Below, in pieces: positions 1-64,000 of a stretch of 64,000 nt of DNA (within the stretch, counting starts at the first letter, position 1; each line of letters starts with the position of its first letter). The stretch is from positions 620,001 through 684,000 of the forward strand of contig CM041202.1 in assembly GCA_023078555.1 (NCBI GenBank), in the 5' to 3' direction. This DNA comes from Ulva prolifera (taxonomy: Eukaryota > Chlorophyta > Ulvophyceae > Ulvales > Ulvaceae). A model generated the notes under the pieces. The model had not been told where the DNA came from and did not search any database. It saw only the letters and a program-made list of their open reading frames with translations. The position numbers were made by a program, and so were the translations under genes.

Positions 1-1025
1 TGTGCATGCACGCAACCAGGGCTGCAGCTGGTCGCTGAGGTGATTCGGGTGAGATTCGGTGTTCGTGTTTGCCTTCTTCTGTTCACTCCTTTGGGTAACA
101 GAAATGCCTAGAGCTTCACTGCGAAGCAGTAGCAGTGCATTGTATTGTCCATGCGAGCTGGCGGAGCAGTCCAGCGACCAGCGCTAAGCACAACTCTTTA
201 AAGAGTGCACGTGAATGAGAGAAGACAAACACCAAAACCGAATCACATCCGAATCAACAGCAACATACACGCACACACGATCTGTGTCCGGCGAGGGTGC
301 TGCCGTTGCGCCGGTGTTTTGGTGTGAGCTTCGTGTGGCTTCCTGCGTGGTGTGCGATTCCCCCGGTTCTTGCTTGCGGTGCTACCTGCCTCGCTTGCTT
401 TGTCCTTGTAACACGCACACACGATCACACTACAACCACACCCACAACCACAAGGCATGTGAACACACCCGGCAGTCATGTCAGCTGGATCAGTTCAGTA
501 GGGTTCCCGGTGTATGCAGAGTGTGCCAACTGTGAAGGAATGCGCAGTGGCGGTGTTGGCATTGACTCGGAGTGCGTCGCAAAGCTGTCTTCTCTGATGC
601 GGTACTGAAACATAACGTTTGCCACGATCATGAGTATACTATGAGCATTCTAGTACACGGGCTCCAGGTACACGGGCTGCGCGGTGGTGCGGTCTCAGCT
701 GCGCCCTGCGGCTGTGTGCTACCTGCTGTGCGGCCACGCCACGGTGGTGAGGGCCAGGTTCGGCCGACCCCTCGGGCCGCACCCCCTCCGGCCTCGCAGG
801 AGCACGAACTTCGCATCGGTGAGATACCTGCACCCCAGGCTTCAGACATGTTTGCGCGGCCGGTCGCACAGTCTAGATCGGCAGATCTGCCTGCAGGCTC
901 CTGTAGCCACCAACCCCGCATATGCTGCGGTACACCGGTGTCCTTCTAAAGCACAGGATTTAACAAGTTGTCTTCCAGGTCACAGGGTCGCACCTCATGT
1001 GCCGATGATCATATATGCAATGCAG
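1..1025. other. 5' flank of gene A with retroposon tail fragments
   Basis: No gene is recognised here. Three short fragments match the 3' ends of two retroposon families described elsewhere in the window: about 33-112 (+), 205-270 (-) and 282-415 (+). From 420 to 1025 the sequence is GC-rich with several overlapping open frames but none resembles a known protein. The signal-peptide exon that gene A should have was not found and may lie here or before the window start. Confidence 0.5.
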
Positions 1026-4000
1026 GGTACGCGCCATTCCTCCACCATGCGCCATCTGCAAGACACGGACGCTCCACGGCCCGTGTTTGTGGCGACGCCG
1101 AGAGAGCTGGAGGCCGCAATCCTCCAAGGCCGGCTCCACATCGTCATCACGGCGCACCTTGACATGACCTCCATGCCGCTGCGCCCCACGTCCATCTGCT
1201 TGGAAGGCTGCGAGAGCCCGCTGCCGATCATCCAGGATGCCCTTTCTATACGGGTGTGCAGCCTCCTGCAGCAGGGCATGAAGCCACATGTGTGGTAAAC
1301 CTGAAGCAGCTGCTTGAAAAACAATCAAAGATCCAATATACATGCGCCGAGCTAGCGCTGCTTGACGAGTTGAGTCTCGACCTTGCAGCCTGCACCTGCC
1401 TTGTAATGCATCACGATGTGGGCCACCGGTACCAGTGCGCGCATGAGCACACCTGAAACATGTCATGGCCAATGTACAATGATGGATGGTGCCAAGGGCA
1501 TGTATGTGTTTGCAGGGGGAGTGTGATGGACCCCCCAGAGAAGTGGACCTCGCGGTGCTGGACAACACCCCCGGCGCCGCCCAGCTGCTGCCGTTCCAGG
1601 ACCGCCAGTGCCTCATCATGACAAATGGGGAACTCCTGCCCATCATGTCCTATCGGTGCGCCGCGGTAGTACACGTGCTGCGTCGCAGCAGCCTCGCACG
1701 CGTGCGTGCATGCCACTCCTGCAGGCTCACTTGAGTAAAGCTAGCGCTAGCCATGGGTGCAGCTCTTGATGCCGCGTATGTGCTTTGCTCGGCAGGCGAG
1801 ACTGCTTCAGGATTTGCGTATACAGGAACCCCCCCAGACTCTCTTTCCAACAGTCTGTTAACTGTGACAAGTCACACATGTCATCAAATGAGGGAAGACG
1901 GCACAAGCAGGGGGTGTGCCGGATGTCATCCTCATGCAATTCACGTTCTCACCCTAGGATGTGACAGGTGAATCGTGCGGAGCGGACACAGGTCAGCAAC
2001 TACGCTGGAAATCCGGCACCGTGCCGGCGGGACGCTCATCAGATGCTCGACCCGATGCATGGCCTCAGCTGCTAGCTATAGTGTGTCGGCCGGAACACGG
2101 ATCCCAGCAGCACGTGCATCCGCGAGTGCACTCGCGCAGGCATGGAAAACATGCATCAATACTCACAATTGCACTCCAGTCCCGCGCTGCAGTCAGGGGA
2201 GATGACTGCGCATGCAGTGCTGACGTTAGTGTTGCCGTAATCACACAGCTGACGCCGGTCGAGGGTGTACAGCACATGTGCTGCAGGATATGGCTTGACA
2301 ACCTGTACCTGCGGGCGGTGCACTATAAAGCGCTGCAACCGCGGCAGTCTCAGTTCACCTCACTCGCAGCGTTCACGACACTGAATCCGCCGCTGACAGG
2401 TGAGGGCGCATACTACGCGACCCGCACCACCTTCCAGAGCGATGGCCTTGGGCCGACGGTGGGCATCTGGTCTGACGAAAGATCATACATCGAGAGTGCG
2501 CCGGCCAACCTGATCAGGACTAGATCACACTGGGATGCACAGGACGGATGTTGAAACCCTTAGTCCCTCTGTGCATGTCTCTCACTGCAGTTGAAGTTTC
2601 AAGGCCCCATATCTCAAGAAAGTGCACGGACAGCTCTTAAGAGCTTTCAGGGCGCGCGAAGAACTTTCTTTTTGTTGTTTATAGGCCCGTACGGCGTGGG
2701 AATTGCAGAGCAAGCACCACACATGTCTACAATACCACCAAATCTGGTCATCCCCACTGTCACATCACGGTGGTGTGCTGCAGACTGCACATTCGCAAAC
2801 CTCGGCGGAGACGACTCCGGCACCGCGGCATGCGGAGACTGCAACGGCGGCGTCGTCGCCGCAGGCTCCTTTGTGCACATCGTGAACTCCACGTTCTTTG
2901 ACCCCGTGCGCCGCCCGCTCACCAGCTACGTCCGCGCCTGGGGGAGTGGTGGCGTCCTCCTCACCGGCTGCACCTTCGCGGCGCCGCCAGACATCACCCG
3001 ACCGCTGTTTTATGCGCGGGAAAGCGCGGTCATATACACGGACGACCCGGCCATCCGCGTGCGCTCCGGAGATGGGGGAACGGCCACTGCAAGCCCAGTT
3101 GCGCTGGTGCCGGATCTCCCGGCGGACTCAAACAGGACCTTCCTGCAGCGAAGCGACCCGTGGTTTGTGAACATTATGCGCGTGCGCTCCCCATTCTGCA
3201 GGCGCGCATCATGATGGCCATGCATGCATGGTCACCTCCGGTGTTGGCATCACTGAGTGGCGATGGCAACCAGCTTACTTCCTTTCCCTACCACGGTATT
3301 CAGCATTGAGCAATTAGTACGTGCACATGGTACCAAAGGCTCCTTGTCATCTTCTTGCCCATGCAAGGTCAATTTCAGGTCGGCCTGAGTGTGCACACAT
3401 CGCGATCGGCGGCGCCAGCATTGACTTTGTAGCAGGTGCCCGGTACATGCAAATCCAGTGGTTCTGACACGGAGTGATGTTCTCCATCCATGGAGTTTGC
3501 CAGAGCTTGAAGGTGGTCTGAAGTGTTCCCTCCAGCGTGTGGTCATGTAGCTTTGAACGACCCACGCTCCTGATGCTCGGAGTTCTATTCTTGCTGGTGC
3601 AGACCTCAGTCATCTTGCCCAGCCACCATGTTAGCCTGGTGATCTAGCAGCCTGATGCAGAGTCAACGCGAGATCGTCAGCCCACAGCCAGCGTACCCGG
3701 CACCTCTGGAGCCAGTTCCACTGCTCGAGGCGGGTGACGGTGTGGCGCGTATGCCCAATGCTCCGCTCACCGGACTGCCGCCCGGCGTCAGCAGTACACC
3801 CCCAGCGGGAACCAACACAGGATCCGGGCTGACGCAGGCGGCCACTATTGCAATTGCCATGTCCATCACAGTTGCTCTCCTGCTGCTTGTCGTTGCGACC
3901 ACGGCTTTTGTCATGCGGCAGCGACGGCGGCGGCAGAGGCGAGGCGCGGCAAATGAGGGCGCGGCGTTTGCCGGCCGGTCCGCCAGCCGCCGCAGTGGTG

Positions 4001-7000
4001 GCGAAGCTGGGCGTGATGTAACTGCAGAAGGCATGCCCGGCATGCTGTCGAGTGAGCACAGCGCGGAGGTTTGGCTGCCACACTTAGCCCTGCAGGCACA
4101 GTTGTCGCTGTTTGGTGACCTCCTGTCCTGATGTTGTGGCATGCACTTATTTGCCACCTCCAGCATGACCACTGCTGCTCCTCGCACAGTCAAAGGCGGA
4201 GGCGTGCATGTGTTACAAGCACACAGACAGAGAGGCTGCAGCTGGTGGCACCGCCTCGGGAACGAACGATCACATCAATGCTACCGGATGCGATCATACG
4301 TTGAACCGATCCACAGTTTCCATGCACAGCAGGAAGGCGTGGATGTGTATGCAGGTGATGCCCGTGAAGCTGCGGTCCGTCATGAGCATGCTCTCCCACC
4401 ACACGACATCTACTTCTGGTGGCAGAAGCATGTGGCCTGTGGAGCAGAGCACCTACTGGGCGACCACGGTCGACTTTGACGGCCCGCTGCCGACTGCGGC
4501 CGCGCCGGCCGGCAGCAATTGCAAGCTGGACGCCCTGCACGCGCAGCTCAACAGCATCAGCAGTGACGTGGCCGTACTTGAGCGGTTCAGCCTCCTCGGC
4601 CCAAATCAGCGGCGCCAGGGCGGTGCGCCGCGACTCAAAACCTCTGAAAGGCCTGTCTGCCGCGGCCACAGTCACATGACACAGGGCAGACTGTATCACA
4701 GTTCAGAAGTGCTGTCATGTTTACACACGTAACTCTTCACATGTGACCACGTTCCGCCTCCGCAGCTGGCATCAGGCACACTCGCTGCAGCATCTGCAGT
4801 TGACTACTAGTAGGATCTTGCATCGGAATGCTGTGTAGCTACACGGAACGCGCCCTGCTGGACGTCGGGAAACAGCAGCGTTTGTAAAGGGAATTTACTT
4901 AAGTTCAGTAATCCTGAATGTGCTGAGCCGTATTCTGAAGAGGCCATTGACAACTCCGAAACTGGACCACAAATGCCGTTGCACAAGGGCTGATATATAT
5001 ATATATAGTATATACACCATCAGCCTGACAGTGGTACACTGTGCATCTGATGAGTGTGAGGCTGTCCTTCTGAGAATGAATTTGCAGAATCTCTGACTTG
5101 ACGATGTGCCTGAAGGAGGATTTCTGTATCCGTAAGCCGCTGCGTAGCCCAACAGCATGTCGCCGTGAAATGTACGGCCAGCAAGTGTCATTGTGAAGTA
5201 TGGAGCTGGTGATTTCACATATGTCGATATCGAAGTTCAGGGCAGGACGTTCCGAGTTACTCTTTGTGTTGCACAAGGACAAAGCCGGAGGAGCCGGTAG
5301 CACCGCCAGAGCGACGACGAAGCACGTCCGTCGACAGCCCAAAGCACGTGCGTCAGGAGAGCGGCAGCCACCTCGAGACCGCCGCCACACAGCGCCAAGT
5401 CACAGCAACCACCCGCACGCAGCACCCCGCCTCATGGCTGGCTGATCAGCCTGACAGGAACCCACGGAACACGCACCCACACCGAACACTCCCCCACGCA
5501 CCCCCACCACATCCCAACACCACACCCACGCACCCGCCCCCGCTCAATCCCCCAACACACACACCCACGCGCATGCATGCAATAAGACCCCGCTGCCCGC
5601 GCGGCCTCGACGGCGCAAGCTGGCAGCCTGGCTGGCACCGCCCCATCGCACAAACCACCCAGCCCGCGGACCCCAACCCAATCTCCATACTGCAGCCGTC
5701 CCCGACTTCACCCCCGTACCCAAACAGATCACCCCTGAGCGGCGGTGAAGCACGGCAGCGCCGCCATCCGCCGACCCATGCAGGACATAGCACGCTTAAT
5801 GACACGCGCCCACGGAATGTGTCCGGGCGCCAGGGCACGCGGAAGAGGCGGCGCGCATTACTCTATGTGTGACATTTGTACACGTCGCCGATTTTATAAG
5901 ACCACCCTGGACATCGCCATGTCGCAATCACACGCATGCCCAGTCACGAAGGCTGCTAGGATATCAACACACAATGTTGACCTTGCAGGGCAGGGCGTTG
6001 TGGCCTTCGCAAGGGGTGTGCGTGATGAACTTGGTTATGCGCTCAAGTTCTTCATTGACCGTACCTCCTTCCTCGCGGAGCGCGACATGTACCGCAGCGC
6101 CACCCTCGGCACCCTCCTGCCGCAGGTCCACGCCGAGTACGACCCCGAGGCGACGCCCGGAGCCCTCCTGGACGGCGGCGGCCGACCGCTGCCGCCATGC
6201 ATTGTGATGGAGCGCGGCGAGGGCCTGCCTGACTGGTCAAAACGCGCCAAGCCCGACGTCTTCCAGTCCGTCGCTGTGCTGGCGCATGTGGCGACGCGGC
6301 TGCGCGACATGCATGAGGGCGGCTATGTGCACCGCGACATCAAGCCCGAGAACCTGATGTTCCTGCCGCGCGAAAACCGGTGGACAGTGATTGACTTCGG
6401 GTGCACTGTAGCGGCAGGGGATGTCGCGCCGCTGGCCTACACGCTGGTGTATGCGTCGCCCGAGACTGCAGAGGCGGTGGCGGCCGGTGCGAAGACGATC
6501 GTGGCAGACCCGGCGGCGGACGCGTGGGCGCTCGGGGTGGTGGCGTTTGAGCTGCTTACGGGGCAGTCAGCGTTCAACCTCGTCACCGAGGGCCGTGACT
6601 CGGTGCGCCGCTTTTGGTTGCTGGTACAACATTCTCCTGCAGGCTGGTGAGTTCTGCCCAACCCAGCAGCCTTCAGCCGTGCACTGCAGAAGCGGAAGTC
6701 TGACATTCACAGCGCAGCCCTGAACTGCGGGAAGTTGAGCTCAGCTCTGGGATCTCTGGACAACTCCTGAATCCTCCTGGTCACTAAAGTGTACATGTGC
6801 AGATCAGATCCAGACACGCTAACTCTGTCCGTTCTTGTGACCATGCCATGCCATATGCAGTGCACATAGACGTGGCTGTGTGCGCAGGTGCTGGACAAGC
6901 TGCTGGGGCAGGCGGAGCTGGCGTGGGAGGGGGAGCTGGCGGAGCGCAACCCGGTGGCGCGGCGGCGGCTGGGGCTGTTCCGCGAGCCGGTGCTGTCGCT

Positions 7001-7097
7001 TCTGCGGCGCGACCCCGCGCAGCGCGCCACACTCGGTGACTTCTGCCGCACTGTCAACACCGTCTTCTCCTCCCCCACCACCGTCGAGCAGCCGTAA
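1026..7097 (+). CDS. Gene A: receptor-like Ser/Thr kinase with beta-helix ectodomain, canonical active site
   Basis: Probable type I membrane receptor kinase. Exons by eye: E1 1026-1253, E2 1516-1655, E3 2287-2495, E4 2784-3181, E5 3661-4017, E6 4355-4622, K1+K2 5989-6602, K3 6888-7097 (stop TAA); total 808 codons, with an upstream signal exon missing. E1 to E4 carry family ectodomain motifs (ILQGRLHIVITAHLDMT, TRTTFQ, CTFANLGG, IVNSTFFDP). E5 has a PAYPAP stalk, a helix around ITVALLLLVV and then RQRRRRQR. The kinase is complete: GGQG loop, beta3 Lys in YALKFF (codon 6045), HRDIKPEN (HRD at 6330-6338), IDFGC (6390-6404), SPE, DAWALG and RDPAQR. This is the only member with all canonical catalytic residues. 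The K1/K2 intron present in every paralogue is absent. The intron 4623-5988 holds a retroposon fragment. The E5 donor is the least certain boundary. Ligand and substrate are unknown. Confidence 0.85.
5255..5850 (-). repeat. Retroposon 3'-end fragment, family R2, in intron of gene A
   Basis: This stretch, read on the minus strand, aligns with 7440-8010 on the plus strand. Shared landmarks are a start like GCCGCCTCT-CCG-GTGCCC, GGGTCGGCGGATGG, a CGCGCGGGC-GCGGGGTC block, a long GT/GGGTG-rich tract, and an end like CTCCGGCTTTGTCCTTGT. The copies are strongly diverged and no intact reading frame is convincing. It sits inside the juxtamembrane-to-kinase intron of gene A and enlarges that intron to about 1.4 kb. 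Confidence 0.6.
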
Positions 7098-7439
7098 ACA
7101 GTGGCTGCAGTACTGCCCAGCAGTGGACTCCATTAGACAGGACCAGACGAACTGAAGATTTAATTTTCAGAGTTTGACGGCAGTAGTGTAGCATTGCAAT
7201 GCATTGCATGCGACCGTGGTGCTCGCGCGTGCGATTGCATGCCTGCAGTCCGACTGCCTGCGCTGCGGTGGATAGGCAACCGCTCACTGCATGTTTGCAT
7301 GATGCCTCGATGCATCGAGGCGGCCATCACACACGCAGCACACACCAACACACCCACGCAACGACATCGCCCGCGCCAGTCACAGCCATGGCACACAGCC
7401 TCACAGCTCTCCTCGCCGCTCTTTCGCGGGCCGTGCGTC

Positions 7440-8010
7440 ATCCGCGGCTAGGGCGCACTGATGGGCAGCGTGTGCCGCCTCTGCCGTGTGCCCCGACCCT
7501 CGGACACAGTGCACCTCGGGCGTGCCCCGTTCCGGGTGGGTCGGCGGATGGGGGCGCCCCCGTGTGTGTTGTTCCGGCGCTCGGGGCTGGCCTGGTCGGG
7601 GCATTGGGGTGGGGGTTCTGGGGGACCTCGGCGGCTTCCGCATGGGGCGGGCGCCGGCCAGGCCGCCGCGTGGGGCTGCCGCTGCCGCGCGGGCGGCGGG
7701 GTCGTGTAGCGTGTGGGTGTGTGTGTTTGGGTGGGGTCTGGGCCGCGTGCGGGTGCGTGGGTCGGGTATCCGTGTGGAGGTGCGTGTGGGGGTGGTGCGT
7801 GTGGGAATGGGGGGATGCGGGGGTGTTGTGGGGGGGGTGTGGGAGTGGGGGAATGTGTGGGTGCCTGTTGTGCCTTGTGTGCCTTGGCGTTGGCTGTTGC
7901 TCTCTTGTTGCGTGCGCATTGCGTTGTTCGTGCTCTCGAGATCCCTCTTGGTCCTGGGACCGGTGCCATCAGCCCCTCCGGCTTTTTCCTTTGTAATAAA
8001 CACAGCCTCA
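7440..8010 (+). repeat. Retroposon 3'-end fragment, family R2
   Basis: Homologous in opposite orientation to 5255-5850. It begins with a possible decayed Cys-rich segment (CRLCRVP, SDTVHLG) of the kind seen at the C-terminus of some non-LTR element proteins, continues into a GT-rich 3' untranslated-like tract and ends CTCCGGCTTTTTCCTTTGTAATAAAC, containing TGTAA. The very long open frames on both strands here come from GC-rich low-complexity sequence and are not taken as genes. Element class is inferred from 3'-end conservation only. Confidence 0.55.
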
Positions 8011-8059
8011 CAGCCACACAAACACCGCAACCGCACACCCATCTGGCCTCGGTGTCTAT

Positions 8060-8135
8060 GTGTGTGTTGCTGTTGATTCGGATGAGATTCGGTTTTGGGG
8101 TTTGTCTTCTCCCGTTCACTCTTGTAAACGAATTA
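8060..8135 (+). repeat. Retroposon 3' tail, family R1
   Basis: It matches the 3' untranslated end of the LINE at 54867-55547: ATTCGGATGAGATTCGGTTT, then TTTGTCTTCTCCCGTTCACTC and TTGTAA. It lies directly downstream of the R2 fragment in the same orientation. Confidence 0.6.
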
Positions 8136-8441
8136 TCCTGCCTGCTCTGGCCTCGCACTGGTCCCTAATCCTGATGCCCCTCGCATCGCAACACGAGTAG
8201 CCGCGTCTCCCTGTGAACAAGGCGGGTCTCATACTAGCGTATCGTACATCGACCTGATGAATCCAACCCATGTGGCAAGCCGGTGATGTGGATGCGATCG
8301 GAACATCACTGGATTGCCACATGCCAGCATGGTGCAACTTCACATGTATGAGCCGCCAAGGTGCAGGCGTGAGCACGCAGGTGAGCTCACCTTCGAGGGA
8401 TGCTCCTGCGTATCTCTCACTGTGCTTTCCCGTCGCTGCAG

Positions 8442-8489
<48 letters not shown>

Positions 8490-8494
8490 GGGGG
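8442..8494. repeat. Homopolymer: C46 followed by G7
   Basis: An uninterrupted run of 46 C (8442-8487) is followed at once by seven G (8488-8494). It is the longest homopolymer in the window and could also be an assembly artefact in true length. Confidence 0.9.
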
Positions 8495-8574
8495 CATTGG
8501 GCACCTTGCACTGTGTCGGGGCAACCCTCCAGGAACCACGTGGCAGGCTACCCTCGAACCTGCGCCGGCACCGG

Positions 8575-8618
8575 CACCATGTGTTCGTGTTTGTCTTTTC
8601 CCGTTCACTCTTTTGTAA
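8575..8618 (+). repeat. Retroposon 3' tail, family R1
   Basis: A short fragment ends CCGTTCACTCTTTTGTAA, the same terminus as the LINE at 54867-55547, and is followed within 16 bp by the perfect palindrome at 8634-8679. Confidence 0.6.
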
Positions 8619-8633
8619 TATATGCACCGGCAG

Positions 8634-8679
8634 CACGTCGGCATGGGGTGTTCCTAGGAACACCCCATGCCGACGTGCC
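8634..8679. repeat. Perfect 46-bp palindrome
   Basis: The sequence is its own reverse complement with no spacer, centred on CCTAGG between 8656 and 8657. The arms start GCACGTCGGCATGGGG. As RNA or single-stranded DNA it would form a 23-bp stem with no loop. Confidence 0.95.
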
Positions 8680-10536
8680 TAGCTAGGCCGCCAGGCAGAG
8701 TGCCACGCCCTGTGTCGATCCTCGCCTTGAACTGTATACGTAGCAGCTGCTGCCCCCTGGAGTACTCACTAGTGCACATGTAGCCAGCAGCCGAGGACAA
8801 CAGCGGCACGGATCACGGGCCGGGGCCGTGCTGCCTCCGCAGCCGCCGCGGGGCTACTTGATCACTGAATTGATGTTGAGCTGCTTGGCAATGAATTGAT
8901 GTTGAGCTGCTTGCTTCAAGCTGAAGTTCAGCATCTCGGTTCTTCAGAATTCCTTGCGCGCTTTCTGTTGCATGCAGTTTCGCAATCGGCTTGGTTCCCA
9001 CAGGACGCAAGCGACTGCTGTAATTAAGGTGAACGACGGAGTGCTGCAGCAGGATGAACCCGAGCGTGGCTAAGGGGCGACAATCTCAAATGTGCCGAGA
9101 GTGTGTCGAGCGTCTAGCGCCCTGCACCTGTTGGACATTGCCGTCGCATGCTGAGTACTGGACGTCCCACGTAAGGTTGACGCGTGTCTGGGCCGAGTTG
9201 GGCCAGGCCCTGATTCATCGGCCGGCAGAAGGTAGGTAGAAGGTGAGGATCTCGCGGTCCGCGAGCGTAAACCTCGTTCACAGAGACGATATTATATTTT
9301 GTTTGGCACATGGCCGACGACTGCCGCACGCGGCCGATCGTGATCCCATGGGTGTCCAAGTTTGCGGGTTCGCCTAAGAGTCTCAATTTTCGCTGGCTCT
9401 TGCTACGCTGCAAGCGCACCTGTATCGCTGAGATAGCTGACAAAGCTGCATGCCCCTGCAGCCTGGGGGCGGGCGGCGGACGAGCTGTCGACTGCGTGAA
9501 TTCATGCGGTTCACTCGAACCGGATCCGTTTCGGATTTACATGCCATATGTTTATCTTTGCCTGTCCGGCATCGCTGGAAGTTGTTGCGCAGGGCTCACG
9601 CATGCAGCCCGGAACCGCTCACATAGGTAACCCGACATAGGTAACCCGACTGCGCGTGACCATCCCTCGGTTGCAAGTGCACCTGGCCATGACGAATCGC
9701 CAGACGCCTATCGCATGACACAAACCCAGCAGCTTGATCCGCCGAAGTTCACATCATCACATTGTAATATGATATGCCTGTTCCAGGTAGCACTGCCACC
9801 CCCATGGCCCACCACGGCCCTGCGTCGCGCTCAGCGAGTCAAACATAGCGTCTTGTGTCTGTCGCCTCGCTGCATAACCTCCGCCGCAGCGGTGTGCGAT
9901 TCATCGCACATTTCGCAACATCTGTGGCTGCTTCTCAGCTTGCGTGTTGGTTTCCCTGTGCGCCTCGCGCTTGCGCTTCGGATTCACCGATATTAGCTTT
10001 CTCGCTGTGAGATCATGCTCACTGCGTCGGTAAGGCACGGCGCACTGAAGCGCCTACCTAGAGGCGCACTTCTGTGCTTGAATTTGATTTTTCAGACGGC
10101 TGCGGCCGCTCGATGGAGCTACGATGCGTCGCCTGGCAGACAGTGGCAGGTCAGTGATCCCGTCTCTCAGCTGCGCACGTTGCAATTGGCCGCTCAGTCG
10201 TGCGCTTACCAGCGCTGCTGAAGCCCAGATGGACCGTTACTGTTGTACACTTGAGAATTGTGACCCGTTGCTTGCGTGGCATGCGCTTTGGTGCGACCGC
10301 TGGTGCAAATTCGTAGCTAGCCCGTTCCAGGGCGATGTTCACAGGCGTACTTCAGCGTGGCTGGAACGACATCCCTCGCCTGATTCCACGCACAGACTTT
10401 CTCTGTTTGGCAATTGATTGCTGCTCGGTAACCGTATCCCATTGTTGGTGAACTGCTGGTTTCCGGAACTTGATAGGCGCTTGGAGCAGCTGGTTAGTCA
10501 TCAACAGCGTACACCGGCTTGCAATTCTGGTCACAG

Positions 10537-13500
10537 GGACAATGCCTCCAGGACCCGAGCCTGACGAGCACGATGCGTCAGCTGCTGCAAGAAGAGAATC
10601 CCGACGCTCCGGTGTTTGTGTCAAAGCCGAGGGAGCTGGAGGACGCGATCCTCCAGGGAAGGCTCCACATCGTCGTCACGGCGCACCTGGACATGACCTC
10701 CATGCCGCTGCGCTCCACAACCATCTGCCCAGACGGCTGCGAAAGCCCGCTTCCGGAGACACGCGAGACGATCTCCATCCGGGTGTGCTTCGCGGACACC
10801 CTGCGGCGATGTCAGCGGAGCTCGCGACTCAGCTCCTGACTATTCGCAAGCCGATAGTGGCCGTCACGCCATGACATGCCCGGGACGCTGCATGGGCACG
10901 CCAGCAGCTGCTCGGGAGGTTATGCATGGTCATCGCAAGCTGCATATCGCAAAATCTGCATTGTCCGCAGCTGAAGCTGAAATTGTGGGCCTGGTGGGCC
11001 TGGTGTCTGTCTGCCCAGCCCCTCAGGTGGCCCCTGCAGGGCACCAAGGTTGAAATGGCCAGCATGCACATATCTCTCAGGCTGGTGCCTTTGGTCGGTA
11101 AGCATCACACATTCTTTCGCGATGATTGTACGATGATTGTACCTTGCAGCCAGCGCCATTGTTATGTGAATCAATTGCATGCAAGAGATCCCAGCAAATC
11201 AGATTGTGGTGGTAGCTCTCCTGTGGCATGACCCAGCGACCAGATGCTGGCCAGATGCTGGCCAGATGCTGAGCTACAAGACACAGCCAGTCATAGCCAC
11301 TGGACACGGCAGTCTGATGTTGCAGCGCAGCCTGGCGCTTCTCGGCCTGCAGTCTGCAGCTAGGGACTCCAAGCACCTGCTGCCACACCAGCTAGCTGAT
11401 ACTATGTAGTATAGGCTGATCCACGTGAGTGGCACAGGCAGGTAGCACTGCGGGACGCACACGCACACGCACACACGTACACGCACACGCACACACGTAC
11501 ACGCACATCCAAGTGCAGCCATGAGGGGCAGCAGCGACCTTCAACGTGCTGCAGCAGCCAGCACGCTCGTGTATGGCACTGCTGTTGCCTGCGCCTCCGT
11601 GCCGCAGCGCTGAGTGCACAGTCCATGGAACGGCGCCTGCCTGCGCTGAGTTGAAAGGCTCCAGCACCAGCGGACCCTGGCAGCGGACCCTGGGGGGGGG
11701 GGGGGGGGGGGGGGGTACGTGTGTTGTAGCAACAATGCCGAGAGGCAGGCAGCTCCGCAGGAACTACACGCACCACGACCGCGGGGCATTTTTGTGCGTG
11801 TTACAAGGACAACATCACAGAGGCCGATAGTTCTGCCAGGGCAACGCACAAGCACACCAGCGCCACCGAAGTGTGCGTGCGTGTGTGTGCAGGGGGAGTG
11901 TGTGGCGCCCCCAGAGGACCTGGACCTCGCCGTCCTCGACCGCACCCCCGGCGCCGCCGAGCTGCTGCCGTTCCGGGACCGCCAGTGCCTCATCATGACC
12001 CACGAGGACCTCTTCCTGATCCTCTCCTACCGGTGCGCTTGAGCCTATGCTGTACATGCATGGCCACCATGCATATGTATCTGTTCAAGCGGGTCCACCT
12101 GCTCACACCACACCGCGCATGCATGCTCCGTGTAACGGAATCATGCGCCAGCGCCAGCGCTGTCATGGAATAAAATGCTACCAACGGTGGCGGAGGGTGC
12201 AGGTTCTGGCTGGACAACCTGTACCTGCGGGCGGTGTACCACAACGCGCCGAACGACCGGGAGTATCAGTTCATCTCTCTGATCGGATTCCCGCCGCTGA
12301 AGTGGCCGCTGGAGGGTGAGGGCAAGCGCTTCGTCACCCGCACCACCTTCCAGGGTGACGGCCTCGGGCCGGCCGTGGGCATATGGGCCGACGAGAGCGT
12401 TTATGTCGAGAGTGCGCCCCCCTCCCTCCGTGTTGCACCCACATCGCCACTGGCAGAGCCGAGGCCGAGCATGTGGCAAACAGGCCTATGCGATCAATTT
12501 CATTGGATCCTCACAATGTTTGCTACATGTCTGTGGCGGGCCAAGACCGCTTGAATCTAATCGATGCAGAGAGTTCTCAGGTATGCTAGCGAAAGGCACG
12601 TGGAGAGAAGCACCCTACGTGTAGAATCCCGAGGCAATGTAGGGCCACAGAATTTTGCCAGATGGCCCACGAGTAGCACCGCTCCATCAATCGTGTTTTC
12701 ACAGCATCACTTGCCAGGCTCATTTTTAAGCATGCATGGCATCCACAAATGAGGCCAGCATGCACATGCGCTCTCGGACACCCCATCGCCGTGCCTGACG
12801 TGCAGATTGCACATTCGCAAACCTCGGCGGCGACGGCTCAGACAGCGCAGCGTGCGGCGACTGCACCGGCGCTGTCAACGTGGTAGCCCCTGTGCACATC
12901 GTGAATTCCACATTCTTCGACCCCATGCGTGCCAACTTCACCAACTACATCCGTGCCTGGGGCAACGGCAGTGCCCTCATCACCGGCTGCACGTTTGAGG
13001 AGCCTTCAAACATCACCTACCCGCTGTTCTACGCGCGGGAAAACGGAACGGTCTACACGGACGATGCGACCGTCCGCGTGCGCACAGACAACGGCCCGAC
13101 GGTGAGAGCGAGCCCAGTCGCCGATGTGCCGGAGTTCCCGCCAGACTCGACCAAGGCCTTCCTACAGCGGAACAACCCTTGGTTTTCGAACGTCCTGGAT
13201 GTGCGCCCCTCTCTGACGGTGTCCGTGCGGGAGTGTGTGCGTGCGTGTCCCTCGCGTCCCTGTCACTCTTTTGTAATCTCCCTGCGGGAGTGGGCATCCC
13301 AACCCTGCCGCACCAAATCGTGCAATGTGACCCCAGCACATCTCATCGACTGCTGCTCGCATGGCTGCACATCCCAGTCTGTGGGTATGTGAATCTACTG
13401 TATCTCATGCATGAGCTGCATGCACACCGACGAAGCGCGGTGCTCACACGGCGTGCTGCGCTTGCTGCAACGTGCTGACCCCCCGGCTGCAGAGTCAGAA

Positions 13501-16358
13501 TCAGACCGTGACCGCGGCTCCGGCGTACCCTACACCAGCACAGCCAGTGCCTCGGCTGGAGGGGAGTGCCGTGGTGGCTGGCGGAGCGGCGGATGCGGAC
13601 TCCGGGGTGCCCGCGGACCTCAACGCCCGCGCGCCCCCTGCCTCCGATGACAGCGACGACAGCCTCCCCACCTCCGCCATCATCGCCATCGTCATCCCGG
13701 CCTTCCTCCTGCTGCTGCTCTGCTGCGCCGCGGCGGCGTTTCTGCTGCTGCGGCGGCGGAGTCGGCAGCGTGGCGTCGCAGCGAGGGAGGCGGCGAAGGA
13801 GGCAGCAAACGTGGACACGGGCGATTCCTCCGACATCGCGACGCCTGTCGGCCCCGTCTCTGGCTTACCCTGGGACAAGACGAGCATTCGGGTGCGTGCG
13901 GCTTCCGTTGATGTGTGTGGTACACTGTTGGCTGGCCCGCGGCATAGCACTCACGTCCGTTTCCGCTGTCAACAGCAATTGTGCCACACGGCTCTGCATG
14001 TTCGTGCTGAGCTGTGCGCACTGGGGAGGCAGCGCTCATATCTATTCTCACCAGTTTCCTTCTCGGAAAACATGCAGTCGTTGTGCCATTGCAGTCCGCA
14101 GGAGCCATCTCTGGCGTGGCGAGCACCCTCGCGCCACAGCCGTCGCGCGCTACCAGCGCCGGCAGCGGGCCGCGTGGCAGCACGCATGGGCTCCTCCTGC
14201 CGGTCGGCTCCTCGGACACGAGCCGCGGCGGCTCCATCACCGCAGCGCCGGTCCCCCCGGCGGGCGCGCCCATGCGCACGCTGCTCGCCTTCATCCAGTC
14301 GCAGCTCGACTCCCTCGGCCCGGACGACGTGCTGCTGTCGCAGTTCAAGCTCAACCCTTCTTCCTCAGAGCGCCGCACCGGCAGTACGTATACGCCCCTC
14401 TGGCCCCACACCGCTGCCTGCGCCTGACGACCCTCTACCCCTGCTTGTGTGACCCCGTTGTGATTTATTCCTCCTGTATCCATGGCCGCTGAGTGGGCGA
14501 GCCACCGCTGCTTCCTCCTGTACTGAATGTGGCACTCGGCACCCACGTCTCTGTGGCATCAGCATGCATGCGCAAAATCAATTTGTTTGACCTTGCCCCC
14601 CGAGAGCGTGCAGCAGCTCCCCCCAACTTCCCTTGAGTACTCCATACACCTTGCGCATCTCGGTGCTGGATGGAGGTCAGCCTCTCCGCCCGCGCACACT
14701 TGGAGAGCAAGGAGTGCACCCTTCGGCCACTGCGGAATCGACGTCCCAGGGGCTCGCCTGACACATATGCATCTGCCTTGCAGGCCACTCAGTGGTCGCG
14801 TTTGCCACGGGCGCATACGACCGCCTGCCATATGCAATCAAGTTCTTTGCGGCGCGGGCGCCCTTCGACGCGGAGGTCGCGATGAGCCACGAGGCTGGCA
14901 TCGAGAAGCTCGCGCCGCGAATTCATGCCATGTACGACCCGGCCAGCGCCGACGTCGCAATGGCCGGCGCCACTGACCGCTTCGGCCGGCCGCTGCCGCC
15001 ATGCATTGTGACCGCGCGCGGCGAGAGCCTGTCAGAGTGGACCCGGCGCGCCACGCCGGACGTCTTTCAGGCGGTGGCGGTGTGACCCCTCCTTCTGTTG
15101 TTTCCCCCTTAGCCACAATGTGCATGACCGACTGCTGATGGTTGATCTGGACGCGACTGCCGCCGTCCCCTTGATGCTGCTGCTGATGCATGCATGGATA
15201 CATCAATCATGATGCAGCGATCAGTGCTTTCGGAGGGATTGTAGATCTCGAGCGCTGCTGTGTGCTGCGATGCTGCAGGTAGAACATGCATTTGCGCCAT
15301 GCACAGCCCGCGCTACATGCAGTGTTGTGCCGCTCAGTATGCCGACTGTGCACCTGCCGACAGTGATGGAACGAACGAGTTTCAACAGCTCACCCGGAAA
15401 TTCTGGACACCTTTCGCAGAACGGTTGTCATTGTGGCGCTGCACGGCCGTCCAGCAACTGTCCCCCCTGGAGCGTTCCATCTGCCTTTGTCTGACAATAT
15501 GCAAATGCATGGGCATGTGGCTACAGGTATTGGCACATGTTGCCATGCGGCTGCGGGACGTGCACGCTGCCGGCTTCGTGCACCGCGGCGTCAAGCCGAC
15601 GCACATCCTACTGCTGCCGCGCGAGAACCGCTGGACGCTCGTGGACTTTGACCGTGCCGCGGCGACCGGCGCGGCAGTCGCGCCGTCCGGGTCGCTGGAC
15701 TATGCGCCGCCGGAGGTGCTGGCGGCGGTGGAGAGCGGCGCCGCGACGATCACGGCACAGCCCGCGCTCGACGCGTGGGCGCTTGGGGTTGTCGCGTTTG
15801 AGCTGCTCACCGGCAAGAAGGCCCTCGACTCCGCGAGAGATGGCACCAAAGCTGTATCCCCCCCCCCTCTCCGTGTCCCTTCCGGCCTTGTCTCTGTGCT
15901 GTGTGGCATCCACGGCACAGCCGATCTGATATCTGTATCGGTCCATATGGTGTACTGTGATGCTTCACGGGCTCCCCATCGTGTGCATGCATGTGTAGAA
16001 CAACGGTGCGATGGTCTGGCAGTGCCCAACACGGAAGTTGCAATCATGGCGGATGCACTGTCTATGTGGTCCTGGCAAGCAGGATTGTCCGTGATTCTGA
16101 CGCATGGGCTGTCAGCAGCATGCATGCGAGTGGCCACAGGGGTGTGGACATGTGCAGGTGGCCGCGCAGCTGCGAGGGGAGGGGGAGCTGCCGTGGGAGG
16201 GTGAGCAGCTGTGCCAGGACACGCGGCGCCAGCTCGGCATCTTCTGCCGCGCCGTGCTGGGCCTGCTGCACCGTGAGCCCGCCCAGCGCGCAGGCATGTC
16301 GGACTTTTGTGACACCTGCAATGACGTCGTCATGAGCCACACGACGATGGCGGGGTGA
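10537..16358 (+). CDS. Gene B: receptor-like pseudokinase with beta-helix ectodomain (HRG, DFD)
   Basis: Exons by eye: E1 10537-10782, E2 11893-12032, E3 12203-12411, E4 12806-13200, E5 13493-13891, E6 14095-14383, K1 14784-15079, K2 15527-15853, K3 16158-16358 (TGA); 834 codons, signal exon not found. The ectodomain has VVTAHLDMTSMPL, VTRTTFQGDG, CTFANLGG and IVNSTFFDP. E5 carries a PAYPTPAQPVP stalk, a helix around IPAFLLLLLCC, RRRSRQR and the cytoplasmic motif LPWDK. The kinase fold is kept: beta3 Lys in YAIKFF, GESLSEW, DAWALG and REPAQR. The active site is altered: HRG instead of HRD (15581-15589), KPTH instead of KPEN, and DFD instead of DFG (15644-15652). Loss of the catalytic Asp predicts a pseudokinase, which is inference from family rules. 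The E4/E5 intron holds a retroposon tail and the E1/E2 intron a run of 24 G. Confidence 0.88.
11457..11510. repeat. CA-rich compound microsatellite
   Basis: It consists of repeated ACGCACACGC/ACACACGTAC units in the E1/E2 intron of gene B. Confidence 0.8.
11692..11715. repeat. Homopolymer of 24 G in intron of gene B
   Basis: An uninterrupted G tract lies about 180 bp upstream of the E2 acceptor, within the largest intron of gene B. Confidence 0.9.
13228..13278 (+). repeat. Retroposon 3' tail, family R1, in intron of gene B
   Basis: A short fragment ends CACTCTTTTGTAAT, the R1 terminus with TGTAA. It is in the same sense as gene B, so it places a potential polyadenylation signal inside the E4/E5 intron, just before the transmembrane exon. 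Confidence 0.5.
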
Positions 16359-17821
16359 GGAGGCCGCCGGGCGCTGAGCCGCCCGGACCCTGACTGCCGC
16401 CGCCGCTGTGTGCGATGTGCACGTGGCAGCATGGCGCATCGACAGTGCCGGGCTGCGACGCCTGGCCGCTGGCTGCGCGTGGAGCCGGCCTCCACGATCA
16501 CATATGCATACGTCGGCGTGATCGCACGTGAATTCAGCACGGCCGGATTTCAGAGTTTTTGTTACGTGAGCGCCTGCAGTAATGCAAGGCGCTGGATATT
16601 GCTGCTTGCCAGGGGCGTCGAGCTGACGAAACAACGAGGCCCCCCGTAGCGGCCTCGTTCGCCTGGGTATTTGTCTCAGCCTCAAAGAGTGTTTCACACA
16701 CTACTGCATGTAGGGCGGGCCGCACACAGCAAAGGACGTGCTGCATGCTTTCTGCGGTGCCCAGCATGGTGAACTGGTCATGGAGATGACCCAAACGTGT
16801 AGCAGGCACGCCATCGCATGCTTCATTGATGAGGCAATCTGGCAGACGTGCCATTGAGAGGGCATGCATTGAGAGGGCATATGTCCCGGAGGCATGCTAA
16901 ATGAGTTGAGATGCTAAACTTATGGTCCTTTTCCCTTTACGGTGCCCTGCCGCAGCTGCTGCCAGACGCAGGTATTTTCAGTACTCACCAGGCTGTTCGG
17001 GTCGTGGCTACAGGTGCGTTCGCAGTAGTGTCTGTGCAGCATATGCAGCTGTACAGGGGCCATGGGGCCCTGCCCGTGCAGCAAGCCGACGCTGTGCAGC
17101 GAGCATGCAGTGTAGCTTAAATGGCCCATGTGTGAAATAGTTGTGTCGTGCGCACAGGCATTTATGTAAACGGGAATGTGTGGGGTGAGGGGGGTGGGTG
17201 GGTGGCGTCGCTGCTGTGGCCGACCACTTTTGAGAAGGAAGGTGGCTGCCGAAGCATGGTTGCCTTTGTGAAGGACATGTGCAATAGTTGTGTACGCACA
17301 ATGCAATAGTTGTGTACGCACAAATGAACGTCGCAGGTTCACTCCACGGCATCGCCGCTGTGGCGCAGCTATGTGCTGCTCTTCCACATGCCCTGCCATG
17401 TGTTGGAGTTCGTGTTCAAATCTCCTGCAAAACCTCGTTGATGGGTATTCGGACAACCACTGCAGCCCAGGGGTATTTTCTCGACAATTGCACACTGCCA
17501 TTGTGCGCCGTCCAGAAATGGACATCTACCCCTCTTCACGCGGTCTGCCAAACAGCATCAGTGGCACATTGTAATGACTCTGCAACTCTTGGTGAACAAC
17601 CATGCAGACATCACTGCCAACCACACTAAATCATATCCATATTCTTTTCTACCCTGTCAACAGAAAAGCGCTAGAGCATCCACAGTCAGATATTATCTCG
17701 CCCGGCCAAACACTCAACAGCCTCAGGCCATCATACTGACTGCAATCATCACTGGGATTCAACAATCAGCGTGGCCGTACTTCTACGGCACCGTGACAAG
17801 CTTCTCTCCGCTGTGCGCGCA
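16359..17821. other. Convergent spacer between genes B and C
   Basis: Genes B (+) and C (-) end facing each other across this stretch. It contains short tandem duplications (around 16850-16880, and a 22-bp unit repeated at 17281-17324). No family motif or other recognisable coding sequence is seen. It should contain both 3' untranslated regions. Confidence 0.6.
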
Positions 17822-20800
17822 TCATGATGTGCCGACAGTGGTCTTACTGGCGACCACGTCGTCGCATGCGTTGCACAGCTCGCTCACAGGAGCGCGCTGC
17901 GCTGGGTCACGGCACAGCAGGCCCAGCACGGCGCCGCGGAAAACGCCGAGCTGGCGCCGCGTCTCGTCCGTCAGCCGGTCGCCCTCCCACGGCAGCTCCG
18001 CGTCGCCCCGCAGCTGCGCCAGAACCTGCACCGCCCGTTCCCGTCAGAGACTTCCTGTCTCTGTCTCCAGTCAAGGCGCTGCAGCTGCACATTTGCGCTC
18101 AAGCGGCTGGCAACTATATGCGTTCCACAGACAAAAAGACTCAATATTTCTTCACGGGTCGTATCAACCAACTGATATATGCAAAGAGACCTGCGCCGCC
18201 GCGCAGTAGGTACAAGAACCACGGCAAGTTGGCCAACTGGCAGTTCCCACAGGCTCTTTTGATAGGTTGTAGAGCGTTCGTAAATTGCAGAGCTATCCGG
18301 CCGCAGCGGGGCTGCCCCAGCGCATGCATGCGCGACGCTCCCCAAGATGGTAACGCCCATGTGCCGGTTGCCCGCCATGCTTTGCTGCTGGTCCAGAGCA
18401 TATTTGCATGCATGACAGCACAGGAGTCCAGTACAGCGGTAGTTGTGCATGTCTGCGCCACACGTCTGTCTGCTGCTGTGCCGGGCGGCTGTCCTGCGGC
18501 TGCTCCACGGCACCCGCACGGCGGCGCGCTGTGCACGGCGCAGCGCGTATAGCATTGTGTGCGCAGCAAGTGCACGATAGTCATCGTGCACGGAACAATG
18601 TAATACAATACAATGCAATATATGTGAGGCTTGCTAGATCGCACCGATGCCTGGCCGTCCTTCGCGGACTCGAGCGCCCGCTTGCCCGTCAGCAGCTCGA
18701 AGGAAACCACGCCCAGCGCCCACGCGTCCATCGCCGGCTGCGCGGGGATCGTGCCGCCGCCGGCCACGGCGGCCACGACCTCCGGCGCCGCGTAGTCCAG
18801 CGTGCAGTCCGGCGCGACCGGGGCGCCGACGGCGGCGGCCTTGTCAAAGTCGATCACCGTCCAGCGGTTCTGGCGAGGCATCAGCAGGATGTGCACGGGG
18901 CGGATGTCGCAGTGCACAAAGCCCGCGGTGTGAATGTCGCGCAAGCGTGTCGCGGTGTGGGAGAGCACCTGTAGCCACACTCATACATGCAATCTCAGGT
19001 CCACCGAAGGTCAGTGCTAGGATGTTGAGGTCTGCTCCGAGAGGTTGTCATGCATGCAATGTTTCTTCAAGGTTGGCGCAGACGTCACTGGAGGTATGGT
19101 AGGAATGAATCATCGCTAAATTCATTTTCAACTGCAAGTTGCGTGCAGCTCTGCACGTGTGGACTGCTGCGTGTAGAGCCGCGCCCAGCTTACAAGGTAT
19201 CAGGCACAGCAGACGCAGATTCCGATCAAGCCACCTCGGCCAGACGTCGTCCGGCCACTACTAGTGTAGCGGCAGCACAGCACAGCACAGCACAGCACAG
19301 CACAGCACATGCAGCCGGGGGGCTTGCAAGCGCCGCACCGAGACGGCCTGGAAGACGTCGGTCTGTGAGCGCTTCAGCCACTGCTTCAGGCTCTCGCCGC
19401 GGGCGTACACAATGCATGGCGGCAGCTGTGGCCCGGCGCCGGAGCTTGAGGGGGCGGCGGTGGGGTCGTGTACGGCTCGCACAGGCGGCAGCAGCGCGCC
19501 AACGGCACCGCGCTGCAGCGCGACCTCTGCGTCAAAGGCCGCCCGCTCCGCGAAGAACTTGAGGGCGTACGGCTCGCGGTCATACACGCCCGTGGCAAAA
19601 GCCACCACAGACCGGCCTGCAGAACCGGCGTCCCGAGATCAAGTCAAACCATCGTGCGGGGGAGCTTTGGAAGGGGGAGGCAATGGACCGCCTTCACCAG
19701 GCCGAGAACATACGATTGTTGAAACAGGTGCAACACATCACAGTCAAGCCGTTACGGACGGCACCGCGGCAGCTAGTACCTCCAGTGGCGGGCTGTACCA
19801 GGGCGGGGCCGCCGTGCAGCATATTCAGGGCTGCCATCCAGAAAACCGACCTCAGAAACTGGAATTATCCTATGTGTTCAGACCCGATGACCCGACACCG
19901 GTGCGGGGCAGGCGGTTCACCGAAACGCGGGCCGCACCTCCTGCGATCCGCTCTGAGGGGCCGACGAGCTGGTACTGCTGCAGAATGGTGGTGCCAGGCA
20001 CGACGGCGTTGAGTTGCGTGTGGGTGCGGGCGATGCCCCGTAGCTGAGCTTCTGTGGCCGCTTGTGGTGGCGCTGGTAGGCCGCTGCCAGAGTCCAGCGG
20101 CGACGTGTCCGTGTCGTCTTCGACCGCCAGCGCTGCGCCGACCACCGTCGGGCCGGCGGAGGAGGTGCTTTTGATGCTAGGGCCTGACTTGGGGCGCCCC
20201 GGCTGCTGCGGGTATGCGGCCGCCGGCTGCATGCATGCAACACACATCGGCATCGTGGGTATACTTCGTGTTGCCAATGCTGTGTTGTCGGACGAGTTCA
20301 CCACACCCAGTTTGCGGCATCATGATGTACCTTATGTGGATCTTTCGCTTCCGGATTTCGGAGTTGCCAATGCCCGAATGTCCAAATTAATGGATACGGC
20401 TACGTCATCATGCATACATGCATATGCGTGGCCTCAATGCCCCGGCCGATGCGCCAGTCAAGCGGGCGTCGCAAAGAGGTCGCCGCTGTCCTGTCTGGTG
20501 TGAGTCGCTAGCTCGAGAAACATGCAGATGACCACAGCATGCACAGCAGGCACAGGTCCAGCGAAAAGCGCATGGAGCAGCAGGTCTGAGATCATGTCCG
20601 GGGTTTGGGAACCAAACACTGGCCACGCACTCGGGACCGCTGCACTGCAGGGACAGCAGCAAGGGAAGTTGTCAGGCCTCCCAACATCGGATCGTCCACC
20701 CAGTCGCAGCAGAACAAGTGGTACAACCGCGCCGGTGTCGGAACGGCGAGTAGCACACTCTATCCAAGCGCCAGCCATGACACCATGGTGTTTTAGGGTG

Positions 20801-23683
20801 CCAAAACAACACGGGCGAATGGCCGCGAGCGTGACCACATCCACATCGTCCGTACTACGTGGTACGTGATCTGATCTAGAAGGCACATGCCCCACACGGA
20901 TGATGTGTCGGATTCACGGCTGCAACGAGCTGCATGACGGCGACAGAGCCGCAGCCACAGCTCTGGCCAGGCAACCGCAATGAAGAAGGACGCGCACCCC
21001 AGGCCGAGGCTTGTCCCATGGCAGAGCGGCGCCGATGTCTGCCCCGCCAGCCTGCGCCGCATCGACCGCCGTCGGCTCGGCTTCCACCTTTTCCTCCTTG
21101 TCCTGGCTGCTGCTGCGCTTCCGAGTCCGGCACAGCAGCAACAGCAGGCAGCATGCAGTCACAGCACACAGCAGCATCAGGGCGCCGAGGACGATTGCTG
21201 CGATGGCAGCGCCCGACAGCCAATCGTCGTCGCCGTCATCGTCTGCCGCATCCCCTTGCCGCAGCGCGGCCGCAGCTTCCGCGGGGCCAGGCGCTGGGGC
21301 AAACTCGATACTCAGGTCCAGGAAGGGCACGGGGCCTGCCGGGGCGGCGGGGGTGGTCTGGGGGGCGAGGTCCTGGTTCAGCACCTGCATTGCAGCAAGG
21401 GATTCACACATGCATGGAGTGAATGCGCGTAGGTTGTGGCTCATCGAATGTACAGGCACGACGGAAGAAAGTAGCGGAGAAGTGCGGCTTTGACCAGACC
21501 ATCTGTCACTGATTTACGACGCAAGAAATGCAACATCACAGCAGAGGAACTGCGAGGCAAATGCTATACAACAAGCCCTTACGGAGCACCGGTACAGTCA
21601 CAGCACACAGCCAGCCCATCTAGCTTGACATCCGGGTCCTATGCACCGCAACGTCCACCAAAGAAGCTCCAACGCAGGGCAACGCGGAGATGGCAGGTCA
21701 CGCACTTTTCTCCGGTACGCAAACCACTCGTCCGTGCGCTCGAGGAACGTGGCATTCGCGCCCGGCGCGGGGGCGGGGATCGCCGCCAGAGGCAGCGGCG
21801 CCACCGGCGCGCCGCTGTCGGAGCGGATCCGGATCGACGGGTCGTCGGCGTAAACGGTCGCGTCGCCGCGGGTGTAGAACAGCTCCTCCGTGAGGCCTGG
21901 CTTCGGGGCAAACTCGCAGCCGGAGATGCGCACGCGGCCGCCCTCAAAGGCGCGGAGGTACGAGGTGCCGGGGAAGGGAGCCGGGTCAAAGAAGGTGGAG
22001 TTGACGACGCTCAGGGCGGCGCTGTCGCTCGCGACGATGGCGGCGGTGCAGTCCGGGCACGCGTCGCCGAAGCCGTCGCCGCCGAGGTTCGCGAACGTGC
22101 AATCTGCACACGCAAATAAAATTTCTCAACCAGTTCTAGTGCATTGTCTCGGATGTTGCTTGGGAAAATCCACTCGTGGGACACATTACACACCGGCGGC
22201 TGCTCTGCAGCTGCGATCTACTGCTGGCGCCGGAGGATGCGGGCGTCTGCGTTCGAGCCCATGCGGATCTGATCGTGTGATGGTGCATTACGTTGCCGTA
22301 CGGTAAACGCATGTCGTGCATGCATGCGTGCGCAGAGCATGCGTGCAGCCGGAGGAAGTGGGGCACACTCTCGATGTAGGTGTCTTCCTTCGCCCAGACC
22401 CCGACAGTTGGGCCGGCGCCGTCGCCCTGGAAGGTCGTGCGGGTGACGTACCGGCGGCCCTGGCCAGTCAGGGGCCAGTGGAGCGGCTCGAAGGGGGCGA
22501 GGCCGATGAAGGCATACTCTCGCGAGGTCGTAATGCGGTAGTGGCCGACACGAATGTACAGGTTGTCCAGCCACAACCTGCGCAGACTGATGGTGGTCAT
22601 GCATGCGCACACACTTGCGCACAAGCGGAGCTGAATCAGCATGCATGGGCTATTGCAGCCACGAGGGGTCAGCGCATGGACCACTGGCAAGATGACCTGT
22701 TATGCTATGATAGTAAGAGGGTTGTCCTCAGGAATGAGTGTGCGGGCGTTCAGGTGTGAGGGCAGAGGCGGCCGCACCGATGGCCCAGTGTTCGGAAGAC
22801 GTCTTCATTAACGATGACGAGGCACTGGCCCGGCTGCATCGGCAGCAGCGCAACGGCGCCGGGCGTACCCGTCAACGCCTCTAGCTCATCCTCCCTCGGG
22901 GGATCCCGGCAGTTGCCCTGCACTGTTGCTAGGTCGTACACACATTTGGCATCACACGCTGGCGATCGAGTTGAGCATTCCCTGCTTTTGAAGATACATG
23001 CCCTGATGTTGACTATTTTCACGTGTGGTCAACGACAGTTGCTAGCAGGAGGACCGAGCTCTCATGCCCAGTTCACCCTGCCAGGTATCGCATGCCTCTG
23101 TCCTGGCACCGCCTCTACGGAAGCGGCAGGATGTTCCCAACCTGTAGCAGATCAGCTAGGCACACTGCACTCGGGCCGACCCCAGATGGACCCCTGGCGT
23201 AGGCGTGAGTAACGTGTAAGAAGCAGCAGGCCGAATCAAACATCGCCGACGTACAGCGCGTTTCAGCAAGCCAAATACCGTAGACGCGAATGGGCGCGGG
23301 ATGTACTGGATCTCAGGTCGGGGATGCAGTTCTGGCCAGATACCTGGTAGCAACGCGCGCAGCAGGCAGGGGTGCACTGGCACGCACTGATCGTGCAGTG
23401 GCGAGCGGGGCGCCGGCGGCGCGGTGGGTGTGGCACGCACCCGCACGGCCTTGGTGAGTGTCATGTCAGGCAGAACGCTGTCGCAGCCGTCGGGGCAGCC
23501 GGTGTTGAGCTGCAGGGGCAGGGTGGTGAGGTCGAGGTGGGCGGTGATCTCGATGTTGCGGCGGCCCTTCGCCATTGCGTCACGCAGCGACGCCGGCGTC
23601 GTGACCACGAACGGCTCCTCGTCGTCGTCGTCCATCAACAGGCGGCGGCCGCTGCTGTGCGCTGCGGCCGCGCCGCCGTGTCC
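17822..23683 (-). CDS. Gene C: receptor-like probable pseudokinase (HCD, DFD)
   Basis: Exons in transcript order: E1 23683-23441, E2 22917-22778, E3 22577-22369, E4 22103-21706, E5 21384-20998, E6 20226-19938, K1 19616-19339, K2 18968-18645, K3 18025-17822 (TGA); 824 codons without the signal exon, which was not found upstream. The ectodomain begins with an acidic stretch (LLMDDDDEEP), then IEITAHLDLTTLPL, LWLDNLYIR, VTRTTFQGDG, CTFANLGGDG and VVNSTFFDP. E5 has an acidic pre-membrane segment (DAADDDGDDDW), a helix around IVLGALMLLCAVTACCLLLL, CRTRKR and LPWDKPRP. In the kinase, beta3 Lys is present (YALKFF), HRD reads HCD, the KPEN block reads RPVH and DFG reads DFD. The catalytic Asp is kept but two metal-site positions are changed, so activity is doubtful. 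The K1/K2 intron contains a (CACAG)n tract. Confidence 0.88.
19271..19309. repeat. (CACAG)n microsatellite in intron of gene C
   Basis: About seven tandem CACAG units lie 30 bp from the K1 exon boundary, inside the K1/K2 intron. Confidence 0.85.
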
Positions 23684-26600
23684 CTGCATGCATGCGTCTA
23701 CGGTCAAGATTGCACAATCTGCGTGGTGCTCCGAGAGTCTCCGGATGTGGCCGCATGCGCAATTTCGCAACAGCCCGAGAGGGCCGGTAGCAGCGTCTGA
23801 GTCAGAGCTGAGAGGACGCCGCCGGGGTTTCAATTCTGCAGATTCCATGTGCGCATGTGCATTAAAGCAAATTCGCTCCACGCGTTCGCCCACGCACGCT
23901 CGTGGCTGCTGAGACTGGCTGCTGCCGTGGCAGTGCACTATGAATCAATGCGTGGGGCGGCTAGACCGTGCAGCTGCCGGCGTGCCGGCCCATGCAGTAG
24001 TGAGAACCAGCCTGAGATGTAGGGCTGGCATTGCAGCCGTCGGCTTCGCGGATGGCGCCCCTCATCAGCCGTTCACATGGTCTCATGCATGCGGCTTTCG
24101 AAGGCGGCTGCGTGCATCTGAGCATGATCATGAGGCCACCGACGTCTATAGGACACGTCAAACTCGTACCTGTTACCGCAAAAGAGCGACAGACAGACCA
24201 AACTCGCACATACAACCGACGTGGCTCTTGCCGTGACTACGCCACTGTGGCCATGGTAAACGTTCGGCCGATGATGTGACAAACACTTCGGATCGACGAT
24301 CTGGGCCCAGCTGCCAGTGGCGCCTGCAGGTATTGAGACCCTGCTGCGCGTGATGCGCATGGCGAAGCCTGTCCGCCATGGCGCGCCACAGACTAGCAAC
24401 TCAAGCATCCTACGGCTGCAGCTGCCGGGATGGCATGCCCCATGGCCAGGTCTAGGAAGCCCTCCCTCGCTCGCAAGCGATTTGAGCACAGGACTGGGAG
24501 CTCCGGACCGGATATTCGTCAACAGTGTCAATTAGACTGGAGAGGCTTCAAACGTTTTGTATTCTGTTGAAGCATGGCTTTTTTTGGAAGTAGGGCTTTG
24601 AGCACGGCTGTCGCAAGATCATACGATAGATGCGGGGCGAACCTGCAGAAGCGTGACTGTGTCGAGCGGCGCTGCCACCTCCAGGCCTCGGCTCGAACGA
24701 GCCTCGCCATGACCGAGCTGCTGCACTAGCAAGCACGCAGCGATCCACACAGCCATGCCATTCCACATTCCTCGAAGGGCTTGGCTGCGCAGGTCTGCGG
24801 TGGGACTGCGTGTAGCGTCGAGGAACGTCGACGCGCGCTCAGTCCCTGCAGCTGGCTGCTGCTGTAGCTGTAGCGTACACCGCCTCTGCTACCGTGATAC
24901 TCTCACAGCCTATAGTTTACGCTCTTCTTCCTCGCCAGCTGGGGATTGGTGATGAGCGGTGCTGCGCAAAACAATTGAGCGCTTTAGCTAGCTTTGCGGC
25001 GCTTCAGCAGTTGGCTTGTCTGGGCCGAATGCACCAGCTCGTGAGATACGTGAGTGACGCTGGCGGGGTCAAGACTAAATATATGCAGTTTGAAACCTAA
25101 ACATAAGCTTATATATGGCAGCGAGATCTGTATATACATACGTATGCACTCGCATCCCGGGGGCAGACACCAGCTGGGCACAGCACTGCCGTTTGCTAGC
25201 TATATCTGCTGCGCCCACCGGCTGTGGCCACACCAGCTTGCAGCAACAGCGGAACGCATGCACTGCCATTGAAGATGTGGTGCCGCGCCACGTCACATCC
25301 GCCGTGAAGGCTCGAAGACGCCATCGAACATGTCCTCCGTTTACGAATTCGGAGAGCCAGTTACCACCGCTTGGAGGCTGTGCACACAAATAGCGTAAGA
25401 CGTCGACGTGTCGCACGATGAAGGTCTCATTCGCGAGGAACTGGCGATGCGAACAGGAGTTGGCAGGCGTGTATTTCGCTGCGGCGCCCCCCTAGCCACA
25501 CGAGCCGGGCACCCACACCGAAGATGGAACGCTGCAGCGGCATGCGGCCATGACGAAATAATGCCAGCGCGCCCATGTACGAGAACAATTTACTTGCCGG
25601 CAGCTCTGCACCTCTTTTGTAGTCAGTCCAGGCACTTGCCTCTGCATCTGGCGGATACAACTTCGATGTAAAACATGCTTCAAGTTGAGCATGGCCACAG
25701 GTGCCTATAGGCAGACTGACAGCAAGCTAGCAGTTTGTTTGGCTACTTGGGATTTAACAGAGCTCATTAACCCAGCTTGACACCCAGCTTGACACGTCTA
25801 CGCTCAGCCTCAATTGCTGCAACCCTCGTCTCTGTGCCAGCAGGGCCAACGTAAGCATACTGCCCAACGTAAGCATACTAGTTGGTTAGCCGCAATTGCA
25901 ACTGCATACACGCATGGCCATGTAGAACGATTTCCACGTTGCCATCACCATGCAACAGCAACACATCTGCGCCGTGCACGTTTTGCTGGGTGTGCAGGCG
26001 AGGCCGCAATGCGCATGCACACCATGCTTGCATGCAAGCCACTGTCTTTTTGTATACCAAGCTCCCGCTCAACACATTCTGAAATCCCACATGTGCATTG
26101 CACCCCCGGCCACACACCGCACCCACTCAGGGACAGCGCATGCTGAAGTTCTTCCAGTGGACCCCTCAAAACATGGCCGCTTCATATGGAAAACACTTGA
26201 TCCTAGCTTAGTTCGTGGCTTTCCTGGGCTGTGAAATGCATGCAGCTGCATGAGCCACCTAGCTATAGCTAGGTGGCTCATGCCGGATGCAGGCGGTGCC
26301 CCCTCCCCCCCGACTCGCCACCGCTGATATAGGAGGACCACAGAGCACGTCTATAGCTAGACCAAGGCCGTCGCCGCCATGCGCAGAGGCGCGTCGTTTG
26401 CGCAGGCACCTGTGGCCATGCCTGGCGCTGAGCATATGATATCACGCCTCCCTGCTGAACGCACTTGCAGCAACGACAAGGAAATACAACTCATCGACAC
26501 AGTTTTTGACAGGGGATGCCTGCTCCTGTAGCTCATCACAAGAGCATGCATGCGCCGTGACTCGAGCTAATCATGAGCGTGGAACGATTGCGTACTGAGT

Positions 26601-26868
26601 CCATCATCGGACACTTTGGCCTCAAAGATGGATGGCAGGGGGCACACGCTGCGCCGCCTACGCGCCACCCATGCCACATCTGCATTCGACCTAGACATTC
26701 AAGGCAATGTATTTGAACCTGCAGCGGCACCACTCCCCAAACCCTAGCCCCGAACGAGCTGACCGCCGGGAGCTGTTCCCGTCGGCTCCACCCCTTGCAT
26801 ATGTAGAGGGCATCATCACCGTGCACTCTGTCGGCGACTGTGGCCACCAAAGCCACGGCAGCCGCCGC
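23684..26868. other. Spacer upstream of gene C and downstream of gene D
   Basis: The promoter and signal exon of gene C are expected here, but no convincing N-terminal exon was identified on the minus strand. It contains an 18-bp tandem duplication (about 25847-25882) and a perfect 36-bp palindrome (26248-26283). About 26720-26800 resembles 36050-36110, the corresponding 3' flank of gene E, so the D/E duplication extends beyond the last exon. Confidence 0.5.
26248..26283. repeat. Perfect 36-bp palindrome
   Basis: It is self-complementary with no spacer, centred between 26265 and 26266 (AGCTA/TAGCT), with arms starting GCATGAGCCACCT. It lies in the spacer between genes C and D. Confidence 0.95.
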
Positions 26869-29800
26869 TCAGTGGCCCGCGCCGACGGTCGTTGAGCCGG
26901 TCACCACATCGTCACACGCAGCACACAGGTCGACCATCGTCGCGCGTTGCGCCGGGTCGCGGCGCAGCATGCCCAGCACGGTGTCGCAGAACACGCCGAG
27001 GTGGTCCCGCGTGTCCCGGCACAGCCGGTCGCCCTCCCACGGCAGCTCCGCGTCGCCCCGCAGCTGCGCCATCACCTGCACACACCCCGCGGCTTTGACA
27101 GAGTTACTACATGTGCGCCCATGTGACCTGGAAGGAGCCCCTGCATGATCATGAGCCCCATGCGTCCCTCTGTGCCTGGAGGGGAGTGCTGGCGCCACCA
27201 GTGCTGAGTGCCGATGCTCTGCACGCCGCAAAGGGCGGCGTTGTGGCGCATTGCCGCTTGTCAACACGCCTTTGCGCCCATCTGCTACTGCCGAAAAAGG
27301 TTTGCTTTCATGCGTCCCCTACTAGCATTCCATCTTCCTCATCACTGCAGAGTTCTGATCAGGCCAAAAATATCCGCAATCGCACTGATCGTGATCACGG
27401 AGCATCTCGCATAGCGGCATCTAGAATGCATGATTACTCACCACAGGACATGTTGACTGGGATCAGGCTTGGGCTCAGGCAGCCACGCAGAGCAGCTGGC
27501 AGTGTTGCAGCGCTGCGGCACCGGAGGATCACGTTTGCGCCAAAACATGCAGCGGCGGGCCACGCGGCGAGCGGGTACGGGCACAAACCGTGTCGGTGCC
27601 ATCCACCGCGGCGCGTAGAGCCTTCCTGCCTGTCAGCAGCTCAAAGGCAATCACCCCTAGCGCCCATGCGTCCATCGACGGCTGTGCAGGGATCGTCCCG
27701 CCGCCGGCGCCGGCGGCCACAGACTCCGGCGCCGCATAATCCAGCGTGTAAGCAGGGGCAATCGGGGTGCCGAGAGGGGCGGCCTTGTCAAAGTCGATGA
27801 CCGTCCAGCGGTTCTTGCGCTGCAGCAGCAGGATGTGCGCGGGCTTGACGTCGCACTGGACGAAGTTCGCGGCGTGAATGTCGCGCAGGCGTGTTGCCAT
27901 GTGCGACAGGACCTGCAGGTGCCCGCACATGACAGACCAGACGTTCCTTGGCCAGGGGGGGGGGGGGGGGGGGGGGTTTACCCCGGCAGAGGCCTGCGGC
28001 ATACAATACCAGTGGCACACTGCCGCACGGTCGCTAATACTCCCTGCGGTCAGGAAAAAGCTAATGGGGCCATTCAACTCTGTAAATCATCAGGCCCACC
28101 CACAGACTGCCTGGCGGAATGCACAGCAGTCAAGTCCCATAGACTCTAAAGCAGACTGTGCTGTTTGCATACAAAGGACAGGATTGTTGCGCCGCTGTGG
28201 CCCGTGCGGCAGGGGTGTCAGAGCGGTCTGTGGGTGGCAGCGAAGCCTACTGAGAGCGCAATCAGCCCCAACTAAACAGATCGCCTGACTTATCTCTGAG
28301 AATTTTACAGACAACAGATCACCCACTGCCTTATGTCTCCACAAACTCTCGCCGGTACGAGACTCCGTACCAGCCCGGTGGCATTTCAGACTCGAGATCT
28401 CTGCAGTCGCCACGTCCACGACGGCGTTCCAGAACTGATCCAGCACCATATTGCTATCATGGAGCCGAGATCTGGCCAGCGAACCCGCCACAGGCTGCAC
28501 GATAATGGTTGTTCTCAGGGCAGTCAACCCGCCATGCCGGTCCGCACAGTGCACCATATCACCCGTGCCAGCACCGCGAGACTCACAAAAACGCCCTCTA
28601 CTCAACTATGCCATCCACGCCTGCTCTCGTGCACTACAGATGCCTGTAGTTCTGGGCGTCGCTCTCCCATGCATACGTGCGCACATGCACAAGCACATCG
28701 TGCGTGCAGGTGCGCCGCTTGTGCAAGGTTAGCCCACTTTGGATGCTACTTGCAGTGTCGTCTATAGCGAATGGCCCCATTCGCGATTTTCAGACCGCCT
28801 GTGAGAGGACTCAAAAATGTCAGGAGGGGCCGCACCGCCACAGCCTGGAAGACGTCCGTCTCAGCGCGCTTCAGCCACAGCGTCAGGCTCTCGCCGCGGC
28901 CGTACACAATGCATGGCGGCAGCGGCTCCCCGTAGCCGTCGACCACGCCCCCCTTTGCAGCCGCCCCAACGTCCGGGTCATGGACGGCGCGCATCTGTGG
29001 CAGCATCCCGGCGACGGTGCTGCCGCGCCGCAGCGCCACCTCCGCGTGAAAGGCGGCCCGCTCCGCGATGAACTTGAGGGCGTACGGCTCACAGTCATAC
29101 GTATACACCCCCGTGGCAAACGCCACCACAGACCGGCCTGCACCGCATGAACCACGTGAGGCTACAAACAATATCGGCAGCAGGACAACACCTGGTGACG
29201 GATGACATGTGCTCGTGCCATCGCAACGCAGAGCTCCGGACCTGAGCACACGGCATTTCAACCACCACCATTGACGCATGGGTGCACCTCGGCTCACAGC
29301 CGCGAGAGCACTCTGGCTGATTGTGTACCGTCGCATCCATCTGTGACATTGACCACACGCGCTACCCAAATGGGCAGCTCAGGCTTGATTGCAGAGGCGG
29401 TCAACCGCCACCCAGCACGACACCACCGCATGCATTCCGCACATGAATGGACACACACAGGCGCGCACCGCCAACGCGCCGCTCAGCCGCGCCGAGCAGC
29501 TTGTACTGCTGCAGCACCCGCGTGTCTGTTGCGATTGAGTCAAGCTGCGTCTGGATGTAGGAGAGGCGCTCCTCTCACGAGGCTCCGGCGAGAGGCACCG
29601 GCAGCTAGATCGCGGAGCGCGTGGTGATGCTTCCGGCGATGATGCTGTCGCTGCCCGAGCCAAGGGTCGTTATGATTGAGTACCTGCGGACCAACGGCTC
29701 TCCGGCGTGGTTGGAAGCTACATTGGTGCCAGGGAGGGATGGGCGGGGGGCCCCTCTCGGCCCCGCCTGCAAGAGGGGTTGGGGTGATTCACAGCGCGCA

Positions 29801-32800
29801 AGGTCCTACTGATGGCGACATGCGTATGTTGCAACCAGAGTTGCATTGAAACACGTTTCTTTCGATATGAAACGTTTCAAACGCATTTCTTATATTAACG
29901 TTTGTATATGTCAAAACGTTTTAATGCAACTCTGGTTGCAACAGGGCGTCATTGGCTGAACCCATGACAGTGGGCGTGCCATTGCTGACGCGTCTGCGAA
30001 CAAAAAGGAGAGCTGTCCTTGATGTGCGCGCACCGTCCGTGGTTGCGTGCTCTCGCTAACACACACGAAAGCTCACACACTGATGAGCCAGCACGGCCGG
30101 CTATGCTTGGTCATGCGGCATGGCGGCAAACTCTAACAGTCAACCTGAAGTCAGGCATGCAGGTGAGATGCCGCACCACGGCACGGGGCCTATCCCACGG
30201 CAGCGTGAGGGCGGCCTGAGAGCGGCTCAGCGGAGATGTCTTGTCCACTGAACACTGCCGGCCAGCGGCACCCAGCTCTCCCGCCACCCTCCACTTGCCG
30301 GCGCCTTCACGCGCCTGACGCAGTTGGACATACAGGCACAGGGCCAGCAGGACGAAGAACAGCAGAAGCGTTCCGAGGACGATTGCCGCGACGGCGACGG
30401 CGGAGGGGCCGCCGTCGGTGCCGTCCTCGTCAGCATCATCCTCGTCAGCGTCAGCATCATCAGCACCAGCAGCGTCTACGCCGGACGGCGCGTCTGCGTC
30501 GGCGGGTGCGTCCGCAGGCGCGGCGGCTACATCGAGGATGGCAACGGGAGTGGCGGGTGCAGCGGGTGCCGCCTGTGGCTCCAGAGTCTGCCCGAGCGCC
30601 TGCATGGGTGGCGACACAATCATCAAACTGTTCCCGGGTTCACTGACAAAGTGCACCGGGTCAGCGCCCGCACCTCTGGGAGTCTGCCCAATAGCACGCG
30701 TGTCGAGCGGGTATCACTGGCAGCAGCGCTCACCCATGTGGGTCCACTTGCCGCCCCATCTGGATTTCGCGTGTGCACATACCCACGGATTCCCTCAAGG
30801 TTGACATTAACGGCACACGAGCACCGCGTGGGTTGGTGACAGAGTGCATGTACGACTCAAGTCCCAGATAGTAGGACTCTCAAAGTAGCAAATGCGCCCG
30901 TGGCACTTCCACAGAAGAGCGTCTGATACAAATGCTTCACTCCACTCCCCCCCACGAAGTAGCTTCGTACCATAGATCTCATGATCAGCCTTCCAAAAAA
31001 AATCTGCTCTGGTGCGTAAGCAATGGTTGCGGTATGATGCGGGTCTGGAGGATCCGATCCTGACGGACTGAGGTGTGGGCCACGTTGTAGTGTGATCGTG
31101 TGTATGTTGCTCTGGTGATTCCTTCATCTGAAATAGCAGAGGAACGGCGAGTGCTCAGAGGCAGACGGTGGGCTCAGCTGATATCCTAGTAGACAGGCTG
31201 CAGCGTAGCATGGGGTCGTACATTTCTCCTGTACACAAACCATGGGTCGATGCGATCCGGGAACGCTTGCTTCTCGGCCTCTGCAGCCAGTAGCAGGTCC
31301 GAGAGCGGCAGCGGGGCAACCCCGATGCTGCTATCCTCTTTCCTGATTCGAATGGCCGGATCATCTGAGTAGAATGTGGCATTGCCGCCATTGTAGAACA
31401 GCTCCGCCCCGGTTTCCGGGGCTGCGGCAAAAACGTTACCCGAGAGGAGCACACGGCCGCCTTCCACGGCGCGGATGTAGGTGCTGCCGGGCAAGTCCAC
31501 AGGGTCGAAGAAGGTGGAGTTGACGATGGTGACTGACGCGTTCGTGACGACCACGGCGGACGAGCAGTCAGTGCAGCCGTCGCTAGCGTTCCCGCCAAAA
31601 TTGGCAAAGGCGCAGCCTGCAGGCCCACATGTGATGTGTGCCTGATGTGTGTCTGCAGGCAGTCTGCAGGCACACATGCATGTGATGATGTATCTGCAGG
31701 CACACATGCATGTGATGATGTATCTGCAGGCACACATGCATGTGATGATGTATCTGCAGGCACACATGCATGTGATGATGTATCTGCAGGCACACATGCA
31801 TGTGATGATGTATCTGCAGGCACACATCAGCGGCTGATCATGAGCACGCGTGTGGTACCCATTGCACATCCAGGCGATCTAGATCTCAACTTGCGCTTGA
31901 AGCTGCGCTTCTGTCATGATGACAACCTCGAACGTGAACAACACCCACGAAGCCGAATGCTTTTTGCGTAGCATGGGTCCGATGCAGGCGCATCGCGAAA
32001 AAAACAGTGAACGTAGGACAAACGGCAGGCAGCTATATGCATGGGCTGGGGCACACTCTCGATGTAGGTGTCCTCCTCAGCCCAGACGCCCACGCCCGGG
32101 CCGGCACCGTCGCCGTGGAGGGTGGTCCGGGTGACGTATCGGCGGCCCTGGCCCTTCAGCGGCGAGTGCAAGGGCACAAAGGAGGGGAGGCTGATGTACC
32201 CCCACGGCTGTATATTGGGTTTCCCAGTGTACGCCAGCCGCAGGTACAGGTTGTCCATCCACAGCCTGCAGGCACGGGAGGGCAGTCGTGGTGCAGTGGC
32301 AACTGCTGCTCCATCGTGATGCCGTCACCCTGCGGCTGCTTGCTGATGGTGCATGAGAGCGTATGCACGCCGCCGGCGCGGCGCGACGCCGTGCCAGCGG
32401 CATCGCGGCGACGTATGTAACGTTACATACAGGCCAGCATCATCTGGAAGCGCCCACATAAACACCCTAGTGATGATCGGTGATTTGCATTTTGCATTGC
32501 ACAATTAATTGTCAAGCCTTGCTCGGGCTGCATGCACAGAGGCAGAGGGCCGTGCGTGTGCCTGTGCAGCAACTGGAGCTTGTGCCCGTCTCGATGTGGG
32601 CAGTTCGGCACTTGCAAAGAGTGCAGCCAGATGCTATCGCGCGTATATGTGGGGGCGTTCTCAGCGCGGCAGCGCTACTGCATACTGTGCAGTAGCGCTG
32701 CCGCGCTGAGGATGCTGGTAGTACATCGCAGCCGGCAGCATTAGAATTTAATGGCAGTACACAACGTTGGGTCGCCTAGCACCCACCACTGGCGGGAGGC

Positions 32801-35014
32801 ACCCACACCGGTGACTCAGCGTCCTGAAGTTGTCCTCTTGCGCGATGACCAGGCACTGGCCCTCCTGGAACGGCAGCAGGCCAACAGCGCCGGGGATGCC
32901 GGTCAGCACGGCCACCTCTTCCTCGGTCGGGGGGAGCATACAGTTACCCTGCGCAATATCTCTCGCTCAGCCAGGCGGTGGTTTGAACTGGTGACCTTCT
33001 CCAACTGGTGTAGTCTGTGTCTGTGCCGGGGGCAACTGGTGTCATCTGTCAGTGGGAAACTGGTGACATTACATGGTCGGCTGCGGGGACTGTACTCCTG
33101 AAACGTGAGGCGTACTACAGGATACTCCGCTAGTACTGGCCTGTACATAATTCGCCACTGGCAGTACCTCCGTACTTTGCGGCTGGCACGGGCCCGTGGC
33201 ATCATTCTCATCTGCAGGTCAGTTGATGGCGTCGAAGGCACGGCAGCAGGCGCCTCAGGCCCCTGCCTGATGTCATTCGACGACCATCCAGAGATAAAAC
33301 CTCACTGTTCGAAAGTGTTCTATGTGAGCTGGCTCGATGACCCCAGACCTGGGCATAGCGCAGGGCGTCAAGACCCTTAAGTGACTACTTAAGTGACTCA
33401 AGAGCCGCACCCGGATGGACTTGGTGAGGGAAGTCAGGGGAGGCAGGGGGCTGTCGCAGCCGTCCTCGCAGCCGGTGTTGAGCCGGAGGGGGAGCGTGGT
33501 GAGGTCGAGGTGCTCGGTGATCTCGATGTTGCGGCGGCCCTTGAGCAGCGCATCCCGCAGCCCCTCCGGCGAGACCACATTGAGCACCTCCTCAAGCTCG
33601 GCGCCTGCAGAGGCTGCGTCCAGCAGTCCCCGGCCGGACGCCTGGAGCGCCTGCACGGGCGTGCCTGCGCTGAATTCGTTGATGTACCCGTGGTGCTCAG
33701 ATCGGCGGCAGGACCGCAGAAGAGCAGAAGTGAGATGCGTGGCCTGGTTGACTATGCACTTGGTGGCGTTGATGAGGATCAGTACGGAAGACAGGCAACC
33801 ACGGACAGAAACGCAGGGCAGTGTAAAGACACAGGCTGACATTTGATTCGGAGCCCACAAGGGCACATGGTAACTTGTGAAGATCTGTGATATGTACTTG
33901 GCTGTCTGGTTCTTGTCTCGAGTCCTGCTGAATAGAGTATGCATCTGAGATGGCACGCAAGTTCAGCGAAATGGTTGACACGAGTCAAAGTGAGAAGGCA
34001 ATTGCAAGGAGGCAGTGTGCACCGCAGGAACGGCTCAGGGACACAGCACAGTCAAGCCCCACCAGATCTGTCATTTAATGTTATACTTTACACACCGGAA
34101 GTGCCACCAGTGCACATCCGGGTGAAGGTTGACCTCTGCGGCTCAAAGGCTGAGTCTGCTCGAATCACGATCGCTTGAGCAGACAGCCACTCGAAAGAAA
34201 GATACAGCTCACGATTGTGATAGGCTCGACTGGGGCAGTGCTGCGTTCGTGCGGGCTGTGTAGCGCTTGGTAGCAGCTTCCACTGCGAGTGAGCAAGCCT
34301 GTAAGAAACCCCCTGGCTTGCGTCCCAATATCCGCTGCTGCGAGGTCACCATTGGAAAACGCGCTCGCTCACAAGCACGAGATAGAAATAATGGTGCGAT
34401 GTACAGCATCTGCGTGCGCGACAGACCAGGAGCGCTTCGCAAAGTCCACATCGTGTCGACGCTGTGCTCCAGGTCTGCCAGCGCCACGAGAGCGCCAGGT
34501 GATCGCGTTTACGTCGTTTGCGTATCCTAATATCCGCATTTGCAGTACCATAACATGTATCAGTGGCAGGGCGACTGGAGTCAGCTATCTCGCTAATCAT
34601 TTCGTGTGCCGCGACCCGCACGCGCACCTTCGCAATGCATTATCAAAGCCCATAGCCATCACAAAATCCTGTAATACGTTTCATTGGCGGAATTTTCAGC
34701 TAGCTGCCGATGAGCGCTGCGTCCCACCCAAAAGGGCAGATCAGGCCGAAGGAGAAACAGCGCCCGCAAATTTTCTTGGCCGCATGCAGAAGACCATAAA
34801 GTTGCATCAAAACGACTGCATATCATACACCCAAACCATTTCCAATGAACTCAGGACATGGCACAGTCCTTTGTCGTACCGGGGTGATCTTGTCGAACCG
34901 GTCCGATTTCTCGTATCCTCGAAGCAGGCGCGCTGTGGCGCGGACGACACAAACGGCAATGAACGCTGCCACCACACAGGCCTGGACGAGCGTGGCTGCC
35001 CTGTAAGAATTCAT
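26869..35014 (-). CDS. Gene D: receptor-like pseudokinase, two in-frame stops in the juxtamembrane exon
   Basis: Exons in transcript order: signal 35014-34880, E1 33650-33411, E2 32948-32809, E3 32265-32057, E4 31616-31222, E5 30599-30177, E6 29766-29469, K1 29137-28836, K2 27912-27589, K3 27075-26869 (TGA). The first exon starts MNSYRAATLVQACVVAAFIA, a clear signal peptide. The ectodomain has IEITEHLDLTTLPL, VTRTTLHGDG, FANFGG and IVNSTFFDP. E5 has an Asp-rich stalk (DADADEDDADED), a helix around IVLGTLLLFFVLLALCLY and LPWDRPRAV. The kinase keeps YALKF but has QCD for HRD, KPAH for KPEN and DFD for DFG. E6 carries in-frame TAG (29605-29607) and TGA (29575-29577) where paralogue E has Ser and Arg codons. 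D may therefore be a pseudogene or encode a receptor cut off after the membrane. Alternatively, an acceptor inside E6 (CTCCTACATCCAG) could skip both stops in frame. Confidence 0.8.
27955..27976. repeat. Homopolymer of 22 G in intron of gene D
   Basis: An uninterrupted G run lies about 43 bp upstream, in transcript terms, of the K2 acceptor. On the transcribed sense it is poly-C, so it could serve as part of the pyrimidine tract region. Confidence 0.85.
29827..29943. mobile_element. MITE-like terminal inverted repeat element, 117 bp
   Basis: The two ends are perfect inverted repeats for at least 20 bp (TGTTGCAACCAGAGTTGCAT), and the match continues imperfectly inward through AAAACGTTT. The AT-rich interior contrasts with the GC-rich surroundings. 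It has no coding capacity. It lies in the E5/E6 intron of gene D. No target-site duplication is obvious, so a simple hairpin element or non-autonomous DNA transposon remnant are both possible. Confidence 0.65.
31663..31830. repeat. 30-bp minisatellite, about 5.5 copies, in intron of gene D
   Basis: The unit is 30 bp and begins CTGCAGGCACACATGCATGT. Copies are essentially identical over five periods, indicating recent expansion. The array lies about 50 bp from the E4 acceptor of gene D, and the unit resembles the acceptor region itself (CTGCAGGCCCACATGTGATG at 31617-31636). Paralogue E has no array in the matching intron. Confidence 0.95.
32660..32710. repeat. Hairpin: 23-bp perfect arms, 5-nt loop
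   Basis: Arms at 32660-32682 and 32688-32710 are perfectly complementary, starting CTCAGCGCGGCAGCGCTACT, with loop TACTG. It lies in the E2/E3 intron of gene D. Confidence 0.95.
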
Positions 35015-36207
35015 AAGTATAATTAGCTACTCCTCGCGGTGAAATCAGGGTCCACCTCGCGTGGACGCCACGTCCACAATTATTCGAAACGAAACGTGAG
35101 GAAAATGCGTCATGGCAGTACTGCCCCCTTTCAGAAGGGAAGCCATCTCAAGACATGGTCTGTACACTGTGCCGGGGAGGATGCCACAGTGGCGCGTGCG
35201 TGTGGCCCGCTAGACAGGCCAAAGCCTTCCAAATGCATGCATGTCCCATTCCAGTGGTCCCCACTGCATGTCTGCTTTCCGCTGGTAATCGGCGGGGCAG
35301 GTGCGCATGTCAAACGTTGCACATGTGTGTGATCTCTTCGGATCGGTTCTAGTAGATCTGTGATGTGCTCACACTAGTACAACGCTGCTCGAGTGATCTT
35401 CACATGTGAACGTGGCTCTGTTCGCATCGACTGGCAGCGCATGCATGCAGGGTCACGTTATACATCACACCTGTAGCCACTTTGCAGCCCCTCTGTTGAC
35501 CTCCCCGTATACCGCGACAGGGCTTGAGCACAGATACACCTGTGCGCACACAATTACACAAAAGCATTGTTTGACGTAGCGGCTGCGTGTGCATGAGCTG
35601 CTCTGAAATAGCCGTTCGATCCATGCCAACTCGGGTACCACGGCTGATGCAGTAGCAATTCAAATCACAAGAACTTCAACATTGCCAGCAGTTCGGTTGT
35701 CATTCACCGGCTGGTGAGATGAAACCTCATATGCCTGCCGGCACTAGAGCCCTTCGTGCCAGTAGCCACAGCGCCTCTGCACGGGATCAACTCGTGGCAG
35801 GTATTGCTATCATAGCAATTCGTCATGATGACGAACTCGAATTCGAACACCAACCTGCCATCCGTCCCACGAACAGGCTCGCTCGATGACGATTCACATG
35901 CATTAACCATAGAAAGATTGACGTGTTCGGGGGTATTCGGGGATGTTCACTCTCCAACAAAAGAGCCGCCGCGCCCCCTTCCCCCCTTGTCAGAACAGTA
36001 CCATGCCACGCCAGCACAAGCCACGTCCGCATTTCGATTTGATCAAAGAAATCTGCACCGCAGCGGCACCTCCACCCGCCTCGGGCCGAGCGCCGGGAGC
36101 TGTTCCCGTCGGCTCCTCGCCCTGCAGTTTCAGCCCAACTGTGCATGCCGTCTGCGTGTGGCGGCAGCAGCAACAGCAGCAGCAGCTCCGGCCACCACAG
36201 GCGGCGA
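35015..36207. other. Spacer: promoter side of gene D and 3' flank of gene E
   Basis: Both genes are on the minus strand, so this 1.2-kb stretch holds the start region of D and the 3' untranslated region of E. No coding motif is seen. The minus-strand TGTAA at 35554-35558 is a candidate polyadenylation signal for E. Confidence 0.5.
35554..35558 (-). terminator. Candidate TGTAA polyadenylation signal of gene E
   Basis: The pentamer TGTAA on the minus strand lies about 650 bp beyond the stop codon of gene E. Chlorophytes use UGUAA rather than AAUAAA. A pentamer occurs often by chance, so this is only a candidate. Confidence 0.25.
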
Positions 36208-39200
36208 TCAGTGGCCGACGGTGGTCGAGCTGGTCACCACGTTCTCACACGCCCCGCACAGGTCGCGCACGGTCGCGCGCTGCGCCGGGTCGCGCCGCAG
36301 CATGCCCAGCACGGTGTCGCAGAACACGCCGAGCTGGTGCCGCGTCTCGTCCGTCAGCCGGTCGCCCTCCCACGGCAGCTCCGCGTCGCCCCGCAGCTGC
36401 GCCATCACCTGCACACGGCAAGCTGCTCTGAGGAAGTGGTGACAGGCGGGCGCGTGGCGATATAGCCCTACTGGGTGTGTGCCAGGGAGCTCAGGTGATG
36501 TACACATGTGTTGAGTGCTGACACATGTGTTGAGTGCTGAAGTCCAACAGGGCGCACAGGGCAGTGGGGACGCATCGTCACTTATCAGCTGTAGCTATGC
36601 GCATGCGGCTCTTATGATCTACGTACAGCTCGTCCGCTGGAGGACTGAATGCATGGGACATCTGCCATCCGAAAGCGTTTATGGCGGGCATGTGACCTAC
36701 AGGCCTAGGGCCAAATGGCCGAAAATAAAGCGTCCACAACAGAAGAAGTGTGCGGGTAGACTCAAAGCAGCTGACATAGCGACATGTAGAGGTCATTGTC
36801 GCTCACCGCAGGGCATGCCGATTCGGATCAGGCTTGCCTCAGGCAGCCATGCACTGCGGCTTTCAATGCTGCAGCGGCTGCAGCAGCACAGCACCGCAAG
36901 ATCACAGTTGCGCCCATGCATGAAGTGGCAGTTGGCACACACCGAATCGTTGCCGTCGGTCGCGGGGTCTAGCGCCTTCTTGCCTGTCAGCAGCTCAAAG
37001 GCAATCACTCCGAGCGCCCATGCGTCCATCGCCGGCTGCGCAGGGATCGCCATGCGGCCGTCGCTGGCGGCCACAACCTCCGGCGCCGCGTAGTCCAGCG
37101 TGTAGGCGGGGGCGACGGCGGCACCGACGGCGGCGGCCTTGTCAAAGTCGATGACCGTCCAGCGGTTCTGCCGCTGCAGCAGCAGGATGTGCGCGGGCTT
37201 GATGTCGCAGTGGACAAAGTTCGCAGCGTGAATGTCGCCGAGGCGCGTCGCGATGTGTGACAGTACCTGCAGGCACCCACACACTGTCAACTGTATGGTG
37301 GCACTGGCAGAACAAGGCCATTGTGTGTTCCTGCCCCGTAACATTGAACACGTTTTGCACATAATTATAAATGCGTTGCTGACAGTTCGGACTTATGCAG
37401 ATCTACAGAGGATCGTGTAAATCGAGCCGTCGATTGGCAAAGGGCACCCTGGCAGAGGGCAGCAACATGTACAGTCATGCTCAGTTGCTCATATGACCCA
37501 TATGCATGGACTCTGAAACAGCCCACGACATGGAGGGCGGGGCCGCACCGAGACGGCCTGGAAGACATCAGTCTTGGCGCGTTTCAGCCAAAGCGTCAGG
37601 CTCTCGCCGCGGCCGTACACAATGCATGGCGGCAGCGGCTGCCCGTAGCCGTCGGTCGCGCCGCTCTGCGCCGCCGCCTGGACGTCTGGGTCGTAGACGG
37701 CATGAATCTGCGGCAGTAGCGCGGCAACGGCGCTCCCGCGCTGCAGCGCCACCTCCGCGTCAAAGGCCGCCCGCTCCGCAAAGAACTTGAGGGCATACGG
37801 CTCGCGGTCGTACGCGCCCGTGGAAAGCGCCACCACAGACTGATCTGCACCGCATGAACCAGGTGAGGCTATACATATCCCATCACCAGCCGAATCACCG
37901 GACGAGGAGCGAATTGAGGTCAGGTCATTGCATGATACAGCACAACGGTAGATCACAAGGCGTGGCAACCATGAGCACTGATCCGCAACACTCGCAAATC
38001 GTTCCGTCAAGGGCCTGCAAGCGCCACAGGTCCTGGCCGGGTGTATACAGAAACAGGTCCACCTCTGGCTCCCACCGGAACAGACCCGGGCTGCGATACG
38101 GCTCAGGTACCAGTGAAGGCAGCTGCTGCAGTCACCTGCCATGCATCATGCCACAGCCACATAAACTACATACCGGAACTGCACATAGGGACACTTTCAT
38201 AGCCGCGCACCGCCCTGACGCCGCTCCGCCTCGCCGAGCAGCTTGTACTGCTGCAGCACCGCCGCCTCGGACGAGATGGAGCTGAGCTGCATCTGGATGT
38301 AGGAGAGGCGCGCCTCTCGCGAGGCGCCGGCGGGCGGCACCGGCAGCGACATCATGGAGCCCGCGCCGAGGTTGGTCGCCTCGGTGCTTTCATCGTCCAT
38401 GGCGCCGAGCGTCGACATGACGGGGTCGCCACCCGTCCACGGCTCGCGGCTGGAAGCTGTCTTGGTGCTAGCTAGGGATGTTGCAGACGCTATTGGGGCC
38501 CCACTCGGCCCGGCCTGCAAGAGGGGGTGCGTGCATTGCGAAGCACGGACGCGGCAGACCCATCGGTGGCGTAATGCATGCTGTAGAAGTACGTCACCAG
38601 CTGCATTCAACGCAAGCAACGTGCTGATGCATCTACTAGTAGTACAGCGGGGTGGGCATGGTTATCGCTGCATCAGTTTATGCATGGCCATCATGCGTGC
38701 CCTGTCAGCAGATGCGCAGCCATGCCTGCCTCGCGAGGGTGGGGATGCAGCAGCTGATGTCGCCCCTAGGCACAAGTCCTTAAGAAGAAATACGCGAGGT
38801 GTTAATGCGGCACGGCTGCCCGTGTGGGGCTCTCACGCAAGCATAAGCCAGCGGCCTCTCACAGTATCGCTGACATCCACACAGCGAATCAGGCATGTGG
38901 CTTAGGGACCGCACCACGGCACGAGGTTTATCCCACGGCAGCGTTGGGGCAGCCCCCGGAAGGTATAGCGGAGGTGCCTTTGCCACTGAATGCGGCTGGC
39001 CAGCGGCGCCTGGCTCTTCTGCAACCGCCCCTTTACCGCTCGCTTCACGCGATTTACGCAGTCGAGCGCACAGGCACAAGGCCAGCACGGTGACAAACAG
39101 TAGAAGCGTGGCGAGGACGATTGCCGCGATGGCCCCGGCTGATGGCCCATCACCATCGCCATCATCATCGTCATCGTCAGCATCATCGACACCAGCAGCG

Positions 39201-42200
39201 TCTGCACCGGACGACGCGTCCGCATCGGCTGGGGCGTCCGCAGGCGCAACGGCAATGTCCAAGAGGGCGACAGGGGTGGTGGGCGCAGCGTATGCCGGTT
39301 GTGGCTCTAGAGTCTGCTCGAGCGCCTGCAGGTGTGGAGGCATGATCATTCGCTGATGAAGTGCATGTACACGCAGTCAGGGTCAAACACTCTGTTCCTC
39401 TGGGAGTCCACCAAAAGCACGTGTGTCAACGGTCGAAGCCAGCAGCGCTCCCAGGGTATGGCTTTTTACCTCTGGTGCCATCTCAGACCAAGCGCACGCA
39501 CGCCCAAAGACAGAATCGCTCGGATCGACCACCACTGAGCGACCATCATGATCAGGACGGACTGAATGTTGAGAGCCAAGGCTTTGATCTGCCCAAAGCA
39601 AGCGCATGCAGCACTCCCAACATTGCAAGAGAGGGTCTTGATCAGAGGCATCACAAAAGCCCCGTCCCCACAGAGGGCTGCAGGTTCAGGAGAGATGCTG
39701 CAACACAGCACGGGGGCGCACGCTTCGCCTGAACACGAACCACTCGTCGCTGCGAGCCGGGAACGCGCGCTTCGAGCCAGTGGCAGCCTCCGGCACCTCG
39801 GACAGCGGCAGCGCCGTGACCACAACGGTGCCGTCCTCGTTCCTGATACGAACGGCCGGGTCGTCCGCGTAGAACGTGGCGTTGCCGCCATCGTAGAACA
39901 GCTCGGCGCCGGTCTGTGGCGCTGCAGCGAAGACGTTGCCGGAGAGAAGCACGCGCCCGCCTTCTATGGCGCGGACATAGGTGCCCCCAGGCAGGTCCAC
40001 GGGCTCGAAGAATGTGGAGTTGACGATGGTGACTGACGCGTTCTTGACGACCACGGCGGACGAGCAGTCAGTGCAGCCGTCGCTCGAGTTCCCGCCGAGG
40101 TTTGCGAACGTGCAGTCTACACGAGCAGAGCAGTTGCTGAGCATGCGTATGGTGCAGACTCGGCAGAAGTGGGGTGGTCGTGATGCGGCGTCTGAACCCC
40201 TTGGCCACCCGGTGTGTGCACGCATGCAAATGCAATCATACACTGCAAACACTACATGTTGACTTCACTGACAACCGTCGGACGTGAGGGCGTCTGCTGT
40301 GTCGTTGTGCGCACATGAACACTGCTCGTGCTACACGAAGTAAAACGACGAGGCTGGTCCGCCCCGTGCGCCGTGGCGTGTGGCGAGCGTTCTCAAAACC
40401 TAGTTACAAAAGAGTGAACGGGAGAAAGCAAACACTGAAACCGAATTCTCAAACAGTTCAAGCATTAAGGCATCATCACGCTCGACACATGCATGCATAC
40501 GCCGTCGCGACACACCACCATGTGCTCAGCCCAGTGCATGCCCAGCCCAGCTCTTGCGCTGCACTTATAACATGATGATCAGCTCCGATGCGGAATTACG
40601 ATGCACCATATGCATGTGACTGATGCAGGCATGACGCGAGGAACGGGGCATGTGTGAGAAATGTCAGGCAACTATATTTGTGGCCAGGGGCGCACTCTCG
40701 ATGTAGGTGTTCTCCTCAGCCCACAGGCCCACGCCCGGGCCCGTGCTGTCGCCCTGGAAGGTCGTCCGAGTGACGTATCGGCGGCCCTGGCCCTTCACCG
40801 GCCAGTGCAGGAACACAAAGGAGGCGAGACTGATGTACCCCCACGGCCGTGCACCGGCATCTCCGGTGTAAGCGAGCCGCAGATACAGGTTGTCCAACCA
40901 CAGCCTGCAAGCACACTCGGTGTGAACACGAATGCATGCCCCGCACACCGTGCGCTCTCCTGCTGTGATCGGTCCATGCTGGTGCTGCTAGCGAATGCAT
41001 TGCGTGCCAGTGGCACCGCTGCTGGGCGTGTGCAGGCAGAGCACTCAGATACACCCTTGCTGTGGCCGCATGCACTGATGCCTGCTCTCTGCATCGATGC
41101 AGCGAGCAGTTCATCTGCCTGCGCTAGCTACAACAGGAGCTTGCATGTGCTGTGAACATTCGTGGGCATTGGAGGCTTAAGCACGTGCAGTGAGAGAAGC
41201 AGGTGCAGTCGCATGCACGGGCCAGCTCAGGTCGTTGCCGGGAGGGGCGGCCGCACCGGTGTGCCATGGCCCTGAAGTTGTCCTCTTGCACGAGGACCAG
41301 ACACTGGCCCTCCTGGAACGGCAGCAGGCTGACTGCGCCGGGAAATCCGGCCAAGGGGGCCAGTTCCTCCTCTGTCGGGGGGCCTGTGCAGCTGCCCTGC
41401 AAGCCACTTCTTGATCACAGGGGCACACCAGACAAAGGTTGTCAGTCTTCTCTTCTCGACAATATTAGCTGCAGCTGCAGGGTGACTGCCTACTGCAAAG
41501 GGATGCACCACACCATGCCAAAACTTTCGACTCGTCGAGCCGCCTTCGGTGTCAGACAAGACGGACCGACCACCGGGCCCGGGGGGTCCATCGCCGCTTC
41601 TGCACCTCACAGGTGGCAGGGGGCGTATATAGGCACTATGCTGAGATGCAGCTGAATCGTTCTGTCCCGGTGGTGTGTGATGTCTGGTGTGTGTGATGTC
41701 GAGAACGCCGCGCGCACCCGAATGGACTTTGTGAGGGTCGTGATGGGCGGCAGGGGGCTGTCGCAGCCATCCTCGCAGCCGGTGTTCCTGAGTAGAGGCA
41801 GGGTGGTGAGGTCGAGGTGGGCGCTGATTTCAATGTTGCGGCGGCCCTTGAGCAGCGCCTCCAGCAGCCCCTCCGCGGTCACCACGATGTACGGCCTCTC
41901 ATCGACCTCGTCGTCCAGCAGCGTGCGGCCGCCCGCCTCGAGCGCCTGCACGCATGGGTCTGCACTGAAAAACGGCTCGCACTGATTCGAGATTAATCTG
42001 CATGGGATTCGCACCGAAACCAGCACGATGTAGCAGTAGTGATAGGAGGCGATTTGTATGTGAAGAGTTGTGAGACAGAGGGACTTCGATGCGCAGGACC
42101 CGATTGAATGTGACGTTGGTGACATGTATGAGCTGCACAAACATGAGAGTATTGCAACCAAGGAAGGCGTTTGTTATGGTGCCGAGGAGACAAAGTCAGT

Positions 42201-43920
42201 GTGGGTACATAAGGCTAGCTGACCACAATCGCATTGGCCTGGATTGAGTCCGGCTCAGAGTCGGGTCACAGGGCTGGATCACACAGGACCCAAAGTTGAA
42301 GCCGAGCTTAAGGAAGGCATCCCTGAAACTGCATCCCGGCAAAGCAACAACAGGAATACATGCTGAAAAGGGTGACCAGCTGGAGACGCCGTCTGCAAGC
42401 AACAGCACAGAACTACCAGGGCTCAGGGCTCCGCCCGCGCTGAGCAAGGTGGCCATCAGCTGCTGTCCTGAATGCTCCCAGCAGCGCATGCGGCCCGAAG
42501 ACGTCCGCAAGGACTCGTCCGAGGGGAGCCCACCACACCGTCCTCGTCCAGTTTGAGTTTTGTCTGTGGTCTGATTTTTCTTCCAAAAGTGATAGGGCAA
42601 TTGATGCGAGTGGCAGGCAAGCGTGCAGCTCGGCGTAGGGCGCAACAGAGACACAGGTGGACGAACACGTGGCGAATACTTGCAAATGCCTTCATAGGCA
42701 CACAGCCCTTGACCTAGGTCATTGATGACAAGCTGTATGGCTGCGTGCTCGAGTGCTGCTCAGCAGTGCTACGTCCCTGAGATGGCATGTGCAGCAGCAG
42801 GTCAGATGCAGGCCAAGGCTGTGTGAAGGATATGTGTTGCAAAGACTCAAGACGGGGAGGCACTGGCAGGTAGCATCGCAGGCAGCATCACAGGTATAGC
42901 TCAGGCACGCAGCACCACCAGACAACACCGCAGCCTGCACCTAGATAATACATCGGACATGTCACTAGTCTACATCCGTGTGAGGATTGACCTCTGCCTT
43001 TGACTGGTCCAAGTGTCTGCTCGGATCACTTCTGACGGAGGAGACAGCCACAGATTTGACAGAGTCCACTCGTGAATGTAGTGAGCTCTTTGAAGACAGA
43101 TGATGCCTTTATGCGGGCGCTGTGAAGCGTTGGGTAGCAGCTGCGACTGCGGGAGTGCACAGAAGCCTGTTAAAAAGCCCTCGGCTCGGATCCCAGGTCC
43201 TGGAGCTGCGGGGAACCACGACAACATAGCGCACTTGCAAGCGTGCTTCAACATGGTGGTGATAAGCATGTTCGCGGAGACTGTATGTGCGGGCGCGACA
43301 GAGCAACAGCGCTTCGCAAAGGCCACGCACACCATTTAGAAGCTGTTGTGCACGTCTGCCAGCGTCAATGACGCTGAGGCATCGCTGTTTTCTGGTCAAC
43401 CAGTGTATCACGTTGTCACGTTCTTGGTGGCCATCATTCAGTCACGTCTTCCGGCACGCAGGTGCGCATGCGGGTCGATGCACGCATAGCTCACTCTAGC
43501 ACTTCCACACGTTGATATACGATGGGAGCCCATGGCCGTCATAGCATCGTGTTATAAGGCATATGTGAGCTGATTGCTGCAGCTAGCTGCCCCGTATGTG
43601 CGCTGCGTCCCCGCCCAAACGGCGCATCACTGGAGCGGGGCCTAGTATCCGCAGACTACAGTGGTAGCTGGATACAGAGGACAATAAACAGGCGTTGAGG
43701 TTCCGGTTCCGGAGCTCATAAACAATGTACTCAGCTGCAGCTCAGGGCTTGGCAGAGGGCCATGTCGTACCGGGGTGGTGTGGTCGAAATGGTCCCGAGG
43801 TTCGTACCCTCGAGGCAGGCGCGCTGTGGCATAGCCGGCGAGCTCCACGACGACACAAACAGCGATGAACGCGGCCACCGCACAGGCCTGACAAATTGTC
43901 AATGCTCTGGTAGAATTCAT
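36208..43920 (-). CDS. Gene E: receptor-like probable pseudokinase, complete from signal peptide to stop (HCD, DFD)
   Basis: This is the best complete model. Exons in transcript order: signal 43920-43771, E1 41945-41718, E2 41396-41257, E3 40904-40696, E4 40116-39722, E5 39325-38915, E6 38514-38211, K1 37844-37549, K2 37266-36943, K3 36408-36208 (TGA); 885 residues. The signal exon starts MNSTRALTICQACAVAAFIA. Ectodomain: IEISAHLDLTTLPL, VTRTTFQGDS, CTFANLGGN, IVNSTFFEP. E5: YAAPTTPVALLD stalk, Asp-rich segment (DDADDDDDDGDGDG), helix around IVLATLLLFVTVLALCLC, then LPWDKPRAV. E6: LSYIQMQLSSI and QYKLLGEAERRQGG. The kinase has YALKFF, HCD for HRD, KPAH for KPEN, DFD for DFG, YAAPEV and DAWALG. 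It is the nearest relative of gene D, with matching order, exon lengths and flanks, so a recent tandem duplicate. The E4 acceptor is TAG rather than CAG. Confidence 0.9.
40405..40460 (-). repeat. Retroposon 3' tail, family R1, in intron of gene E
   Basis: TTACAAAAGAGTGAACGGGA followed by AAACACTGAAACCGAA is nearly identical to the 3' end of the LINE at 54867. Only about 55 bp remain. It is in the same sense as gene E. Confidence 0.7.
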
Positions 43921-45224
43921 AGCTGTCTACTGCTGCTGGCAGCACCGGGGCCCAGCTGGCGTGGACGGTACCTCCGCAACTGTTCGCAACGGTACGTGAG
44001 AAGAACGCGAAGAATTGTTGCAAATTGATGCTGGAAGCCGCTGCTATGAATCTGCTTCTGGGTACACACGGTTCAGATGGCGTAGCAGGCTAGCGACCCC
44101 AAGTGGCTCTGTAAAACGTCACCGTGAGCACACCAGGGCGCACCCAGGACGCGCTGTTGGTGAAATGCACCTGAGATGTTGCAACGCGATCGGGACAAGG
44201 CCGGTACCACGCTGCCGCGCGCGGCATGGCTGCGGCGCCTCATTACCTAAGAACAATTACGTCGTCGCATGGGCGCGTCGCACGGGCAGGCTGATGGACA
44301 AGCGCACATAGCATGTATTGTATTTGTTGATACCAGTCAACTCTTGTATCCTACATGGAATTACGTCCCTGGTATCATGTGCCCTCACATGTGTGTCATG
44401 AGCTGCTGCACCCGTCTGCAAGCCGATCACGGACTTCTCAAAAGAACAGGCGCGGTGAAGTGGCTACAGGTGGCAATGAGGAATTTGAAACGGGGTGAAT
44501 CTTGGGAATGCCGAATGACACATGTGTTCAAGCGAAGACTGCATGCATGCAACGGGACCGACAGTCAATGCGAGAGGAGCCATGTATCCGAAGTGTAGGG
44601 TCGGAAAATGTTGTGTTGTCTTTGCGTAGGCATCACCACTCACCTAGGCCTGTACCGCCGTGAACATATCACAGAGCGCATTCGAACAGCACAGACACGC
44701 GCGAAACCTTCGAAGTATCTCGAGACACTCGGTTCATGCGCTCTCAAGTATCAGCAAACTAGCGTATCTTGAGACGTATCTCGAAATAAATCGATGCTGC
44801 GCAGAATCCAATTGATGTACATCAGTGTCAACTCATTTGCTGGCACCTTTGGCACCGATGCAGATCATTATATGTATATACCAATACAGTAGTGGGCTTC
44901 TTTAACATTGAGGCTGGCACCACGGATCTAGAATCAGATGGGTCAAAGCCACGATTATACTAACCTTCTGTCGTGTGAATGCCCGCACGTATACCGGTAT
45001 ATGGCGCAATGGGGACCATTCCTGCTGGCCTACGTGGCGCAAGATCCACCCAGCGCCAACGGTGTAAACCTAGCTAGGCTCGACAGGCCTCCAGCAATCT
45101 AGCAGATTTTATATCGTCCTGGCACGGCTGAGGCCTAGGTTAGCGCCGTTGGAGTTGACTGTGTATGCATGACGCTAAACCCTGATACCCTTGTACATTC
45201 CCACGTGCACATGGTTGCGCTTCA

Positions 45225-45410
45225 GTGACGCAATTACAAAGAGTGAACTTCAGTGACGTTGAACCTCGGCGCGTCATCCTGCAGTGCCACGACCCGGAAT
45301 CACCGATCAACCTTGACCTACCGGCGCCGGCAGAGCAAAACGGAACACCCAAGCTGTATGTCCAGGCTTCCTGCACCTTCAGCAACGCACACGTGGTGCG
45401 CCTGCTTACA
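45225..45410 (+). CDS. Possible exon of unknown gene
   Basis: An open frame reads QRVNFSDVEPRRVIL, then LYVQASCTFSNAHV, ending before a GTGCGC donor-like site. The composition looks protein-like but no family is recognised and no start or acceptor is certain. It is not a fragment of the receptor family. It could be a chance frame. Confidence 0.2.
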
Positions 45411-45941
45411 TGCATGAGGTCAGCTCTACACCGTCACGGTGTATTGCTTTCGGCAGAAGCATATATGTATCTCGAGATAATGATAAGCAGAAACGACAGA
45501 GAACGATGACGGGGGGAGACGGCCAGAGCAGATGACTCTGGGGATTTGCGGTGCCATTTTCGTTCGAGTGCGGCAAGGCCGGCATGTGCACTACATCGTG
45601 CAGGCTTGCAGCCAACTGCATCCACCCGCCTCTTCACAGTTGTATTGCCTAGGGTCTGATCCCTGAGAGCCTTCACGCGCTCGGGCCCCTGGACATGCAA
45701 CAGATGACTGAAGGTGTGAGTCGCGAGGGACTTTTTGACGCAAGTTTGTCGCAGTGACGGGCAGCTCGCAGCCCAACCCTCTCGCTCTCGTTGCGAGGGG
45801 GTGGAGATCTCGCACTCTGCGTTGCGTCGCGCCTCGTTAACGTTCGAGTACGCCCTTATACATATGTCACCTTGTACCACGTGCCCTACGGCTTCAAACC
45901 CAGACGCGCGATCTTTGGCCGCCCCATACTAGCACCCGCAG

Positions 45942-46190
45942 GCGCAGGTGACCGCCATCAAGGACAGGGCGCTCACTGGAATGCTGGGGCTTCAGCTCCC
46001 AGGAGTCTCATGCATGGGGACGCTAACTTGCACGGCGGTGCGCCGCCACGCTTTCGAGGTTCACGACCGCAGCTACGCCATCTTGCCGTCCAGCGCGCGC
46101 GTTCCGCGCTGGTGCCCAGCGCCCTGCAAAGTCAAGGTGCAGCTGTGCGCCCGGTCTGATCCCTGTCATGATGCTTTGGTGGTATGTGTC
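45942..46190 (+). CDS. Possible exon of unknown gene
   Basis: It follows an acceptor-like CCCGCAGGCGCAG and reads VTAIKDRALTGMLGLQLPG, then AVRRHAFEVHDRSYAIL and CPAPCKVKVQLCARSDPC. Third codon positions are GC-biased as in the receptor exons, which favours coding. No homologue is recognised. It might belong with the possible exon at 45225, or be a relic. Confidence 0.25.
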
Positions 46191-47888
46191 CCGGATGTCT
46201 GCACACCACGGATCCCTGTGGCGTCGTGTAGGATACGCATGCGCTCGAGACGCCGCGGCTCTGCGCGACCGCATGCATACTGACCTAACGTTGCACGTAT
46301 TACGGCCAGCGTTGTAGCATACCAGTATACTGAAGTACCAGCCGGTCTTCGAGCAGACATCGCAGCATGCTGCTTCCGCAAGCCTGGACGGCGGGCATGG
46401 TACCATTCTGCACCCCTACCAGGCCTATAGGCGCGATGCCGTCATGACTGGACAACCCTGCCGCTGCAGCAGCCGCGCCTACACAGATCTTGGAGACGAC
46501 AGGGAAAGCGATATCGATGCTGAGGCAATCCAGTGACATGGCCGCTGTGCCACTGGGTATCCTGGCACGTCGATGGATGCAGTGATTCAGCGGCCAGACC
46601 ACTGGGTTCCCACATGTCCCACCTGCAGATGCATGCTGAAGTGCAGCAGGCGTGTGCGCACCCATGCGCGAATTCAGCACACCTGCGGCCGCCCGCATCT
46701 CCCTCCGCTTGCAGTGGCCGCTTAAGCTTAAGTGGTACCGGACGATCCGCCTGCAGCGCCTACATACGCACCACGGCTGCGCACACAAGGCGTCGACCTT
46801 GGATGCTGGCACATACGCTTGCCCACAGAAGAGGTGACATGCGTGCTGGGTGATGTGCTGCATGCCTGAAAACTCAGTGCGCCAGTGACCTGCTCTGTTC
46901 CGACACTGTCCCGTGGACCTGACTCAGTATCAAGCAGCATACCGAGGTGCGAATTCGAGCCCCTACATGCTCTACCTGCTGGCCCGTAACAGTCAAATGG
47001 TTCAGCACATTATCCCATGTGTTCGTGGAGACACAAGATCCGAGGCAGGGCTTGTTGCAAAGGTTTTCGGGCCTGGAAGCTGACGTCGCGCCTGCAGCTG
47101 CGAGCTCTGCCAGCCTGTGACCGCGCGCACTTCTGCGTTACGACACAATACATGCAGAGCCACGAGATCATCATTGCAATTGGACATGGCTTGTGGCATC
47201 CCATGCACCCTGTTGCCTTTCGGCGTTCCCTGGCGCTTGACTTCCTGGTCGGCCCTGCACTGTGTCTTCCTGGACCGACAAATATCGCATGCTCTACATC
47301 ATGGCAGGTATGTTGTCCATGATGATCTGTTTTTATCATCCATACGCGCTGTCGTAGCACGGAGCCTGCAGCCTTGAGCTTGCATCATCGACCGGGACGG
47401 CACGATACGTGTTCTTCTGCCCGGATCTCGAGGCATTTGGGCCTCTACATTGGAATCACGTTCATAGCAATGAGCTTGCTTCCGGTCCGTCTGCAGCTGT
47501 GCCTCAGCTTCGGTGGTGTCAGGCAAACCAGAGAAACCACCGCGCGGGGCGCCTACAGCTATGGCACTCTCACAGGCTCGTTCGATGCATCGCCATCTCG
47601 GCCATTCGTGTATCTTGTTGTTAGCATCTTGAATATGTCCACGTGGAACGCCCGGATTCCAGCCCGCGGCTTCGCTTGGCTCCACATACGACGTGCACGC
47701 GAACAGGGGCACCGAGAATGCGACCATCGCCCATCGTGACAGTGCCCACAGCAGCTGCCCTGAGGCAGTCAAACAGAAGAATCTAGGCATGCACCCAGAA
47801 TGCTGCACTGTGCCCCGCGTGCAGGGGCCCAAGGCTTGTAGTCCAGCTGCGAGAGTGCCCTGTAGTCGCAGATATCCACTGACATCAG

Positions 47889-50800
47889 AGGCTGCACCGC
47901 GCTAGCACGATGGCATCTGAGGGCACAGGCAGCGCAGGATGCCTGAACGAAACTACCACGGTGTCAGTCGCGACTCCTGACGAGCTAGTGGAAGCTGTGC
48001 TGGACAAAGTGTGCCACATCGTCATCACTGCCCACCTCGACCTGACCACCCTTGACCTCGTCCAGTCTAACATCTGCTCAGACGGCTGCGAGAGCGCCCT
48101 GCCGTACGTCCGACACACCGCGTCCATCCGGGTGCGCAACACGCCCTCCCCCCCCCCCCCCCGCGCCGCACACAGCCGCACGTGTGTGGATGCTTGCAGT
48201 GGCTGTGGGCGCTGTGTTCGTGCGAGTCCGGCGTGGGTGACACGCTCCTGACGTCCGTACGTTGGGCCGTTTCATGCTACATTGTTGCCCTGGCGGTGAC
48301 ACCGGCCACTCTGACTTTTTCCGTGTAACACGCAGCCACACCGCCCATCGCCGGCGTGCTGGGTATGTTGTCTGTTGCTCCGGTGCCATCCCAGCCACGC
48401 ATGCCAGTGCAGCGTGCTGACTTGCTGTGCCCTGAAAGCCGGCCCCACGTCGACGCCTGCGACCGCCCCTGTCCACCAGGACGTGAACCCATGGCCGGCA
48501 CTTGCCGTGCTGACCCTCTTTCAGACCCGTGCCATTTTCTCTGTTGAGTTTGGACCCCCTGCTCCATGAAGCAGCCCGCTGTCATGTATGGCGCTGATGC
48601 ATGTGCCGGGTGTGCGCATACCGGGCGTGCACACATCTCGCACGATTCTCCCACGTGTGACTCTCTGAAGCTCCAGCACACCCGCCTGTTGCCCCACTGC
48701 ACGGGCACCGCTCTTTACGTGGCGGTCCGCTTCCAGCACTGCAGGACAGCTTTGCTTCGTCGGGCGGTATCATATGCAGGGACTGACTGTATTGACAGCA
48801 GCTCTGCTTTTGACCTGACAGCCTCCATTTCCGGTCTTCCCTTGCGGCGAATGTGTGTCCCAGTTGAAGGGGCCAAGCTGTGGTGCAGGGGGACTGCGCG
48901 GAGGCGCCGACGGACGCGGACGTCGCGGTCATCGCGGAGACGGTCGGCGCGGTCGCGCTGCTGCCTCTGCAGCCGCGGCAGTGCCTCGTGCTCGCCTACG
49001 AGGACTTCCTGCCCGTCCTCTCCACCCGGTGCGCCCTCCCCCCACCTGTTCCCGCCGCTGCCGACCCCGAACAACACACGCCTCACAAGCAGGGGCCATG
49101 GCAGAACGGCGCAGTGCACTGCTCAGCATCGCACGCAGGTATGTCCCCGTGATAACACAGCAATACTGGCCACGGTGAGCGTGTGACATGGACCGCCAGC
49201 TGATTGTATGCGTAGCATGACGAGGTCGCCATGCCACAGTTGACGTGTTTCTCTGATAGTGTTGGGGCTGGCACCACATAGAACCTGGACCATAACACCA
49301 CAGTTTCTTTGTGGGTGGCCGGGCCAATGCTTCACACGTATTTCAGGCCACCACGTGGTCCCCGCGGCCATTGCGGTCCCAGATCGATGCCCACGTAACC
49401 ACATCCCTGCCTCCAGGATGTGGCTTGACAACGTGTACATGCGCATGGCGTTTACGTCCGCATCCGAAAAGCCGCGCGAGGAGTTGCTGCCGTCTCTCAC
49501 TGGCCTGGCGCCGCTAGACAGCGTCAACCTCCAGCAAGGCACGGGCGAGTACTACGTGACGCGCACGACGTTCCAGGGCGATGGCGTCTCGTCGGTGGTG
49601 GGCATCTGGGCGGACGAGAGCACCTACGTCGAGAGTACGTCGCTCCTGCTCTTCAAGCTGTGTTGATCATCTCATCGCATGAGATGCTCTTGGCCTGCCT
49701 GCGGCCTGGCGGGCCTTGCCGAGGACACCCGCAATTAACAGCGAGATGATGTGCGGACCATCACAATGCCCCTTCCGTGACGTGTCACTGTTTGTGTGCC
49801 TGTCGCCAGAGTGCAGTCGGGGGCTCAGACTCGCAGTAAGAGATGCACGTCATGGTGGCTGACCAACTTGAGTTGCTGTGCACTGCATGCATACGCCTGT
49901 CTGGGCTGACCGCCAGGAGGGTCACCCTTGGCGGCAAACTGTCCCGTTCGAAGGGAGACGGATCAAAGATGCTTGCTCTAGACGCGTAGACATGCCGACG
50001 TGCAGATTGCACGTCTGTCACCCTCGCGTATGCTTTCAGCGGACTGTAGGGGCGCCATTTGTGCGCAACGAGGGTGCCCAACACGATCCCTGCCAATCTA
50101 GAGGTGTATGCTGCAGACTGCACGTTTGCGAACCTCGGAGGTGATGCGGAGCAGCACTGCGACAACTGCGTCGGCGCGATCAACAGCGACCGCGTCGCCG
50201 TCACCGTCGTCAACTCCACCTTCTTCGACCTCGCAGCCCTCCCGGACAGCCTGTACGTCCGCGCCTGGAACGACGGGGGTGTCGCGCTCCTCGGCTGCGA
50301 GTTCGGGCCCACCACCAAGCCGAAAGACGAGCCGCCGTTCTATGCCTCGGACGAAGCGGACCTGTACTCCGATGTGGACGGGCTCCTCCATCAGACGAAC
50401 AATGCAGGCGTGCTGCGCAAGGGTCGGCCGCTTGAGGACTTGCCCCAGCTGCCTGCGGGCACGCCGATGCGCTTCCTGCAGCGGGACGACCCCTGGTTTG
50501 TTGACGTCCGGAAGGTGTGCCGCTGCCGCCGCCGACGTGAGCATCGCCGTGGGTCTCTTCCCTGTATGGCCCCTGTGAATGTCGGTATGCATTTTCAAGA
50601 TGGCGCCTGCGTGCCCCAGTTGCAGCTCAGCCCACTGCCATCCAGTTTTACATGCTAGCTATTCATGTAACGGTCAGCTGTCTCATCTGCAACAAGTGTC
50701 TGAGAATGGCCATGTTCATGCAATGCAAAGAGCCGGTGAGAGGTGCTGTTGCCAGTCTGCTCTGCTGGGGGCAGGCCCCGTCTTCTTTTGTCTAGCCTGG

Positions 50801-53434
50801 CTGGCCATGTCCGTTTTGGTGCAAAAACAGCGTCGCTGTCTCCGGACTGCTAGTCCGGCGGTTCCTGTAGCCATATCGGCACGATGACATCTTCTGCTTG
50901 TTGTAAGGAGATACATGGACCACGACAGGCACTGGCTGAGCTTGTGCGCGGAACTCTACCGTGAACTGCGGGTTGTGTCACGCACACACAGCAAAACTTC
51001 TCATCTGTCGAGATAGTACATTACTTGAAGTATGACTTCCGCCATGCAGCTTCTCGACGTGGATCTACCGGCCCAGCCAGCGTACCCGGCGCCGACAACC
51101 CCGGTCCCAATCCTGGAAGGCATCGACCCGGTCGCCATGGCCCCGGGCGAGGTCGGCGGCGGCGATGGTGGCGGCGGCGGCGGCGGCGGCGGGTCGTCGG
51201 CCGGGCCTGTCGTCGGCGCCATCGCAGGAGTGGCTGTGTTGCTTGCCTTGGTATTGGCGGCGTGCTGCCTGCTGCGGCGCCGGCGCAAGCGCAACTCGGG
51301 CGCGGCCGGAACAAAGGCGGAGGCGGCGCATGCACCTGGCATCGGCAAGCCGATGGGGCCACCAGGGGCGACCGGCGAGATGGCGATCACAAACGGATCC
51401 GACACGCCCAGCTCGAGGCCAGGGAATGGCTTGTGGCTAAGGAATGTCAGGGTGCGCTGCGATGACTCCTGCTTGCCTTCATCCAGCGAAAACACCGACT
51501 GCCCATCATGTGTATCGTCTCGCATGTCGTCTCAAAAACGCTTGTGTATCCATGTGTGTATATGCTGTCACGGTGTCACCTGAACTGGCAAGATGATTCC
51601 CACTGTCCGCCCACTAATTTCAATCAGTATCGCCAGCAAGTTCAAGTTGGAACTTGAGACCTCGACACACGCTGCTCGCCCCGGCGAGCTGGCAGGCTAC
51701 ATGCGGCACGCCACAGTAGCACTTACACGTGATGTGGGCGGTGCAGTCAATGAGCATGGCGTCCGGCAAAGGCGTGGCGGCCGAGAAGGCGGCGGCTGCG
51801 GGCATGCCTCCCGCGCCAACGCTGGTGGACCTCGTCGTCTCGCAACTCAACACGATCGCCCCCACCGATATCGTCTTCGAGCAGTTCAAGCTCCTCGGGG
51901 AATCGCATCGTTGCCTCGGCAGTGCGCCCCCTCCCCATCCTGGCTCACGCCTCAACAGCCCCGGGCCCTCCGTCCACTTCGATAGTGGCTTGCACACCTG
52001 AACGTCAGGCTGACCTGCGCTGCCGTCGGCGAGGTTTGCATCGCGAACCGAGCCTGGAGTGAGGCGCTTGCGGCTGTTGTGGGTGGCCGGAGGCGGTTTG
52101 GTGAGGCTGCTGCGGATTGGTGCATCCACCTGCCGCGTCCACGGCCTTCATCGCGATGCCGCCACACAGAGCCTGAGTGACGGGACCATGCCACCGACGT
52201 ACAGCAGCTTGTGATGTCTTTGATGTACGGGCCATCACATGCTCTGCATGCATACAGATAACGCGGTCGTCGCGATGGCCGTCGGTGCACACTCCGACAT
52301 CCCCTTCGCGGCCAAGTTCTTCGCGGATCGCTCAGGGTTCGACGCGGAGACGGCGGCGCGGCAGGAGCCGGCGCTTGCCGCGTTTGCGCCGCAGATCATC
52401 TTCGTGCACGACCCCGCGGCCCTCGACCGCAACAGCGTCGGCAATACCGACCGCTACGGCCGCCTGCTGCCGCCATGCATTGTGATGCCGCGCGGCGAGA
52501 GCCTCGTGGAGTGGACGCGGCGCGCCACGGCGGACAAGTTCCAGGCCGTCACGGTGTGCACATCTCCCATACATGCTCTCCATCTTCCTGCTTGCGTGTC
52601 ATTGTTGTGCAACCTGCTGAATTGAGGTCAACATCGTTGGAAATACTTTCCGGGGGGGTACGTGTACAGCCACTCAGTCTACTCCGCGCATGCCGCATGC
52701 GTAGTGTGCTAAGCGGCTGAATCCAGCGGGTGTGATGCAGTTGCTGTCACACGTCGCGATGCGCCTGCGGGACATCCATGCCGCCGGCTTCGCGCACCGC
52801 GCCATCAAGCCCGCGCACATCATGCACCTCCGCTCGGACAACCGCTGGACGGTCGTCGACTTTGACCGCGCCGCCGCGCTCGGCGCGCTCGCCCCCCTCA
52901 CACTCAACGGCGCCTATGCCGCCCCGGAGCTCGCGGCGGCGGCCGCGGCAGCAGGAGGCGCGGCGGACGCGGTGGTGGAGGTGAAGGCGGCGGCGGACTG
53001 CTGGGCGCTTGGGGTGGTCGCGTTTGAGCTGCTGTCTGGGGAGCAGCTGCTGCAGCCGGGCGCCCGAGGGGAGGCGAAAGTGTGACCCTGCTGCCCTGTG
53101 ATACATGTGATGCCTCCCCTTGCAATGTGGGCCCTCTCACTGACCTCGGACTTTGCTCTGGCACACGCATGCATGCAAGTAGTAATGGGCTGCTTCTGCG
53201 GGAACTAATAGTTTGCCGTGTGGGTTGCAGCTGCAGGCGCAGCTTCTGGGCGACGCGCCGCTGCCGTGGGAGGCCGCCGCAGACCCCTCAGCCGTCCTCC
53301 ACAAGATCGGGATCTTCCGGGAGCCGCTGCTGCAGCTGCTGCAGCGCGAGCCGGCGCGCCGCGCCACGATGCAGGACTTCTGCAACGCCTGCAACAGCCT
53401 CGTCGCCAGCAACACAACCACCGGCGGCACCTAG
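47889..53434 (+). CDS. Gene F: receptor-like pseudokinase with poly-Gly stalk (HRA, DFD)
   Basis: Exons by eye: E1 47889-48131, E2 48889-49028, E3 49417-49634, E4 50117-50514, E5 51050-51451, E6 51747-51921, K1 52258-52553, K2 52741-53079, K3 53231-53434 (TAG); 805 codons, signal exon not found. E1 begins RLHRASTMASEG, matching the STM seen at the same place in A and B, then HIVITAHLDLTTLDL. E3 has MWLDNVYMR and VTRTTFQGDG; E4 has CTFANLGGDA and VVNSTFFDL. E5: PAYPAPTTPVPILE stalk, a run of about ten Gly, a helix around VAVLLALVLAACCLL, RRRRKR. E6 is the shortest of the family. Kinase: beta3 Lys present (FAAKFF), HRA for HRD (52795-52803), KPAH for KPEN, DFD for DFG, and an Ala-rich insertion before DCWALG. 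The catalytic Asp is lost, so a pseudokinase is expected. It is the most diverged plus-strand member. Confidence 0.87.
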
Positions 53435-53942
53435 CTGGCATGCCATGGTTTGCACGGAGGGAACAATGCGGCGTTGCTGCGGTTCGGAGATGTCAGTGAT
53501 CCTCTGGTTGTGTAGCTCTGTTTCGTTGAGTGAGATAGACAGGCGTGCGTATGCCACGAGCTTGCAACTCGTGCAGCTGAGCATGTGCATGGCGGGCATT
53601 GAAAGGCTACAGGCCAGTGTGTGGCCGTCGTGGTGTTGCGTGCTGCTGTGGGCGTGCATGCGGGTGTCGCCGCAAGGTGTCCGTGCTTTGTGGCCATGGC
53701 GCCTTGAGGAAATCTCTCTCTTTGTCTCTCAGCAGGTCGTTCCGTGGAGGGCTTGCTGCCAACACAGCTGATTCTGTCTGGAACAGCCCCAGATAATCTC
53801 GGTCAAGCACCTCCTTCCAAATTTATTGTTCCTGTGATATCGTGTGCATGGTATGTTCTGCGCTGCCTGCAGCGCCTCGTGTGTCCGAATGCCTGCGCAT
53901 CATGCGTGAGGTGGAGTGCGCTGTGTGTCTCTGATGCTAGCG

Positions 53943-53947
53943 TGTAA
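53943..53947 (+). terminator. Candidate TGTAA polyadenylation signal of gene F
   Basis: TGTAA in the sense strand lies about 510 bp after the stop codon of gene F. It is a candidate only, because the motif is short. Confidence 0.25.
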
Positions 53948-54262
53948 CGCATGTAGCTGCGGCAATCAACTGTGCGGTGCCGTATGCATTGCACAGCTCC
54001 TGCTTGCAATTCGTGACCATGTATGGACTTTTACTCAATAAGTAACCGTTTAAACAGGAGCCTGTCGCTACATGTAGGTGTTGACGCCCGGTGGCAGCGG
54101 GACTGCAGCCACCCCTTCATAGGCTTCATAGACTGCAGCCACCCCTTCATGGCGTGTGTCTGTGTAGTGGGCCACGCTGACCATGCCTTGCGATCGTGAG
54201 TACGAAGATGTGACACACTTCTGGGGGCAGTGCTGATGTTATGGGGCCGCAACGTTCTCCTG

Positions 54263-54305
54263 TGTGATGCCTGCGGTTCTACCTGCTGCTCCGACTTTGT
54301 CCTTG
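54263..54305 (+). repeat. Retroposon 3' tail, family R2
   Basis: GATGCCTGCGGTTCTACCTG, then GCTCCGACTTTGTCCTTG, matches the R2 terminus seen at 282-415 and 5255-5850. Confidence 0.45.
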
Positions 54306-54866
54306 CATAGAAACGACACGCCGGCCATATGGAACATCCCGTCCGTGGCCGAGTGAATCACTGCGGCCTGAGCTGCGACCAAGCTGCTCCACACAGCGTG
54401 CCAGCCTGCAGCTGATGAACCTGAAGAATCATTGATTCTGCGATTGTCTGTATTAGGCAAGTGTAATCTGATATGTCTGGCAGATTAAATGAGCAAATTT
54501 GAGAACAAACATGAACGTGCCAGGGACCAGAGGCTCCAGTGCACCATACTTCTGACATGCTGCTGCATTTGTGTATCCGACATATGGTCATAGACACAAG
54601 TGGTGCTGGGAGGCCACGGCACGCTCCTGGATGCCCCTGATTTGATACTGTGTAGCTCTACGTAGACTCTGTATCTGAGATAGGTTTTGGCTCGAGCTCT
54701 GCGTTGCCTAAAACACCGCATATATCTGCTGCAACACGCACTTGTGATATCGCTGGATCACCAACCGGCATTGTGAGGGAACCTCGCGTAACTAATGTGA
54801 AGATAAGTCATCGACGTCACGTCCCCATTGCTGCCAGAGTTCCTAAGTGACGACGAGTGCTTAAGG

Positions 54867-55547
54867 AATGTATTTACAAAAGAGTGAACGGGAGAAAACA
54901 AACACTGAAACCGAATCTCATCCGAATCAAATGCAACATACACTCACACACACACGAACACTACAACCGCACTCACAACTCAGTCCGGCAGGATCGCGTC
55001 CTCCAGGCCCGCATCATATCGCAACCCTTGCTCCCGAGAGATGACAAGCCCAGACTTCCGATACATATCCGCATTGCCGCGCTGCAATGACACCGACAAC
55101 ACCCGCAGCGCCCACTGGACAAACGCGCCTTTGGAGATGCGCCCACTGGCAGCGGCCACATCCCCCAACTGACCGACGAACCTCACGGCAGCCTTGCCCA
55201 TGAAGCCACACGATTCGACCGCAAACGGAACAAACCGGAACGCGGCATGGTCAGGCACGTCCCGCCGGAAGCGGTCCCGCTTCCTGTCCTCCGCCCGCTC
55301 CGCCGTCGCACCCGTCTCCCGCGCCGCAGCGGCCACGTATGAGGCCGCCGGCGCATGCGTGACCACGACGTCCACGGCCGCCATCTCCAGGCGCGGCATG
55401 ACCACGACGACGTCCCCGCGGCGATTCAGCTCAACACCCGCGCCCCTCGCGAGGGCACGGTAGAGCGGCTCCAGGGCAGACTGCAGTCCGGCGTAAGAGG
55501 CGACCAGGCGCAAGGCACGAGCCAGGTTATCATGGCGCATCTGGGTC
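54867..55547 (-). mobile_element. 5'-truncated LINE (non-LTR retrotransposon) with 11-bp target-site duplication
   Basis: A minus-strand insertion is bounded by identical AGTGCTTAAGG at 54856-54866 and 55548-55558. It contains the last 186 codons of the element's open frame and about 110 bp of 3' untranslated sequence that ends CTCTTTTGTAAATACATT, including TGTAA. Truncation at the 5' side and the clean duplication are typical of target-primed reverse transcription. The duplication is perfect and the frame is intact to its stop, so the insertion looks young. Its 3' end is the source of the R1 tails scattered through the window. Confidence 0.85.
54980..55540 (-). CDS. C-terminal fragment of LINE polyprotein
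   Basis: The open frame begins within the element (RHDNLARALRLVASYAGLQ) and runs to a stop. Motifs such as VVVTHAPAASYVAAAARETG and FRFVPFAVESCGFMGKAAVR resemble the tail downstream of the reverse transcriptase in algal LINE polyproteins, from memory of that group. The endonuclease and catalytic reverse-transcriptase parts are absent because of 5' truncation, so it is not functional on its own. The initiating Met is simply the first ATG after the truncation. Confidence 0.75.
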   Translation of the reverse strand: MRHDNLARALRLVASYAGLQSALEPLYRALARGAGVELNRRGDVVVVMPRLEMAAVDVVVTHAPAASYVAAAARETGATAERAEDRKRDRFRRDVPDHAAFRFVPFAVESCGFMGKAAVRFVGQLGDVAAASGRISKGAFVQWALRVLSVSLQRGNADMYRKSGLVISREQGLRYDAGLEDAILPD

Positions 55548-56057
55548 TAGTGCTTAAGGCCGCTACAGCGACAGCTACGTGCCAGTATGCCTGAAGAGTT
55601 GAGCAATAGTACGCCGGTGTATCCTTTTCGTCTTAAGGCGGTCGGAAGCTGAGCAAATAGTTCAGCTCCAGGTGGTCGTGCACAACAAGCTGGCACCAGA
55701 GCAGTCACTTTTCAGATGTGGCTTGCGGCAACTGCGGCAAGGTGCTGTGACACTTCACGGCAACTGGTGTGAATTGGAGTTTTGAGTCGCGTGCTGTGTG
55801 TTTGATGTACCATGGCGTTGCTTCCGCGTGGCACTACGCGCGTGACCGACAACTGGGGACACACGGCGCCTTGATCGTGGCCGGCGACGTGGGCATGCTC
55901 CAAATTCGCAAAGCGTCTCTCTCGCAAAGTTCGCAAACTCGCAAAGCGTCGGGAAAATGTTGGGTGCGGGCGAGACTGTGTGGTCGAGTGGCCTCCTATT
56001 GCACCCAGCCGCAATCTGCATCGCGGCGGCCTTTGAGCCTCTTCGTTGATTGCCGGT

Positions 56058-56116
56058 CGGTGGAGCAACGAGCGCCGAAATGCTACCGTAGCATTTGGGC
56101 GCTCGTTGCTCCACCG
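56058..56116. repeat. Hairpin: 29-bp arms with one mismatch, 1-nt loop
   Basis: Arms 56058-56086 and 56088-56116 pair except for one position. The left arm starts CGGTGGAGCAACGAGCGCC. It ends 43 bp before the orphan kinase exon at 56160. Confidence 0.95.
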
Positions 56117-56159
56117 TGACTGCCGTGTGACGATCGTGCACATGGGGCGTGCGGTGCAG

Positions 56160-56582
56160 GTTGCGGCGCATCTGCGGGGGCAGGAGCCATTGCCGTGGGA
56201 GGGAGACCGGCTGTGCGAGGAGGCGCGGTTCCGCCTCGGCATCTTTGCGGCCCCTGTGCTGGGCCTGCTGCACCGCGACCCCGCACGCCGCGCCTCCATG
56301 CTGGACTTCTGCAACGCATTCCATGACATCGTGGCGAGTAACACCCCCACGGCAGGGTGGCGTGACGGCTGCCGCCAGTGGCCACGGGGGGTTCTTGTGC
56401 GCAGCTGGTGGCCACAGTGGCGCAGCGGTGCGGACACACGGGGCAGATGCACACGGCGCCGTCCGCTGGCAGCTGCGCAGGGCCATTGCAAAGGGCATGG
56501 GCGCGCTTGTGCCTGTGGTCGGTGTTACGCCGGAAAGCAGGAATGCAGCTCGTTGCACCGAGAGTCCCATGCGACGGCATGA
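56160..56582 (+). pseudogene. Gene G: orphan last kinase exon (K3), stop codon lost
   Basis: After a GTGCAG acceptor the frame reads VAAHLRGQEPLPWEGD, then RFRLGIFAAPVLGLLHRDPARRASM and SNTPTAG, a complete K3 exon most like that of gene H (EETRFRLGVF, RDPARRPSV, SNTTTAG). No other family exon exists on the plus strand between gene F and this point. At the place where genes B and H have a TGA stop, the sequence reads TGG, so the frame runs on to 56582 with unrelated residues. It is best explained as the remnant of an inverted partial copy of an H-like gene. It could be an alternative last exon of F only if 2.7 kb of spacer were spliced out. Confidence 0.7.
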
Positions 56583-56744
56583 GCACCCGGGACACATGTA
56601 GCCAATGGGAGAGGGCTGATTAGGGTATAACAGTCTGTAGAATAGACACGACTCAGTAACCGTACATGAGAGCATGGTGTGCATGCATGTGGCAGCAAAT
56701 GTGTTGCGAGGTTCCTGCCGTACCATTTGCAAGCGTGTTTTGAA

Positions 56745-56745
<1 letters not shown>

Positions 56746-56780
<35 letters not shown>
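56746..56780. repeat. Homopolymer of 35 G
   Basis: An uninterrupted G run lies in the spacer downstream of the G remnant. Confidence 0.9.
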
Positions 56781-57552
56781 CTTGATTGTACAATGCGTTC
56801 CCTCAAGATAACCCCCCGCACATGCATATAGGGGTTTCCTCAACTGCATCGTTCGGCACGTAGCGACAGGTTTGCCAGCGAAGCTACTTCCTGTTGAGGT
56901 CTACGCCAGCTGTTTCTTCTCTAGAACAGATTGAGATGATGTGAATTTTCTATCCAAGCATGTTCTGGAGTTTTCCTTCTCACCGTGACATCCGCTGATC
57001 TTGTGATAAGACATCACTACGGCATGGTGTGCCCTGTGGCGACCCCACCAAGTTGGGACTGCACGAAGGTTGAGTTCCTGAAGCATGCCCTACCATAGCC
57101 TCACAACAAGGGGCCGTTGAAGCCCTTTACGATATCCATCAATGGTCGTGGTACGGGTGTACATGCAGGCTGTATGCTTGACTGCAGGCCACACTCGTTG
57201 TGAAACTCCCTTGACCGCGCCTGACGCGGATGAGCCATGTCTACGGTGAATCGCCCACCACCAGCCTACCCACAACAGATGCAGATCTCTAGAGCAGGAT
57301 GTTTCCTGCTGGCATGCATCACGTGCATGCATAGGAATCATTGTAAATGGTAGGTATGCACATATCTGCCGCATGGGGACACAGCCGGCAGCAGCCCACC
57401 CGATCGACCGACGTTTGGAAAAGATGGCCGGAGCGCGACACTTGTGAACCAGCCTCACACAACATAACAGAAAAGAAGAAAGCCTTTGGTATGTTGAGCA
57501 CCGTGCTGTGACATCGCAGATCACGCTGGGTGGCATGCTGAACACAACACGC

Positions 57553-57557
57553 TTACA
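57553..57557 (-). terminator. Candidate TGTAA polyadenylation signal of gene H
   Basis: The minus-strand TGTAA lies about 570 bp past the stop of gene H. It is a candidate only. Confidence 0.25.
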
Positions 57558-58123
57558 ACACTGGCACCCTAGTAGGCACCTAAACCCGCCCCGAGAGGCC
57601 GGTGAATTGTAGTCGAAGCTGATCCGAGTCTCACTGACCTGTGTGTCTGCGGACACATACCTCACAACCAGAGGGACTCCGAGACACAAAGTATCGAAGT
57701 CGGGCCTGGTCACTCTGCCTGGCTCCGCTGTCGGGCTGTAGGCCATACACAATATACTACAAACTAGATCTAATATCCTAGGCGTGGCAACCGTGTGGGG
57801 TGAACGGCCAACCTATCGGCAGTGTGCATGTGACACAGCCGATAGCCACACACAAGTATCCTCTGGCTACAGGTAAAACCATCAGCATGCCTTTGACGGC
57901 CGGCACTTGATTTAGCCCTGCCGCAACACCACAGCATATTAAAAAAGACGACAGGCTTGCAATGCTTCTGCGCCATGGCGACGCTGCACCCCCGCCCCTC
58001 AATGGGTATTAGGCTCAGAAATGAACATACTTAATTGCCATATCGTGGCCGGAGGGGACCCCCCTCCCCCCCCACCCCCCGCCCCCGCCCGCGGCGCGGG
58101 GGCGCGGGGGTGGCTCCGCCTCA

Positions 58124-61100
58124 TCACCCAGCAGTGGTGGTGTTGCTGGAGACGATGTCTTGGCAAGCGCTGCAGAAGTCCTGCACGGAGGGGCGCCGGG
58201 CGGGGTCGCGCTGCAGCAGGCCCAGCACGGGCTCGGCAAAGACGCCGAGCCGGAAGCGTGTCTCCTCGCTCAGCCGCTCGCCCTCCCACGGCAGCAGCTC
58301 CCGCCCCAGCAGCTGCGCCACAACCTGCACCGCACCCCCCACGCCACCAGTCAGCACATTACATCCAGATTTGCATTCCTACGCGTTTCTTTCGATAAAA
58401 CACGTTGAGTGCGAGTACGTACATGTTATTTTTATGTAGGAAATCAAAGTATGATACGTTGGGACGCGGGGACTTGACGTTTTTCAGGACGGCTCCAGGG
58501 AAATCCGCACCGCGTTGCACCCCTAGCCATGCGGCGTAGCAAAGGCCTGTGCCACTATGCCCTGTGAACAACACATGACACAGAAAATTTGCACATTGAA
58601 CTTGCAACACATGTCAATTGATATTTGATGCATTGTGGGAGACCATAGACTGCACAGATCGCTGCACACTGCCAATGGGGCAAAATTCTCTTTGCGCCTT
58701 AGGCGGCAAGATGGCATTTTACCTACACAGCGTTTTTTAAATTGCAGCAAAGTTGAAACATACGTATCGTATTCGTTTTATATTTTTAAGTTTTACAGCG
58801 TAGGAATGAAACTGTGATTACATCAATGCCTTTTCCCCCCTGAATCCCACCATGTACATCCAAGTAGACTGTGTATGCAATGCATGGGCACATGTGCCTT
58901 GTGCAAGAGCCGCACCTGTTCCTCTGTGGCCGCGGAGCGGTCAAACGCGCTCTCGCCGGACAGGAGTTCGAACGCAAGCACTCCAAGCGCCCAGGCGTCG
59001 AGCGACGCATCGACGCGGACACCTGCCCCCCCCTCCGCGGAGGCAGCCACGACCTCTGGAGCGGCGTATGTCACCGCGGCAGCCGGCGCCGGTGGGTTGC
59101 CGAATGCGACCGCACGGTCAAAGTCCACCAGCGACCAGCGGTTCTGCTCGCGGAGGTGGATGATGTGCTCCGGCTTCAAGCCGCCGTAGACGTACCCGGC
59201 GGCATGGATCTCTCGCAGGCAGTCCGCCACATGCGCGACCACCTGTGGCCACATCTTGTTCACCCTCAGACTAGTCCTGATGGGACGGTTCATGGCACGG
59301 CACACAAGGAAATGGAATGCCCGGCCGATGGCATGCTACATGTGACGACACTATTGCACATTCGGAGCCCAAGCACTGGGTCTGCATAGCAGTGAGGTAC
59401 CTACGTAGGTGGTCGAGCTCTGACCGCAAGGAAGGAGGGGCGGCGCACGGAGGCAGTCTGGAAGATGTCCGGCGTGGCGCGCTGCCGCCACTCCGAGAGG
59501 CTCTCGCCGCGCGGCATTGCAATGGATGGCGGGAGTGGCCGGCCCCAGCGGTCGGCGATCGCCAGGTTCTCGTCATCGGGCTTGGAGGGGTCGTGCACGG
59601 CGCGAATCTGCGGCAGCAAGCCATCGAGAGCCGGGTCGTTGCGCAGCGCGAGTTCCGCGTCGTAGGACGCTCGAATGGGGAAGAACTTGATGATGCAGGG
59701 CTGCCGTGAGAACGCGCCCACGGCGTACGCGACCACCGATTGGCCTGCAGCAGACGCACAACACTTGCATGCTGCTGTCTGTGGCTCAAACCACCGCTCC
59801 ACATCGCGGAAAGGCAGACATGACGGCCATGCATGTGGGTTCAGCGGCACTGCCTGCTGTGGACCCTCACCTCGTCCGGTTTGCTTCATCATGGAACTGA
59901 AGCGAGCAAGCGAGGTGAACCAGGTGTCTGCGGGTGCAGCCTACATGCAGATGCAGTTGTGTGCACACGTCCGACAGTAATGATCATCACTGTCAGTTTC
60001 AGCATGAACGAACGTTAGCCGCCATGCTCCAAGCCGCGGCGAGTTCGGCCTCCATTGTCAATGCGCCGTGGCGCTGCGCCGATCTTTTTAATTGATCACA
60101 CAAATTAAATCATGATATCGAAATAATTGAAGGCGCACCACCGCGGCGGCGCTCGCCAGGGCCGAGGAGCTGGAACTGCTCCTGCAGCGTCGTGTCCGGG
60201 CCAATTGAGTCAAGCTGGGCCTCAACGAAGGCCAGGACCTCTGGCAGCCCCGCCCCGGGGGGCAGCTGCGGCTTCTCCATATGCATGGCAACCTGCCGCG
60301 CAGCCATGTGAGGCAGCATGCCGGCTCTCGCGCTGCCCGGCCCGTCCCTGTGCCGCGTGGAGCCCCCCTGGACGTGAGCAGATCTAGACTCGGAATATAG
60401 TGGCTCGGGATATAGACTCGGGATTGCGTTTACAGGTAGATGGCGCGGTGGCATGCATGTCTTGCGTGCATGCAAGCAGGATGCTTTTTTCCTTTGATTG
60501 ATTCAGAGCAGTGGGCGGGAAAGGCGCCTATAGTATACATATATGCCTGGGTGCCTTGCTTCTGTTTTGGACCATGTGCGGCCCTGTGCAGGTACATAAG
60601 CATCTCCCAAAACTGATTGATACCTCCTTGTTCCGTCCCGGAAAGTACTTTCATCATCTGCTGTCGAGAGAACTGTCCCGACAAAATGTAACGATGAAGG
60701 AGGTTCGAAAGAAGCCTCCCGGTGAAGCATCATGATGGCCGGATTGCCAGGTAGCAGGTTTGGGTGATGGTACCCTGGCGGCGCACCTGTGAACTGCCAA
60801 CGCGCCAGCTGCCCTGGCTGCCATGCGGCCGCTGTAACTTGCCACTCGGCAGGCTCGACACGTCAGAGGCCGTCCCGGTCGTCCTCATATCCGCAACCTC
60901 CTTGGCCGTGGGCCGCATTGAACTTGAGGGTGTTCCGGCACGCCCCCCGCGCTTCCGCCGCCGGGACAGCCACAGCGCGCAGCACGCCGCGATGGCGGCC
61001 AGCAGGAGCACAGCGCCAACGGCTCCTCCGATGATGGCCACAGTCTGCGGGCCGCCATCAGAGGCCTCGAGGGGCACTGCGGCGGGGGCAGATTCCGGTG

Positions 61101-63135
61101 TGGCGTCGGCCGGCTGCCGTAGCGAGGACACTGCGGGCGGGGCGGGGTGTGCTGGCTGCGGTGCGAGTGTTACAGCGAGCTCCTGCACAGGTGAACCAGT
61201 CAGCTTGATGCTGAGGTGTCAGGCAGAGCGCCGTCAGAATTCTACCCGGAACAATGAAGTCTGGCAGCATGGGTACGGCGTCGGGAGACATGCATCTCTG
61301 AAGCTCCAAGGATCAGCATGCACAGGGCAAGCATACGCCCCACACACGCCTGGTTGACCCGCAACGTTGTACCATTGCATTGACCCAGACCTCCGCAATC
61401 AGTGCCGGGAGGGAGGCAGTAGTCGCGCGGCGCACGTCGGTGATGTTTACAAACCATGGGTCGCTGCGCTGCAGGATGGCTTTGGTTGAGTCGGCCGGGG
61501 TGGCCGGCACCGCCGCCAGCGGCCGCGGGGTCACCTCCAGGCCGTCATCCTCAGAGCGGATGCGCATGTCGCCCACGCCCGCATCCGTGTAGATCACGGA
61601 TGAGTCAGCGACGTAGAAGGGCGCGTCGAGGAGCTGCGGGGTGGCCGCGAAGGTGCAGCCGGAGATGACGATGCGGGAGTCGGCCCAGGCGCGGACGTAG
61701 GCGGTGCCGGGGAAGGGCGAGGGCTCGAGGAAGGTGGAGTTGACGATCGTCACGGACACGTTGGCGGCGGCGACAGCGGCGGAGCAGTCGGTGCAGCCGT
61801 CCGCAAACGCGTCGCCGCCGAGGTTGGCAAACGTGCAGTCTGCAGCACCGAACAGCTCTGGGGATGTACTCTCTGCTTGCAAGTGCTTAGCCACGGCTAC
61901 AGTGGCGACACCTTGACAATCACTCTGAAGTTTACAATGCATGCAAAACACGGGCATGTAAATGCGCAGATTGAGGAGAGAGACTCGGTGTTGAGGCGCG
62001 GGAGAGGGGAGGGCGCACTTTCGATGTAGCCGCTCTCGTCGGCCCAGACGCCCACGGCCGGCCCGAGGCCGTCGCCCTGGAAGGTGGTGCGTGTGATGTA
62101 GTGCTGGGCCTGCCAACGGTGGGGCCCGACGAGCGGCGCGAGGCCGGCAAGGGTTGCATACTGGTACTGCCTTGGGTTGGGGGCGGTGGAGTCATATTTC
62201 ATCCGCATGTAGAGGTTGTCCAGCCACATGCTGCAAGGCAGGTCCCTTGATTTGGGGAGAGCTGATCAAGCAGATTGCAGAGGAAGGATATCATGGCCAG
62301 AGACCACATGGCACACCAGATGGTACAGTGTGTCTGAACTATTACACCCAGCTCTACATGAAATGCGGCGTACCTGACGGATACATGCCACACTGGGTGC
62401 TACCATGGGATAGATGCATGGGGGGGGGGGGGGGGGGGGGGGTGCAGATCGTATGGAAGGCCATGCATTCACACCTAGGCTGAGCTCGTGTGACCGCGGC
62501 AGAACCTCCTACTGGTAGCACTTGTGTCCATGACACCGATGACTCAAGGCGTGGACTTTAAGTGCACCATGAACACTGCGTGCATGCACCGACTGCAGGC
62601 ACCAACATATGCTGTTATGGGGGGGTCGAAAGGCGCACTGCTTGACGAGGATGGGCAGGGAGTCCTCATAGGTGAGCACGAGGCACTGCCCCGTCTGCAG
62701 CGGCAGCAGCGGCGCGCCCTCCAGGGTGGCCGCAAGGGCCTCCACCTCCGCACCGGCCCCGGCAGAGCAGTTCCCCTGCAGCGGCACGCCCCGTCGCCCC
62801 GTCAGGCCGCGCCACATCCACAGGAATCGGCAAGTCCATATGGAAGAGGGGGGGGGGGGGGGATCAGCAGTTGCTTGGTGACGGATCAAGGAGGTGGTCA
62901 CGAATCAGAAGCCCGCGGCTGAGGGGGGCCCAGGGATGGAGGCGGTGCGTACCCGGATGGAGGCAGTGCCGCGGATATCGGGCAGGGGGCTGGCGCAGCC
63001 ATCAGGGCAGATGGAGGTCTCCCGCAGGGGCAGGGTGGTGAGGTCGAGGTGGGCGGTGATGACGATGTGACGCCAGCCCTGCAGCACCGCGTCCCGTAGC
63101 GCCACTGGCGTCGACGCAAACGCGACGCCGTCTCG
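58124..63135 (-). CDS. Gene H: receptor-like pseudokinase, most degraded catalytic loop (YGG, DFD)
   Basis: Exons in transcript order: E1 63135-62953 (or from an ATG at 63150), E2 62775-62639, E3 62230-62019, E4 61839-61436, E5 61182-60787, E6 60367-60139, K1 59744-59449, K2 59242-58916, K3 58324-58124 (TGA); 795 codons, signal exon not found. Ectodomain: HIVITAHLDLTTLPL, MWLDNLYMR, ITRTTFQGDG, CTFANLGGDA, IVNSTFLEP. E5: PAHPAP stalk, a helix around IIGGAVGAVLLLAAIAACCALWL, SRRRKR. E6: VLAFVEAQLDSIGPD and QFQLLGPGERRRGG. The kinase fold continues with GGQSVVA, IIKFF, PPSIAMPRGESLSEW, DAWALGVLAFE and RDPARR. The HRD triad is YGG, KPEN is KPEH and DFG is DFD, so neither the catalytic Asp nor the metal-binding Asn is present. 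G tracts interrupt the E1/E2 and E2/E3 introns. Confidence 0.87.
62420..62442. repeat. Homopolymer of 23 G in intron of gene H
   Basis: An uninterrupted G run lies in the E2/E3 intron. On the gene sense it is poly-C. Confidence 0.9.
62848..62862. repeat. Homopolymer of 15 G in intron of gene H
   Basis: A G run lies in the E1/E2 intron, about 70 bp upstream of the E2 acceptor and poly-C on the gene sense. Confidence 0.85.
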
Positions 63136-64000
63136 CTGCACCTGGCTCATGGCTCAGGGGAGCTGCTTGATCGGGGCTGGGTTGAGAGTTCGTGGCTGTG
63201 GGGGAGCTGCCTGTATGCATGGAAGCCTATTCGGGGGTATACTAGCCAAGCCAGATTATCACACGTAGGTTGTTGATAGCATTGGCGGAGGACCACATGG
63301 CGAGGGGGGGGAACATGTCGGTGTGAAACAGATGGACAAATGGTCATGGTCCCTCAGACAGCCCCACATAAGTCGCACAACGCACAAGGCACTAAGCAAG
63401 GTTTGTACAAACCTATTCGTATTAATACTAATTACTGCATGACCTCGCCACGACATCTTGAAGATGTCTCGAAGGAGGAGGGGGCAGGGGGTCTGTTGCT
63501 GCCAGTGGTTGAACTGCACCTAAGCCCACTGGATGGCAGGTGGCCCCTCCATCGATGCAATTCCGATCGGAATTGTGAAACTCTGCTTCAGGATATACGG
63601 CTAAGTAAAATCCAGATTTACTTTACATGACTTGCACTGCAAGACACTCCTGTACATAGCATTGTCGAAGCCCCACAGGGACCACCAAACGCAGCTCCAA
63701 ACCCTCGGATAACACAAGTGGCATGTGCTCGATTTGTGATGTGTTAATGCTTTCCTGTGCATGCCTACAGTGCTACCTTCCCCTCCATCCGATGCAGTAC
63801 TAGTATTCCTCGGGGCTGGGTATCAGATGACCACATGCCTGAGGCCTAGCCGGCACCTAGGAGTTGTTTTTGGAGGACCAACACTGAGTGAGTGTAGCAT
63901 GCATGTGAGGTACATGCGGTGTTGGTGTGTGGCATGTCACATTTTGAGCCTGCTGTGGCACCTGGGCTGCATTGAAGCACCCAGATCTAGAGGTCTTGCC
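63136..64000. other. Upstream flank of gene H
   Basis: The signal exon and promoter of gene H are expected here or beyond the window end. No hydrophobic N-terminal frame with a matching phase-0 donor was found. The last 500 bp are AT-richer and show no coding signal. Confidence 0.45.

Follow-up and report, generated by a model that had tools for sequence, protein, structure and literature searches.

Few plant-type receptor kinases have been reported from green algae, with 1 to ~4 in the species of the tabulation cited (PMC10868138). For the study of how these algae sense partners, microbes and the cell wall, a locus of Ulva prolifera would give concrete genes to test: within the window, meaning the whole 64-kb stretch of DNA analysed here, seven neighbouring genes each appear to join a putative ectodomain, a membrane helix and a protein kinase. 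What kind of receptors might they encode, and do all seven still signal? The reading that we favour, at a probability of roughly 0.58, is a tandemly arrayed family of receptor kinases, each type I and single-pass, whose ectodomain is probably a beta-helix; gene A would be its active member and genes B to G would act as co-receptors. Exon E0 would supply a signal peptide. The ectodomain, encoded by E1-E4, would most likely fold as a right-handed parallel beta-helix and bind some extracellular ligand, for which a glycan of the wall or matrix is one candidate. E5 would contribute the Pro-rich stalk together with the membrane-spanning helix, and E6-E9 a kinase of Ser/Thr type in the cytoplasm that is probably not a member of RLK/Pelle.

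The seven genes are homologous and lie in both orientations (Table 1), as an earlier note on this DNA had proposed, and they share a consistent exon structure, kinase homology, a membrane helix and, in all but A, loss of catalytic motifs. Gene models were homology-guided, with splice sites picked for GT-AG and frame, so that the junction counts, GT donors at 60/60 junctions and AG acceptors at 59/60 (the exception being E0|E1 of gene F), are partly a product of construction. On a common plan E0-E9, frame-keeping GT-AG sites can be placed at equal alignment points in every gene, with intron phase 2 at E2|E3, phase 1 at E3|E4 and E6|E7, and phase 0 at E0|E1, E1|E2, E4|E5, E5|E6, E7|E8 and E8|E9. 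This plan is independently supported, because blastn similarity between paralogues (E 1e-15 or better) begins and stops no more than ~40 bases from the exon boundaries as called, repeats aside, and because GC3 (0.78-0.85) exceeds intron GC (0.55-0.59). The ten exons ascribed to every gene could be modelled as separate exons in three of them (C, D and E); F and G reach ten only if their tentative E0 is counted. In gene A, E7 and E8 form a single exon, which leaves one intron fewer, and neither A nor B has an accepted E0. The predicted length of gene E, 885 residues, matches our model, and five of the genes, B, C, E, F and G, have uninterrupted frames of 795-885 residues. No exons were detected by tblastn upstream of the solo E9 copy, and tRNA and Rfam scans gave no match. 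In 5/7 genes the pentamer TGTAA occurs in the 900 bases that follow the stop codon, against 0.44 expected per stretch, which is too loose a criterion to serve as a sign of green-algal origin.

Table 1. Positions in the window of the seven genes and related features, with the catalytic motifs of their kinase exons
Feature	Position	Strand	Exons and remarks	Catalytic motifs
Gene A	1026-7097	+	E1 1026-1253, E2 1516-1655, E3 2287-2495, E4 2784-3181, E5 3661-4068 (donor uncertain), E6 4355-4622, E7+E8 fused 5989-6602, E9 6888-7097	HRD...N, DFG
Gene B	10552-16358	+	E1 10552-10782, E2 11893-12032, E3 12203-12411, E4 12806-13200, E5 13493-13891, E6 14095-14383, E7 14784-15079, E8 15527-15853, E9 16158-16358	HRG, DFD; pseudokinase by motif
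Gene C	17822-24768	-	E0 24643-24768, E1 23441-23683, E2 22778-22917, E3 22369-22577, E4 21706-22103, E5 20998-21384, E6 19938-20226, E7 19339-19616, E8 18645-18968, E9 17822-18025	HCD...H, DFD; atypical kinase
Gene D	26869-35014	-	E0 34880-35014, E1 33411-33650, E2 32809-32948, E3 32057-32265, E4 31222-31616, E5 30177-30599, E6 29469-29766 (two in-frame stops), E7 28836-29137, E8 27589-27912, E9 26869-27075	QCD...H, DFD; atypical kinase exons
Gene D, E6 stretch holding both in-frame stops	29575-29607	-	TAG, TGA (codon listing); between membrane helix and kinase	
Gene E (885 aa)	36208-43920	-	E0 43771-43920, E1 41718-41945, E2 41257-41396, E3 40696-40904, E4 39722-40116, E5 38915-39325, E6 38211-38514, E7 37549-37844, E8 36943-37266, E9 36208-36408	HCD...H, DFD; atypical kinase
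Gene F	47203?-53434	+	tentative E0 47203-47307, E1 47910 (or from 47889)-48131, E2 48889-49028, E3 49417-49634, E4 50117-50514, E5 51050-51451, E6 51747-51921, E7 52258-52553, E8 52741-53079, E9 53231-53434	HRA, DFD; pseudokinase by motif
Solo E9-like copy (last kinase exon; eighth copy of E9)	56143-56359	+	tblastn 72% to E9 of gene G; blastn 83% to 58341-58125, inverted	
Gene G	58124-63456?	-	tentative E0 63379-63456, E1 62953-63135, E2 62639-62775, E3 62019-62230, E4 61436-61839, E5 60787-61182, E6 60139-60292, E7 59449-59744, E8 58916-59242, E9 58124-58324	YGG, DFD; pseudokinase by motif

Every one of the seven predicted proteins carries one hydrophobic 19-mer, encoded in E5 (Kyte-Doolittle 2.57-2.97), which bears out the single membrane helix claimed earlier. 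Its 15-residue N-terminal flank has no K/R and its 15-residue C-terminal flank has 3-7, in keeping with the positive-inside rule. The signal peptide attributed to all members fares less evenly: it is clear in D and E, where it is homologous, and plausible in C, but weak in F and G, and no signal exon was found for A or B. The E0 of gene C reaches a 9-mer hydropathy of 2.86, yet has no 19-mer above 1.6. We looked for first exons in phase 0, 8-44 codons long and up to 1.5 kb upstream, a distance that the first intron of gene E, at 1825 bases, exceeds. Bases 1-1025 hold no signal exon for gene A, and two candidates for gene B, near 9769 and 10335, were not accepted. Secretion of the proteins is likely.

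The ectodomain comprises 312-330 residues. Seven of its cysteines are invariant, and each gene has 3-6 sequons and 7-10 Cys in all there. The sole Pfam family that matches it is Beta_helix (PF13229), found in five of the seven ectodomains, always sub-threshold, and in none of the seven reversed-sequence controls; the other two gave no Beta_helix match. The best match is that of gene E (3e-4, 20.9 bits vs a cut-off of 25.9), the only one of the five for which an E-value is given, and with full-length proteins gene E only reached 0.0028 while A and C returned no Beta_helix row. Set against the beta-helix proposed in the earlier note are this shortfall from the cut-off, an ectodomain profile that found 0 matches in the PDB up to E 10, and an AlphaFold2 model of E4 alone that is uninformative at pLDDT 40. 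Self-comparison for internal repeats likewise gave a weak signal (E 0.02 for the best off-diagonal match, with a probability of 2.3%), and the segments CTFANLGG and VNSTFF, described as repeats inside the protein, turn out to occur once each per gene, in E4, each being exact in 6/7 genes. The motifs NCTF, NSTFF and GCTF do lie ~30 residues apart, a spacing that, together with the weak profile match, likens the ectodomain to right-handed beta-helix/pectate-lyase-like proteins; it differs from these in falling below the curated cut-off and in being joined to a membrane helix and a kinase. NCBIfam yielded one weak unrelated match (0.049) in one member, and no Pfam family of the LRR, lectin, LysM, WAK, malectin or DUF26 classes appeared in the seven ectodomains at E up to 10. 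A right-handed parallel beta-helix is nonetheless the likely fold.

The beta-helix fold is common to polysaccharide lyases, and the ectodomain might be a former or still active polysaccharide-acting domain whose kinase reports the state of the wall. Such a wall-integrity sensor would agree with Beta_helix as the only Pfam match and with the clustering of invariant polar residues (W-D-N-Y-R, T-R-T-T-D, W-E-Y-E), but no pectate lyase or glycoside hydrolase family was matched in Pfam or the PDB, and no catalytic set was recognised on non-systematic inspection. We consider this proposal unlikely, compatible though it is with the receptor family that we favour.

The kinase identity is firm. PF00069 (Pkinase) lies above its curated cut-off in all seven proteins (E 2e-11 to 1.1e-18; gene A 2.6e-16), and a Foldseek search with a model of E7-8 of gene A, itself poor (pLDDT 57.6, TM ~0.4), retrieved Aurora, AMPK, Chk1 and other PDB kinases (best E 2.3e-4). 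A full kinase in every gene, as first described, does not hold for gene D, which, given its two in-frame stops, would be a pseudogene of recent origin or else a receptor that ends ahead of its kinase. Removal of these stops by splicing was considered, and inspection of the exon by eye revealed no shared junction. The juxtamembrane helix defined by QLDSI...LLG also needs revision, as QLDSI is exact in only 2/7 genes and the stretch probably reaches into the kinase N-lobe and includes its first strand.

Catalytic motifs separate gene A from the rest. The beta3 Lys is present in all seven, and the catalytic Asp in A, C, D and E (it is absent from B, F and G), but the catalytic-loop Asn and the DFG Gly are found in A only, the other six reading DFD; HRD...N and DFG are complete in no other gene. 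By their motifs, most of the seven kinases are dead or odd. Since only A retains the full catalytic set, it is the candidate phosphorylating member, although active kinases elsewhere in the genome could also serve, and B to G, as pseudokinases or weak kinases, may function in mixed complexes as co-receptors or scaffolds.

The same losses might instead mark a cluster mostly in decay, with A the sole working receptor and the others becoming pseudogenes. The two stops in D, the loss of the DFG Gly and catalytic-loop Asn from six kinases and the solo exon copy would all fit such decay, but five genes keep long open frames, as given above, and pairwise NG86 dN/dS is below 1 throughout the ectodomain (0.32-0.68) and the kinase (0.39-0.69; 21 pairs each). 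Moreover, all six share the same His for Asn and the same DFD for DFG, which looks like conserved pseudokinases and not random decay. We regard a mostly decaying cluster as distinctly improbable. Under the receptor and co-receptor arrangement, this loss of catalytic residues common to six of seven members would offer a natural set for the study of pseudokinase co-receptors.

Could the same proteins be diversified recognition receptors, sensing pathogens, mates or symbionts? The tandem, mixed-orientation array, the solo exon copy and the interrupted gene suggest birth-and-death turnover, and the HCD in the catalytic loop of C and E recalls plant immune non-RD receptor kinases, in which it also occurs. 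The earlier note had drawn this analogy with recognition-gene clusters, but sequence evolution lends it no support: the ectodomain ratios are those given above, 67/343 ectodomain alignment columns are invariant, and the most variable parts are the stalk and the juxtamembrane region, not the putative binding domain. Values of dN/dS above 1 are confined to four juxtamembrane pairs, all involving A, and one stalk pair, where the alignment is poor. Arms-race diversification is therefore unsupported, with the proviso that pairwise values, being averages, may mask selection at a few sites. This recognition role, too, is compatible with the favoured receptor family, and we hold it to be rather unlikely, without being negligible.

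The trees add a point in favour of the recognition role: gene B clusters with A by its ectodomain but tends towards the other members by its kinase, as if domains had been exchanged. A and B are joined in the ectodomain tree with support of 100, and the kinase topology is rejected there (AU 0.0003-0.0016), while in the kinase tree their union is disfavoured only marginally (AU 0.038-0.086). Gene A sits on a long kinase branch (0.69), so that, in place of domain exchange, A may simply have changed faster; the His-for-Asn and DFD common to B-G and absent from A nevertheless point to exchange.

How do these predicted proteins compare with known receptor kinases? Plant RLK/Pelle kinases (LRR, WAK, malectin and G-lectin classes) likewise combine a signal peptide, ectodomain, single membrane helix and cytoplasmic kinase, and include tandem clusters as well as pseudokinase and non-RD (HCD) members. 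The Ulva proteins differ in having no named ectodomain class and in passing PF00069 while remaining below the PF07714 cut-off of 23.1 bits (A 21.0, E 20.8, C 18.1, B 16.2, G 12.4; D and F gave no row). The PDB matches, taking the best 60 out of 1080 in one search and out of 128 in another, include PknA/PknB, twitchin, Aurora, RSK, DYRK2 and one entry named just 'Kinase domain protein', with no named RLK among them. The kinase is probably outside RLK/Pelle. Plant pseudokinase receptors also combine receptor architecture with degraded catalytic motifs, though with another ectodomain and probably another kinase family. Dictyostelium GDT and DRK proteins are receptor kinases of which some have ectodomains confined to one lineage, as described in the cited excerpt (PMC1420674); they differ in that their kinases belong to the TKL group and their ectodomains are not described there as beta-helices.

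These comparisons point to an unnamed receptor family. A bolder version, which we advance tentatively and at somewhat under even odds, is an unnamed receptor-kinase class in which a beta-helix ectodomain and a non-RLK kinase were joined independently of plant RLK/Pelle, one canonical kinase works with conserved pseudokinase co-receptors, and recombination has swapped ectodomains and kinases, A combining a canonical kinase with an ectodomain like that of B. If true, receptor kinases can arise with other ectodomains and other kinases than those of RLK/Pelle. Among the literature matches listed, titles and abstract starts describe no beta-helix receptor kinase, and a query joining parallel beta-helix, protein kinase domain and algae gave no match. 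In the excerpted counts of one RLK survey, however, ~30% of RLKs fall outside its seven classes, so that the absence of a named class with this architecture is not proven.

Searches for relatives returned none in viral contigs for the kinase or E4, in bacterial genome contigs for E4, among plasmids for the ectodomain of gene E, or among phages for that of gene A. By tblastn, the kinase exon of gene A matched 153 plasmid records, all at <60% identity, and the 10 rows listed are bacterial kinases or unannotated.

The reading best supported by our analysis, to which we assign a probability of roughly 0.6, is that the seven receptor-kinase-like genes of the window (A to G) would encode type I surface receptors whose sensor domain is probably a beta-helix, with one member a competent kinase and several others its pseudokinase partners. 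The window has a GC content of about 60% and introns that identify it as eukaryotic DNA, and its homologous coding blocks fall into seven sets when all 1073 stop-to-stop frames of at least 40 codons are each compared against all others; splice sites set at the edges of these blocks gave the seven gene models. Their exons are numbered E0 (signal peptide), E1-E4 (ectodomain), E5 (stalk and membrane helix) and E6-E9 (cytoplasmic kinase). The ten-exon plan that the earlier note had extended to every gene holds for C, D and E, and for F and G only if a tentative first exon is counted. B has nine exons and A eight, because a first exon was accepted for neither and E7 and E8 are fused in A, whose E5 donor was chosen from at least two possible sites. 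The signal peptide, likewise claimed for all seven, is clear in D and E, where the E0 exons are homologous, and plausible in C, where it lies below the 19-mer hydropathy threshold; the candidates in F and G are poor, and none was accepted for A or B among phase-0 exons within 1.5 kb upstream. The first exon of A may lie upstream of the window start.

Judged from sequence, the gene models are not chance arrangements. GT donors (60 of 60) and AG acceptors (59 of 60) keep the frame at matching alignment points across genes, with consistent intron phase at all nine positions, these junction counts being partly by construction since sites were picked for GT-AG and frame; the sole non-AG acceptor is that of the tentative first junction (E0-E1) of F. 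Outside the criteria of site choice, the donor sequence GTGCG recurs in 39 of 60 cases and the acceptor GCAG in 53 of 60. Paralogue blastn matches (E 1e-15 or better) stop within about 40 bases of called exons (e.g., 27580-27929 for an E8 called at 27589-27912), the remainder being repeats. GC3 is 0.78-0.85, whereas intron GC is 0.55-0.59, and dN/dS is below 1 in 21 of 21 gene pairs for both ectodomain and kinase. Ratios above 1 occur where alignment is poor, in the juxtamembrane segment of four pairs (A with C, D, E and F) and the stalk of one (F-G); two pairs were not computable for these segments. Exon E6 of D contains an in-frame TAG and TGA and the remaining exons of D are open, so that D is either a recent pseudogene or a gene for a membrane-anchored ectodomain without a kinase.

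Exons E1-E4 encode 312-330 residues with 3-6 sequons per protein, and 67 of 343 alignment columns are invariant, seven of them Cys. The only Pfam family found in the ectodomains is Beta_helix (PF13229), in five of seven proteins, with a best match (E 3e-4, 20.9 bits) under the cut-off of 25.9; among full-length proteins, gene E gives 0.0028, and A and C have no such entry. Reversed ectodomains (n = 7) gave no Beta_helix match and one weak, unrelated one. A PDB profile search with the ectodomain returned zero matches up to E 10, internal repeats in self-comparison are weak, and an AlphaFold2 model of exon E4 alone reached a pLDDT of 40. Given matches below cut-off, a clean reversed control and weak results elsewhere, we consider the proposed beta-helix likely.

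The claimed mixture of kinases and pseudokinases is supported at the level of motifs. PF00069 passes its cut-off in all seven proteins (A 2.6e-16, B 2.1e-14, C 4.1e-17, D 2.6e-15, E 1.1e-18, F 2e-11, G 1.3e-14), and the beta3 Lys is kept in every aligned sequence. PF07714, on which plant receptor kinases usually score well, is under its cut-off in five proteins and has no entry for the other two, D and F. Among the best 60 PDB matches (of 1080 in one search, of 128 in another) are PknA, PknB, twitchin, DMPK, Aurora, RSK and DYRK2; no RLK is named there, and one match is listed just as "Kinase domain protein." The fused E7-8 of A, modelled with AlphaFold2 from a 13-row alignment (pLDDT 57.6), resembles several kinases, Aurora, AMPK and Chk1 among them, with a TM of about 0.4. 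A, with HRDIKPEN and DFG, looks active. C and E (HCD) and D (QCD), with His in place of Asn and DFD in place of DFG, look atypical; B (HRG), F (HRA) and G (YGG), which share both replacements, look dead by motif.

A and B share 64% identity in the ectodomain (B-C 47%, B-E 46%) and 53% in the kinase (B-C and B-E, 63% each). In the ectodomain tree the two group together with support of 100, and the topology of the kinase tree is rejected (AU 0.0003-0.0016). Their separation in the kinase tree is marginal (AU 0.038-0.086), and the A kinase lies on a long branch, so a rate difference could account for it. His for Asn and DFD are common to B-G and absent in A, which also lacks the E7-E8 intron; these characters favor different histories for the ectodomain and kinase of A.

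Almost 70% of the 177,645 RLKs counted in a survey covering 350 genomes of plants and algae fall into seven ectodomain classes, which as given there include no beta-helix; PERK and thaumatin-like are named among further classes (PMC10834447). Chlorophytes tabulated in the consulted part of a review have 1 to about 4 RLKs (PMC10868138). Chlamydomonas reinhardtii is credited with 575 genes with kinase-domain annotation and with kinase domains in 50 Chlamydomonas-specific orthogroups (PMC8226300), so that algal kinases without a name would be no surprise. Receptor kinases with ectodomains peculiar to the lineage are described from Dictyostelium (PMC1420674). Literature searches yielded no description of a beta-helix receptor kinase among the matches listed. 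Other green algae presumably have kinases with a PPCIVM-RGESL-like motif, in which case the kinase half would represent a known, unnamed algal family. As a guess, the candidate ligand is a wall or matrix glycan. An immune, mating or symbiont role would rest on analogy, and the recognition cluster proposed on that basis did not gain ground: constraint rather than diversification was seen, pairwise dN/dS averages being a blunt test.

The window also holds a solo last kinase exon and several repeats. One open frame, without a Pfam match at E 0.1, we take to resemble the C-terminal portion of a reverse-transcriptase protein of the LINE type.

Coordinates of repeats and other sequence features in the window
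Feature	Position	Strand	Observation
Solo E9-like exon	56143-56359	+	Inverted duplicate of 58125-58341, 83% identical; rest of gene absent
Inverted self-match	56058-56116		59 bases, near-perfect (95%), adjoining solo exon
Open frame	54983-55546	-	188 residues
Dispersed repeat	about 200-600, 7404-8164, 30860-31173, 40288-40572, 54761-55087	both	Recurring peptides in several frames; 211-270 vs 8119-8060, 92% match
Tandem array, E3-E4 intron of gene D	31663-31827		30-base unit, 5.5 copies, perfect
Homopolymer	8442-8487		46 C
Homopolymer	56746-56780		35 G
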